Source: Arenicola marina (lineage: Eukaryota; Annelida; Polychaeta; Arenicolidae). From it: a stretch of DNA of 64,000 bases. The notes beneath the pieces were generated by a model. The model was not told where the DNA came from, did not search any database, and worked only from the letters and a program-made list of their open reading frames with translations. Within the stretch, counting starts at the first letter, position 1; each line of letters starts with the position of its first letter. The position numbers and the translations under genes were made by a program. Of this stretch, positions 1-64,000 are shown in pieces. The stretch is taken from contig OZ025248.1 of NCBI GenBank assembly GCA_964019135.1, forward strand, positions 52,507,670-52,571,669, read 5' to 3'.

Positions 1-682
1 CACCTTTCCCCACCCACCCCCTGTACTCACGATGAACAGTATCTTGCACGTGATGAGGGTCACCGCCCCCTTTCCCCACCCCCACTTTCCCCACCCACCC
101 CCTGTACTCACGATAAACAGGATCTTGCCCTTGATGAGGGTCACCCCCCCCCCTTCCCCCACCCACCCCCTGTACTCACGATGAACAGGATCTTGCTCTT
201 GATGAGGGTCACCTTTCCCCACCCACCCCCTGTACTCACGATAAACAGGATCTTGCCCTTGATGAGGGTCACCCCCCCCCTGTACTCACGATAAACAGGA
301 TCTTGCCCTTGATGAGGGTCACCCCCCCCCCCCTTCCCCCACCCACCCCCTGTACTCACGATAAACAGGATCTTGCCCTTGATGAGGGTCACCCCCCCCC
401 CCTTCCCCCACCCACCCCCTGTACTCACGATGAACAGGATCTGGCCTTGATGAGGGTCACCCCTCCCCTTCCCCCACACACCCCCTGTACTCACGATGAA
501 CAGGATCTTGCCCTTGATGAGGGTCACCTTTCCCCACCCACCCCCTGTACTCACGATGAACAGTATCTTGCACGTGATGAGGGTCACCGCCCCCTTTCCC
601 CACCCACCCCCTGTACTTACGATAAACAGGATCTTGCCCTTGCTGAGGGTCACCCCCTCCCCCGCCCACCCCCTGTACTCAC
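1..682 (-). repeat. Donor-bearing minisatellite downstream of MED14 E35
   Basis: About 11 tandem units of roughly 50-80 bp, running off the left edge. On the minus strand each unit carries a near copy of the last ~27 nt of E35 (coding IKGKILFI) followed by a splice donor (GTGAGTACAG) and a G-rich spacer. Unit length varies through G-run length. The donor next to E35 (682-681) is taken as the real one. Confidence 0.9.
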
Positions 683-3600
683 GATGAACAGGATCTTGCC
701 CTTGATGACCACAGCGGCCGTGCCGATGGGGGCGATCGGTGGCGCCCCGTGCGGCATTGTCAGACAATACTGGGGCCGCCACTTCAGCGANNNNNNNNNN
801 NNNNNNNNNNNNNNNNNNNNNNNNNNNNNNNNNNNNNNNNNNNNNNNNNNNNNNNNNNNNNNNNNNNNNNNNNNNNNNNNNNNNNNNNNNNNNNNNNNNN
901 NNNNNNNNNNNNNNNNNNNNNNNNNNNNNNNNNNNNNNNNNNNNNNNNNNNNNNNNNNNNNNNNNNNNNNNNNNNNNNNNNNNNNNNNNNCCCCGGCCTA
1001 CCTTGGTCTCAAAGAAGCGTTCCAGGATCTGCAGTTCCTCGCCCTCCCATTGGCTGGCGGTGTCCGCTAGGGGCGACACCTTCATGTGGAGAGACTGCAA
1101 CGTGCCGGGGTTCATGCTGACCTTGAACTGGAGCGTGTCGACCTTCATCATGACGGTCCAGGGCTCGTTGCTCTGAATATTGACCAGCTGAGGCCCGACA
1201 CAGAACACGATACACACAGGACATCACAACGAATATTAGTAATTAAAAGTTGAAAAAAAAGGGGCATTTTCACGAATAACTGCATGGTAGAAAATATATA
1301 TATCCGCTATCCATCACCGAACATTCGCAAATTACAAAACTTACATTAAATTAAATTAAAAAAGGAAAAAAAAATTTATAATAGAAAATACATATAACCC
1401 CTATCTTAACACCTCTTAACACTTCCGATGCTGGAAACTGGATATACCCGCTATATATAAACACATCTGACCAAATCGCGTCTTTTAACGGTGATATCGT
1501 CGCGTCATAATATGGCGTTGACGGCGTCCCACCCACGTAACCACCCACCCACGTGACCACCCGGGCGACTCACGTGTTCGTCTGTCATAACGACGCGCTG
1601 CATGTGTTTACGCAGCGACACGCAGCAGAGGAAGCGCTCCAGGGGGCAGCACGGGACGGCGGTGGCCAGCTCGCCCGGAGCGCCCCCTGCCGAGAGACCG
1701 GGCGACAGCAGCTTGTTGAGGGCGTCGTGCGAGATGAGGGTGGGTATGGAGGCGGCCCAGGAACGCTGGGGCAGCATGCGCGACGGCGGACTCAGCACGG
1801 ACCCTGGGTGGAGGGAAGGAAAAGGCAGGATGAGAAGTGTGGTCACAGACCGGCCACGTGGACCGCAATGAGCTCCATATGGTGTGTACACAGGTATATG
1901 TGGAAATATCACACCGACATGTAAACATGTGTATGGAGAAATATCACACTGACATGTAAACACGTGCATGTAGCAATATCACACCGACATGTAAACATGT
2001 GCATGTAGCAATATCACTCCAACATGTAAACATGTGCAAGTAGCAATATCACACCGACATGTAAACATGTGCATGTAGCAATATCACACCGACATGTAAA
2101 CATGGGCAAGTAGCAATATCACACCGACATGTAAACATGGGCAAGTAGCAATATCACACCGACATGTAAACATGGGCAAGTAGCAATATCACACCGATAT
2201 GTAAACATGTGCATGTAGCAATATCACACAGACATGTAAACATGTGCATGTAGCAATATCACACTGACATGTAAACATGTGCAAGTAGCAATATCACACC
2301 GACATGTAAACATGTGCAAGTAGCAATATCACACCGACATGTAAACATGTGCATGTAGCAATATCACACCGACATGTAAACATGTGCATGTAGCAATATC
2401 ACACCGACATGTAAACATGTGCAAGTAGCAATATCACAGACATGTAAATATGGTAATGTAGCAATATCACATTGACATGTAAACATATGCAAGTAGCAAT
2501 ATCACACAGACATGTAAATATGTGAATGTAGCAATATCACATTGACATGTAACTATGTGAATGCAGCAATATCACACCGACATGTAAATCTGTGAATGTA
2601 GCAATATCACACTGACATGTAAACATGTGTATGTAGCAATATCACACCGACATGTAAACATGTGCAAGTAGCAATATGACACTGACATGTAAACATGGTG
2701 TATGTAGCAATATCACACTGACATGTAAACGTGTGCATGTAGCAATATCACACTGACATGTAAATATGTGAATGTAGCAATATCACACTGACATGTAAAC
2801 ATGTGTATGTAGCAATGTCCCAATAATATTTCAATTGTGTCAATAACAATAGACATACAAACTTGCATTATTGTTACGTTATTATCACATTGGACGTCGA
2901 CATGTTGCACTGTACAATATTTGTACAATATGTACATACATAGGACACAAACAGCTATCTAAATATATACATAGGCTTCAAACGTGTGACAAAGGCCCAC
3001 ATTATTCGTGTTGTTTAGTTTCGGATGATATGTGTTAGTACGTTTTATGGTGAAGTCAACACCCTTAACTAACATATTATATGCCAAAAGTTAAGTTTAA
3101 CCGCAACAACAGCTGGTTTCAATCGTATGAAATGAATACTGTCAACGATGACAAATAGTACTTTTTAACATATTTTCGCCGCGGACACTAAATATTGCTG
3201 CTTTTATAAAAGCTAATTGATGTCACAACTCCGGGGTCACAGTTACTGGTGCGGAAGATATTAGTGATTTATCTGCTTCTTCGAACCTTTCACGTGTCTC
3301 GTGCCTTTGCAGACATAACCGACATTTTTAGCGTGATCCGAAATAACTTTTCGAAATAACCAAATGCCGAGCGTTCCCGACGTTAACCGAAAGAAGTGGA
3401 ACGGGTGCCACAGGAACCGGAGTGGCTCCGACCAGACCACCTACCTGGTGGCCGGGGGTAGTCGGCGTCCCTCTGAGGGGAGTGCAGGGCGGGGTGGCCG
3501 GGGGACAGGGCGGCCAGGCGGGAGGACGCCGGCGACGGCGACCCGGGCCAGTTGCGGTTGCCGGGGGACGGCATGGTGAGAGTGGCGGCAGCCCCGCCCG

Positions 3601-6600
3601 TACCGGCCCCAGACCCCGGGAAGGGCGACCCACCACCGTCTAGCATTCCTAGAGGGGGGGAGAGAGGAGGGAACGAGAAAGGGAAGGGAGGAGGAGGTAA
3701 AAGTAGAGCCGTCATCAGCCGTCATCAGTATAATATCACTGACACGATAGCGGGACAACGTGTGAGGAAGAAGTCGGGGTGTGGGGGCACCAAGGCCTGA
3801 GAGAGGGAGAGATGGGTGGAAGGTGGGGGGTGGGGGGAGGGGGGGGGGGTGGCGGATGGGGGTGGCGGTGGGGGGGGGGGGGGGCAGGGAGGGGGGTAAG
3901 AAGCCCGAGAGAGGGAGTGAGAAACAGTGGTACAAAGTCAGGACAGATGGAGCGAGGAGAGGGAGGGGGGGGGGGGGGCAGAGAGAGGGAGTGGGCGGTG
4001 GCGTCAGCCTTAACTTTGTAACTGACACAATGAGACCTCAGCCTTAACTTTGTAACTGACACAATGAGACACACAGACAGCACGAGGGGAGTGAGAGAGC
4101 GAGTGAGGGGGAGGGGGGCACAGGGAGGGGGGAGGGGTAGAGGGAGAGATGGGGCGGGGGCGTCAGCCGTAACTTTGTAACTGACACAGCGAAAAATACA
4201 GACAGCACGAGGGGAGCGAGAGAGCTAATGAGTCAGAGAGTGAGACAATTCTTCAAGGACATCTCCAAACCCAAGTTACCAAGTAGTTAGCGAACAGTAT
4301 TAGTTAAGACTACCAAACAAAAATCGGTTAAAGAATAAGTATGAGCACGACAATTCCATGAATCCCGTAAGTACATTGCCTCCGCCAGGTGAAGCCGGCG
4401 TCCTGACTTACCTTGTGACATGAAGGCGGCCGGGGAGGGCATGTGGATGCCCAGGGAGGACGGGGACGGGGCCGGCACGAAGGACGACGGTGACGGCACG
4501 TGTAGCGCTGGGTTGCCAGGCGACGGGGCCATGGAGGGTGACGGCGTGACCCCCGGCTGCAGCGAGGGCGGCGACGACAGGGGGAAGTTGGACGTGGCGG
4601 GGGAGGAGGCGTGGTAGGCCTGATACGGTACAGAGGTCAGAGGTCAGGGTTCACAAATAATTAAAAATCAGGAATACATATCTGCAGATCAATAAAATTA
4701 ATAGATTCCTCATTCCGTATTTTCATTGTTTTTACAAATAGACATATACGTACACGTATAATGATATCATACAGAATATGATACGAGAAGCACCCATACA
4801 AGGCCAAAAATCATAAATCTAAAACATTGACGAGTCTTTGCAGAGCTTGCCTACATTATCAGTTCATGCATATCCACAGCTTGCCTACATCATCAATTCA
4901 TGTGTGCGCAGAGCTTGCTTACATCCTCAGTTGATGCATGCCCACAGCTTGCTTACGTCATCAGTTCATGTGTATCCACAACTTGCCTACGTCATCAGTT
5001 TGTGTGCACACATATTGCCTGCGACATCAGTCCCATTTACCGACACAGACTGACACATGACCAATGTTTTTATTTCACAAATCGTGTGCTATATTCATGG
5101 AGACACTCATTTATAAATACACAGTAATATGCGGATATTAGTCTAAAGAGATATGTCATAAAATCTAACGTAAGAAAGAACGATATGCATATACGACGTG
5201 GAATGGCACTAAGCTTTATAACGTCTACGATGGCTGTTCTAGTACTGTGGTTAATTTAAAGTCACTTATAGATCCTGCAGGACTGGGCGAGATAATCTTT
5301 GTCTGTATTCTCGCAAGTGACTATAATAAAAACAATATCCATCTATCGTTTCACTTTTAGTAGACACTAGATAGTGGCATTTCCTAATACTTCGTTTCGC
5401 CTACCTGTGACATGCGCTGCGTGCTGGGAGAGGCCGGGGTGTTGGGGTTGGACGGAGGGGTCATGGGGAAGCGCATGGCCCCCGGGTCGCCTTGCTTCTG
5501 CACCAGGCGGGTGGCTGGCGACCCCAGGCTGCCGGACTGGCTGAGGAAGGAATCCATGGTGTCCACCCCTACCGGGGTCGGCGGGTTGTCGTCTTCGGCG
5601 GTGGACCGTCTACGGGCGGCGCTCGACAACACGGTCTCGTCCACGTACATGTTGAGGAAGCCCTGGAGGGACAGTGTACATGTTGAGGAAGGAAGCCCTG
5701 GAGGGACAGTGTACATGTTGAGGGAGGAAGCCCTGGAGGGACAGTGTACATGTTGAGGAAGCCCTGGAGGGACAGTGTACATGTTGAGGAAGCCCTGGAG
5801 GGCAGTGTACATGTTGAGGAAGGAAGCCCTGGAGGGACAGTGTACATGTTGAGGAAGCCCTGGAGGGACAGTGTACATATTGAGGGAGGAAGCCCTGGAG
5901 GGACAGTGTACATGTTGAGGAAGCCCTGGAGGGCAGTGTACATGTTGAGGAAGCCCTGGAGGGCAGTGTACATGTTGACGAAGCCCTGGAGGGACAGTGT
6001 ACATGTTGAGGGAGGAAGCCCTGGAGGGACAGTGTACATGTTGAGGAAGCCCTGGAGGGACAGTGTACATGTTGAGGGAGGAAGCCCTGGAGGGACAGTA
6101 TACATGTTGAGGAAGCCCCGGAGGGACAGTGTACATGTTGAGGGAGGAAGCCCTGGAGGGCAGTGTACATGTTGAGGGAGGAAGCCCTGGAGGGACAGTG
6201 TACATGTTGAGGGAGGAAGCCCTGGAGGGACAGTGTACATGTTGAGGAAGCCCTGGAGGGACAGTGTACATGTTGAGGAAGCCCTGGAGGGACAGTGTAC
6301 ATGTTGAGGAAGCTCTGGAGGGACAGTGTACATGTTGAGGAAGCCCTGGAGGGCAGTGTACATGTTGAGGAAGAAAGCCCTGGAGGGACAGTGTACATGT
6401 TGAGGGAGGAAGCCCTGGAGGGACAGTGTACATGTTGAGGAAGCCCTGGAGGGCAGTGTACATGTTGAGGGAGGAAGCCCTGGAGGGACAGTGTACATGT
6501 TGAGGGAGGAAGCCCTGGAGGGACAGTGTACATGTTGAGGGAGGAAGCCCTGGAGGGACAGTGTACATGTTGAGGGAGGAAGCCCTGGAGGGACAGTGTG

Positions 6601-9600
6601 CATGTTGAGGGAGGAAGCCCTGGAGGGACAGTGTACATGTTGAGGGAGGAAGCCCTGGAGGGACAGTGTACATGTTGAGGAAGGAAGCCCTGGAGGGACA
6701 GTGTACATGTTGAGGGAGGAAGCCCTGGAGGGACAGTGTACATGTTGAGGAAGGAAGCCCTGGAGGGACAGTGTACATGTTGAGGAAGCCCTGGAGGGAC
6801 AGCGTACATGTTGAGGGAGGAAGCCCTGGAGGGACAGTGTACATGTTGAGGGAGGAAGCCCTGGAGGGACAGTGTACATGTTGAGGGAGGAAGCCCTGGA
6901 GGGACAGTCTACATGTTGAGGAAGGAAGCCCTGGAGGGACAGTGTACATGTTGAGGAAGGAAGCCCTGGAGGGACAGTGTACATGTCGAGGGAGGAAGCC
7001 CTGGAGGGACAGTGTACATATTGAGGGAGGAAACCCTGGAGGGACAGTGTACATGTTGAGGGAGGAAGCCCTGGAGGGACAGTGTACATGTTGAGGGAGG
7101 AAGCCCTGGAGGGACAGTGTACATGTTGAGGAAGGAAGCCCTGGAGGGACAGTGTACATGTTGAGGAAGCCCTGGAGGGACAGCGTACATGTTGAGGGAG
7201 GAAGCCCTGGAGGGACAGTGTACATGTTGAGGGAGGAAGCCCTGGAGGGACAGTGTACATGTTGAGGGAGGAAGCCCTGGAGGGACAGTGTACATGTTGA
7301 GGGAGGAAGCCCTGGAGGGACAGTGTACATGTTGAGGGAGGAAGCCCTGGAGGGACAGTGTACATGTTGAGGAAGGAAGCCCTGGAGGGACAGTGTACAT
7401 GTTGAGGAAGGAAGCCCTGGAGGGACAGTGTACATGTTGAGGAAGCCCTGGAGGGACAGTGTACATGTTGAGGGAGGAAGCCCTGGAGGGACAGTGTACA
7501 TGTTGAGGAAGGAAGCCCTGGAGGGACAGTGTACATGTTGAGGGAGGAAGCCCTGGAGGGACAGTGTACATGTTGAGGAAGGAAGCACTGGAGGAACAGT
7601 GTACATGTTGAGGAAGCCCTGGAGGGACAGCGTACATGTTGATGGAGGAAGCCCTGGAGGGACAGTGTACATGTTGAGGGAGGAAGCCCTGGAGGAACAG
7701 TGTACATGTTGAGGAAGGAAGCCCTGGAGGGACAGTGTACATGTTGAGGAAGCCCTGGAGGGACAGCGTACATGTTGAGGGAGGAAGCCCTGGAGGGACA
7801 GTGTACATGTTGAGGAAGGAAGCACTGGAGGAACAGTGTACATGTTGAGGAAGCCCTGGAGGGACAGCGTACATGTTGATGGAGGAAGCCCTGGAGGGAC
7901 AGTGTACATGTTGAGGGAGGAAGCCCTGGAGGAACAGTGTACATGTTGAGGAAGGAAGCCCTGGAGGGACAGTGTACATGTTGAGGAAGCCCTGGAGGGA
8001 CAGTGTACATGTTGAGGGAGGAAGCCCTGGAGGGACAGTGTACATGTTGAGGAAGGAAGCCCTGGAGGGACAGTGTACATGTTGAGGGAGGAAGCCCTGG
8101 AGGAACAGTGTACATGTTGAGGAAGCCCTGGAGGGACAGCGTACATGTTGATGGGGGAAGCCCTGGAGGGACAGTGTACATGTTGAGGGAGGAAGCCCTG
8201 GAGGAACAGTGTACATGTTGAGGAAGGAAGCCCTGGAGGGACAGTGTACATGTTGAGGAAGCCCTGGAGGGACAGCGTACATGTTGAGGGAGGAAGCCCT
8301 GGAGGGACAGTGTACATGTCGAGGGAGGAAGCCCTGGAGGGACAGTGTACATGTTGAGGGAGGAAGCCCTGGAGGGACAGTGTACATGTTGAGGGAGGAA
8401 GCCCTGGAGGAACAGTGTACATGTTGAGGGAGGAAGCCCTGGAGGGCAGTGTACATGTTGAGGAAGCCCTGGAGGGACAGTGTAAATGTTGAGGAAGCCC
8501 TGGAGGGACAGTGTACATGTTGAGGGAGGAAGCCCTGGAGGGCAGTGTACATGTTGAGGAAGCCCTGGAGGGCAGTGTACATGTTGAGGAAGCCCTGGAG
8601 GGATAGTGTACATGTTGAGGGAGGAAGCCCTGGAGGGACAGTGTACATGTTGAGGGAGGACGCCCTGGAGAGACAGTGTACATGTTGAGGAAGCCCTGGA
8701 GGGACAGTGTACATGTTGAGGAAGTCCTGGAGGGACAGTGTACATGTTGAGGGAGGAAGCCCTGGAGGGACAGTGTACATGTTGAGGAAGCCCTGGAGGG
8801 ACAGTGTACATGTTGAGGAAGGAAGCCCTGGAGGGACAGTGTACATGTTGAGGGAGGAAGACCTGGAGGGACAGTGTACATGTTGAGGAAGCCCTGGAGG
8901 GACAGTGTACATGTTGAGGGAGGAAGCCCTGGAGGGACAGTGTACATGTTGAGGAAGCCCTGGAGGGACAGTGTACATGTTGAGGGAGGAAGACCTGGAG
9001 GGACAGTGTACATGTTGAGGGAGGAAGTCCTGGAGGGACAGTGTACATGTTGAGGAAGCCCTGGAGGAACAGTGTACATGTTGAGGGAGGAAGCCCTGGA
9101 GGGACAGTGTACATGTTGAGGGAGGAAGCACTGGAGGGACAGTGTACATGTTAAAGGAGGAAGCCCTGGAGGGACAGTGTACATGTTGAGGAAGCTCTGA
9201 AGGGACAGTGTACATGTGGAGGGAGGAAGCCCTGGAGGGCAGTGTACATGTTGAGGGAGGAAGCCCTGGAGGGACAGTGTACATGTTGAGGGAGGAAGCC
9301 CTGGAGGGACAGTGTACATGTTGAGGAAGCCCTGGAGGGACAGTGTACATGTTGAGGAAGCCCTGGAGGGCAGTGTACATGTTGAGGGAGGAAGCCCTGG
9401 AGGGACAGTGTACATGTTGAGGAAGCCCTGGAGGGACAGTGTACATGTTGAGGAAGCTCTGGCGGGATAGTGTACATGTTGAGGGAGGAAGCCCTGGAGG
9501 GACAGTGTACATGTTGAGGAAGGAATCCCTGGAGGGACAGTGTACATGTTGAGGGAGGAAGCCCTGGAGGGACAGTGTACATGTTGAGGAAGCCCTGGAG

Positions 9601-12600
9601 GGACAGTGTACATGTTGAGGGAGGAAGCCCTGGAGGGACAGTGTACATGTTGAGGAAGGAAGCCCTGGAGGGACAGTGTACATGTTGAGGGAGGAAGCCC
9701 TGGAGGGACAGTGTACATGTTGAGGGAGGAAGCCCTGGAGGGACAGTGTACATGTTAAGGGAGGAAGCCCTGGAGGGACAGTGTACATGTTGAGGGAGGA
9801 ACCCCTGGAGGGACAGTGTACATGTTGACGAAAGAATCCCTGGAGGGACAGTGTACATGTTGAGGAAGGAAGCCCTGGAGGGACAGTGTACATGTTGAGG
9901 AAGGAAGCCCTGGACGGACAGTGTACATGTTGTGGGAGGAAGCCCTGGAGGGACAGTGTACATGTTGAGGGAGGAAGCCCTGGAGGGACAGTGTACATGT
10001 TGAGGAAAGAAGCCCTGGAGGGACAAGGAGGCTTACCTTGAACCCCGGGATGGGGGTGACCACCCCCCCCGCCTTGGCTTACCTTGAACCCCGGGATGGG
10101 GGTGACCTCCTCCCTCCCCCACAACATCGGGGGGTGACCCTGCCACCCTGGCTTACCTTGAACCCCGGGATGGGGGTGACCCCCTCCACCGCCTTGCTGG
10201 CCTCGAACATGCTGTAGGCACCGTCCCGCACGGCGACCACGCGGTTGGGCCGGAAGTGGAGGTCGACGCAGTACATGCTGCGGTGGATGAGGCGGATGTG
10301 GGTCGGGGACTGGGGCAGCACCGAGAAGTTGGGGTGTGGCTGGGACAGCTTCTGCGAAAAGCACGAGGCCAGAACATACAAATTAAAGGAAATGAAATGA
10401 GTATTAGGCCTAAATTTTTACAATGAGTATCCCGGGACGATGAAGGCCCATAGCAGGTGCCCGGGCCATCGTCAGTATCAGAAAACAGTTAGTTTCAGGT
10501 CACTTTTGTGCACAGATTGGTTCAAACTGATCAAGTCGTTTCCTGTGACCATCAGAAATGTAAAACAATAAATTTCCACATTCAAATGGTGAGCTTGAAG
10601 CTGAATCCACCCCGAGACCGTTGGTCTCAATCTCAATGTTGTCCCAACCAAACATTGATAGTAATCATAAAAAAAGAGTTCTGCCCAGCATTATATGGAT
10701 GTACATGTGTAGACGATTTGTTAAGACGATTCAATGCGGTAGCTGAGACACACCGGCAACTGCCACCAATAATCCACCCGTTACAAACAACTGTGGCGGT
10801 AATAGTGAAGTGTTCATTCAGCGCTTTGGGCACAACACCCATTGTACATCTATACCATTTACAATACAGTAAGCAGATAGAGAACAGTTACAGTTACAAT
10901 TACAGCATGGCTAGGATGAAGTCTCTTAATACGTAAGTAATATTATTACGGCCAAGAATTTAATTGGCCCTAATAATAGACATTCTTAGAAATTAGCAGC
11001 TTTTGTTCACGAAGCATTCAAGTATAGTGACTCATTGAATACTGCGATAGTGTGCATGAATACTGCGGTAGTGTGTATGAAAACTGCGGCAATGTGTATG
11101 AATACTGCGGCAGAGTATCAATACTGCGGCAGTGTGTACGAATACCGCGGCAGTGTGTACGAATACCGCGGCAGTGTGTACGAATACCGCAACAGTGTGT
11201 ATGAATACCGCGGCAGAGTGTACGAATACCGCGACAGTGTGTACGAATACTGCGGCAGCGTGTACGAATACCGCGGCAGTGTGTATGAATACTGCGGCAG
11301 TGTGTATGAATACTGCGGCAGTGTGTACAAATACCGCGGCAGTGTGTACGAATACCGCGACAGTGTGTATAAATACTGCGGCAGTGTGTATGAATACCGC
11401 GACAGTGTATATGAATACTGCGGCAGTGTGTATGAATACCGCGGCAGAGTGTATGAATACCGCGGCAGTGTGTATGAATACTGCGGCAGTGTGTACGGAT
11501 ACCGCGGCAGTGTGTATGAATACCGCGACATTGTGTATGAATACTGCGGCAGTGTTTATTAATACCGCGGCAGTGTGTATAAATACTGCGGCAGAGTGTA
11601 TGAATACCGCGGCAGTGTGTATGAATACCGCGCCAGTGTGTATGAATACTGCGGCAGTGTGTATGAATACTGCGGCAGTGTGTATGAATACCGCGACAGT
11701 GTGTATGAATACCGCGGCAGAGTGTACGAATACTGCGGCAGTGTGTACGAATACCGCGCCAGTGTGCATGAATACCGCGGCAGAGTGTACGAATACTGCG
11801 GCAGTGTGTATGAATACCGCGGCAGTGTGTATAAATACTGCGGCAGTGTGTATGAATACTGCGGCAGTGTGTATGAATACCGCGGCAGAGTGTACGAATA
11901 CCGCGGCAGTGTGTATGAATACCGCGGCAGTGTGTATGAATACCGCGGCAGTGTGTATGAATACTGCGGCAGTGTGTGAATACCGCGGCCGTGTGTATGA
12001 ATACCGCGCCAGTGTGTATGAATACTGCGGCAGTGTGTACGAATATCGCAACAGTGTGTATGAATACCGCGGCAGTGTGCATGAATACTGCGGCAGAGTG
12101 TATGAATACTGCGGCAGCGTGTACGAATACCGCGACAGTGTGCATGAATACCGCGGCAGAGTGTACGAATACTGCGGCAGTGTGTATGAATACCGCGGCA
12201 GTGTGTATAAATACTGCGGCAGTGTGTATGAGTACTGCGGCAGTGTGTATGAATACCGCGGCAGTGTACGAATACCGCGGCAGTGTGTATGAATACCGCG
12301 GCAGTGTGTATGAATACCGCGGCAGTGTGTATGAATACTGCGGCAGTGTGTGAATACCGCGGCCGTGTGTATGAATACCGCGCCAGTGTGTATGAATACT
12401 GCGGCAGTGTGTACGAATATCGCAACAGTGTGTATGAATACCGCGGCAGAGTGTATGAATACCGCGGCAGTGTGTATGAAAACCGCGGCAGAGTGTATGA
12501 ATACCGCGGCAGTGTGTATGAATACCACGGTAGTGTGTATGAATACCGCGGCAGAGTGTATGAATACCGCGGCAAAGTGTATGTGCTGTGATGAGCGGCT

Positions 12601-15600
12601 ACTCACGTGGTCCAGACCCAGCACGGGGGCCGTGGTCAGCTTGCCCACGGACGACAGCGGCGACCACGTGTCCAGCAACACCTGGCGGCGAGAGACAACA
12701 TCACAGTCAGCTATGGCGCCGTAAAATAATACCATGACATATTACTCATTCAACAACGTTTACCCGGAGTTACATTAACTCTTTAATGGTTTAAATGGAA
12801 ATGATAAAGGTCTCTAGGTTCTTAGTGGGTGAGGACACTTCTAGTGTACGCAATAAGAACAGGGCATGTTGTTAAGCCATATTTTATCGTCAAATCTTGT
12901 GGGAAAGTGTGGCTTTGTTGAGTACTACGTCATCAAAATCCCCCTTTAACTACAGGAGTGCACCTACCTGGGCCAAACGGGCCATGGACCGGTCACTGTT
13001 GAGCTGTCGCTGTAGCTGGGCGGCCACCAGCGTGTGACAGTTGGCGACGGGTGTAGGGCCACATGTTCCGAAGGCCAGACGGAACAGCTTTTCCGGCGTG
13101 CTGTACTGAACAGTCACCTGAAAGAGCCAAACAAGTACCAAGAGTTTTTAAAAGCTGCTCATACAGCACGTGTGAGCATGAGGAACATATTAAATCGCTC
13201 CGGTAGAAATCCTATATTGTGTTCCTTAAGTGCCTAAACACGAAGGTGGTGTACAAGAACTCTAACCGAGATGCCCTAAGAGACATTTATGTACAAATTG
13301 TACAGGTAGATACGCGAAAATGTGGCGTTCTTGGGTACTACGTCATCAACCTGTGGGCATTGTTAACCATTTTTGCCGCTGAAACTCGAGATAGATATCA
13401 GCATTTATACATTTTTTAAAGAGTTAATACCGAAACAAATTGTCCTATGCGTCCAGGTCATGTCAGTGAAACAGTCTAAAATCCATTATTTGGAGAAAAA
13501 ATTCCTGTACGAGTAAACGTATGGCACAATATAGGAAAGCAAGTTGCACGAAACTACGCCATCCAAAACATACAAAGGATCTCTTTTTAAACATTGTAGG
13601 ATTTGTGAAGGTGATTTGCTGGAGATGAGCGAGTGTTCCCCGTATGGTATGGGACCCTACCGTATAGGCCTTGTTTGGTCCGTAAGCCAAGGTGAGCCGC
13701 TTGTATGTATAGGAGCGCAGCTCCAGACCCGCCTGGAAACTGCTGCTTCCTGCAACCAACAACAGGGATACGGTAACCAGTGGTGTCCAACTTCAAAGCA
13801 TAAGTCTATTACACTTTGTAAATTTATTACGTTCAGTTCGCTTTCAGAAGTATGACCACATTCACCATCTGCTGCAAAACAAAATTGCGACAACCGGTCA
13901 CCAGTGGCGCCCCCAAGCGGTGACACACTTACCGTTGTAGAGCCGACAGAAGTCCAGGATGAGATCGTACAGCTGTGACAAGGCCCGCCAGTCGTCAGCC
14001 GTAGCGCCCCCAAGCGGTGACACACTTACCGCTGTAGACCCGACAGAAGTCCAGGATGAGGTCGTACAGCTGTGACATAGCCAGCCAGTGGCGCCCCCAA
14101 GCGGTGACACACTTACCGCTGTAGACCCGACAGAAGTCCAGGATGAGGTCGTACAGCTGTGACAAGGCCCGCCAGTGGCGCCCCCAAGCGGTGACACACT
14201 TACCGCTGTAGACCCGACAGAAGTCCAGGATGAGGTCGTACAGCTGTGACAAGGCCCGCCAGTGGCGCCCCCAAGCGGTGACACACTTACCGCTGTAGAC
14301 CCGACAGAAGTCCAGGATGAGGTCGTACAGCTGTGACAAGGCCCGCCAGTGGCGCCCCCAAGCGGTGACACACTTACCGCTGTAGACCCGACAGAAGTCC
14401 AGGATGAGGTCGTACAGCTGTGACAAGGCCCGCCAGTGGCGCCCCCAAGCGGTGACACACTTACCGCTGTAGACCCGACAGAAGTCCAGGATGAGGTCGT
14501 ATAGCTGTGACAAGGCCCGCCAATCGTCCAGCACGCTGTGAACCGTCTTCTCCATGCAGTCCGACATGGAGAGGTCGTAGAAATACACGCGGCGGATGGC
14601 GCCTGTAACAAACATAATGACGTCATTATTACGTCAGGGTCTACACCAACACGGACGACACAAAGAATTCCACTTCCTAGGCCTGACGTTACGTGTGTCA
14701 TAGACTGAGCCAAGGCGGCGCCCATCCCTATGGTGATCGGAGGCAGCTATATAGATGCTAGACATTGTCCAATAGTAAACAGCTACAATGGGAGAGCAGT
14801 CAATATTCAGATCTGTCACAGACAGCACTACATTATCCAATAGAAAACAGCCACAATGGGACAGCAGTCAATATGTATATCTCATGTCACAGACAACACT
14901 ACATTGTCCAATAGTAAACAGCCCCAATGGGACAGCAGTCAATATGTATATCTCATGTCACAGACAACACTACATTGTCCAATAGTAAACAGCCACAATG
15001 GGACAGCCGTCAATATGTATATCTCATGTCACAGACAACACTACATTGTCCAATAGTAAACAGCCACAATGGGACAGCAGTCAATATGTATATCTCATGT
15101 CACAGACAACACTACATTGTCCAATAGTAAACAGCCACAATGGGACAGCAGTCAATATGTATATCTCATGTCACAGACAACACTACATTGTCCAATAGTA
15201 AACAGCCACAATTGGACAGCAGTCAATATGTATATATCATGTCACAGACAACACTACATTGTCCAATAGTAAACAGCCACAATGGGACAGCAGTCAATAT
15301 GTATATCTCATGTCACAGACAACACTACATTGTCCAATAGTAAACAGCCACAATGGGACAGCAGGCAGCTTTACCTTGTTCGTCAGGGTTGACACTCCGC
15401 ACAGGACAGTTTGTGAAGATAGCCTGAAAGTTCAATGACATTCTGTGTGACAACAGTATAATAGCAAAGGACGAAACAATGACCAAAATACATGATTATC
15501 TGAATATATATGTTATGGCATATCAACTACCTTAGAGCAGAACACGACAAAGCAATTTCCTGTGTAACTGACCTCCACCGGAGTGTAACTGACCCTCCTC

Positions 15601-18600
15601 GGGAGTGTAACTGACCTCTACAGGAGTGTAACTGACCTCCACAGGAGTGTAACTGACCTCCACAGGAATGTAACTGACCTCCACAGGAATGTAACTGACC
15701 TCTACAGGAATGTAACTGACCTCCACAGGAATGTAACTGACCTCCACAAGAATGTAACTGACCTCCACAGGAGTGTAACTGACCTCCACAGGAGTGTAAC
15801 TGACCTCCACAGGAATGTAACTGACCTCCACCGGAGTGTAACTGACCTCCACAGGAGTGTAACTGACCTCCACATGAGTGTAACTGACCTCCACAAGAAT
15901 GTAACTGACCTCCACAGGAATGTAACTGACCTCCACCGGAGTGTAACTGACCTCCACATGAGTGTAACTGACCTCCACAGGAGTGTAACTGACCTCCACA
16001 GGAGTGTAACTGACCTCCACAGGAGTGTAACTGGCCTCCACAGGAATGTAACTGACACTCCACAGGAGTGTAACTGACCTCCACAGGAGTGTAACTGACC
16101 CTCCACAGGAGTGTAACTGACCTCCACAGGAGTGTAACTGATCTCCACAGGAATGTAACTGACCTCCACCGGAGTGTAACTGACCCTCCTCGGGAGTGTA
16201 ACTGACCCTCCTCAGGAGTGTAACTGACCTCCACAGGAGTGTAACTGAGCTCCACAGGAGTGTAACGGACCTTCAAAGGCATGTAACTGACCTCTACAGG
16301 AGTGTAACTGACCTCCACAGGAATGTAACTGACCTCCACAGGAATGTAACTGACCCTCCTCGGGAGTGTAACTGACCCTCCACAGGTGTGTAACTGACCT
16401 CCACAGGAGTATAACTGACCTCCACAGGAGTGTAACTGACCTCCACAGGAGTGTAACTGACCTCCACGCAGCAGGCGCGTCCAGTCCTGCGCTGGATCCG
16501 GAATTTTATGGAGAGCAGGTCTTTCTGGAGCGCCTTGCGAGTCTCCAGCTTCACGTCCGGACACGGAGGCAGGCTGCAGGCACCAGGGTTGTTCAAATTA
16601 ACATATATTTTGCGAATTTATTGAGATATATTGGCAATTATGTATAATAGTGTTTCTGTTTCTTCCATCTCTGCGAAAGATATTTGTGCATCGTCAAGAA
16701 AACATCAAATACTCCTGTTGTGAACAGATCATAAGGATCAAAGATCATGACCTGAAATCAGATTCTGCGTATATATATACAAAATAACATGTAGCATATA
16801 AGGTCTTATGCCAGCAGTCGTGTTGAGCACGCTATCCACTGAGCCACCACGTGACTTACTGTAGGAGTGTGAGTGCCAGGCCGGCGCCCTCACCGTCCAC
16901 GTGGATGCCAGAGTGGGCGATACCCTTCTTCAGCAGCTGTGGGCGACACGAAAATACAACCATCAGCACACAACACACACCGAACAACGCTCAGCCTCCA
17001 GTTGACAGGCCACACACCATACAACTATCAGCCTCCAGCTCACAGAGTATCAATAAGGTTGGACCCAGTTATCTTAATGACATACATAATTTAATGACGT
17101 GTTGAAAAATGGGCCAACAATTGTACACAAAATATGCGTGAAGACAATTGGTGCACATTGTGCAACATAGCTTATGGTTAAGGTTTATCATTATGGGTAC
17201 ATATATCTCATCAGCTCTTTGTCATTTTATCATGGTCGGTCAAAATCGCTTGTGCTGGTGTTTATTGTTGACTTTAATGTGATTACGTTTAATACAACTT
17301 TGTCTTATCATATCTGATGAAAGCTAGGGAAAACAAATAAATAACATGAATGATCTTACAACGAGGACACTTTGGAGTAATCTTTCGTTTCGGATGGATT
17401 AAGCCATCATGTATACCATACGCATTAATTGTGGCCCCCTGTCTCGTGGGTGCCGGGATTATCATGTCAACAGCGTTCATATTTACTATTATACAACCCT
17501 ATGGCACGGACAATACTCTCATCAGTCGCTCCCTCCTCACCTCGTCCGCCAGCATTGTGAAGGGTATCTTTTCCTCGCACAGGGCGATGATGTGAGTGAG
17601 CTCTGGCAGGAAGGACGCAGACCCCTTGGGCTTCTTGCTGGGCGGCTCGCATGGGTCTCCCATCAGCAGCTTAAACACACAGGGAGGGGGACATGAAACC
17701 AACTGGCGTTACCTCGGAATCTCGCCGCCCGTTACGGTCCGACAATGAAGTCGTTATTAAAGCAGTCATATCCGATGAAGAAATAAGACCTTCGTTTATC
17801 ATAACGCGCTCCCAAAATCTTGGTTACGTCATAATAACAACCAGTGGCGTAAATAACGACGTCATTTGTGGGAAGTATGGCGAGATCATGTGGGAACTAT
17901 AGCCGCTGTTGTACACGCATGGGCTAAGCTGGGCGAGCCAAGGAACTTTCTGGCAGGATGAGGGATGAATGGACGATACACACATTCCCCAGGGGATCGT
18001 TTCGCTAAGAGTTATGAGCTCGTAACCGTATGTTTTACATGCTAATTTAACGACAGATCCGAATTTTACGAGCAACGGAAAGAAGCGTTATACTGCGATT
18101 ACTGGTATGCAGCCATACTCATGAAATTTATTTTCTGCCAACATTATTCAGAAATGTGCTTTCCATATATTGATGGTAAGTATAACATTTTTCATTTATT
18201 TTCGGGTAGGCAATACAATTTTGAAATTTTACGAGCAAAAATTACGAGATCTTAGTGAAATGACACCCAGATGTCAAACAACAAATGCTACTTCAGCTTT
18301 CAGATACCATATATATATATATATATATCATATGTTAGTATCTGGTACTGTAGGCCCCTGGCAGATATAATCCTAATTAAATGAAAAGATGAATAAATGA
18401 AGGAAATTATCTTATTTGGTTTTTAAGCGCACAAGCACTTAGAATCCATATTTTTGTTTTCGCGCAGCCGATAGTACATGGACGTCGAAAGTGCTGACTA
18501 GGACTTCTTTACATTAACCTTCCCGTATCCATGTTGCATAGATACAGCGCATAACTATTGCTTGTAACGCGCAGTGTAATGAGAGGGGTGGGGAATCAGA

Positions 18601-20495
18601 AACGATGACACATCATTATACGGGACATGTAACAGGTGGTTCAATGACAGTGGAAACTGGGAACCGCTTACCTTGCGTTTCCTTAGGAGTGGATTACTCA
18701 GTTCCTCGGATGTCTCTGAAAGAATACCGGGAGGTAATAGACAATTAGGCAATGGTGTTACACCCACTAAATGCGAGATAAAGAATACTACAGGGAATAT
18801 AAGTAAACATAAGGTACACAAGCACTGAACTAGAGCGAGGCGGTGGGTCCGCGGGTACACGAGCACTAACCATAGAGCGTGGCGGTGGGTCCTTGGGTAC
18901 ACGAGCACTAACCATAGAACGTGGCGGCGGGTCAGTGGGTACACGAGCACTAACCATACAGCGTGGCGGTGGGTCCTTGGGTACACGAGCACTAACCATA
19001 GAGCGTGGCGGCGGGTCCGCGGGTACACGAGCACTAACCATAGAGTGTGGCGGCGGGTCCGTGGGTACACGAGCACTAACCATACAGCGTGGCGGTGGGT
19101 CCGCGGGTACACGAGCACTAACCATAGAGCGTGGCTACGGGTCCTTGGGTACACGAGCACTAACCATAGAGCGTGGCGGCGGGTCCGCGGGAACACGAGC
19201 ACTAACCATATAGCGTGGCGGTGGGTCTGTGGGTACACGAGCACTAACCATACAGCGTGGCGGTGGGTCCGCGGGTACACGAGCACTAACCATAGAGCGT
19301 GGCGGTGGGTCCTTGGGTACACGAGCACTAACCATAGAGCGTGGCGGCGGGTCCGCGGGTACACGAGCACTAACCATAGAGCGTGGCGGTGGGCCCGTGG
19401 GTACACGAGCACTAACCATAGAGCGTGGCGGTGGGTCCTTGGGTACACGAGCACTAACCATAGAGCGTGGCGGTGGGTCCTTGGGTACACGAGCACTAAC
19501 CATATAGCGTGGCGGTGGGTCCGTGGGTACACGAGCACTAACCATAGCGCGTGGCGGTGGGTCCTTGGGTACACGAGCACTAACCATAGAGCGTGGCGGT
19601 GGGTCCGTGGGTACACGAGAACTTGTCAAGCTTGACCATGTGGCCGGCCCGGAAGTAAGCCTTGGGCAGGTCTACGGAGGCGTCGGCTATGTCTGGCTGT
19701 GGCCCCCCAAGGTCAGGCACGGGGGCCGGGCTGACCTTGAGCAGGTAGTAGTGGAAGTCTACAGTGCGCCGCTTGCCCTCGTAGGCCTCCACAACCTGGA
19801 GACACGTGCAAATCAAAGCTTTAAGGTCTCATTCGATTCCTTCAAGATGCCGGTAATAATAATTATAATAATAATAACCCTACGCAATTCCGCATCTCTA
19901 GCCAGCCAACCAAGCCAAAGAGACAATAATAATAATAATAATAATAATATAATAATAATAATTATTATTAATATTATTATTATCATTATTATTATTATTA
20001 TAATTATTATTATTATTATTTTCATATTTATTGTCCCTCTGGCTTGGTTGGCTGGCTGGCGGAGATACGTAGGACTACGTCACATGTCCAGTACAGGTGC
20101 TATAACAGTTTCTGACGACAAGTTGGTGACATTTGATGTTGATGTTGAATGGGACATATATAGGATACACATGGGATACATGGTCGCTGCCACAGGTTAT
20201 TGACAAAGGCAAGCCAAGTGACCAGCGATGACAGGCGGATTTCGTACTAACCATGTAGTGGTCGGGTTGTTTGGTCAGGCGGATGAAGAGTTTGTTCTTG
20301 GACAGCCCCTCCAGCAGGTGGCCGGCTAGGTTGACCAGCGGTAGATGCTCATGGCTAGTCACCTGCAGGTGTTGGATCGACTTGCGACACCTCTGTAGTC
20401 CCAGCCACAACCTGCGGCAGACAAAACGACATTACACTCAGCATTTATGTAATGGTCAACATTGCCATCAATGTCATTAATAATAATAATAATAA

Positions 20496-20545
<50 letters not shown>

Positions 20546-23500
20546 GTAATAGTAATAATTTAAATCATAATAATCAAAATGAAATATATATCCGTATATT
20601 TATATAGCCATGATTAAATATTAACATAACAAGGGACGCTCTATGGTAGGCTAATGGATAAGGACATCACTGCGTTTGCTGAGGCGTTTGATCTATCCCA
20701 GTCCATACTGAGCCATACCTGAGCTTGCTGAGGTGTTTGATCTATCCCAGTCCATACTGAGACATACCTGAGCTTGCTGAGGTGTTTGATCTATCCCAGT
20801 CCATACTGAGCCATACCTGAGCTTGCTGAGGTGTTTGATCTATCCCAGTCCATACTGAGCCATACCTGAGCTTGCTGAGGTGTTTGATCTATCCCAGTCC
20901 ATACTGAGCCATACCTGAGCTTGCTGAGGTGTTTGATCTATCCCAGTCCATACTGAGCCATACCTGAGCTTGCTGAGGTGTTTGATCTATCCCAGTCCAT
21001 ACTGAGCCATACCTGAGCTTGCTGAGGTGTTTGATCTATCCCAGTCCATACAGAGCCATACCTGAGCTTGCTGAGGTGTTTGATCTATCCCAGTACATAC
21101 TGCGCCATACCTGGGCTTGCTGAGGTGTTGTTGGGGTATCCCAGTCAATATTGAGCCATACCTGCGCTTGCTGAGGTGTTTGATCTATCCCAGTACATAC
21201 TGCGCCATACCTGAGCTTGCTGAGGTGTTTGATCTATCCCAGTCCATACTGAGCCATACCTGAGCTTGCTGAGGTGTTTGATCTATCCCAGTCCATACTG
21301 AGCCATACCTGAGCTTGCTGAGGTGTTTGATCTATCCCAGTCCATACTGAGCCATACCTGAGCTTGCTGAGGTGTTTGATCTATCCCAGTACATACTGCG
21401 CCATACCTGAGCTTGCTGAGGTGTTGTTGGGGTATCCCAGTCAATATTGAGCCATACCTGCGCTTTCTGAGGTGTTTGATCTATCCCAGTACATACTGCG
21501 CCATACCTGAGCTTGCTGAGGTGTTTGATCTATCCCAGTCCATACTGAGCCATACCTGAGCTTGCTGAGGTGTTTGATCTATCCCAGTCCATACTGACCC
21601 ATACCTGAGCTTGCTGAGGTGTTTGATCTATCCCAGTCCATACTGAGCCATACCTGAGCTTGCTGAGGTGTTTGATCTATCCCAGTCCATACTGAGCCAT
21701 ACCTGAGCTTGCTGAGGTGTTTGATCTATCCCAGTCCATACTGACCCATACCTGAGCTTGCTGAGGTGTTTGATCTATCCCAGTCCATACTGAGCCATAC
21801 CTGAGCTTGCTGAGGTGTTTGATCTATCCCAGTCCATACTGAGCCATACCTGAGCTTGCTGAGGTGTTTGATCTATCCCAGTCCATACTGAGCCATACCT
21901 GAGCTTGCTGAGGTGTTTGATCTATCCCAGTCCATACTGACCCATACCTGAGCTTGCTGAGGTGTTTGATCTATCCCAGTCCATACTGAGCCATACCTGA
22001 GCTTGCTGAGGTGTTTGATCTATCCCAGTCCATACTGAGCCATACCTGAGCTTGCTGAGGTGTTTGATCTATCCCAGTCCACACCGAGCCATACCTGAGC
22101 TTGCTGAGGTGTTGTTGGGGTATCCCAGTCAATATTGAGCCATACCTGCGCTTGCTGAGGTGTTTGATCTATCCCAGTACATACTGCGCCATACCTGAGC
22201 TTGCTGAGGTGTTTGATCTATCCCAGTCCATACTGAGCCATACCTGAGCTTGCTGAGGTGTTTGATCTATCCCAGTCAATATTGAGCCATACCTGAGCTT
22301 GCTGAGGTGTTTGATCTATCCCAGTCAATACTGAGCCATACCTGAACTTGTTGAAGTGTTTGATCTTTCCCAGTCCATACTTAGCCATACCTGAGCTTGC
22401 TGAGGTATTTGATCTATCCCAGTCCACACTGAGCCATATCTGAGCTTGCTGAAGTGTTTGATCTATCCCAGTCCATACTGAGCCATACCTGAGCTTGCTG
22501 AGGTGTTTGATCTATCCCAGTCCACACCGAGCCATACCTGAGCTTGCTGAGGTGTTTGATCTATCCCAGTCCATACTGAGCCATACCTGAGCTTGCTGAG
22601 ATGTTTGATCTATCCCAGTCCATACTGAGACATACCTGAGCTTGCTGAGGTGTTTGATCTATCCCAGTCAATATTGAGCCATACCTGAGCTTGCTGAGGT
22701 GTTATCCCAGTCCATACTGAGCCATACCTGAGCTTGCTGAGGTGCTTGATCTATCCCAGTCCATACTGAGCCATACCTGAGCTTGCTGAGGTGTTTGATC
22801 TATCCCAGTCCATACTGAGCCATACCTGAGCTTGCTGAGGTGTTATCCCAGCCTATACTGAGCCATACCTGAGCTTGCTGAGGTGTTTGATCTATCCCAG
22901 TCCATACTGACCCATACCTGAGCTTGCTGAGGTGTTTGATCTATCCCAGTCCATACTGAGCCATACCTGAGCTTGCTGAGGTATTTGATCTATCCCAGTC
23001 CATACTGAGCCATACCTGAGCTTGCTGAGGTGTTTGATCTATCCCAGTCCATACTGAGCCATACCTGAGCTTGCTGAGGTGTTTGATCTATCCCAGTCCA
23101 TACTGAGCCATACCTGAGCTTGCTGAGGTGTTTGATCTATCCCAGTCCATACTGAGCCATACCTGAGCTTGCTGAGGTGTTTGATCTATCCCAGTCCATA
23201 CTGAGCCATACCTGAGCTTGCTGAGGTGCTTGATCTATCCCAGTCCATACTGAGCCATACCTGAGCTTGCTGAGGTGCTTGATCTATCCCAGTCCATACT
23301 GAGCCATACCTGAGCTTGCTGAGGTGTTTGATCTATCCCAGTCCATACTGCGCCATACCTGAGCTTGCTGAGGTGTTTGATCTATCCCAGTCCATACTGA
23401 GCCATACCTGAGGTAGCTGAGGTGTTTGATCTATCCCAGTCAATATTGAGCCATACCTGAGCTTGCTGAGGTGTTATCCCAGTCCATACTGAGCCATACC

Positions 23501-26500
23501 TGAGCTTGCTGAGGTGTTATCCCAGTCCATACTGAGCCATACCTGAGCTTGCTGAGGTGTTATCCCAGTCCATACTGAGCCATACCTGAGCTTGCTGAGG
23601 TGTTATCCCAGTCCATACTGAGCCATACCTGAGCTTGCTGAGGTGTTATCCCAGTCCATACTGAGCCATACCTGAGCTTGCTGAGGTGTTATCCCAGTCC
23701 ATACTGAGCCATACCTGAGCTTGCTGAGGTGTTATCCCAGTCCATACTGAGCCATACCTGAGCTTGCTGAGGTGTTATCCCAGCCTATACTGAGCCATAC
23801 CTGAGCTTGCTGAGGTGTTATCCCAGTCCATACTGAGCCATACCTGAGCTTGCTGAGGTGTTATCCCAGTCCATACTGAGCCATACCTGAGCTTGCTGAG
23901 GTGTTATCCCAGCCTATACTGAGCCATACCTGAGCTTGCTGAGGTGTTATCCCAGTCCATACTGAGCCATACCTGAGCTTGCTGAGGTGTTATCCCAGTC
24001 CATACTGAGCCATACCTGAGCTTGCTGAGGTGTTATCCCAGCCTATACTGAGCCATACCTGAGCTTGCTGAGGTGTTTGATCTATCCCAGTCCATACTGA
24101 GCCATACCTGAGCTTGCTGAGGTATTTGATCTATCCCAGTCCATACTGAGCCATACCTGAGCTTGCTGAGGTGTTTGATCTATCCCAGTCCATACTGAGC
24201 CATACCTGAGCTTGCTGAGGTGCTTGATCTATCCCAGTCCATACTGAGCCATACCTGAGCTTGCTGAGGTGTTTGATCTATCCCAGTCCATACTGAGCCA
24301 TACCTGAGCTTGCTGAGGTGTTTGATCTATCCCAGTCCATACTGAGCCATACCTGAGCTTGCTGAGGTGTTTGATCTATCCCAGTCCATACTGAGCCATA
24401 CCTGAGCTTGCTGAGGTGCTTGATCTATCCCAGTCCATACTGAGCCATACCTGAGCTTGCTGAGGTGTTTGATCTATCCCAGTCCATACTGAGCCATACC
24501 TGAGCTTGCTGAGGTATTTGATCTATCCCAGTCCATACTGAGCCATACCTGAGCTTGCTGAGGTGCTTGATCTATCCCAGTCCATACTGAGCCATACCTG
24601 AGCTTGCTGAGGTGCTTGATCTATCCCAGTCCATACTGAGCCATACCTGAGCTTGCTGAGGTGTTTGATCTATCCCAGTCCATACTGAGCCATACCTGAG
24701 CTTGCTGAGGTGTTTGATCTATCCCAGTCCATACTGAGCCATACCTGAGCTTGCTGAGGTGCTTGATCTATCCCAGTCCATACTGAGCCATACCTGAGCT
24801 TGCTGAGGTGTTTGATCTATCCCAGTCCATACTGAGCCATACCTGAGCTTGCTGAGGTGTTTGATCTATCCCAGTCCATACTGAGCCATACCTGAGCTTG
24901 CTGAGGTATTTGATCTATCCCAGTCCATACTGAGCCATACCTGAGGTAGCTGAGGTGTTTGATCTATCCCAGTCAATACTGAGCCATACCTGAACTTGCT
25001 GAGGTGTTTGATCTATCCCAGTCAATACTGAGCCATACCTGAGCTTGTTGAAGTGTTTGATCTATCCCAGTCAATACTGAGCCATACCTGAGCTTGCTGA
25101 GGTGTTTGATCTATCCCAGTCAATACTGAGCCATACCTGAACTTGCTGAGGTGTTTGATCTATCCCAGTCAATACTGAGCCATACCTGAGCTTGCTGAGG
25201 TGTTTGATCTATCCCAGTCAATACTGAGCCATACCTGAACTTGCTGAGGTGTTTGATCTATCCCAGTCCATACTGAGCCATACCTGAGCTTGTTGAAGTG
25301 TTTGATCTTTACCAGTCCATACTTAGCCATACCTGAGCTTGCTGAGGTATTTGATCTATCCCAGTCCACACTGAGCCATATCTGAGCTTGCTGAAGTGTT
25401 TGATCTATCCCAGTCCATACTGAGCCATACCTGAGCTTGCTGAGGTGTTTGATCTATCCCAGTCCACACCGAGCCATACCTGAGCTTGCTGAGGTGTTTG
25501 ATCTATCCCAGTCCACACTGAGCCATATCTGAGCTTGCTGAAGTGTTTGATCTATCCCAGTCCATACTGAGCCATACCTGAGCTTGCTGAGGTGTTTGAT
25601 CTATCCCAGTCCACACCGAGCCATACCTGAGCTTGCTGAGGTGTTTGATCTATCCCAGTCCATACTGAGCCATACCTGAGCTTGCTGAGATGTTTGATCT
25701 ATCCCAGTCCATACTGAGCCATACCTGAGCTTGCTGAGGTGTTTGATCTATCCCAGTCAATATTGAGCCATACCTGAGCTTGCTGAGGTGTTATCCCAGT
25801 CCATACTGAGCCATACCTGAGCTTGCTGAAGTGTTTGATCTATCCCAGTCCATACTGAGCCATATCTGAGCTTGCTGAAGTGTTTGATCTATCCCAGTCC
25901 ATACTGAGCCATACCTGAGCTTGCTGAGGTGTTTGATCTATCCCAGTCCACACCGAGCCATACCTGAGCTTGCTGAGGTGTTTGATCTATCCCAGTCCAC
26001 ACTGAGCCATATCTGAGCTTGCTGAAGTGTTTGATCTATCCCAGTCCATACTGAGCCATACCTGAGCTTGCTGAGGTGTTTGATCTATCCCAGTCCACAC
26101 CGAGCCATACCTGAGCTTGCTGAGGTGTTTGATCTATCCCAGTCCATACTGAGCCATACCTGAGCTTGCTGAGATGTTTGATCTATCCCAGTCCATACTG
26201 AGCCATACCTGAGCTTGCTGAGGTGTTTGATCTATCCCAGTCAATATTGAGCCATACCTGAGCTTGCTGAGGTGTTATCCCAGTCCATACTGAGCCATAC
26301 CTGAGCTTGCTGAAGTGTTTGATCTATCCCAGTCCACACCGAGCCATACCTGAGCTTGCTGAGGTGTTTGATCTATCCCAGTCCATACTGAGCCATACCT
26401 GAGCTTGCTGAGGTGTTTGATCTATCCCAGTCAATATTGAGCCATACCTGAGCTTGCTGAGGTGTTTGATCTATCCCAGTCCATACTGACCCATACCTGA

Positions 26501-29500
26501 GCTTGCTGAGATGTTTGATCTATCCCAGTCCATACTGAGCCATATCTGAGCTTGCTGAGGTGTTTGATCTATCCCAGTCCATACTGAGCCATACCTGAGC
26601 TTGCTGAGGTGTTTGATCTATCCCAGTCCATACTGAGCCATACCTGAGCTTGCTGAGGTGTTTGACCTATCCCAGTCCATACTGAGCCATATCTGAGCTT
26701 GCTGAGGTGTTTGATCTATCCCAGTCCATACTGAGCCATACCTGAGCTTGCTGAGGTGTTTGATCTATCCCAGTCCATACTGAGCCATACCTGAGCTTGC
26801 TGAGGTGTTTGATCTATCCCAGTCCATACTGAGCCATACCTGAGCTTGCTGAGGTGTTTGATCTATCCCAGTCCATACTGAGCCATATCTGAGCTTGCTG
26901 AGGTGTTTGATCTATCCCAGTCCATACTGAGCCATACCTGAGCTTGCTGAGGTGTTTGATCTATCCCAGTCCATACTGAGCCATACCTGAGCTTGCTGAG
27001 GTGTTTGATCTATCCCAGTCCATACTGAGCCATAACAGAGCTTGCCGAGGTGTTTGATCTATCCCAGTCCATACTGAGCCATACCTGAGCTTGTTGAGGT
27101 GTTTGATCTATCCCAGTCCATACTGAGCCATACCTGAGCTTGCTGAGGTGTTTGATCTATCACAGTCCATACTGAGCCATACCTGAGCTTGCTGAGCTGT
27201 TTGATCTATCACAGTCCATACTGAGCCATACCTGAGCTTGTTGAGGTGTTTGATCTATCCCAGTCCACACTGAGCCATACCTGAGCTTGCTGAGCTGTTT
27301 GATCTATCACAGTCCATACTGAGCCATACCTGAGCTTGTTGAGGTGTTTGATCTATCCCAGTCCATACTGAGCCATACCTGAGCTTGCTGAGGTGCTTGC
27401 GCAGGTCTCGTTTGTCCAAGTTAATGGCGTCCTGGATGTCAGTCGCCAGCGGGTTAGCTGCGGGGGGAGACAACATGCGGGAAATGAGCTAGGCGGTGAG
27501 ACTGAAGGCACGATAGAGCGAGTCTTAAAGTTGTTTATACAGATATTTCCAGCCAATTAAACTAAATGGGCATAATATGCTGCAATGCAATGATTAATGT
27601 TTACGTTCACCAGGACTTTTAACACGTAATTCAAACGGAATGGTAATTTGATAGCAAAACAGCTTTGTTGTTGCTTGACAACTGATCGTTAATTGGAAAC
27701 TGATCGTTAATTGGAAACTATGTGCACTACGTCACAGATTTGTGTGTAGCCCACAGTTGTATTGCACAGTTGTAGAGACGTTGTGCAGACTCCGGGCACA
27801 GAACTATAGTGACAGGAATAGACCACTCTTGCACTAATCAGGCAATATAATGTGACAGTTGTAGACCCTGACACGATGTTGTTGGCAGGAGACCAATAAA
27901 GGTCTGGAAGGGGTAAATGGCAACACAGGCATATTGGAAAAATCGACATTCGACAAGCAAATTCCGACACTGAGGACCTGAAAATCGACATCGACACACA
28001 TTTTAGACGCGGCATTTTAGAAAAAAAAACACACACACTAAGTTTAGTTAACAAGCGACATATATAATGTCCACTGAGGGGGAGGACTTTGGTGTGACTG
28101 GGTTTACACCGCACGCACGGCCTAGAAGGCCACTTGGTGCCAGGCCGGTTTGCCTGGGTGACGGGCCATACCTTTGCCGGCGATGGAGGCCAGATAGGAA
28201 CCCTTCATGACGTCCACGGCGACGCAGAGTTTCTCCACCATGGCGCATGGGTGGATGATGGGCACATACAGCAGGGTGGGCAGGTCGGCGATCTCACCTG
28301 CAACCGCACCAGCGTTACGGGTCAGACAATACAGGAGTCAAGAGTCAGAGCACAATGAAGGCGTTACGGGTCAGAAAACAATACATGCGTTACGGGTCAG
28401 AGGACAATACTGGCGTTACGGATCGGAAAACAGTAAAGGTGTTACGGGTCAGAGAACAATACTGGCGTTACGGGTCGGAGAAAACCCAACTTATAAGGTA
28501 TCGCAGGCACGCTAGTTGATATATTCTATCATACACTCACAGGAACTATTATTTCCAACTGGAGAACTTTCAAATTTATATTACGATCCATGAGGCCAGC
28601 GAAAGGTCACCTTGAGCCTGTTTACTTACATGGTCCGGGCACCAATAAACGGAAGTCCCTTTCCAGTTCCTGCAAACAACACATACATAATCAATACATA
28701 GCAAAACACCCACTCCCGTACGATGGTAAGTTAGAGCGACCAGCCTCATCATGGGGCTCAGTGTCGCTGGTTCTTACATCACTGCAGTCCATTACATACA
28801 GCCGAAGTTTTGAGACTGCAAGCCCTGAAACTTCCGATCTCGCTGGGGGCGCGGGGCTTACCTTGAGTTTGGACAGACTGCGGACCTGTATCGTGTGCAA
28901 CAACAGCTTCTCCACGGACAAATGGTCGCTCTGAATGATGAAAACACAAACGGAATTCAAAAAAGGACACTAATCGAAGCCTTGTCGTAAGTTTGTGTTT
29001 GTACTTTGTCTTATCACTGAACGTTAGTCTTCATATTCATTTCTGGAACAGATATTTAACGTAAGTGAAGTAAAAAAATGTATCCAAACAAAACATTATT
29101 TTCCGCGAAAAAATTCAGATATGGAAGCATCCTGGATCCGCCCCTGCTGTATATGTATAGTGTGGTCACGTGGTTGTCACGTGAGAGGCGCCACTGACCC
29201 GGATGGCCTGCGCCACTTTGGTGCTCTCGGACCCCTGGATCTGTGGGTAGTGGCTCACTTGGAGCGGCTTGCTCAGGTCCTGGTCATCCACGTGGATACT
29301 CAACTTGTAGACTGTAATACACACAAGGCACTCTCGCTGCACTTCTCACACCAGTGGCCTATTTCACGTACATAGTTTAGCCGGCTACGGGGCCTAATCG
29401 GCTAAAATTGCCCATCATCATTTACATGGTAACTTTAGTCGATTAAGCCCCTTAGTCGTCTAAATTCTGTTCGTAAAATCCACCACAGCTTACCGCTAAC

Positions 29501-32500
29501 ATCATGACTGATGCCAGGGCAACATGCTATGATATGATGTAGGGTTGTTTTATAACAGCAATAGGCCAGAGAGCCTAGTGTCGATATACTCGTTGGTACA
29601 CTCGGACGCATAACAACTAATTTATTCACGTGCTATCATGCGAGAGGCCAAACACAGAAATTCAGACAGGCTGTTCCGTAGCCTGGTGATTTTGTAACAA
29701 CATCAGTACCTAGTTCAAACAATTCAGGTCTGCTTAGTCCCTTCCAATAGTATTATGGAACGTGTAGAACGTGTTAATCCAACAAGATCCGTATTATTCA
29801 TAATGTGACAAACTAGGAAGTGTACAGAGTAAACAACGCCGGCCTACGTACGCGGTGCCAGACAGACAACAGGAAGCGATTAGTCAGGGCGTATACCCCA
29901 ACACAGCATACTGGGAGCCCATCGACCCATACAGGCCACATATCAATGATATAAGCATTATGTATCTGATACAGATACTGTCAAGGTGACCGTCACATTA
30001 TCTATCGCGGTGAGACGCTGTAAGCAAAGGACACTCACTGGTGTGGAATTGGCGACCTTCTCGCCTCGGCATCTCCCTGAAAGACGTTTAAATAGAGCAT
30101 CAGTAAACATAGGTGAGAAAATAACGCCATCCGTGTAACCAACTACCAATAATTCCCATAATGTCCAACTATTATGTTTATAATAACGATATTTACATCT
30201 GAACACCTTACGACAGGGTTCCCACGCCCATCTGGTAACATGAGCATAATCTCCCAGAGCACCTGCCATTACCACTGACCTCCAGTAGGAGAGCACGAGG
30301 TATGTTAACATTATGCCAGGTTTGTACATGACGGCGTTTATATGGAACATTCTACAATATCCTCGCTGAGCCTAATCTCCCAGAGCACCTGCCATTGCCA
30401 CTGACCTCCAGTAGGAGAGCACGAGGTATGTTAACATTATGCCAGGTTTGTACATGACGGCGTTTATATGGAACATTCCACAATATCCTCGCTGAGCCTA
30501 ATCTCCCAGAGCACCTCCCATTACCACTGACCTCCAGTAGGAGAGCACGAGGTATGTTAACAATATGCCAGGTTTGTACATGACGGCGTTTATATGGAAC
30601 ATTCTACAATATCCTCGCTGAGCCTAATCTCCCATAGCACCTGCCATTGCCACTGACCTCCAGTAGGAGAGCACGAGGTATGTTAACATTATGCCAGGTT
30701 TGTACATGACGGCGTTTATATGGAACATTCTACAATATCCTCGCTGAGCCTAATCTCCCAGAGCACCTGCCATTGCCACTGACCTCCAGTAGGAGAGCAC
30801 CAGGCACTTTCCCGCCACGTAGTTCTCGACGTGGACGTGTTCGCCAAGCCGGAAGCGAATAAGTCTCTGGGCCTAAAAAAAAGGACATCGATATTACAAA
30901 ACAATTATTACAGTTTGTCGTGTTAATGCTCTTGTCATGTGAATCTGATGGAACTAGCCCCCCTAACATAAATCCCGCATCAAGGAAAGAACTACAAATC
31001 CTGACCGTACGGTAGCCGCGATTGAAGCTTTTTTCAAAATTGTATATTATTTGAAAAAAAATCATCTGTATACTATCGCGAGCGAATGGTTCGCTTATAC
31101 ATGTACTTAAATTTGATTGTAATCCATAATTCTTGTCAATATTTACATTAGATTATAAAATCTCGACTAGGCTTTCATTAACGCCAAGTTTGAGATGAAC
31201 ATTCACCTGTACGTATGGTAAACCTCTTTATTGAAATAAAACTTCAATAAAAAAAGGACACACAAGGTCAAATACATCAACTATACTCTACTACAAAGTC
31301 CTTGAATATTTTACATAAACTCAACGTCTTATAACTTATAAATATTATCCACAGATTTGTATTCATTCTCTATGGAATGCAAAATTGGTTTAACTGGTTA
31401 TGCGATTAGGAAAGGAAAGGAGAAAACAGTAAGGGATAATATAGCAAATAAGACATCCTCTTACCTGAGAATGGAGAACTTCTAGCTGCAGCGATTGACA
31501 GAATGAATCTGTTTGGTGCTGTTAAGAATTCGTCCCTGATATTCTATTCCAGTCTAATCCATAATTTATATGTATCAAGACTACAGTTAACTAAATGTAT
31601 ATAGAAGCATTACTTAATACCTCAATCGGCAGTTACTGAATAAGTAATGTATAAACAATGTTATGAGTAAATAAAGCAATCATATTTGCAATGAGCTCCT
31701 CCTTTAAAAGTCTTATAAATGTTTGTAATGTTTCAGCTGCAACCGGTTTGATAACATAATTTTCCTTAGATTTTCGAACATTAAATATGCCATTAACATG
31801 TAAAGGATACGCAGACAGTTGTAGAGGTCATGGAGAGGTAGGTCGTTGTCCATCAGGCGGGACTGGACCAGCTGATGGATGTAGTTCACCTGAAGTAACC
31901 GAAGGTGTCAATTACCAGTACACGCGGTTGTGGTTGTGGTTTATTTGGTCTTGAAGGCCTTAAGGCCCAAATGACACAACATATAATTATACAAACAGTT
32001 TGCATGGTGCGCAGTATTTTGAAAAACATACATTTACGTGGTGGAACAGAGACGATTTTCAATAAGATATATGCACATTGCCAAATTCCTCAGGGTCGTT
32101 ACATCATTATGACACATTAGGGTCCGAAAAAACTCAAATGTGGAGGGTTCCAAAATATAGAATCAATATATATTTTACGAATATCCGCGAACTTGGTACA
32201 ACACAACAAAACATGAAATTCATCCTCGATAACGGTAACACGTGCATCAGTTCAGTCACGTAAATGCTGCATTTATCCTTTCACAATAGCTATCTTGGTG
32301 TTACATTAGACCGGGTAACGATTTTTTTTTTACAAAGACATACCGGTACATCTTTAAATCTACCTGAAGTTCAAGAGTATTAAACCGCAATAAATATGTA
32401 TATAGGAAAAAAATAAAATATATATGTATCAACATATGAAGTCATCTTTAACTACGGAGACTTACTTGCAGGCTGTGAACGAGAGCTTTTCCATCTGAAT

Positions 32501-35500
32501 AGAGAGCAATGTCATACACACACTGTTACAAGTGTGGGTAACTCACATACCATCATGTTGCACATAATTACCACTGCACACGTTACGGTTATAAATGAAT
32601 GTTTTTAACATCAAATTTGTGGAACATACGTTCACAAAGCACTTCTTAACGGTATAAACTCTTTAATATACGTTCATTTACCATAGAATTCGCTAAACCT
32701 AAAATGGTCATCTGACAAAGCTAAAACTCGGCATAGACACTATAAGCATATGTTTGTCTTATAGTCAGATCACGACGAACACTGCCATGGCGACTCATAC
32801 CCCCGGTATCCGGATCCTCCACCAAGAACTCAATGTCCAAGAGCCTCCAGGGAATATGTGCTCCATCTCCCATTAAGGTCAAGGTCACCTGAAGGCGACA
32901 GTCCTTCCATATTATCATCATGCATAGAAGTGCATATAAAATCGTGACAATGTAGGAACAAGTCCACTATTGCGGGGACGACAAGTTTGGAGGAAGGATT
33001 AAGCGAAAGGAAATATCAATCGGTTTGAATGCATGAATTTCTTCTTATATACTTCACTTTGATTAATTAATTCATCGATACAAAGCATTAAGTGTTATTT
33101 AATTAATTCAGCCAAAGGATCCAAGCTACCACAGGGACATATACCTGTGATTTCAGACCATATATTCAGTTACCGTTTCGGTGAATACACACCAGTTTTA
33201 TTGATTTCATACATCACTTCAGGCACGAAAATCGCATTACATTTGCCTCAGCGCTTTCAATGGCTTAAGGTTTCTTTTAATTTCTACATCGCTTCGGTCG
33301 ATGATTGACTTGATATTTTAATGCTTAAATAGAAGGCGTATGACACCAGGGATACGAACCTCAAACTCATGTTCCACACAGAACCTCACTCGGCCATTCT
33401 CTGTAACATAAACCAGGCCAATGATGAGTAACACAGAACCTTACTCGGCCATTCTCTGTAACATAAACCAAGCCAATGATGAGTAACACAGAACCTCACT
33501 CGGTCATTCTCTGTAACATAAACCAGGCCAATGATGAGTAACACAGAACCTCACTCGGCCATTCTCTGTAACATAAACCAGGCCAATGATGAGTAACACA
33601 GAACCTCACTCGGCCATTCTCTGTAACATAAACCAGGCCAATGATGAGTAATACAGAACCTCACTCGGCCATTCTCTGGAACATAAACCCGGCCAATGAT
33701 GAGTAACACAGAACCTCACTCGGTCATTCTCTGGAACATAAACCAAGCCAATGGTGAGTGACACAGAACCTCACTCGGCCATTCTCTGTAACATAAACCA
33801 GGCCAATGGTGAGTAACACAGAACTTCACTCGGCCATTCTCTGGAACATAAACCAGGCCAATGATGAGTAACACAGAACCTCACTCGGCCATTCCCTGGA
33901 ACATAAACCAGGCCAATGAAGAGTAACACAGAACCTCACTCGGCCATTCTCTGGAACATAAACCAGGCCAATGAAGAGTAACACAGAACCTCACTCGGCC
34001 ATTCTCTGTAACATAAACCCGGCCAATGAAGAGTAACACAGAACCTCACTCGGCCATTCTCTGTAACATAAACCCGGCCAATGATGAGAAACACAGAACC
34101 TCACTCGGCCATTCTCTGTAACATAAACCAGGCCAATGATGAGTAACACAGAACCTCACTCGGCCATTCTCTGTAACATAAACCAGGCCAATGATGAGTA
34201 ACACAGAACCTCACTCGGCCATTCTCTGTAACATAAACCAAGCTAATGATGAGTAACACAGAACCTCACTCGGCCATTCTCTGTAACATAAACCAGGCCA
34301 ATGGTGAGTGACACAGAATCTCACTCGGCCATTCTCTGTAACATAAACCAGGCCAATGATGAGTAACACAGAACCTCACTCGGCCATTCTCTGTAACATA
34401 AACCAGGCCAACGATGAGAAACACAGAACCTCACTCGGCCATTCTCTGTAACATAAACCAGGCCAATGATGAGTAACACAGAACCTCACTCGGCCATTCT
34501 CTGTAACATAAACCAGGCCAATGATGAGTAACACAGAACCTCACTCGGCCATTCTCTGTAACATAAACCAAGCCAATGATGAGTAACACAGAACCTCACT
34601 CGGCCATTCTCTGTAACATAAACCAGGCCAATGATGAGTAACACAGAACCTCACTCGGCCATTCTCTGTAACATAAACCAAGCCAATGATGAGTAACACA
34701 GAACCTCACTCGGCCATTCTCTGTAACATAAACCAGGCCAATGATGAGTAACACAGAACCTCACTCGGCCATTCTCTGTAACATAAACCAGGCCAATGAT
34801 GAGTAACACAGAACCTCACTCGGTCATTCTCTGGAACATAAACCAGGCCAATGATGAGTAACACAGAACCTCACTCGGCCATTCTCTGTAACATAAACCA
34901 GGCCAATGATGAGTAACACAGAACCTCACTCGGCCATTCTCTGTAACATAAACCAAGCCAATGATGAGTAACACAGAACCTCACTCGGCCATTCTCTGTA
35001 ACATAAACCAGGCCAATGATGAGTAACACAGAACCTCACTCGGCCATTCTCTGTAACATAAACCAGGCCAATGATGAGTAACACAGAACCTCACTCGGCC
35101 ATTCTCTGTAACATAAACCAGGCCAATGATGAGTAACACAGAACCTCACTCGGCCATTCTCTGTAACATAAACCAGGCCAATGATGAGTAACACAGAACC
35201 TCACTCGGCCATTCTCTGTAACATAAACCAGGCCAAGGATGAGTAACACAGAACCTCACTCGGTCATTCTCTGGAACATAAACCAAGCCAATGGTGAGTG
35301 ACACAGAACCTCACTCGGCCATTCTCTGTAACATAAACCAGGCCCATGATGAGTAACACAGAACCTCACTCGGCCATTTTCTGTAACATAAACCAAGCCA
35401 ATGATGAGTAACACAGAACCTCACTCGGCCATTCTCTGTAACATAAACCAGGCCAATGATGAGTAACACAGAACCTCACTCGGCCATTCTCTGTAACATA

Positions 35501-38109
35501 AACCAGGCCAATGATGAGTAACACAGAACCTCACTCGGCCATTCTCTGTAACATAAACCAGGCCAATGATGAGTAACACAGAACCTCACTCGGCCATTCT
35601 CTGTAACATAAACCAGGCCAATGATGAGTAACACAGAACCTCACTCGGTCATTCTCTGGAACATAAACCAAGCCAATGGTGAGTGACACAGAACCTCACT
35701 CGGCCATTCTCTGTAACATAAACCAGGCCAATGATGAGTAACACAGAACCTCACTCGGCCATTCTCTGTAACATAAACCAGGCCAATGATGAGTAACACA
35801 GAACCTCACTCGGCCATTCTCTGTAACATAAACCAGGCCAATGATGAGTAACACAGAACCTGACTCGGTCATTCTCTGGAACATAAACCAAGCCAATGGT
35901 GAGTGACACAGAACCTCACTCGGTCATTCTCTGGAACATAAACCAAGCCAATGGTGAGTGACACAGAACCTCACTCGGCCATTCTCTGTAACATAAACCA
36001 GGCCAATGATGAGTAACACAGAACCTCACTCGGCCATTTTCTGTAACATAAACCAGGCCAATGATGAGTAACACAGAACCTCACTCGGTCATTCTCTGTA
36101 ACATAAACCAGGCCAATGATGAGTAACACAGAACCTCACTCGGCCATTCTCTGTAACATAAACCAGGCCAATGATGGGTTCTATCCATGTCATAGACACT
36201 TTAGCTCTTCATCGAGGTTTTACTCTAGTTACTGCGAATCATTTAGCACGGGAAGGGTGGGCCGTGAGGTCGGGCAGAGCAGGGGCCGGGCACGGCGAGG
36301 GTGGACCGTGAGTCACTGACCGATGCGCGGCCGCCGCATGCGCGTGGGCAGGTCGCCGGTGACGAGGCGGTGCTCGATGATCTGGTCGAGTCGCAGCAGC
36401 GTCTGATCCTTCTCCTCCTCGGTGATGGGGTCGGGGGGCACGATCTTCTCCTGCAACACACCATCCATCTCACCTACGTCAAACCCGATTCCAACTCAAG
36501 AGTATACAAAACAACACATAAATACAGAGAGCACAGCCTTGAAGCCACGTGATGAGCAATCACTAGAGGATCACGTGACAGGACAGCGAGCTACCGCGAG
36601 GACACATGGCGACGTCAAGACTGCGGGGGTGGCGGGTGTCATTCTGAGAGTTGCTGGTCACATGCCCTTAATTTCAAAAGCTCTGTTTGCAGAACGAAAT
36701 ACAACGCGCTAATGTTCAACATACAAACAAGGGTATAATCATGTACCTTGATACAAGCTGGCAGTCTGGGGTAGGTACCAGTCGTCAGGACATCAATGGC
36801 ACAAGGCAAGGAGAAGCTGGGTAGCCTGTAGAAACAGTCAACATTGTACGACATGACTGCATGGCATAGGCTGTATGTTGTAACTACATTCTACTATCCT
36901 ATGCTGGTAACAAACCACACATCGCGAAGTGCTGCATGAATCGATATATGTAGATATTTTTTATATTTAATTCTACATACCCAGTATTTAGATTTTATTC
37001 ACAAACACGGCGGATAAGAGCAGATATCATTATAACTACCGGTACTCATTGAAATTGACATATCATCACGCTATAGCAAATGTTACCACAAAGCTATGTA
37101 ATTGATACTGTTGCTCCTGGCAACAGGCGACCGACCTGGCGTGGACAAGAGTCTCCCTCGCCATCTTCGCCAACATGTCTGCAGTGTCAACAAATAACAT
37201 GCCCTGCTGGTCCAAGAAGGACGAGATCATCTGCGAAACCAAAGCAAAGCGTAGCCAACTATTACGTACATTACAAGTCATCCTGCACCAGGACATACTC
37301 AAGATGGACGGATATGCTACCATTCAAGGTATGTACCGGTATGCATTGAATGTGTCCCAAACCATCAAATGTGTCCCAAATCATCAGCCTCCCCACCTCA
37401 TGCTGCATCCGTAATATTTCACCCGTTGCATGTTAAAATAAGAAAGGAGTACATGTATATATATATATATATAGCATTTTGTATACATAAGCATTCTGGG
37501 GTACTATGTTACTGCCCAAGTTTTCAATCGCATTCTCTGCTATTTGTTACACATATCCGGATAAATGTCTTAATATATAAGAATCTTTCCAATGACTTCA
37601 ATAGACTTTCCACGGACTCACAGCGCATTTGTCCACTTTGCTAGCGCTGTTGGCCCATTTGACAAGAGCAAGCAGACGGACAAACAGTTGTCGGGTGCGA
37701 CTCGCAAACTGTACAATCTCTATTTTTCTGTCCATGTCTGTCTTCCTTGGCAGACTGAAATCATAACAAAATAATGGAAATGAGGCAAGGATATGACAAG
37801 AGCAATGTCATGTTCGTTTGCTTACAGTAGCATAAGAGAAAGTCAAATTTCTCTTTTTTAAGATTTAATATAACACCACCGACCAAGCTGATATTATCTG
37901 GAAATTTGGGTCATCATTCTTGATACTTACAGCTCAGAGAGAACACTTAGTTCATGGTAAGTCCTCTGTATGATGTAGTCAATGAGGGTGGAGAGGGGGA
38001 TGGTACTGCCACCAGGGCCATGCTGTTGTTGCACTGGCACCATCACATGGCTGTCAATCGGTGCCATCATCAGTGGCTTGCGTCACAAGTGACTTTCAAC
38101 TTCCTACAT
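1..38109 (-). CDS. MED14: MED14, Mediator complex subunit 14 (whole gene model; 3' end outside window)
   Basis: MED14 is the scaffold of Mediator, joining head, middle and tail modules and linking activators to RNA polymerase II in the nucleus. Coding exons (high to low coordinate) are listed separately as E1-E35; every join through E34 keeps phase and has GT-AG borders. Visible coding length is 4,035 nt (1,345 codons); with the part lost in the N gap and the exons left of the window, the size would be near the ~1,450 residues of vertebrate MED14. Diagnostic matches include the N-terminal block ending in an LxxLL motif (L44-L48), '[20 protein letters not shown]', 'SSFLDQQ', 'VPPDPIT', 'SKNKLFI', a Ser/Pro-rich linker and '[12 protein letters not shown]'. 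The start is the first ATG after an in-frame TGA 15 nt upstream; an acceptor at 38111-38110 shows that at least one 5' untranslated exon lies further right. Introns hold very large minisatellites, nine of which contain splice sites. Confidence 0.96.
683..790 (-). CDS. MED14: MED14 E35 (5' part missing in N gap)
   Basis: Thirty-six codons are visible, from [15 protein letters not shown] to KGKILFI, matching the late C-terminal region of MED14. The exon runs into the N gap, so its acceptor is unseen. The donor is GTGAGT at 682-677, phase 0. Confidence 0.9.
791..990. other. Assembly gap (200 N)
   Basis: A run of 200 N, the usual placeholder for a gap of unknown size. About 43 MED14 residues between E34 (ending FFETK) and the visible part of E35 are missing and should lie here, in one or more exons. 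Confidence 0.97.
1002..1187 (-). CDS. MED14: MED14 E34
   Basis: 186 nt, 62 codons (residues 1248-1309), phase 0 in and out. It encodes [10 protein letters not shown] through ILERFFETK, a strongly conserved C-terminal block. Acceptor ...CCTCAG, donor GTAGGC. Confidence 0.95.
1188..1573 (-). other. MED14 intron 33, no array
   Basis: A 386-bp AT-rich intron with poly-A and poly-T runs. I see no repeat array or other feature. Confidence 0.8.
1574..1803 (-). CDS. MED14: MED14 E33
   Basis: 230 nt, phase 1 in, 0 out (residues 1171-1247). Encodes [20 protein letters not shown] and [19 protein letters not shown], among the best-conserved MED14 segments. Acceptor CACCCAG, donor GTGAGT. Confidence 0.96.
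1891..2815. repeat. 35-bp minisatellite in MED14 intron 32
   Basis: About 26 copies of a 35-bp unit, (GACATGTAAACATGTGCATG + TAGCAATATCACACC). The unit has no exon sequence and no evident splice site. Units toward the right side are more diverged. The unit holds the near-palindrome ACATGTAAACATGT. Confidence 0.93.
2816..3444 (-). other. Rest of MED14 intron 32
   Basis: AT-rich unique intron sequence between the 35-bp array and E32. No gene or repeat recognised. Confidence 0.7.
3445..3648 (-). CDS. MED14: MED14 E32 (Ser/Pro-rich linker)
   Basis: 204 nt, phase 1 in and out (residues 1103-1170). Encodes [15 protein letters not shown] and HPALHSP, aligning with the Gly/Ser/Pro-rich disordered linker of MED14 around its NWPGSP motif. 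Donor GTAGGT. Confidence 0.9.
3649..4411 (-). other. MED14 intron 31: polypurine tract and short duplications
   Basis: On the plus strand most of 3650-4240 is G/A-only sequence with several runs of nine or more G; on the transcribed strand this is a very long polypyrimidine tract leading to the E32 acceptor. A ~30-bp segment (GCCTTAACTTTGTAACTGAC) occurs near 4006, 4040 and 4147. Triplex or G-quadruplex formation is plausible but untested. Confidence 0.75.
4412..4619 (-). CDS. MED14: MED14 E31 (Ser/Pro-rich linker)
   Basis: 208 nt, phase 0 in, 1 out (residues 1034-1102). Encodes [20 protein letters not shown], matching the APSPASFVPTPPPSSHG stretch of vertebrate MED14. Acceptor TATCAG, donor GTAAGT. 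Confidence 0.93.
4830..5030. repeat. Short degenerate array in MED14 intron 30
   Basis: About five copies of a ~36-bp unit built on AGCTTGCCTACATCATCAGT, each with a TCATGCATATCCACA-like tail. No splice site in the unit. The rest of intron 30 (4620-5404) is unremarkable AT-rich sequence. Confidence 0.8.
5405..5662 (-). CDS. MED14: MED14 E30
   Basis: 258 nt, 86 codons (residues 948-1033), phase 0 in and out. Begins [10 protein letters not shown] and continues [18 protein letters not shown], matching the KTFLNMFVD...RRRSVNEDDNPPSP region of vertebrate MED14. Its acceptor (CTCCAG, 5664-5663) and first ~18 nt are the template of the array to its right. Donor GTAGGC. Confidence 0.96.
5663..10030 (-). 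repeat. Acceptor-bearing 30/31/35-bp minisatellite, about 130 copies (MED14 intron 29)
   Basis: Interleaved unit classes of 35 bp (two spellings, GGGAGGAAG and GGAAGGAAG), 31 bp and 30 bp. On the minus strand each unit reads CACTGTCCCTCCAG then GGCTTCCTCAACATGTA or a longer variant, i.e. a polypyrimidine-AG acceptor followed by the first ~18 nt of E30. The consensus unit has no stop codon in any minus-strand frame, which creates open frames over 1,000 codons; the longest (1,444 codons) runs in frame into E30. I read these as by-products of the repeat. Confidence 0.95.
10031..10156 (-). repeat. Donor-bearing repeat, three copies, after MED14 E29
   Basis: Three imperfect copies of the E29 end plus donor: GTCACCCCCATCCCGGGGTT, CAAG, then GTAAGCC. 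The donors lie near 10156, 10084 and 10036. The last one sits only a few bases from the first acceptor-bearing unit of the neighbouring array. Confidence 0.9.
10157..10351 (-). CDS. MED14: MED14 E29
   Basis: 195 nt, 65 codons (residues 883-947), phase 0 in and out. Encodes [20 protein letters not shown] and [16 protein letters not shown], ending GVTPIPGFK. Very close to vertebrate MED14. Donor GTAAGC. Confidence 0.97.
10352..11030 (-). other. Left part of MED14 intron 28
   Basis: Unique AT-rich intron sequence with no recognised feature. Short open frames here match nothing I know. Confidence 0.7.
11031..12590. repeat. 21-bp minisatellite, about 74 copies (MED14 intron 28)
   Basis: Unit TACCGCGGCAGTGTGTATGAA with point variants (TACTGCGGC, CGAATACC, CAGAGTG). 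Most copies hold one or two CpG and many a CCGCGG palindrome. Twenty-one bp is seven codons, so long open frames exist on both strands; their residue strings are only the repeat. No donor or acceptor is carried in a convincing context. Confidence 0.94.
12607..12681 (-). CDS. MED14: MED14 E28
   Basis: 75 nt, 25 codons (residues 858-882), phase 0 in and out. Encodes [20 protein letters not shown] then LGLDH, matching [22 protein letters not shown]. Donor GTGAGT. Confidence 0.94.
12968..13117 (-). CDS. MED14: MED14 E27
   Basis: 150 nt, 50 codons (residues 808-857), phase 0 in and out. Encodes [19 protein letters not shown], aligned with FHISLGTVGPNSGCSNCHN. Acceptor TTTCAG, donor GTAGGT. Confidence 0.95.
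13118..13660 (-). other. MED14 intron 26
   Basis: A 543-bp intron without array. No feature recognised. Confidence 0.75.
13661..13749 (-). CDS. MED14: MED14 E26
   Basis: 89 nt, phase 1 in, 0 out (residues 778-807). Encodes [19 protein letters not shown], matching SEVRVYNYRKLILCYGTTK. Acceptor TTGCAG, donor GTAGGG. Confidence 0.93.
13925..14464 (-). repeat. Donor-bearing 87-bp minisatellite, six extra copies of MED14 E25 end
   Basis: Each 87-bp unit holds 57 nt of E25 (from CGGGCCTTGTCACAGCTGTA to CTACAGCG) plus 30 nt of intron starting GTAAGTGTGT. With the real exon there are seven donors, near 14464, 14377, 14290, 14203, 14116, 14028 and 13932; the last two units are diverged or altered in length. 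The unit is a multiple of three and stop-free in the E25 frame. Inside the exon part lies TTGTCACAG, which could act as an acceptor. Confidence 0.95.
14465..14602 (-). CDS. MED14: MED14 E25
   Basis: 138 nt, phase 1 in and out (residues 732-777). Encodes [19 protein letters not shown] and [20 protein letters not shown], aligned with LNDWNSIARLYECVLEFAR. Acceptor TTACAG, donor GTAAGT. Confidence 0.95.
14762..15362. repeat. 71-bp minisatellite (MED14 intron 24)
   Basis: About eight copies of a 71-bp unit holding CATTGTCCAATAGTAAACAG, CCACAATGGGACAGCAGTCA and a TATGTATATCTCATGTCACA segment. It starts about 12 nt inside the intron after the E24 donor, so the donor itself is not repeated. It contains direct CCAAT and ATTGG boxes, which may be chance. 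Confidence 0.95.
15375..15423 (-). CDS. MED14: MED14 E24
   Basis: 49 nt, phase 0 in, 1 out (residues 716-731). Encodes [16 protein letters not shown], aligned with LVFANCPLNGTSTREQ. Acceptor TTTCAG, donor GTAAAG. Confidence 0.93.
15580..16461 (-). repeat. Donor-bearing 21-bp minisatellite, about 41 copies, after MED14 E23
   Basis: Minus-strand unit GTCAGTTACACTCCTGTGGAG. GTGGAG is the exact end of E23 and GTCAGT is its donor, so every full unit recreates the exon-donor junction. The unit is seven codons, stop-free and in the E23 frame, reading V-S-Y-T-P-V-E. A few units gain one base (TGGAGGGTCAG), which shifts frame. Confidence 0.95.
16462..16573 (-). CDS. MED14: MED14 E23
   Basis: 112 nt, phase 2 in, 0 out (residues 678-715). 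Encodes [20 protein letters not shown] and [14 protein letters not shown], aligned with IPPCKGITEETQKALDRSLL. Acceptor CTGCAG, donor GTCAGT. Confidence 0.94.
16815..16858 (-). mobile_element. Possible tRNA-derived SINE head fragment
   Basis: Minus strand just after the E22 donor reads GTGGCTCAGTGGATAGCGTG then CTCAA, a good match to a tRNA 5' part with A box TGGCTCAGTGG. I see no B box in place, so it would be a fragment; chance similarity is possible. Confidence 0.4.
16860..16936 (-). CDS. MED14: MED14 E22
   Basis: 77 nt, phase 0 in, 2 out (residues 653-677). Encodes [20 protein letters not shown], matching LSNLEIPHQGVQVEGDGFS. Donor GTAAGT. Confidence 0.93.
17541..17669 (-). CDS. MED14: MED14 E21
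   Basis: 129 nt, 43 codons (residues 610-652), phase 0 in and out. Encodes [16 protein letters not shown] and [13 protein letters not shown], matching LSDDPCPVESKKTKRAG and CDTNMPFVGLRLE. Donor GTGAGG. Confidence 0.94.
17670..18671 (-). other. MED14 intron 20
   Basis: About 1 kb of AT-rich intron with a short (TA)n run near 18310-18330. No array and no gene recognised. Confidence 0.75.
18672..18715 (-). CDS. MED14: MED14 E20
   Basis: 44 nt, phase 1 in, 0 out (residues 595-609). Encodes [15 protein letters not shown], leading into the conserved KL..GDPC of E21. Acceptor TTTCAG, donor GTAAGC. Confidence 0.88.
18833..19584 (-). repeat. Donor-bearing 45-bp minisatellite, about 17 copies, after MED14 E19
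   Basis: Minus-strand unit contains GTGTACCCACGGACCCACCG then CCACGCTCTATG and the donor GTTAGTGCTC. The segment from TCTCGTGTACCCACGG to CTATG is the end of E19, so the exon-donor junction recurs in each unit. In the E19 frame the donor is followed at once by a TAG, so reading past it ends translation. Confidence 0.92.
19585..19795 (-). CDS. MED14: MED14 E19
   Basis: 211 nt, phase 0 in, 1 out (residues 525-594). Starts [20 protein letters not shown], matching VVEMLEVPNKPTQLSYKYYF. The second half is more divergent. The donor GTTAGT at 19584 was chosen because it alone gives the phase needed by E20 without a stop. Confidence 0.85.
19849..20078. mobile_element. Fold-back element with (AAT)n core in MED14 intron 18
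   Basis: Left arm near 19888-19925 and right arm near 20033-20078 share the inverted 18-mer AGCCAGCCAACCAAGCCA, extended by weaker matches (CCGCATCTCT against CCGCCAGCC..., AGAGACAATAA against TTATTGTCCCTCT). The centre is AAT/ATT repeats that can also pair. It looks like a small non-autonomous inverted-repeat element; family unknown. Confidence 0.7.
20252..20411 (-). CDS. MED14: MED14 E18
   Basis: 160 nt, phase 2 in, 0 out (residues 471-524). Encodes [17 protein letters not shown] and [18 protein letters not shown], near identical in layout to vertebrate MED14. Donor GTTAGT. Confidence 0.96.
20477..20570. repeat. (AAT)n microsatellite
   Basis: Run of AAT/AATA repeats with few interruptions just right of E18, inside intron 17. 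Confidence 0.95.
20655..27378 (-). repeat. Donor-bearing 49/43-bp minisatellite, about 140 copies, after MED14 E17
   Basis: Largest array of the window (6.7 kb). The minus-strand unit holds CACCTCAGCAAGCTCAG, the last 17 nt of E17, followed by the donor GTATGGCTCAGTATGGACTG and GGATAGATCAAA. A 43-bp variant lacks GATCTA-side bases (reads GTGTTATCCCAG on plus) and is clustered at 23465-24060. Blocks of several variant units recur, e.g. around 22420-22700 and 25370-26290, which points to higher-order duplication. Unit length is not a multiple of three. Confidence 0.96.
27379..27457 (-). CDS. MED14: MED14 E17
   Basis: 79 nt, phase 1 in, 2 out (residues 445-470). Encodes [20 protein letters not shown] then KHLSKLR, aligned with the DQATLDDMEKSVNDDMKRI segment before FWLGQQRC. 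Acceptor CCGCAG, donor GTATGG. Confidence 0.93.
27458..28171 (-). other. MED14 intron 16
   Basis: About 0.7 kb of unique intron sequence; no array or gene recognised. Confidence 0.75.
28172..28297 (-). CDS. MED14: MED14 E16
   Basis: 126 nt, phase 1 in and out (residues 403-444). Encodes [20 protein letters not shown] and [18 protein letters not shown], aligned with IETALPALVVPILEPCGNS. Donor GTATGG. Confidence 0.93.
28311..28492. repeat. Short ~26-bp minisatellite (MED14 intron 15)
   Basis: About six copies of GCGTTACGGGTCAGA plus ACAATACTG-like sequence, adjoining the E16 acceptor region. No splice site within the unit. Confidence 0.88.
28630..28669 (-). CDS. MED14: MED14 E15
   Basis: 40-nt exon, phase 0 in, 1 out (residues 390-402). 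Encodes [13 protein letters not shown], aligned with ELKAILRGFNANE. Acceptor TTGCAG, donor GTAAGT. Confidence 0.88.
28862..28930 (-). CDS. MED14: MED14 E14
   Basis: 69 nt, 23 codons (residues 367-389), phase 0 in and out. Encodes [20 protein letters not shown] then KLK, matching IDHLSIEKLLIDSVHARAHQ. Donor GTAAGC. Confidence 0.95.
29199..29311 (-). CDS. MED14: MED14 E13
   Basis: 113 nt, phase 1 in, 0 out (residues 329-366). Encodes [20 protein letters not shown], matching HKVTIKIDENDVSKPLQIFH. Donor GTCAGT. Confidence 0.95.
29361..29479. other. Long imperfect hairpin in MED14 intron 12
   Basis: Two arms of about 50 nt (29361-29412 and 29428-29479) are inverted copies at roughly 80% identity, separated by about 15 nt. 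Matching cores are TTTAGCCGGCTACGGGGCCT on the left and, inverted, TTTAGACGACTAAGGGGCTT. It could be a short MITE or an RNA hairpin; no microRNA family recognised. Confidence 0.7.
30039..30076 (-). CDS. MED14: MED14 E12
   Basis: 38-nt exon, phase 2 in, 1 out (residues 316-328). Encodes [12 protein letters not shown], aligned with QQVLGRKTGTAS. It joins YWR of E11 to YKLSI of E13. Acceptor TTTCAG, donor GTGAGT. Confidence 0.87.
30245..30783 (-). repeat. Donor-bearing 126-bp repeat after MED14 E11, five donors
   Basis: Unit starts at 30245, 30371, 30497, 30623 and 30749, spaced exactly 126 bp. Each carries GTGCTCTCCTACTGGAG, the last ~17 nt of E11, and the donor GTCAGTGG. The outermost full copy is the real exon end. 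In the E11 frame a TAG follows about 12 codons after the donor. Confidence 0.94.
30784..30872 (-). CDS. MED14: MED14 E11
   Basis: 89 nt, phase 0 in, 2 out (residues 287-315). Encodes [20 protein letters not shown] then CLVLSYW, matching MLIRERWGDLVQVERYHAGK. Acceptor TTTTAG, donor GTCAGT. Confidence 0.95.
31465..31508 (-). CDS. MED14: MED14 E10
   Basis: 44-nt exon, phase 1 in, 0 out (residues 272-286). Encodes [15 protein letters not shown], differing in one residue from [15 protein letters not shown] of vertebrate MED14. Acceptor AAACAG, donor GTAAGA. Confidence 0.96.
31811..31889 (-). CDS. MED14: MED14 E9
   Basis: 79 nt, phase 0 in, 1 out (residues 246-271). Encodes [20 protein letters not shown] then NCL, matching [20 protein letters not shown]. 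Donor GTATCC is weak but is required by the phase and by E10. Confidence 0.94.
31890..32465 (-). other. MED14 intron 8
   Basis: AT-rich intron of 576 bp, no array. Short open frames here match nothing known. Confidence 0.75.
32466..32494 (-). CDS. MED14: MED14 E8 (29-nt microexon)
   Basis: 29-nt exon, phase 1 in, 0 out (residues 236-245). Encodes [10 protein letters not shown], matching DGRALVHSMQ. Acceptor ATTCAG, donor GTAAGT. Too short for ordinary gene finders. Confidence 0.93.
32801..32888 (-). CDS. MED14: MED14 E7
   Basis: 88 nt, phase 0 in, 1 out (residues 207-235). Encodes [20 protein letters not shown] then FLVEDPDTG, matching [20 protein letters not shown]. Donor GTATGA. Confidence 0.95.
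33360..33400 (-). CDS. MED14: MED14 E6 (41-nt exon)
   Basis: 41-nt exon, phase 1 in, 0 out (residues 193-206). Encodes [14 protein letters not shown], matching ANGRVKFRVEGEFE. Acceptor GTTACAG and the exon start are the template of the array to its right. Donor GTTCGT is weak. Confidence 0.93.
33401..36172 (-). repeat. Acceptor-bearing 55-bp minisatellite, about 50 copies, before MED14 E6
   Basis: Minus-strand unit contains GGCCTGGTTTATGTTACAG, a full acceptor, followed by AGAATGGCCGAGTGAGGTTC and TGTGTTACTCATCATT. The 27 nt after AG are the start of E6. Units are highly uniform, with a few variant classes (TTCCAG instead of TTACAG, AATGGTGAGTG) that recur in blocks. The unit is 1 modulo 3 and contains stops in the E6 frame. 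Confidence 0.96.
36321..36450 (-). CDS. MED14: MED14 E5
   Basis: 130 nt, phase 0 in, 1 out (residues 150-192). Encodes [20 protein letters not shown] and [15 protein letters not shown], matching [20 protein letters not shown]. Acceptor TTGCAG, donor GTCAGT. Confidence 0.96.
36747..36825 (-). CDS. MED14: MED14 E4
   Basis: 79 nt, phase 2 in, 0 out (residues 123-149). Encodes [20 protein letters not shown] then LPACIK, matching [20 protein letters not shown]. Donor GTACAT. Confidence 0.97.
37136..37230 (-). CDS. MED14: MED14 E3
   Basis: 95 nt, phase 0 in, 2 out (residues 92-122). Encodes [20 protein letters not shown] then [11 protein letters not shown], matching [20 protein letters not shown]. 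Acceptor TCGCAG, donor GTCGGT. Confidence 0.97.
37231..37621 (-). other. MED14 intron 2
   Basis: 391-bp intron with a short (TA)n run near 37455-37475. Nothing else seen. Confidence 0.8.
37622..37754 (-). CDS. MED14: MED14 E2
   Basis: 133 nt, phase 2 in, 0 out (residues 47-91). Encodes [20 protein letters not shown] then LALVKWAN, nearly identical to vertebrate MED14. Completes the LxxLL motif begun in E1. Donor GTGAGT. Confidence 0.98.
37931..38070 (-). CDS. MED14: MED14 E1 (start codon)
   Basis: 140 coding nt, phase 2 out (residues 1-46). Two ATGs stand in a row; an in-frame TGA at 38085-38083 rules out an earlier start in this exon. Encodes [20 protein letters not shown], matching LSTLIEFLLHRTYSELMVLT. 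The Gly/Ala-rich N-terminal stretch of mammalian MED14 is absent. The exon extends 39 nt upstream to an acceptor at 38111-38110. Confidence 0.95.
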
Positions 38110-40560
38110 CTGCAATAACAAGTTTTACATGTATAATCTATTTTCTTACTGCTGGTGGTAAGAACAATTGATCATTCAATGCAACATAAAATTGAATATA
38201 CATCAATAAATAAATAACTAGCAGATACATCACACCAGGCCTACCAAACACACTAGGCCTATCAAGTAGAATGTCTATTTCCATATGCACTACCATATTT
38301 ACTAAATGTTTTAGCTCATTGGAAACATAATTACAAATCTGAGTGAACCAAAACTTTAAAGCACTAAAATAATCAAACGAAAGACTTTAAGACATCAAAC
38401 TTATCTGAGTATTGCTATCTTTGATCACATTATGGAAATTGCTAATGTTAGCAATGGTATATATATATTCCCCAAGGGAGAATTTCTATAACTATATAAC
38501 ATTATGGAAACGGCTAATATAAGTTATACCAAAATTTCTGTAGGTATAAGTCGCACTGGTGCATAAGTCACATACGAGTTGAGAGTATAAGATTGCCCCT
38601 CTAGAAGTTTGTTGCAGTGATGCAATGTTTATTGTCAAAGGCCCGGAAGAACTGATGAATCTATATTTCTTTGATGGGTACTCAGGACCAGTTTCAGCAG
38701 CACCGGCTTAACCCCAGCAGCTTACAGTCAATTGAGCGTGCGTGCCAATCAGGCATTGTTTATATAGATATAACGTTTGTAGATTGCAAAAAGGTTAATA
38801 TTTTAAAGCAGCATACTTACATACACCATCTTAGATTTTTACATTTCTGAACTAAGACTAAAAGTATCTCAAAATTATGAGGCACATTTTATATCTCTTT
38901 GAGTCTGTAAAACAACAATTGCAACAGTGGGGACTCCTAGCGTCCCGTGGTCGACATCACACAGAATATCGAATGGACCTGTGGAAAACTTTGGGGTTTC
39001 AGCCGTGAAGAACTTTTCCACAATATTCCATGTTACTGATGACCCTACCAAACAACGAAAAGGCGTGCAGGGATATAAAGCTGGCCACCAACTTCTGCTC
39101 CAGTGAATAAATCTGCTTCTCTCCAGCTACAGGTTGGTAATACCCAAAATTACAGAATATATTTCTTTAAACAGTAGGCCTTAGTTAAGAGTTTATAAAA
39201 GGGATTCTATGGGCGTATTTGATTTACACGAAACTGACAGTAAACTGAAACCATTTTTTCAAACCATTCTTAATGGTTTGCCCAGCTAAGTGCTAATTCA
39301 TAGTTTCATTTATTTACAGTTGTTCATGTATTTTGGGGCTAGGAAAGCCTGAAGTAATATTCTGAAGTGTTGAACTGTTCTGAAGTATTTCGAAAGTGTT
39401 TTTAGATAGCTACAAAAGAACCAATGTGTGTAGCCCCTGAGAGACCCAGGAGTCACAAGTTCCTCCGTGATGATATTATGATATATTTGAAACCCTTACC
39501 TCAATTCATCTGAAAAAGTAACATCTGAGCAATTTGATATCCAAAAAGTATATATCTATCCACATAAATACTCCCGATGCGTACGGTTTGGAGGCCTCAG
39601 CTCAAATAGCTCATTAGGCATGCCAAAGTCTCGTTCCAAGAGGTGTCAAAGTCGCACCCGCCAAGAGATGGGTGAAGGATGTTAATAGTGCCTCGCATGT
39701 GGAGAAGAGGCGTTGAGACAGTGCTGGGAGTGAGACTTCAACATGCCTATGCAGCCATTTGAGAATTTGTTGATTAGACTGACAGTTCTGCTGAACTGAA
39801 ACCATCACACCAGCTCTCTCGATTGTTCCACAGTTTTGAGGAAACCGGCGCAGTTCTTGTCCTGTCGAACAGTCAGTTCAGCAAACCGGTTTTGACCCGT
39901 TTTGACTTTTGGTTTCATGGAACATGTCCTTACTATGGCCTTAGACTTAGTGTTGTGTTATTCAAAATCTTCATTTTGGTGATGGTTTTGATGTCAGAGC
40001 TAATACTGACATAGAAAGACGCTTTAAGGGCCAATATGAATCAACTACAAGACTAAGGGGTATGTGGAAGGTAGGGGTAATTGACATAAACGAAATAAAC
40101 ACAAGGCAGTCTGAATTTTGACTGAGCGATAATATAAGAATATTATGACACAACAAACATGTTTCAATAACAATAGCCCTATTCGCCTTTGTGAACTTAT
40201 GTGGCTTTCGCACGAAAAGGCGATGATGTAGCCCTACTGAAAATATGTTAATACGACCAATTTGTTTGATTATCTTACCGTATAGTTACCTAAGTTAAGG
40301 TAAATTGTACGTAAAACAACAAATGCCGCATCCCAGAGCCAGCGCTCCCTGGTGAATGGCTTGTGTACTAAAGTAGTGTCCCACTTACTCGTATGATGGC
40401 GCTGCGAGGATTCTGGGTTGGTTGGTTGTATGTTGAGGACACTTTAGCCACTTTTGGTCATATCGCGTCAATGGGAGAAGGAAGGGAGAGTGAAGTCATG
40501 TCCTCGGGGGTAACCCCCTACTTTTTACGAAGAAAGACATGCGACCACACAGACATGGCC
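38110..40560. other. Region upstream of MED14, no coding gene seen
   Basis: AT-rich. The MED14 5' untranslated exon(s) and promoter must lie to the right of 38110, but I cannot place them. No CpG-rich promoter, repeat array or credible open frame is visible in this stretch. Confidence 0.6.
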
Positions 40561-40672
40561 ACAGCAGGGCTCGAACCACCGATCCTCGTGCCGTTAGGCT
40601 CTCTGGTGGCCAGAGCGCTCGCATTGACTCAATGCGAGTGCTCTAGCCCACTGAACTATCGCGCCGGCCCCG
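40560..40672 (-). mobile_element. tRNA-derived SINE head
   Basis: Minus strand holds an RNA polymerase III A box (TAGTTCAGTGGG, 40658-40647) and B box (GGTTCGAGCCC, 40577-40567), the usual tRNA-derived SINE promoter. The A-B distance is about 70 nt, longer than in a tRNA, because the middle carries an inserted near-perfect stem-loop (GAGCACTCGCATTGA against TCAATGCGAGCGCTC). A functional tRNA is unlikely. The SINE body would extend left of 40560. Confidence 0.75.
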
Positions 40673-40851
40673 CCAGGATTCTAGGCCAAGGGATCAAAAT
40701 CTCGCTATTTTCACTTTAAAGCCATTCGAAAGTTGTTTCCAGCAAACAAACAATTAGAAATGCATAGTAGGCCTACACTTAAAAGAAATATTAGCATTCA
40801 CATTTAACAAAAAATGCAACATTGGCTTAAAAATGTAATGGTAAACCAGAC

Positions 40852-41135
40852 AGGGGCGGTTCTAGGAATTTGAAAAGGGTGCGACCGGGGCGATCTTCCA
40901 AGGGGCGCCCGGGTCTAAGGGGGGCCCGGGTCCGAGGGGGGCCCGGGTCCACTGAAAGTTTTCGACCGGGGGGGAGGGGGCTCCACGCCGCCTCAGATAG
41001 CGTTCTTCCCCAAAAAAGGGGGCCATGCCTCAGATGGTCTAAATTTTGCATTGAAAAACGGCATTCTTCCTCAAAAGTGGGAGGGGGCGGTCCGGACCCC
41101 CTGGACGACCCCCCCCCCCTCCCTCTCTGCATCCA
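40852..41135. mobile_element. Possible hAT-like non-autonomous fragment
   Basis: Starts CAGGGGCGGTTCTAGGAATT, resembling the CAGGGGCGGATC...AGGATTT ends of hAT-superfamily elements, then GC-rich decayed sequence with duplicated GGGGCCCGGGTC. I cannot find a matching inverted end or target duplication, so this is tentative. Confidence 0.35.
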
Positions 41136-43155
41136 CTCTTAAACCTGGCAGAAACGGTATTTTTTGCTCGATATCTGACTGACCGTAATTTAGTTGGAAG
41201 CTATGCCAGTGAACTACAACACATATTTGTGCATAGTTCACCCTTTTGTTGCACCATTTTCGGAATACTGAGCAGGCAACACATTTTATTAACAGCTAAA
41301 TGAAAAGAATAAATGAGTTAATTCATGTTATTATCAGGTCTTAAAATGTAACAAATTTAGATCTTGGCATGATGTTGGCGGGAAACAAGTGCTAATATAA
41401 GGCCTGACGATTAATTAAAGCATTTCTTTTCATCATAAATGTTTTGAAAAAAATAATTCGAAATCTCTTGGTCAGAAATAAATTGCATTAAGGTGGTTAC
41501 ACAATAAATCTAGTATAGTCAGGCTTGCACGAAGCCTATCAGCGGGGTCGAGTTCCGTTTCGCTTAATCACGGTCGCAGCGAACTGTATATACTATTTTA
41601 TGGTTTACAGTTACGGATCCAAGGGACAGGGGCAGTCACAATGTCGACAAACTCCGCCAAGTTCACCAGCGAACGTTTAGTGTGGGGACGCGCTACATAG
41701 TGACGGATCTATGGGGAGGTGAGGGGGGGGGGTGGACACAGCGAGCAGGTATCCGCCCCCGCCCCGCCCCCCCCCCCCCTTCCCCACACACACCTTTTTC
41801 CTGTGAAATGAGCTATGAAAAGGGACGTGCCCCCTTTCTCTGAATCAGTATCCGCCACGGGAAGCTAACTTTATTGCCGTTAGATGGCCTACCCTTATAC
41901 ATACGTACTACCTTTAAAAGACATACCGCGGGACTTATGTATATCCTGTGTGTAGTGGTGCTGTAGCTAGAGGGGCGGGGGGCGGGTGGGGGGCGGGGCC
42001 TTTTCCGATCTCCGCGATTGGCATCCAAGAATTCTTGGAGATCGCGATCAGCTGTTGGCAATTTTTGGGGATCGTTATCCGTTTAATTCCTGGTTCAGCG
42101 CAAAGACCCTTTGCCTATTTACCGCGATCCGTTATAGCAGTCTATGAATTCTTCGATTTTCGCAATATCACCATGCGATTCAGAGGCCTCCCCCCCCCCC
42201 ACCCCCATCAGCTAGACTGTGGCCAACGTTCCTTTACAACGGTTCATATTGAAGGGGCTGTAACGAAAAGGGGTTGGCTGCAGCCGTGCAGTTCCATCAG
42301 AGTATTTCCAACAGAGTGACTTGCGTTACTTCCACCATAGCGTTAATAAATCTAAGTACATGTTTGCATTACTTGTACCAACGTGTATAAAGCATAATAA
42401 GAATTATGACCGGTGAAAATTTGTCAATTGGATAGTTTATGCAGGGTAATATGACGCACATTATGTTAGGGTGTATTTTGTTAAAAATTGAACGAGATGC
42501 CCTGTTTTAGAGAAAATAGGAACATTCCCGCAGTGCGGAAAGCTGTCAGCGGTCGGTTTGTATGTCAACGTAGGGGGATAGTTGGTAAATTCACAGCCCG
42601 GGATTGTGTGAAGCTTCGCCCGTGTGTAGGGTCTATAACAATATTACTGGAGAGATGGGGACTAAGATATCCGAGCGCGGGAATTACGGCAATATGCGAG
42701 GTAAACATGGAACTTTTCTTTTTTGAGGATAGAGAGACGTTTTCTTAGATGGTCACATATCGTAGAATCAATGCGAATACCAGAGCTAAAACAAACAGTA
42801 GCAACTCCATCGTTTTACTGAGATTGACGGATGCATAAAACCTATGACGATTCTGCCTCCCGGTAATGCTAATGAGAGGGTGGAGTCCAAATCACGGGTA
42901 ATTAAGATAGTTTTTTTATAATCAAGGGCCTCGCCCCTGTCACCCTTTTCGCCGAGATTGGCGTTTACCCGTATAAAATAAATATATAGTCAGTACATTT
43001 TGCCACCCAAAAAACTGAAAGCTTTATTACAGAGCCAGGTGTGGTTGAAAAGAGACATGGGTAGATCTAGCTCTTTTACATTAAAGCTCTGCCTTGCATC
43101 AAGTAATACACGGAAATGAGCGACATCATTATGCAGAAAGTAACTGAAAATCGTT
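41136..43155. other. Intergenic, no gene seen
   Basis: Unique sequence with G/C homopolymer-rich patches near 41720-41790 and 41960-42000. Open frames here show no family resemblance. Confidence 0.6.
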
Positions 43156-43161
43156 TTTATT
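43156..43161 (-). terminator. Candidate polyadenylation signal of the Bcl-2-like gene
   Basis: Minus-strand AATAAA about 315 nt after the stop codon. Other A-rich candidates occur nearby, so the choice is uncertain. Confidence 0.35.
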
Positions 43162-43473
43162 TTGTACGAGCACCAAAATCCACACATCAAAAGCATTCAT
43201 GTGAACATTCTTAGCTGCTCTACATTATTTAATAAAACATCTTACAAAGTACACAGTTAATAAAAAAATCATCAAAACATTTCTGAAATGCGAGTAAAAT
43301 TATCCTGCCTTGCATTTGCGATATTTCATTGAGTGATGATTGGGCTTCGCCAGCGAACGGGTTAAATGTGTATACATGAAAATCAGTGCTTTTCAGCCTT
43401 CAGTCACTTGCGTCCAACTTCCCCATTTCATACACAATAATTCATCCGGCTATGCAACTCCACAAACGTGTCG

Positions 43474-43773
43474 TCAATCGAGTTCGGAATCGAATTCGGT
43501 ATTGGTATCGTCCACCATGGATTCCCAACCCCCCTTGCCCGCGATCCAGCCGGCAAATTTGTCCTCGAAGTATCTCAAAGTCATTTCTTTGATTTGGAGG
43601 GCGGCTGCCGTCCCCATCCCCGCCAGTTGGACGGAGGTCTGCGTCAGGCGGAACATGATGGCCACCTGTTCCCAGCCCATTCCGCTCCCCACGTTTTCAT
43701 TGACGATCTGCTTAAACTTGCTGTAACTGGCGTTACGGACCAACTCGGCCACAACGGGTGCTGCATCGATAAA
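43474..43773 (-). CDS. Bcl-2-like gene exon 5 (BH1 and BH2)
   Basis: 300 nt including TGA, phase 0 in (residues 778-876). Encodes ENVGSGMGWEQVAIMF (BH1-like) and FAGWIAGKGGWESMV (BH2), ending in an acidic tail EFDSELD. Acceptor CTCTAG. Confidence 0.9.
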   Translation of the reverse strand, partial: FIDAAPVVAELVRNASYSKFKQIVNENVGSGMGWEQVAIMFRLTQTSVQLAGMGTAAALQIKEMTLRYFEDKFAGWIAGKGGWESMVDDTNTEFDSELD

Positions 43774-46700
43774 CTAGAGGGAAGAGAAGATATATATTTG
43801 AAATACATCGTTATTGATCCATCGCGACAATGAAAAACAATACGTTCGGTGTAGGCTATCATATATCTCTATATTTGGAACGTGCGTTCATCGTTTGTTT
43901 CGACGGTTAAACTTGACAGCCAGTTGCCCTTTTGCACATTTGTGGTCAATGTCAAACGGGCTTGGACAACCCCCCGTAAAATATAACATTATTCGTTTTT
44001 CGTAATATTATTTCAATTTTTCATGATTGTTCATAGCAGACTTATTCAGATAGTCTAACAAACATTTCTTAAATGATAGCAAACTTAATTTTAGCTGACC
44101 TTTTTCCATATTTTTAAATGTTCCATCGATTTGTGCTCTTTGCTCTTTCCTCTTTGTGCAAACAAAACGCTCGAAATTCAAACCTATGACTATGTATTGC
44201 AAAAAAATTAAAATACGATCAGACCTAGATCTATTGTGTTCGCCACTGCTCGCACATAGTTCAACGAGACTGAACTTTAGGTTTTCATTGTCATATTAAA
44301 CACAACAGTTTTAATAGATATCGAATCCCCTCCACTTGCCTCACTGGAACAATTGTTTGATCTAAAGAGTTCGCTCAATTTGCTATTGGTGATCGTCCTG
44401 CATTGCTAATATAGACATGTTTGCCTGCTTACGTAGGCTTGATTACGTATGGATATTCATGTCTGATATGAAAGTAAAAAAAAAAAAACCCCAAAAAGTC
44501 CTCATTGGCAAGGAAGCCGCGTCGCCCTCCATCTGCCTTTGTGATTGGGCTCCAGCAAAAAACTGTCCAAAAAAATGCCTGCATTGTGCTAGCACGCACG
44601 GAGTACGTCATCATCAAAGGTATTCATGAGTCATCAAATGGTATAAATCCAGACCTGGTTTATCGATTTAGGGCACTAACATCAACCAGTACAGCACACA
44701 CAGATCTCAGAAGTCCATTACGAACGCTTCGTGCACTAGTTAGGTCAGCTGCAATTAAGTAGCTAAAATATCCCAAAGATAATTTATTTAGAAACATACT
44801 TTTGATGTATTGAACAATATAACCATGTAGAGATAATTATGGAAACTATGCTTATTGGTGGCACTCGGTAAATAAGATCTAAGTGACGTGACGCGAGGCT
44901 GAGTCAATAGCTGCACTCGACAGCTGTCACTCCGAAACCTCGCCATGGGTACCAATTTTATGGCTATCCTCAGGCCCCGGGACCAATGTTCTGCTATTAT
45001 ATATATCTGGTATAATATAATATATGCAGTATTTTCTTTTATATATATACCTGTTTCGCGCTGCTGCCGACTTTCTTCTCGATTTCTTTCTCCAAGATCG
45101 CTGAAATAACAAAAATAAAACATGAAAAAATGTTTTGTCACGAGGCCCTTGCTGGCTATAACATGCATGGCCATAGTTAAAGGGTGCGCGGCGTATGAAA
45201 GAATTACTCGAGCGCCTCCACGTAACACGAGTTTAATTGGTATGTGTACACAAGCCTATCGGTTGAGATTGAAGAGGGAGGGACAACGTGAACCAGCATC
45301 TCCAGACCACAATTATAGCTATCTGATGCGGCATGGGGTGTGTTATGATGCACGGGCGCTATCTAGTCAGTCATGTAGATGGATTTACATTTTAAGTGAG
45401 TAATTTGTAATATGATTTTAACATTCGATGGTTTTTTATTTTTATGTTATCCTTAGTCGACGTAAAAGGCTTACGTAAAATCACGATATGTCAATAGTGA
45501 AGCAAAGCAATATCATGTTATGGTTCCGTCTTATCGTGTCTTATCTTGTCAATACGCTAATATGACTTGTTTGGTTACATGCTTGCCTCATGGCCGTATG
45601 TAAACATTACATTGACAAACATAAGCAAAACAAATAATGTTAAATATACATTAGAATGATCGTTATTTAGCACGCGGATCAACCGAATTGCTTCAAATCC
45701 ATTTCCAACGTACAAAGTTGGCTATCCCATCCAGGCAGTGGCCATGTTTCGCAGTAAAATGTTAATACTGTTGGCCATGACCCATCCCGCATGTCAGTTT
45801 GTCAGGGCGTGGGTGCCAGAACAAATGGCCTCTTGATGTGAGCTGCATGATTCATGGCCGCAGTGCATGCCCCCCGTTGTCCATGTTACTCGCCAGGGTG
45901 GCCAGGAAAGGCTACGCACTGCCAGCAGGCGCAATAATACATTTACGTAACTGTTTACATAACAAATGGCTTATCGCCGCTCAATATGGGTGTGACAGCT
46001 TTCCGGAATATGCCAAATAACCACCTTGAATTGATTTTATTTTGTTTGTTATTTTAGGGGGTGGGGGAGTCGGGGAGATGGAATATTGTCAAGTTTGATT
46101 GACAAATACAGAATGAGTCATTCATATCTAACATATCACAGGACCCGCATCCGCCCACTGACATAGGCAAGCCGATATAAAGTTGCGTGGGCGAGCGGTC
46201 ATCATACTAAGACAATGACAGATGCTATATTAGCACCTCATAATATAAACATAAGGCTCATTGATCTGCATATATCGTACCCTTTCACTTTGTGTGGTAT
46301 ACGGCGCGTACGGAGGAAATAGACACTCCATCGAGATGGAATCTTTATCTCACGCGACGTCACCTCGCGAATGGGCTAAGAAAGAAGCTGATCTCATGGG
46401 GCGATTTTTTACTGTTATCCTTTGATCAGTAAACAAGGGGACAAGGAAAGAGGAAGTGGTTTCTGGTCCTGTGGGGACTCTTGCAGCTGGCACTGCTTCG
46501 ATATAGCCGCTTAAGTCCCCACGAGTTCAGGGTTTCACAAAGGCCCCGCTTTGTTCAACAACAACCTCTTGCAAATCCTGTGATGGAGGTGGTAAACAGA
46601 TCGGGAAATACCGAGATAGTTCTAAATTATCAGTCCTACCATAACGCCTCTATCACTACCATAGCTGAGGAAAAAAAAGGCAAAGAAGCCTGCTTCAGGA

Positions 46701-49700
46701 CGGAAGCTATATCGATCGATTCCTGTCGGTGGCCATTTTAAGCTATGCGTCGAGGCGCCTTTCCTCCTCAAGCGATTCAGCCGTTCGTGTAGCCGGCTTA
46801 TCGAGGCGGAAAAAAGACTCTCCCCCCCCCCACCCCCTACCACGCCCAAGTTTTTTTTTTTTCGTCCTACTTCTATCCTGCTGCTGGGCTCCATGTGGAC
46901 AGACGCATGAGTCAGCCTCTTGAGCGACGACGGTGGGATAGCATTTGCTTATCGCCCGGTCTTTCTCGTGAGTGCGGTTTGGTGACACGCAACAGCCATC
47001 ATGGCGGCAACTGGACAGGGCGGCCCATGCAGCGGTCGGGACGCTGGGGGGGGGGGGGGGCTAGAGGGCGCTGACATTGTCTGCGAATAGCGACTGCCAG
47101 ACAATGACACGTGACCGCGCGTCCATGCATGCCTGGCAGCACTGCCATCAGAGGCCCCATGGCGCGGCTGCCTGGCCGCACTGCCATCAGAGGCACCTTA
47201 GCGCGGCTGTTAAGCAATGCCATCAGAGGCCCCATAGCGCAGCTGTTAAGCAATGCCATCAGAGGCCCCATAGCGCGGCTGCCTGGCCGCACTGCCATCA
47301 GAGGCCCCATAGCGCGGCCGCCTGGCCCACGGCCATCAGAGGCCCCATAGCGCGGCTGCCTGGTCGCACTGCCATAAGAGGCCCCATAGCGCGGCTGTTA
47401 AGCAATGCTTGCCGCACGTTTCGTGACCGCCGTCGATATCAGGACAAATGGTTAAACGAAACCAGATGGTTCAATTTACATTTGCCTTTCATGTCCAACC
47501 GCGACATAAATCATTGTTATAGTTGCTCAAACCGGGGGTGCCTTGATGTTGTCTGCATTTATTAAGGTTCCCGATGGTAAAAAAATTCGCATTGGAAATG
47601 TCGAATCGTTAGAATGTCGCACATTTGTTGCTCTAAATATTAATATTGTCACGATCAGAATGAATTAAAGGTAATTGAAGTCACGAGGAGCTACCTATTG
47701 TCACCCATATGCCTGTGCCGCGTGCCGCCATTTACACCTCCAGACCCATTATAACGCGTATAAACCGCGTCAGGCACTGATTTCAGCATTAAAAACAAAC
47801 CAAGACCCTCCAGCACTAGTACATCGCTTGTTATGGTATTTCTTGAGGACTTGCCGACACTTTGTGTGGTTTGCACAGCTTTACGTATCATTAATGACAG
47901 TTATTAGCCAGAGTTAACAGCTCTCCTGGCGGCTCGTACCTTCAACAGCTCCCTCGGCGCCACCAGTGGCGCCCTCTTCAGTCTCGGACTGGCTGGGTCC
48001 GGACACCGGACTCGAGGAGGACTTGGGACTGCGCGGGGAATCCAGATTGTAGTGGTCAGCGATAGCGGCCAGCTGCTCCGCGATACGCTCGTAGAGTTCC
48101 TCCTTCTCGGCGTGAGTCCTCTCATGGAATGCCTTGTCTACGATGTGAGCCGGGGGCTTAAATGTACCCTCGAAGGTGGCGCCATCTGGCGGAGAAGAGT
48201 GACGGGGAATGTACTTTTCAATTATATCTTATTAAATTATTTAAACATTTACGTAATGACAAGTGCCCGTCGGCTTCTAACAGAGTTAGTGGGTGGGCTT
48301 ACACGTGGGACCAATGATGAATTTGCAAATACAACTGTTTTCCTGTAACGTGCGGTATTAACGATACAAAGTTCGCGCACGTACCATCGACCCACTTGAT
48401 GAAATAACACACTATCGGATATTTAATTCCTTTAGAAATGGGGAGAGGACATATAAAACATTAACAGTGCCGGGCGAGCTTCTGTTACACCGCCACACAT
48501 GAAGCATTTCTTCATTAAGTAGCACGGTTCCATGTATCGTGTTAATTAATAATGATAAAAAAAACACATGAATATCAAAAAAAAAAACACAATACAGGCA
48601 AAAACAAATACATCACCAAATACGGGTAATATCAGTGACTCATAATTTTTTACGCGCACTTTTCTGTTTTCCCCTGTTGTTTTCCCTTCTAGAGTTGCGT
48701 CCTGCGTGATTTCATCCCAGGATCGAGGGTGATATTGACTGAGACGACGCGCCTGCGGGCTGCGTGCCGTCCAGGTGTGAGGCGCCGGGGTCAAAATCCC
48801 GCATCTCGCCTCTTCTACCCCCCCCCCCTACCCCCCTCCCCTCTTCCTCCTTTACCCCTCCGCCGTCCTAAACCCATGAGCTACCTATCCTGGGTGCCTC
48901 CCACCCTTCCTTATCTTTGGGTGCTCCCTCGGGGTACCCCCGGGCGACGCCCGGCCCCCCGTATACCCTGCTGCCTCCCACTCGGCCCTGATCATTTCCC
49001 AAGGGATCCATCAACACCACACGCAACTGACTATTCCTTTAAAAACCCGGCAGTAGAAGTTACACGCATTACGTCGGCTAAACTTGCTTGGTCCTTGGGG
49101 TCTTATTCCGCCACCGGTTCTTCCAGGGGCGCCCCCCTCCGATGGCTCTCCGGGGAGAGATTGGCCAGAAGATTCACTGCATGTCCCCGCCCGTTGTAAC
49201 CTCAATTCCTCCCCCCCCCCACCCTCCCCCTCCCACACCAACAGCTTCCCTGTTTACCATATCACACACACCGCACTCGCAACAAGCCAGTCATCTGCCG
49301 TGATGAATATTTAACAGTCCGCCGTCCCGTGCTGTATTAGGACATCCCTAGACACGTGCCACCTAATGGTGCCCTAAACGGACGTCGTATATCAACTCTC
49401 GTGCCACCTTACTCATCCACTCATCCACAATCTCCCCTTAAACACTTTCTCACTGCCTCCCGGCTCCCGCAGTCTCGTACCCACCAACACTGTATAACTG
49501 TGCCTTCCACCCCCAACTACTGCCCGGAGAGACAATGCGGCAGCTTATACACGGAACGTGCGCTTCAAGGAATTCCCGATTGCCTTCACAGTTATCCCGA
49601 TGTTGCACGTCCCAGGCGCCCCGACCGGTCGATCGGCCATCGCTTTAAATATCAGCCGCACACTCCTAGGCTTACAGGCTCATCATAGGCTGCCCCTATG

Positions 49701-52655
49701 GATTCGCGGATAGACCACATGGGTTCGTCAAATTTGGAACAAATAATATCGACTTTTACCGTCTGTTTATAGCGTCCAGGCGGATCGAACATAAGTAATC
49801 TTACCAAGTAAATTAATTTAAACAATAATTCCAAATATTTCTTACCTATATCGTCCTCGCTTTCACTCTTGAGCTTCTGGCTGTGGAGAATCCTCTGGTG
49901 CTCTTTGAAGGTGGCGACTAGAAGGTCTGGATCTTCAGCACAAGGCACTTCAATAGCCTCGCGGGATGCGCATAGACCGCTGCCGATTGGCTGATTGGCT
50001 CGGCTGAGAGGGGGCGCTGGTGGCAGCTCCTGAGAACCCGTGCGCGGCACCAAGGGTGTCAGGCCATCCAGGTGCATTCTACGCCTCAGGGAATGGTGTC
50101 CCGAGCGGGAGAGAATGTCATCTTTCGCTGCGGAAGCTGCGACATTGGCAGCAGCGGCAGCAGCGGCGGTGTCGGCCGGAGTTGGCGGCAACGGGGACGA
50201 CGGGTACCAAACGACGGGCGGCTTGCCCGCCGGCGCCAACCCGCCTGTCGTCTGCTCCACGCGCAGCGTCGTCGACTCGTGGAAGGAACGGACGGTGTGG
50301 CTGTCGAAGTCGTATTCCACCTCCACTTTGTGACAATTGTCCACGTAACGTTGCAACAATTTCTCGTGTTCTTTGCTGATCGGTCTGATGATCAGGTTGT
50401 CGGCAGAGCGCGAGCGCTGGCGATTGACGTTCTCGTCTGAAAATAGGTGCGAAGGGTATATTTGTATATATATAGGGATATTTGTGAATGAATCCCACCC
50501 CCGCCCGAATGGACAATGGACAAGCGAATTACACGACCTTGACGAACTGACCAACGCCCACTACGGTCCATAGATAAGCCTAAATCAAATTGAATGGACA
50601 AAAGTATGTATGTGATTAAGAACAGTGTCCCCACATGTCAGTTAACGCGACTCGTGGTCTCTATTACAAAGTTACTTAGCGCTGCCGCTAGGTGTCATTG
50701 AGCTCTGACAACTGTGACCTCTGTGCTAACAAACGAGCAGGCCGCTTCAAAAATTCATATCTAACATGGGTGTTTCGAATGAAAAAAATATCCTGACACA
50801 ACTCTGACGTCTTTAGCTCCAATATTAACGGAGACATATACGTGTGTAAAGATTTGTTTGAAACAGTGACCTTGACCTTTGGCCTACATATGCCAATAAC
50901 TTAATTTGACTGAATTATTGGATACGTCTGTCAGTTCACTGTTGGTAAAAATTGACAACCGTATTCGTTGAATTGCAACGTGTAGTCCGCGAACCACATT
51001 GACGTAACAAACAAATACATTTACAAACCAAACATCGGTATATACATATTGACTTAATGTCCTAATGAGATGCGAAGCATTATAGTTGACAAGGAGATAT
51101 ATATATAACATATGTTATTATTATAAAATATTATCGTTATATTACTGTTATAAACTGGTGAAAAGACCAGAGTGATAAAAAATATTACAACACGAGGAAA
51201 GTACCACATACCTTTTGAACCTTTCTTTTGCTTGCCGCTCCCTTTACGGAACGGCTTTAGGAAGTTACCGAAGACCCATTTCTCCTTCTCGCGAGGTACT
51301 TCTGGGATAAGCGGCTCCTTCTTCTTGCTCCTCACCTCTAGGCGTTTCCATGGCAACGGCGATTTGCGCCTGGTCCTTTCGTCTTGCGGAGGGGGGAGAC
51401 TTCCTTCCTCGGCCTGTCGCAGGAGACTTCCACAATCCCCTTCACTGAAGTGTGGGCGATCATTGCCGGCGTTCACCTCGCTGGGCGTGCTGGAGGAATG
51501 GTTGGACTTGGACTTCTGGCTGCCAGACCGCCTCAAACTGAACTTGAGCTTGCCCTTCTTGGCTTTCTTTCCCCGTAGCGTCGACGGGTCTTCGGGAGCG
51601 CTGGCTACGGCAGCGGTGGTGGCGGTGGCGGTGATGGTGGCGGTGGAGACAGCAGCCAGGGCGGCAGCGGACGCAGCGGATTCTTCCGTCCTCTGCAGGA
51701 GGCCGGGATCCACTTCCTCGGGCGGCGGCACCAAAGTCCCGCCGACCTTGACCCCTTCCACCACCTTGGAGCGCCGGAAACTCTGACGTAGCCTCTCAGA
51801 GGCCCACTTGAAGAAGCTTTTCTTCTTCCTGCGCAGCAATTCATTGTCGCAATACTCATAGTCCTCCGTGCTGGAGCTGCTACTGTCAAACAAACCTTTC
51901 TTCTTGCCCTTAGCTTTGCACTTGATTTTCGGCGGATGCACGGCCAGAAGGAGCTTGTCGCTGGGACTCCGGCTGCGGCTCAGGGCCGCGCCACTGCGCA
52001 GACTCAGTCCGTAGCTGCTCTGCGAGGACACGGAATGTGTCTTGGCCACTGGCTTGTGACCTCCGTACGCATAATCCTCGTGTTCCTCATCCTCATAGAT
52101 CTCTTCAAACTGCTCTTCCGACTCCTCGTCGGGTTCGGCCGGCTCGGCGTAGTCGGGTTCATCGAAGTACTGCTGCTGCTGCTGCTGCTCCGGCGGCGTG
52201 GCGGGTGCGGCGGCGGCGGCGGCGGCGGCGCTGCCCCTCTGTTGGAGGATGAGCTGATCCAGCAGACCGCTGCCGGACACGATGGTCGTGTCGTGTCGCT
52301 GCAGCAGCGTGTAGGGACACTCCTCATAGGCCTCCTGCTCGGAGAAGGCCAGGCGGCCGTCGAAAAGCGGGGGGAAGCCCCTCTGCAGCATTCTCTCCAG
52401 GACCCGTCTGGCCTCCCGCGTCACTTCCGTCACCGTGGCTTTATTCTTCATGGCGGCGTTCAGCCCGTCATCGAGCTCGCCCCCGCTGAGCGGCGGGTTC
52501 CGGAGCTCCTTGGCACGTATGGAAGGCGTATCGAAGACCGGAGCCGCTACCCCAGTCTCAACCCCGACCCTATTCCCTGCTGTGACTGGCCCCGTTTTTT
52601 CCATCATGGCCGCCATCGCCACGTCCAGGGCGGCGCCGTCACTGGTGTCCTCCAT
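43474..52655 (-). CDS. Bcl-2 family protein, BCL2L14 (Bcl-G)-like, with long N-terminal extension (gene model)
   Basis: Five exons (52655-51212, 50436-49846, 48185-47940, 45100-45051, 43773-43474) join in phase to 876 codons plus stop. The C-terminal third carries a BH3-like helix (residues 713-724, with L717, I720, A721, D722), a BH1-like segment (804-818, G810-W811 in place of the usual N-W-G-R) and a clear BH2 (853-864, W853-I854, G858-G859-W860). BH2, the basic-aromatic KKKSFFKWA motif at 277-285 and the acidic tail without a membrane anchor resemble BCL2L14. Residues 1-680 are mostly low complexity: Ala run 143-150, Gln run 157-162, acidic 163-194, several Lys/Arg clusters. Family members regulate apoptosis at mitochondria; whether this one promotes or blocks death cannot be read from sequence. 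The start follows an in-frame TAA 18 nt upstream. It lies head-to-tail upstream of MED14. Confidence 0.85.
43774..45050 (-). other. Bcl-2-like gene intron 4
   Basis: 1.28-kb AT-rich intron; no array or element recognised. Confidence 0.7.
45051..45100 (-). CDS. Bcl-2-like gene exon 4 (50 nt)
   Basis: 50-nt exon, phase 1 in, 0 out (residues 761-777). Encodes AILEKEIEKKVGSSAKQ. Acceptor TTTCAG, donor GTATAT. Supported by phase fit and clean splice sites, not by a family motif. Confidence 0.8.
45101..47939 (-). other. Bcl-2-like gene intron 3
   Basis: 2.84-kb intron. Apart from the 33/39-bp array at 47120-47410 it has a C/G-run patch near 46820-46860 and 47045-47060. No other gene recognised. 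Confidence 0.65.
47120..47410. repeat. 33/39-bp minisatellite in Bcl-2-like intron 3
   Basis: About eight copies of GCCATCAGAGGCCCCATAGC plus GCGGCTGCCTGGCCGCACT or a shorter GCGGCTGTTAAGCAAT ending. The GCGGC..GCCGC part is self-complementary. No splice site copied. Confidence 0.9.
47940..48185 (-). CDS. Bcl-2-like gene exon 3 (BH3-like helix)
   Basis: 246 nt, phase 1 in and out (residues 679-760). Encodes EELYERIAEQLAAIADHYN, which fits the BH3 pattern (hydrophobic-x3-L-x2-I-small-D-x-aromatic), then a Ser/Pro- and Glu/Gly-rich linker. Donor GTACGA. Confidence 0.87.
48186..49845 (-). other. Bcl-2-like gene intron 2
   Basis: 1.66-kb intron. The part 48750-49690 is C-rich and compositionally unlike its surroundings, perhaps an old insertion, but I recognise no element ends or coding motif. 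Confidence 0.55.
49846..50436 (-). CDS. Bcl-2-like gene exon 2
   Basis: 591 nt, phase 1 in and out (residues 482-678). Encodes NVNRQRSRSADNLIIRPISK and HEKLLQRYVDNCHKVEVEYD, then a Pro/Ala-rich stretch. No named domain recognised. Acceptor TTTCAG, donor GTAAGA. Confidence 0.87.
50437..51211 (-). other. Bcl-2-like gene intron 1
   Basis: 775-bp AT-rich intron with no array. Confidence 0.8.
51212..52655 (-). CDS. Bcl-2-like gene exon 1 (start codon)
   Basis: 1,444 nt, phase 1 out (residues 1-481). Starts MEDTSDGAALDVAMAAMMEK; in-frame TAA at 52673-52671 excludes an earlier start in this stretch. Holds the Ala and Gln runs, the acidic DEESEEQFEEIYEDEEHEDY region, and basic clusters including KKKSFFKWA and WVFGNFLKPFRK. 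Mostly predicted disordered by composition. Donor GTATGT. Confidence 0.9.
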
Positions 52656-55330
52656 ATTGCATACACGATTTTAATAACTGTCCAAAAATATATATTATAT
52701 ATCTAATTGATTTAAATTGTAGTTCAGATCTCGGTCGTCGAGGAATGAAATAACCATTACAAAAATAAATTTCTCTTTTCTCTTTTCCACAAATAGATAG
52801 TGAGTGCATATAGAGATGCGATATATATATAGGAGCAAATCCTCAGACGACGCATCTATATTGTTCCTAATTGCATCAACTTTCGTTGCATAGAATAGTC
52901 CGCTTTTTCTTTGGCGTGTGCTCGCCTTCCAATGAGGTGAACGACAACAAGGCGTGTTGTCCTCTGGTCCCAAGTTTTTGCCGTATACTATAAGGCCTGT
53001 CTACCCGTTAGGCTTCTGTAACTTCCACACGTGGAGCTGAGGAGGGAAACAAAAAGAAAACATCACTGATGTGTCGGGTTTAAATATAAAAATAGAAAAC
53101 ATGCAAGTAAAACAAGTAACTATGTCAGCACGGATCGAAGCGCCTGCAGAGCGATCCCCCGCAAATATTACATCAATACCAAACCGGGCTTAACAGAAGC
53201 TTCATGTGCAATCAGCCTTCTAAATGAAGTGATAATTATTACATCCGCCATGATATCAGCTGTGTGAAAACACACAACAGCCTGATTCGCAGGCGCTTTG
53301 TTTCAAGGCAGCACCGAGCGAACATTAATTAACCCAACTGGCGGCCGGCCAGAAACCTGGATCGAAGGGTCAGTGAAACAATATTACAGTTCCGCAATCA
53401 GTTCAATGATCGAGGTCGTAATCAATGTTACCATTTTCAACAAACTGTTCTTCGCCAATTAATCACTTAGCGGCCGTCAGTCAAGTAACGCACGTCCAAT
53501 GTGTGAACGAGTTTTTATACGGATTGTATGTGTAAATGAGGCGCACAGCGTGAAAACTGCGCAACGTCAGCGTTGGGTGGTTTTCATCAACACAAGAACA
53601 CCAGTAGCTCGGCACTGAACGCCAGGTAAACCCCCGCCTAGCACCACATGACGAATAATACCACGAACTGAACGGAAGCGGCTATATATATAACAATATC
53701 CTGTTTACGGTGAAACATTATTGTGGGTTATACCTGCCGCATCGGTGGAAAACCCCTTCCCGTAGCGAACTTCTTATCTCCAAGAACGACGCCGGGCGGG
53801 TGCGTAGTCACTGTTCCTGATTACATGAGGCACGTGTCAAAGAGTGTAATATAACATGTTATAGCCTTACACTCGTGAATTACACAGGCGACGACGAGAC
53901 GCCACGCATGGTCCATTCACTCCGCCAACATGCATGATTGAATGACGTCAGCCCGCAACATGACACCAGGGACTATCTGGGCATTGACACGGGCCCCATA
54001 CAGAGCGTGAGGTAGGATCCGTCATGGCTGGCGACCGGTGAGTCACTGAGATCGGCGGCGCAACCGAACTAATGTTTGTGCCAGTCGCTAGCTTAACACA
54101 GTCCCTGTTTGTCCCGCGCACTGTGTTTTCTTATACTCATCACTAATCAGTGAACACTGACGGCCTCCATCCATATGGTAACGTTAGCGGCACGGCCTGA
54201 CCTATACATAATCCAGAAAAAAGACATCTGTTCATATCCCTGCTAAAGATATGTATGTATGGCCAAAGACGTAAGACGAATACGGACTAAAGAACAGGGC
54301 GAGTCGCAATAGAGGTATGGATCAAGTCATAGTTTAACGGTTGTTTGCACGGAAGCCATCTGACTGCGCAATAACTTCACACTGCACGCACGGTGGCACG
54401 CGCACAGAAAATCGACTGACACAGAGAGGAAGGGGGGGGGGGTCAGGGGCCCCGTACGGTGTGCACTGTGACACAGCAGGCTGGCTGACGGGGCTGGGGT
54501 AGCGTTCTGCCCAAGACCCGGACACTATGGTAAGACCCCCGCCCCCCCCACCCCACCACCCCTTTCAAGTCAGTGATGTGCTTGCATCAGACTCCCGTTT
54601 CGTTGTTTTATTAATAGTCGTCGTTATGGCCACGTGTCTGTGTCCGTCTGCCCACTGTAGGCCTGCTACCACCACTAACAAAGCAACAAAACAGAAGCTG
54701 CGCAACGCATCAGTGTATGATCAACACGTAACGAGCATAATTGGCACAGTCCCAAGAGGAAGGTTTATTTTAGGGATATGGCCATCATAACATAATCTGC
54801 CCCCCTCCCCCCTTCCCTCCTCCCATATCTTAACACGACTATTAACCACCCACAAGTTAGTATATCATTACTGTGTCATCATCAGAGACCAATACGTAAC
54901 CTGGTAGATTGTGACCACGCAACAGGGGCCCCGAGACGGGGGGCAGGTAACAGGCTATGGGGTCTTGTAATCATGTAATCCACTCACACAGCGCATCCTG
55001 CCGTAGTCAGTCTAAATCCGTTTTCAAATATTGGGGTTGTTGATCGAGAGATCGACGTCACAACGTCTTTTTTTTCCACCAGGGTGGTGTTTCAGCTCGC
55101 AGATATTAAAGCTCGGTGTCAGTAGGCCTACATAGAATAGATCATCCACTTGAGGCCAGCGCGGCTAACCAACTGATTGAATGGGGTTGTACCATCACGC
55201 AGTCAACACAGCGGGGGTCTTGCCTTGTTTACTCGACGAGATAATCGTGTCACGTGATCCCGTCAAAGCCACGCGGTGTTGTGATCATGTCGTGTTTACA
55301 CACATACATATACATGTATTTATAACGGGC
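52656..55330. other. Region upstream of Bcl-2-like gene
   Basis: Should contain the untranslated 5' end and promoter, which I cannot place. No repeat array or convincing open frame; C-rich patches near 54540 and 54800. Confidence 0.55.
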
Positions 55331-55334
55331 TGGA

Positions 55335-55700
55335 TGAGGTGGGGTGGGGTGGGGGGGGGGGTCGTACATACATATACAGGGGGCTGGAGTGGAGGGGGCG
55401 GGGTCGTATACACAGATATAGAGGGCTGGGGGTGGGGTGGGGGGTCGTACATACGTATACAGGGGGCTGGAGTGGAGGGGGCGGGGTCGTATACACAGAT
55501 ATAGAGGGCTGGGGGTGGGGTGGGGTGGTCGTACACGCATATAAATAGGGGGCTGGGGGGTCGTACACACATATATATAGGGGGCTGGGGGGTCGTACAC
55601 ACATATGTATAGGGGGCTGGGGGGGGGGGGTCGTACACACATATATATAGGGGGCTGGGGGTGGGGTTGTATACACAGATATAGGGGGCTGGAGGAGAGG
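55335..55700. repeat. G-rich minisatellite with variable units
   Basis: About nine copies of GGGGGCTGGGGGGGTCGTAC plus ACACATATATATAG-like sequence, units about 35-55 bp. Plus-strand G runs give G-quadruplex potential. Open frames on the minus strand are just the repeat. Confidence 0.9.
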
Positions 55701-55921
55701 AGTTGTAAGACACACAAAAGTGATAATTGTGACGTTTTATGTCATAACAACCCATGTCGAAACGTCATACTTGTGTTCCTCTATAGATATATATGAGGCA
55801 TTATCTGCGATAATTCCATTTTTTGAGAACTGGCGGTAACGGGTCAGCGGAGACGATTATGCCAAACATCGATGCTCCCGTAACTCTCCGGAAGTTGCGC
55901 TCACCTGATATATGGGTCGTA

Positions 55922-56890
55922 ATAGGGCTATACAGTTCTCGCGATCGGGCCGCGAGACTTCAGTTTTGGGGACAAACAAACACACGTGCTCCATGTTGAA
56001 GTATAGGCAGCTATAAGTCAATTTCTTTCCAGGTTTATTCTAAAGACTATGAGTACCATTTCACTAAACATGGCTATGGGAGATATACGTTAAAATATTT
56101 CGAGGCGATGAAGCGCAGAACTTTGGGAATATACAAGGAAAAATCCGTCTTCAAAACACTCGAAAGCTAAAAATAACGTTCTAAATTTAGCCCTGCACCC
56201 GGGCTTTCGCAAGTTCCTCAAACAGCGAGTGACGTCACAGACGTTCGCGTGCCTCCGCGGTAACAAAAATGGCGAGAGCAAGTGATCGACTTAACGATAC
56301 CGCTGTCAAAATGTGCAGTACATGGAGTAACAGCACACGGATGCGTCATTAAACTACATGGTAAAGATAAAATAAGACCAGTTGGATGTTTTCGTATCAT
56401 TTTTGGATCACAAAAAGACCAAGTATCTTCATTTTTGTAAGTTTTCTGTTTGAAGCGTAGCGCCAACGTTGTAACCGGGGAGAATCCGTGTGACGTCATA
56501 ATGCCTCGTTTTCGTAGGAAATGCAAAAAAACGTTAATTTCTCAGTCGTATTGTCCCGTCGTAACAAATATTCGTCATTGTGATGGCGCAAACGAATAAA
56601 AAATATGTCGTCTATCCGTCTTGTGAAGCTATATTTCTTAAATATTCTTAATCATATCGCTAGGCCTTCCGCAATGGACCCACCCCTCAGCGCCTGGCTT
56701 TTGCGCAGGTAGTCTGGTTCCCAGTCTCTCTCTTTGCGTAACATACACGTCACACCTACGTCACAGATAGTCAGGATACCAGTGTGCGCAGAGATTCTAA
56801 ACTCGTTCCGAACTCGTGCTTCGTTTGTTTGTCCCCAAAATTAGTAAACCGGAAGTCTAAGCGAACGAGACTTTATAGCCCTATACGCTA
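55922..56890. mobile_element. ~970-bp element with terminal inverted repeats
   Basis: Left end (55923-55990) and inverted right end (56808-56890) match with small gaps: TAGGGCTATA at both tips, then GAGACTTC and the 16-mer TTTGGGGACAAACAAA. The tips are bounded by TA, so a TA target site is possible. The interior shows no transposase frame, so it looks like a non-autonomous DNA transposon; superfamily not assigned. Confidence 0.8.
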
Positions 56891-58059
56891 AAGCGTTACA
56901 TTTTGGGGTATGGTCAGTTCAAGTCAAACAAAACTTATTTGTAAGAACGGGGAGCCCATCATTTTGTCCATCTTAAAGAGTATATATCAAAGATATAGTA
57001 TGGATAATTTCACATTTTTAAGGTAAAGCAAAATTTAAAATTAGCGAGTTGAATACGAATATGGAGTATTTTGAGAGAGCCCATTTGTGACATAGGTAGG
57101 GTGCATGTCATCGGATGAAGATTGTTATATAATGTGGAAGTCAATTACAGAAACAATTGTAAACTGTCAAAGAACATAGTTGGAACATTCAAATTAAATA
57201 AACATAATGTTAATTGAGCATTTCTTACAAATAAATAAAACGTCTCGCTATCAATGGCGTCGGGCGAACGTTGTCTGTCCTTTGGGTGTGGACATTTGAC
57301 TTTGATTTGACTGAGACGACAGTTTTCATCTTGGATCCTATCCTATATGAGATTGACCCAAAGCTAATCATAGAAACCATCATTGTATGGAAGAAGACCT
57401 TTCTAAGAGTTCTAATAACTGACATAAAACACATTATGCTAGCAAGGTCTATTTCCAGAAATCAGCTAGCAGCAAGAAAAACTCAATGTATATGCTTGTA
57501 TCTGTTTCTATTTGCATCTCGACGCAAAGCAAAAGCAATATACTATGGTCAATACCGGAGTTCTGTCCAATATTTACCCAAAACTTGCGATATTACTCTC
57601 TTGTCGGTCCTATGTTCGTCCAACACTTTTCACACAAACTTTTAGTTTGTCTCACTGAATATTCAGTGGTCCAAAGTTGCTTAGTATTTTCGGAAATTGT
57701 CTTCTCATTACAGTGAACATATGCAACACCCGCTGTTGGCTGCCGGAAATATTCAGAAGGGACAGTTCGTCTGTAATTTACCTCTGTCTGTCTTGTTCGT
57801 CCGACACTTGGGTGATCTTTCTTCATTTATACTAATTTTATATATATTCAGATATATTTTACAATCTATTAAAGCATTAAATTTAAAAGTCTTACAATAT
57901 AATGCAGAAAAGCAAATTTATGTCTGTCTCTGTTCATCCGACTCAAAGCACCACCACCTCCAGGAAAATAATGAATTCCCAGTAAACTACTATCTGAACT
58001 ATCTTATATGCTGTATAATCGTAAATTGAAGATGGTAACCTTCATATTTTTCATTACAT
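56891..58059. other. No supported feature
   Basis: AT-rich sequence. An open frame at 57271-57645 (plus, 124 codons) resembles no family I know; it may be decayed element sequence linked to the LINE at right, but I cannot show it. Confidence 0.5.
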
Positions 58060-59345
58060 TTGATCAGTTTTCGGAAGAAAAAAAATCACCAGTCATGTCA
58101 CGCTTTGGGTAACGCCTTAATGTATTACTATTATGACCCATATATCTATGTTGTTTGCAGTGAATCTAAAAACATAAATAACGAATTGTCTAAGATAAAT
58201 AATTGGCTGAAAGTAAATGATCTGTGCTTAAACACAACAAAAACAAAATATATGGTATTTTACAAGCCACAGAAAAAAGTAAAACTTCCAGAGTTATATA
58301 TTGACAATAACAAACTAGAGTGTGTCGACACATTTGATCTGCTTGGTTTAACATTAGATAAACATTTCACATGGCACAGTCACACAAACAAACTTGCCGC
58401 AAAATTAGGTAAAGTGGTTGGTATCCTGAGAAGGCTAGGACATGTTTTCCCGCAAAACATTCTGTATACCATATATATGGCCCTATTTCAGAGTCAGCTA
58501 TACTACTGGCTTGGGGATATCGAGCAGATAGGCTATTCAAAATACAAAAACGAGCAATTAGGATTATAACAAAAAGCAATTATATTGCACATACCGATCC
58601 GCTGTTTAAATATCTCAAAATATTAAAACTAAAAGATATACATACACTACAACAGCTTAAGTTCTACCACCGATTCAAAAATAATAACTTACCCACATAT
58701 TTTCTAGAACATTTGACATTTCTCAAAATAAATGACCCACACAATCATAACACAAGACAAAAGCACACATTCCATGTACCGAAAACTAGACACACATTTA
58801 GTGAACTAACGCTGAGACACAGTCTCACCCAACACTTAAGTAATACACCCCCGCATATCATCAGCAAAGCATGTACACATTCGCTAGGAAGTTACACATC
58901 TGATATCAAACACCACTTTCTAAATGGTTATCAGGACTATTGTGATGCACAGTATTGGTATGTCTGTAATGTACGTACGAGATAATCCTATCACCATATG
59001 TGTTCCTTGTTGTTGTTGCGGCTAACTGTAACTGTAACATATTAGTACCTGTCCCATCGCTAACAGGTTTAAATCAATATTGTTTTAATGCAACTGGCCT
59101 GTTATGAACTCTCCTTTTGTCTGTTTGTTTTTTTGTGTTTTTGTTTGTTTTGTTTTTTTCGTTTTTCTTGAGGTGGCTCCCATGCTAGCGACTGCTCGGT
59201 GGTCTTAATGGGGTCTCCACGGTCAATCAATCCACACTACTGTGCCTACGTTCGAATTTTCCAATAGTGCGTTTATTTTTGTTCTGTTCTGCTATGTATG
59301 ATTGACCAAATAAATGATTCTGATTCTGATTCTGATTCTGATTCT
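58060..59345 (+). pseudogene. 5'-truncated non-LTR retrotransposon (CR1/L2/Jockey-like), frameshifted
   Basis: Coding sequence of a reverse transcriptase C-terminal part: NELSKINNWLKVNDLCLNTT, FLGLTL-type motif read as DLLGLTLDKHFTWHSH, then RLFKIQKRAIRIITKSNY in another frame. The frame changes near 58505, and coding then runs to a TAA at 58985. The catalytic YADD region is not recognisable and everything upstream is missing. A ~360-bp 3' UTR ends in AATAAAT followed by (GATTCT)n at 59311-59345, the tail type seen in CR1/L2/Jockey elements. Confidence 0.88.
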
Positions 59346-59559
59346 GCAGGTACACGAGTCGCAGACAAAGTGAACCGACCGACCGCGGTGTGTGCCTGTC
59401 TGGGTCACTCACCCGGACTCTGGCTTCCCCAATTCCTTCCGGCCTGTGTCGGTGCAGAGATGATCAGCTTCCGGTGGCCGATGATGCAAAGCAAAGTGTG
59501 AAGACAACTTGTTGGCGGCGGCGATCCATACTGAGCTTATGTCAGCCTCTTCCCTCAGT

Positions 59560-59815
59560 GCATTGGTATACCCCCCCCCCTCCCCCTCCCAGCCTCCCCT
59601 TTTCATGCGCTCATCCCCCGCTGGGGGGAGGGGGGGGGCACTTTCCGGATACCCGCCGACGCCCCAACCCACACGCCAGCAGGGGAGAGCGGCCTAATCC
59701 AACCCACCCGTCCACCTAGCCCCCCTTGCCCCTTGCCCAGCTCCTCACTCTCTCGCCCCCCCCCCGCCCCCCCCCCCCCCCCCCACGTACACACACCACA
59801 CACACCACTAGACAC
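59560..59815. repeat. C-rich low-complexity tract
   Basis: Long C homopolymer runs (e.g. 59757-59785) with few other bases. No unit repeat. Confidence 0.9.
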
Positions 59816-59867
59816 CCGCAAAATGATGATCGATTCGCCATTCAGTTACCACCCTATGTGTGATCGA

Positions 59868-60310
59868 TGATGGGTGGTGGCCGGTGGGGAGGGCCGAGGG
59901 GGAGAGGCCCGGCGCTAGGGGGTGGTGGCGGTGGCCGGTGGAGAGGGCCGAGAGGGAGAGGCCCGGCGCTAGGGGGTGGTGGCGGTGGCCGGTGGAGAGG
60001 GCCGAGAGGGAAAGGCCCGGCGCCAGGGGGTGGTGGAGGTGGCCGGTGGAGAGGGCCGAGAGGGAGAGGCCCGGCGCCAGGGGGTGGTGGAGGTGGCCGG
60101 TGGAGAGGGCCGAGAGGGAGAGGCCCGGCGCTAGGGGGTGGTGGCGGTGGCCGGTGGAGAGGGCCGAGAGGGAGAGGCCCGGCGCCAGGGGGTGGTGGAG
60201 GTGGCCGGTGGAGAGGGCCGAGAGGGAGAGGCCCGGCGATAGGGGGTGGTGGAGGTGTCCGGTGGGGCGGCCGAGAGGGAGAGGCCCGGCGCTAGGGGGT
60301 GGGGGCCGGT
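59868..60310. repeat. 54-bp minisatellite, about eight copies
   Basis: GC-rich unit containing GGTGGTGGCGGTGGCCGGTG, GAGAGGGCCGAGAGGGAGAG and GCCCGGCGCTAGG. Fifty-four bp is 18 codons, so plus-strand frames stay open; they are the repeat only. Confidence 0.93.
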
Positions 60311-60597
60311 GGGAGACCAGCCCATGCCTTGCACAATTAATTGGTACGAAACGCCTAGCAAAGCTCGACTTTTACAATGCGTGTTTGATTGATGGCAGGG
60401 TGTGCGCGAACTTGGTCCCGTTTTGACGGATTATGTATTTATTTGTCGTGAATAGACGACGAATGGGAACTCAACCATCAACATATGACATAAACAGAGA
60501 TAAAACCTCGTACTGCGTAGGTAACGGGTTAATGTCATCAACGCGAGAAGCGGATATATGCGATAACGTTACGAAGCTGCGGCCATACAGAGCGCTG

Positions 60598-61120
60598 TAC
60601 ACACCCACCCACCCACACACCCACTCACATACACCCCCACCCACCTACACACCCACCCACCCACACCCCCACCCACCTACACACCCACCCACCTACACCC
60701 CCACCTACACCCCCACCCACCTACACACCCACCTACCTACACCCCCACCCACCTACACCCCCACCCACCTACACACCCACCCACCTACACACCCACCCAC
60801 CCACACCCCCCACCCACCTACACCTCCACCCACCTCCACCCCCACCTACACCCCCACCCACCTACACACCCACCTACCTACACCCCCACCCACCTACACC
60901 CCCACCCACCTACACACCCACCCACCTACACACCCACCCACCCACACACCCACCTACACCCCCACCCACCTACACCCCCACCCACCTACACCCCCACCTA
61001 CACCCCCACCCACCTACACCCCCACCCACCTACACCCCCACCCACCTACACACCCACCCACCTACACCCCACCCACCTACACACCCAGCTAAACCCCCAA
61101 CCACCCACCCACCCACTAAC
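60598..61120. repeat. (CCCACCTACACA)n simple repeat
   Basis: About 520 bp of CCCACC/CTACAC/CCACAC variants. A 219-codon frame across it is Thr/Pro/His repeat and not a credible gene. Confidence 0.95.
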
Positions 61121-61945
61121 ACACAACATTACATTATTTATATCGCTCAGTACGCGGAGACATCATATATATATACAATACCATCCACAAAAATGTCGTG
61201 AACGCTGGCGACGTATATATATTCTGGCTATCTAGAGGCTATATGGGACCCGGCAGTTCAGGCAATGCAGGGTTAATATGCAGACCGCCTCCTAGTACGC
61301 AATAAAACACAATATTGCCCCAACAAACAATGACGCAATGAAATCGGTGGGGTATAAGATGGCGTCCCCATGGCTGTACCGCCTCATATAAACGATATAA
61401 CGACCAGTAGTAAAAGCGAAAATATGATCATTTTGGAAAAAAAAATTATTGCATAAATGCATTTTTCAGATTTCATTTATCAGCTGGGATATCTGCTACT
61501 TATTGGAACACGCCGCCCGGCTAGCCTTGAAATTGACACGGTTTCCAATGGCAACTATCTCTTCCAGGCCAAAGTAGCAGGAGATTAAATGACGTTTTTT
61601 GTTATCAATTTGTTTCGATCTTGATAGGAGCCAAACCGGCGAGCGGGGGAGGGGGTGAGGGTGGGTGGGGGGGGGGGGGGGGTGTTTGGACTACATTGTT
61701 TCCAGAATTTTATGATCCGGGTTTTAGGCAGCCCCTGTAGGTAGGCTACAAGACCCACGTGCACTGCTGTGGACACCACGTTCTATAATAATGGCGGCTC
61801 TCGCCCGGTCATCTAAGTGGGTAGCGGTATTAAAGCCGCAGTTTTACGGCATTAAGCCAAGGGTTCATTACACATCTGGGAGCTCGGTGGTGGTTGTTGT
61901 TTACAGTGTAGAAGACACTGGCAGTCGATCCCGACAGGCGATTAG
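61121..61945. other. No supported feature
   Basis: Unique sequence with a G homopolymer tract near 61640-61685. No gene recognised. Confidence 0.55.
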
Positions 61946-62368
61946 ATGGACATCAACTTTAATTCCCCGCCTCAGTTTTTGTCAGTGGCTGGTAGGTCTA
62001 CAACTATACAAATAGTTCAATTCCATGTCACTCTGTATTGTAAAAATAATGGTGAAAGTGTTATAGAAGATGAGATACACCTAATTTGTTTTTGCCCTTT
62101 GTATCAAGCGTCACGAAAAAAATACCTACCTGAAGTCACAGACCAGAAGCAGAACTTGAGTTGGGAATTTACCTTTTTGATGATGTCAATAGATACCCCC
62201 ACCCTATATAACATCGTGCTATTTCTCCGCGATGCGTACAAATTAAGGGAAAAATTGATTCAAAATGTTACCTTATTTACTTGATGTTATTTGTATATAC
62301 ATATATTTGTACTTTGAGGCTGTGAGCCTACAGTGCACAATAAACTGATTATTATTATTTTTTTTTTA
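61946..62368 (+). pseudogene. 3' end of a second LINE-like retrotransposon
   Basis: Plus-strand frame 61946-62284 contains ESVIEDEIHLICFCPLYQAS then RKKYL, which matches the Cys/His segment (xEDExHFLxxCPxYxxxRxKYL) after the reverse transcriptase in many non-LTR elements. The frame ends TGA at 62284 and is followed by a short 3' UTR, AATAAA and an ATT/T-rich tail at 62340-62368. The 5' part is missing. Confidence 0.8.
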
Positions 62369-63220
62369 ATTCCATGTCACGTGTTATCATCATCTTTGCC
62401 GCGCTCGGCCAGATGGATCTCGGTAGATTTTCCCAGCGCAGAACATGCAGACTAACGGAAGAAGGTCTAGACAGTCGGTCAGGGGCCGACAACCGACAGA
62501 GCCTGGCCGGGCAGGTAGGCAGGGCGGGGGGGGGGGGGTGTGCTGGGGTGGGGGGGGGCAGTCGTTACCGGGGACGCCAGGATCCAGGGTCACTGGCGAC
62601 CTGGTGGATAGACACGCCGTACCCCCGCCGTGCTGGCTAGGCGGGCTGGTGGTACAGGCGTCGTCGTCTGCCTCCCTACTCCTCTACCGCGCCTGTCCGC
62701 CCGCCCCCTGCCCGCCGCCCTCCATACAACCAACCCTCAGGGCGCCGCGGAAAATCCCGAGAAATCAATATTCCGGGCCCTGAGTGAAGTCAGCATCTAT
62801 TCTCGGAGCGCTGGGGGGTGGGGGGGGGGTATAGGGAAGGGACGGGGGGGGGAGGGAGGAGGGCGTGATGTATGCGTGTGTGATGGGAGGGAATAGGAGG
62901 AGAGGTGCGGGGCGGGAAGTAATTTAAGCGGTGGGGGTGATATACGCAAGCTCGCCACCGCCTACCAGACCCACGTCGACTCCTGTGCTCGTCATAGACC
63001 CAATCGGTTAGCCAGCCTCTCCCCCTGCCCTTAGCACCCCTCCCCCTCCGCTCCGAATCCCCCGCCCCCCCCCCCCCCCCATTCAAGGCGGTGTTACCCA
63101 GTCAGACATCTACAGGGAAGGGAGAGTGCCCACTGAACAGCCAGCGCTTCTTCTTCGCCTTGTCTCTATGCGATGTCCGCGGTGTTCAGACTGTACCATT
63201 AATTACGCGGCCACAGGTCG
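62369..63220. other. GC-rich sequence with G and C runs
   Basis: Several homopolymer runs (62520-62560, 62810-62860, 63060-63085). No gene recognised. Confidence 0.55.
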
Positions 63221-63240
63221 TACCAACATCTACATTGACC

Positions 63241-64000
63241 ACAACAGACGGAGCCATAGCTCTGTGACCACTAGGGTCACCAAGAGAGGGAGCCATAGCT
63301 CTGTGACCACTAGGGTCACCAAGAGAGGGAGCCATAGCTCTGTGACCACTAGGGTCACCAAGAGAGGGAGCCATAGCTCTGTGACCACTAGGGTCACCAA
63401 GAGAGGGAGTCCTAGCTCTGTGACCACTAGGGTCACCAAGAGAGGGAGCCATAGCTCTGTGACCGCTATGGTCACCAAGAGAGGCAGCCATAGCTCTGTG
63501 ACCACTATGGTCACCAAGAGAGGAAGCCATAGCTCTGTGACCACTAGGGTCACCAAGAGAGGGAGCCATAGCTCTGTGACCACTAGGGTCACCAAGAGAG
63601 GGAGCCATAGCTCTGTGACCACTAGGGTCACCAAGAGAGGGAGTCCTAGCTCTGTGACCACTAGGGTCACCAAGAGAGGGAGCCATAGCTCTGTGACCAC
63701 TAGGGTCACTAAGAGAGGGAACCATTGCTCTGTGACCACTAGGGTCACCAAGAGAGGGATCCCTAGCTCTGTGACCACTAGGGTCACCAAGAGAGGGAGC
63801 CATAGCTCTGTGACCGCTATGGTCACCAAGAGAGGCAGCCATAGCTCTGTGACCACTATGGTCACCAAGAGAGGAAGCCATAGCTCTGCGACCACTAGGG
63901 TCACCAAGAGAGGGAGCCATAGCTCTGTGACCACTAGGGTCACCGCGAGAGGGAGCCCTAGCTCTGTGACCACTAGGGTCACCAAGAGACTGGAGCCATA
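63241..64000. repeat. 39-bp minisatellite, about 19 copies, running off the right edge
   Basis: Unit ACCAAGAGAGGGAGCCATAG + CTCTGTGACCACTAGGGTC. Each unit holds the palindrome GTGACC-ACTAG-GGTCAC. Thirty-nine bp is 13 codons, so minus-strand frames of about 250 codons stay open. A block of variants (GCTATGG, GAGGCAGCC, GAGGAAGCC) occurs twice, at ~63460-63530 and ~63810-63880. Confidence 0.95.

Follow-up and report, generated by a model that had tools for sequence, protein, structure and literature searches.

Tandem minisatellite-like repeats that cover exon/intron boundaries, termed mirages, have been described in amphioxus, in Adh3 and in globin genes, and both a donor and an acceptor type were reported (PMC3087553). 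In these mirages, the globin cases being BflGb6 and BflGb9, splice signals lie within many of the units and splicing is reported to be regular; the same work proposes a model in which introns are gained from mirage repeats (PMC3087553). Lancelet PGBD5 also carries repeats of the mirage type (PMC3902484). Related arrangements have been described elsewhere. Internal tandem repeats of human segmental duplications are likewise minisatellites (30 bp on average) at exon-intron boundaries, where they alter splicing or make introns, but they belong to recent paralogues, have on average 4 units and are often retained in transcripts (PMC2812944). Human UBC and other dual-specific AGGT repeats also have splice-site-bearing units in tandem within one gene, although the units of UBC are coding monomers and its sites serve as both donor and acceptor (PMC10809524). 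Among annelids, intron 1 of an earthworm metallothionein gene contains long minisatellite arrays with monomers of 25–216 bp, for which the available part of the paper describes no spanning of a splice junction (PMC12783039). A minisatellite study in C. elegans concerns, as far as the available text goes, intron motifs rather than junction arrays (PMC4039745). No splice-junction arrays in annelids were found among the matches listed in the open-licence literature, which is a weak form of absence.

The DNA analysed here (the window) is a stretch of 64,000 nucleotides that contains most of MED14 on the minus strand, as located by tblastn with human MED14 as query. One exon open reading frame matches MED14 chains in the PDB (E 3e-12). 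We placed 34 exons within the series E1–E36, and the numbering agrees with that of a preliminary description of this locus; E36 lies beyond the window, in the contig sequence that precedes it (L009), and E12 and E15 were not found in this exon model. After splicing, the draft shares 44% identity with the human sequence over 1474 alignment columns. With the exon-proximal copy used at every array, the frame is open in each placed stretch (E1–E11, E13–E14, E16–E34 and E35–E36). A run of 200 N at 791–990 masks the start of E35 and adjoins one array. Eight exon joins cover the nine arrays discussed below; their alignment took in the human protein and ten further animal proteins. The exon ends at the array junctions fit the MED14 orthologues with short gaps at most, as with THGP near the end of E19; the exceptions are the human sequence, which is gapped at E19/E20, one row (P0077) without E35/E36, and a short exon after E11 that was not found in our model.

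Tandem Repeats Finder (TRF) returned 56 rows in the window, and the arrays were then checked by reading the sequence in gene sense. Together with the exon model, these readings confirm nine arrays across splice junctions of MED14, at the positions and exons given in the preliminary description, seven of donor type and two of acceptor type (Table 1). All nine are tandem minisatellite-like repeats across an exon-intron boundary, with units of 21–126 bp and from about 3 to 139 copies. The exon-side unit of each array contains the junction, which is the predicted working site as judged from reading frame and homology. Array A1 continues past the window into L009 9201–10000. In A6, the second junction copy lies 74 bp past the first, and since this donor array abuts the acceptor array A5, intron 29 (5662–10157) is almost all array. 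For 39 bases of the A12 unit, at least 48 exact matches in the genome are reported, and all those reported lie within A12. A further array, of 120 bp x 7.5, follows E36 (L009 7981–8860) and repeats the end of that exon. Its repeated piece terminates in GGGGTGAGG, which could be either a stop codon or a donor, and for this reason the array is omitted from the main counts.

Table 1. MED14 and its minisatellite arrays in the window (coordinates of the window; units and copies as unit length x copy number)
Feature	Position	Strand	Unit x copies	Junction or location
MED14	1..38067	(-)		34 exons of E1-E36 placed; E36 beyond the window, in L009
A1, donor-type	1..708	(-)	unit about 60 bp	after E35 (visible E35 = 790-683)
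Array, non-spanning	1898..2816	(-)	35 bp x 26	intron 32; stops 94 bp short of E33 acceptor
Array, non-spanning	4840..5031	(-)	34 bp x 5.6	mid-intron 30
A5, acceptor-type	5654..10025	(-)	35 bp x 130	before E30 (E30 = 5662-5405)
A6, donor-type	10035..10176	(-)	three junction copies	after E29 (E29 = 10351-10157); extent by eye
Array, non-spanning	11036..12583	(-)	21 bp x 74	intron 28; begins 23 bp past E28 donor
A8, donor-type	13901..14535	(-)	87 bp x 6-7	after E25 (E25 = 14602-14465)
Array, non-spanning	14762..15364	(-)	71 bp x 8.5	intron 24; begins 10 bp past E24 donor
A10, donor-type	15562..16467	(-)	21 bp x 43	after E23 (E23 = 16573-16462)
A11, donor-type	18813..19623	(-)	42 bp x 19	after E19 (E19 = 19795-19585)
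A12, donor-type	20676..27399	(-)	49 bp x 139	after E17 (E17 = 27457-27379)
Array, non-spanning	28312..28482	(-)	26 bp x 6.7	stops 14 bp short of E16 acceptor
A14, donor-type	30241..30804	(-)	126 bp x 4.5	after E11 (E11 = 30872-30784)
A15, acceptor-type	33376..36176	(-)	55 bp x 51	before E6 (E6 = 33400-33360)

MED14 also contains five clear non-spanning arrays (Table 1) and a few small ones, mostly of two copies. The arrays near the donors of E28 and E24 were considered as junction arrays and ruled out, as both begin inside the intron.

The preliminary description had likened these arrays to the amphioxus mirages. As to form, the likeness stands: tandem repeats lie over donor and acceptor junctions and carry the splice signals in their units (PMC3087553), and in the seven arrays that we aligned almost every copy retains its GT or AG. 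The host, however, is an annelid near Pilargidae and not a lancelet. The sole COX1 match in the genome, which lies on a 15.9-kb contig, reads well under code 5 and is 92% identical to COX1 of Pilargis wolfi; the next 21 COX1 proteins listed are 86–90% identical, and the named ones are annelids (best 120 of 7999 matches). A MED14 tree of 31 rows places the window among the lophotrochozoans (17 rows, SH-aLRT 100) and Branchiostoma with the vertebrates (97). In the MED14 search, Lingula ranks first by bits and Branchiostoma lanceolatum takes place 115 (best 120 of 729 matches); a brachiopod origin, considered because of the Lingula match, was given up in view of COX1. We take occurrence in lancelets as a matter of the range of mirages, not of their definition. 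The two acceptor arrays had been suggested to extend the class, but that type had already been published (PMC3087553, PMC3902484). The annelid arrays do differ in scale from those described: the two reported BflGb6 haplotypes have 6 and 3 units (PMC3087553), and lancelet PGBD5 has three imperfect copies of a 108-bp repeat in a single gene (PMC3902484), compared with up to 139 copies in MED14. The kind of evidence differs as well, RT-PCR and two haplotypes in amphioxus (PMC3087553) and the sequence of one haplotype here. With regard to the dual-specific sites of UBC, several of the MED14 donor arrays have AG|GT at the junction, and the two acceptor arrays are without GT after the AG.

The genome comprises 867 Mb, of which 18 contigs of 33–77 Mb account for about 840 Mb. 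As a comparison set chosen blind to repeats, we used eight multi-exon CCT/HSP60 genes (CCT2, 3, 4, 5, 6, 8, HSPD1 and parts of CCT7), each named after the human sequence that it matched best. They were drawn from 49 matches to PF00118 in the genome, grouped by hand into 11 loci; the C9 gene and two loci with seemingly intronless matches were excluded. Their junctions (67 donors and 67 acceptors, with a few joins left without a solution) were placed by script, and 21 stretches were inspected visually. Nine of the 25 arrays in this set span a junction, in four of the eight genes: two donor arrays in CCT3, one donor and one acceptor array in CCT6, two of each in CCT7 and one donor array in HSPD1. 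No junction-spanning arrays were found by the same script-placed junctions and eye-read stretches in CCT2, CCT4, CCT5 and CCT8. The overlap is weak in two of the nine, namely the CCT6 acceptor array, with 7 exonic bases, and a CCT7 acceptor array (L038 1035), with 4. One CCT3 donor array (L035 5998–8382) appears to be of higher order: its units of 41 bp are intronic, and about 560 bp further along the exon end recurs within it together with the donor. A mirage-like phenomenon is present in a new phylum, distant from the lancelets, and half of the comparison genes show it, which suggests that it is common across this annelid genome.

Minisatellites are also abundant away from these genes. In a background sample of 18 pieces of 10 kb, taken at round coordinates on 11 contigs (L010–L027), arrays make up 47.8% of the bases, and in 7 of the 18 pieces their share is 80% or more. 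Five pieces (L017, L019, L020, L023 and L027) consist of one minisatellite throughout, with periods of 31–56 bp. The preliminary description had seen an extreme density of arrays in MED14. Nine arrays are indeed there, but they do not clearly set the gene apart: the rate per junction does not differ significantly between MED14 and the comparison set (Fisher p 0.12; the junction totals, 68 and 137, were fixed manually). We therefore dropped the notion of MED14 as an exceptional gene; array density seems to belong to the genome more than to this gene.

The account that we consider probable is that duplications straddling a junction are hidden by splicing and amplified in a genome permissive for minisatellites. 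Such a genome would readily form and expand short tandem duplications, some of which would cross splice junctions at random. The spliceosome, following exon definition, would keep the copy adjacent to the exon, which is the first for donors and the last for acceptors, and the remaining copies, exon-derived letters included, would become intron. Since all further copies would end up in the intron, the protein would be unchanged, and selection would for that reason leave the arrays in place, while their growth and homogenisation would proceed by ordinary minisatellite turnover. Against this account counts that random seeding alone fails to predict an excess of spanning arrays and their greater length, unless introns were about half their present length at seeding.

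The excess was assessed with a chance model in which each array is collapsed to one unit and seeds fall at random in the collapsed gene. Among 15 hand-picked arrays of MED14, 9 span a junction where 2.5–2.8 are expected (P 9e-5 to 3e-4), and inclusion of the E36 array raises the count to 10 (P 8e-6 to 3e-5). The 22 TRF arrays of MED14, with two calls hand-corrected, give 9 against 3.2–3.6 (P 0.001–0.004), and fully automatic calls give 7 of 23 against 3.9–4.3 (P 0.06–0.10). For the comparison set, with 3.9–4.2 expected, the hand-corrected count is 9/25 (P 0.005–0.011) and the uncorrected count 6/25 (P 0.16–0.22). In hand correction, three CCT and two MED14 calls were changed to spanning after the sequence had been read, two MED14 periods were set manually and one duplicate TRF row was removed. 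MED14 and the comparison set combined, hand-corrected, yield 18 spanning arrays of 47 against 7.1–7.8 expected (P 3e-5 to 1e-4).

These counts also bear on an alternative in which tandem duplications arise or expand more readily at splice junctions than elsewhere, owing to the junction or the edge of the exon itself; transcription-linked breakage, microhomology at AG|GT and the sequence of the exon edge are conceivable causes. Besides the combined excess, array size speaks for it, as the median length is 763 bp for spanning arrays and 126 bp for the rest (18 vs 28 arrays, p 2e-4), with a difference in the same direction in the comparison set alone (622 vs 166.5 bp, 9 vs 16 arrays, p 0.016). 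The size gap may, however, come from TRF catching chance two-copy repeats in introns; among arrays with three or more copies (16 spanning, 13 other), p is 0.03 for length and 0.15 for copy number. The automatic counts are weak for both gene sets, two of the nine comparison-set calls hang on the 7 and 4 exonic bases mentioned above, and the excess is gone if introns are halved at seeding (13.8 expected, P 0.10). A strict 24-mer test, in which 12 exonic plus 12 intronic bases must be repeated within 4 kb and the background includes dispersed copies, falls below expectation and gives no junction preference (12 of 199 junctions against 21 expected), although the 12 exonic bases that it requires make it blind to arrays that include little of the exon, as at E23. 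Donor arrays outnumber acceptor arrays among the spanning ones by 13 to 5 (p 0.10). The 30 TRF rows that are wholly intronic, four of which belong to arrays counted as spanning, have no preferred position (KS p 0.17).

Junction arrays are real and common in the sampled genes. The excess over random seeding is modest, and depends on hand-corrected calls and on ancestral intron length. The 24-mer test, the automatic counts and the halved-intron model weaken any strong claim of a hotspot, and we regard promotion by the junction itself as possible but unproven, and on the whole unlikely.

For the account based on tolerance by splicing, the choice of copy is central. The exon-proximal copy is presumably the one used in RNA, given the frame and homology at the array junctions. 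Use of the next donor copy would put E17, E29 and E35 out of frame and preserve the frame at E11, E19, E23 and E25, and the next acceptor copy is out of frame at E6 (unit 55 bp) and E30 (unit 35 bp). For E11 and E19, the open frames indicate that the extension reaches a stop; as five further junctions shift frame, E23 and E25 are the sole ones at which the next copy would be read through.

Splice dinucleotides were scored in the seven aligned arrays, A1 and A6 being left out. GT is intact in 130/139, 18/19, 40/43, 7/7 and 5/5 copies of the donor arrays, and AG in 51/51 copies of A15 and 129/130 of A5. In the three large donor arrays, GT is not conserved above other positions (rank 27/48, 19/41 and 13/20), while the AG of the acceptor arrays ranks 1/54 (ties counted favourably) and 2/34. 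When exon- and intron-derived letters of the internal copies were compared in six arrays, the exon-derived letters varied less than the others in A15 and A12 and more in A11 and A5, with no difference in A10 and A8. From the dinucleotide ranks and the letter comparison together, no steady selection emerges either for keeping or for destroying internal sites, and selection on these sites was set aside.

A use for the arrays, with internal donors or acceptors yielding alternative proteins or acting as decoy sites that tune splicing, would fit the mostly intact internal sites and the four donor junctions at which the next copy lies at a multiple of 3, two of which (E23 and E25) have an open extension. 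Such a role seems very improbable to us, as the next copy breaks the frame at five of the nine junctions and runs into a stop at another two (E11 and E19), the exon-derived letters lack steady conservation, and copy number varies from 3 to 139. An assembly artefact, in which collapsed or duplicated repeats produce the arrays, hardly deserves credence: assembly is difficult for arrays that reach 6.7 kb, and the N run adjoins one array, but the units are diverse (42 distinct among 139 in A12 and 23 among 51 in A15) and the pattern recurs at loci on other chromosomes with unit sequences and sizes that differ.

Under the favoured account, in which splicing hides the duplications, donor arrays would use their first site and acceptor arrays their last; if RNA confirms this, the rule common to both would be proximity to the exon. 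Because exon proximity would then fit both types of array, exon definition would become directly testable in nature. We also entertain, tentatively and with some doubt, a broader view, in which minisatellites of this genome arise preferentially at splice junctions, several percent of all junctions carry arrays with tens to hundreds of intact sites, the phenomenon arose independently of the lancelet one, and exon definition alone selects the exon-proximal copy. If this were true, the choice among identical splice sites would be put to a natural test in this genome, and new introns or extended exons would have a permanent source in it. Junction arrays also furnish the raw material of the intron-gain model proposed for mirage repeats (PMC3087553).

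Two further features lie in the window outside MED14. An open frame at 58039–58566 (+), with no match in Pfam, appears by eye to be part of the reverse transcriptase of a non-LTR retrotransposon. A putative Bcl-2 family exon at 43477–43773 (-), which matches PF00452 with E 2e-6, below the curated cut-off, is located near MED14 on the same strand.
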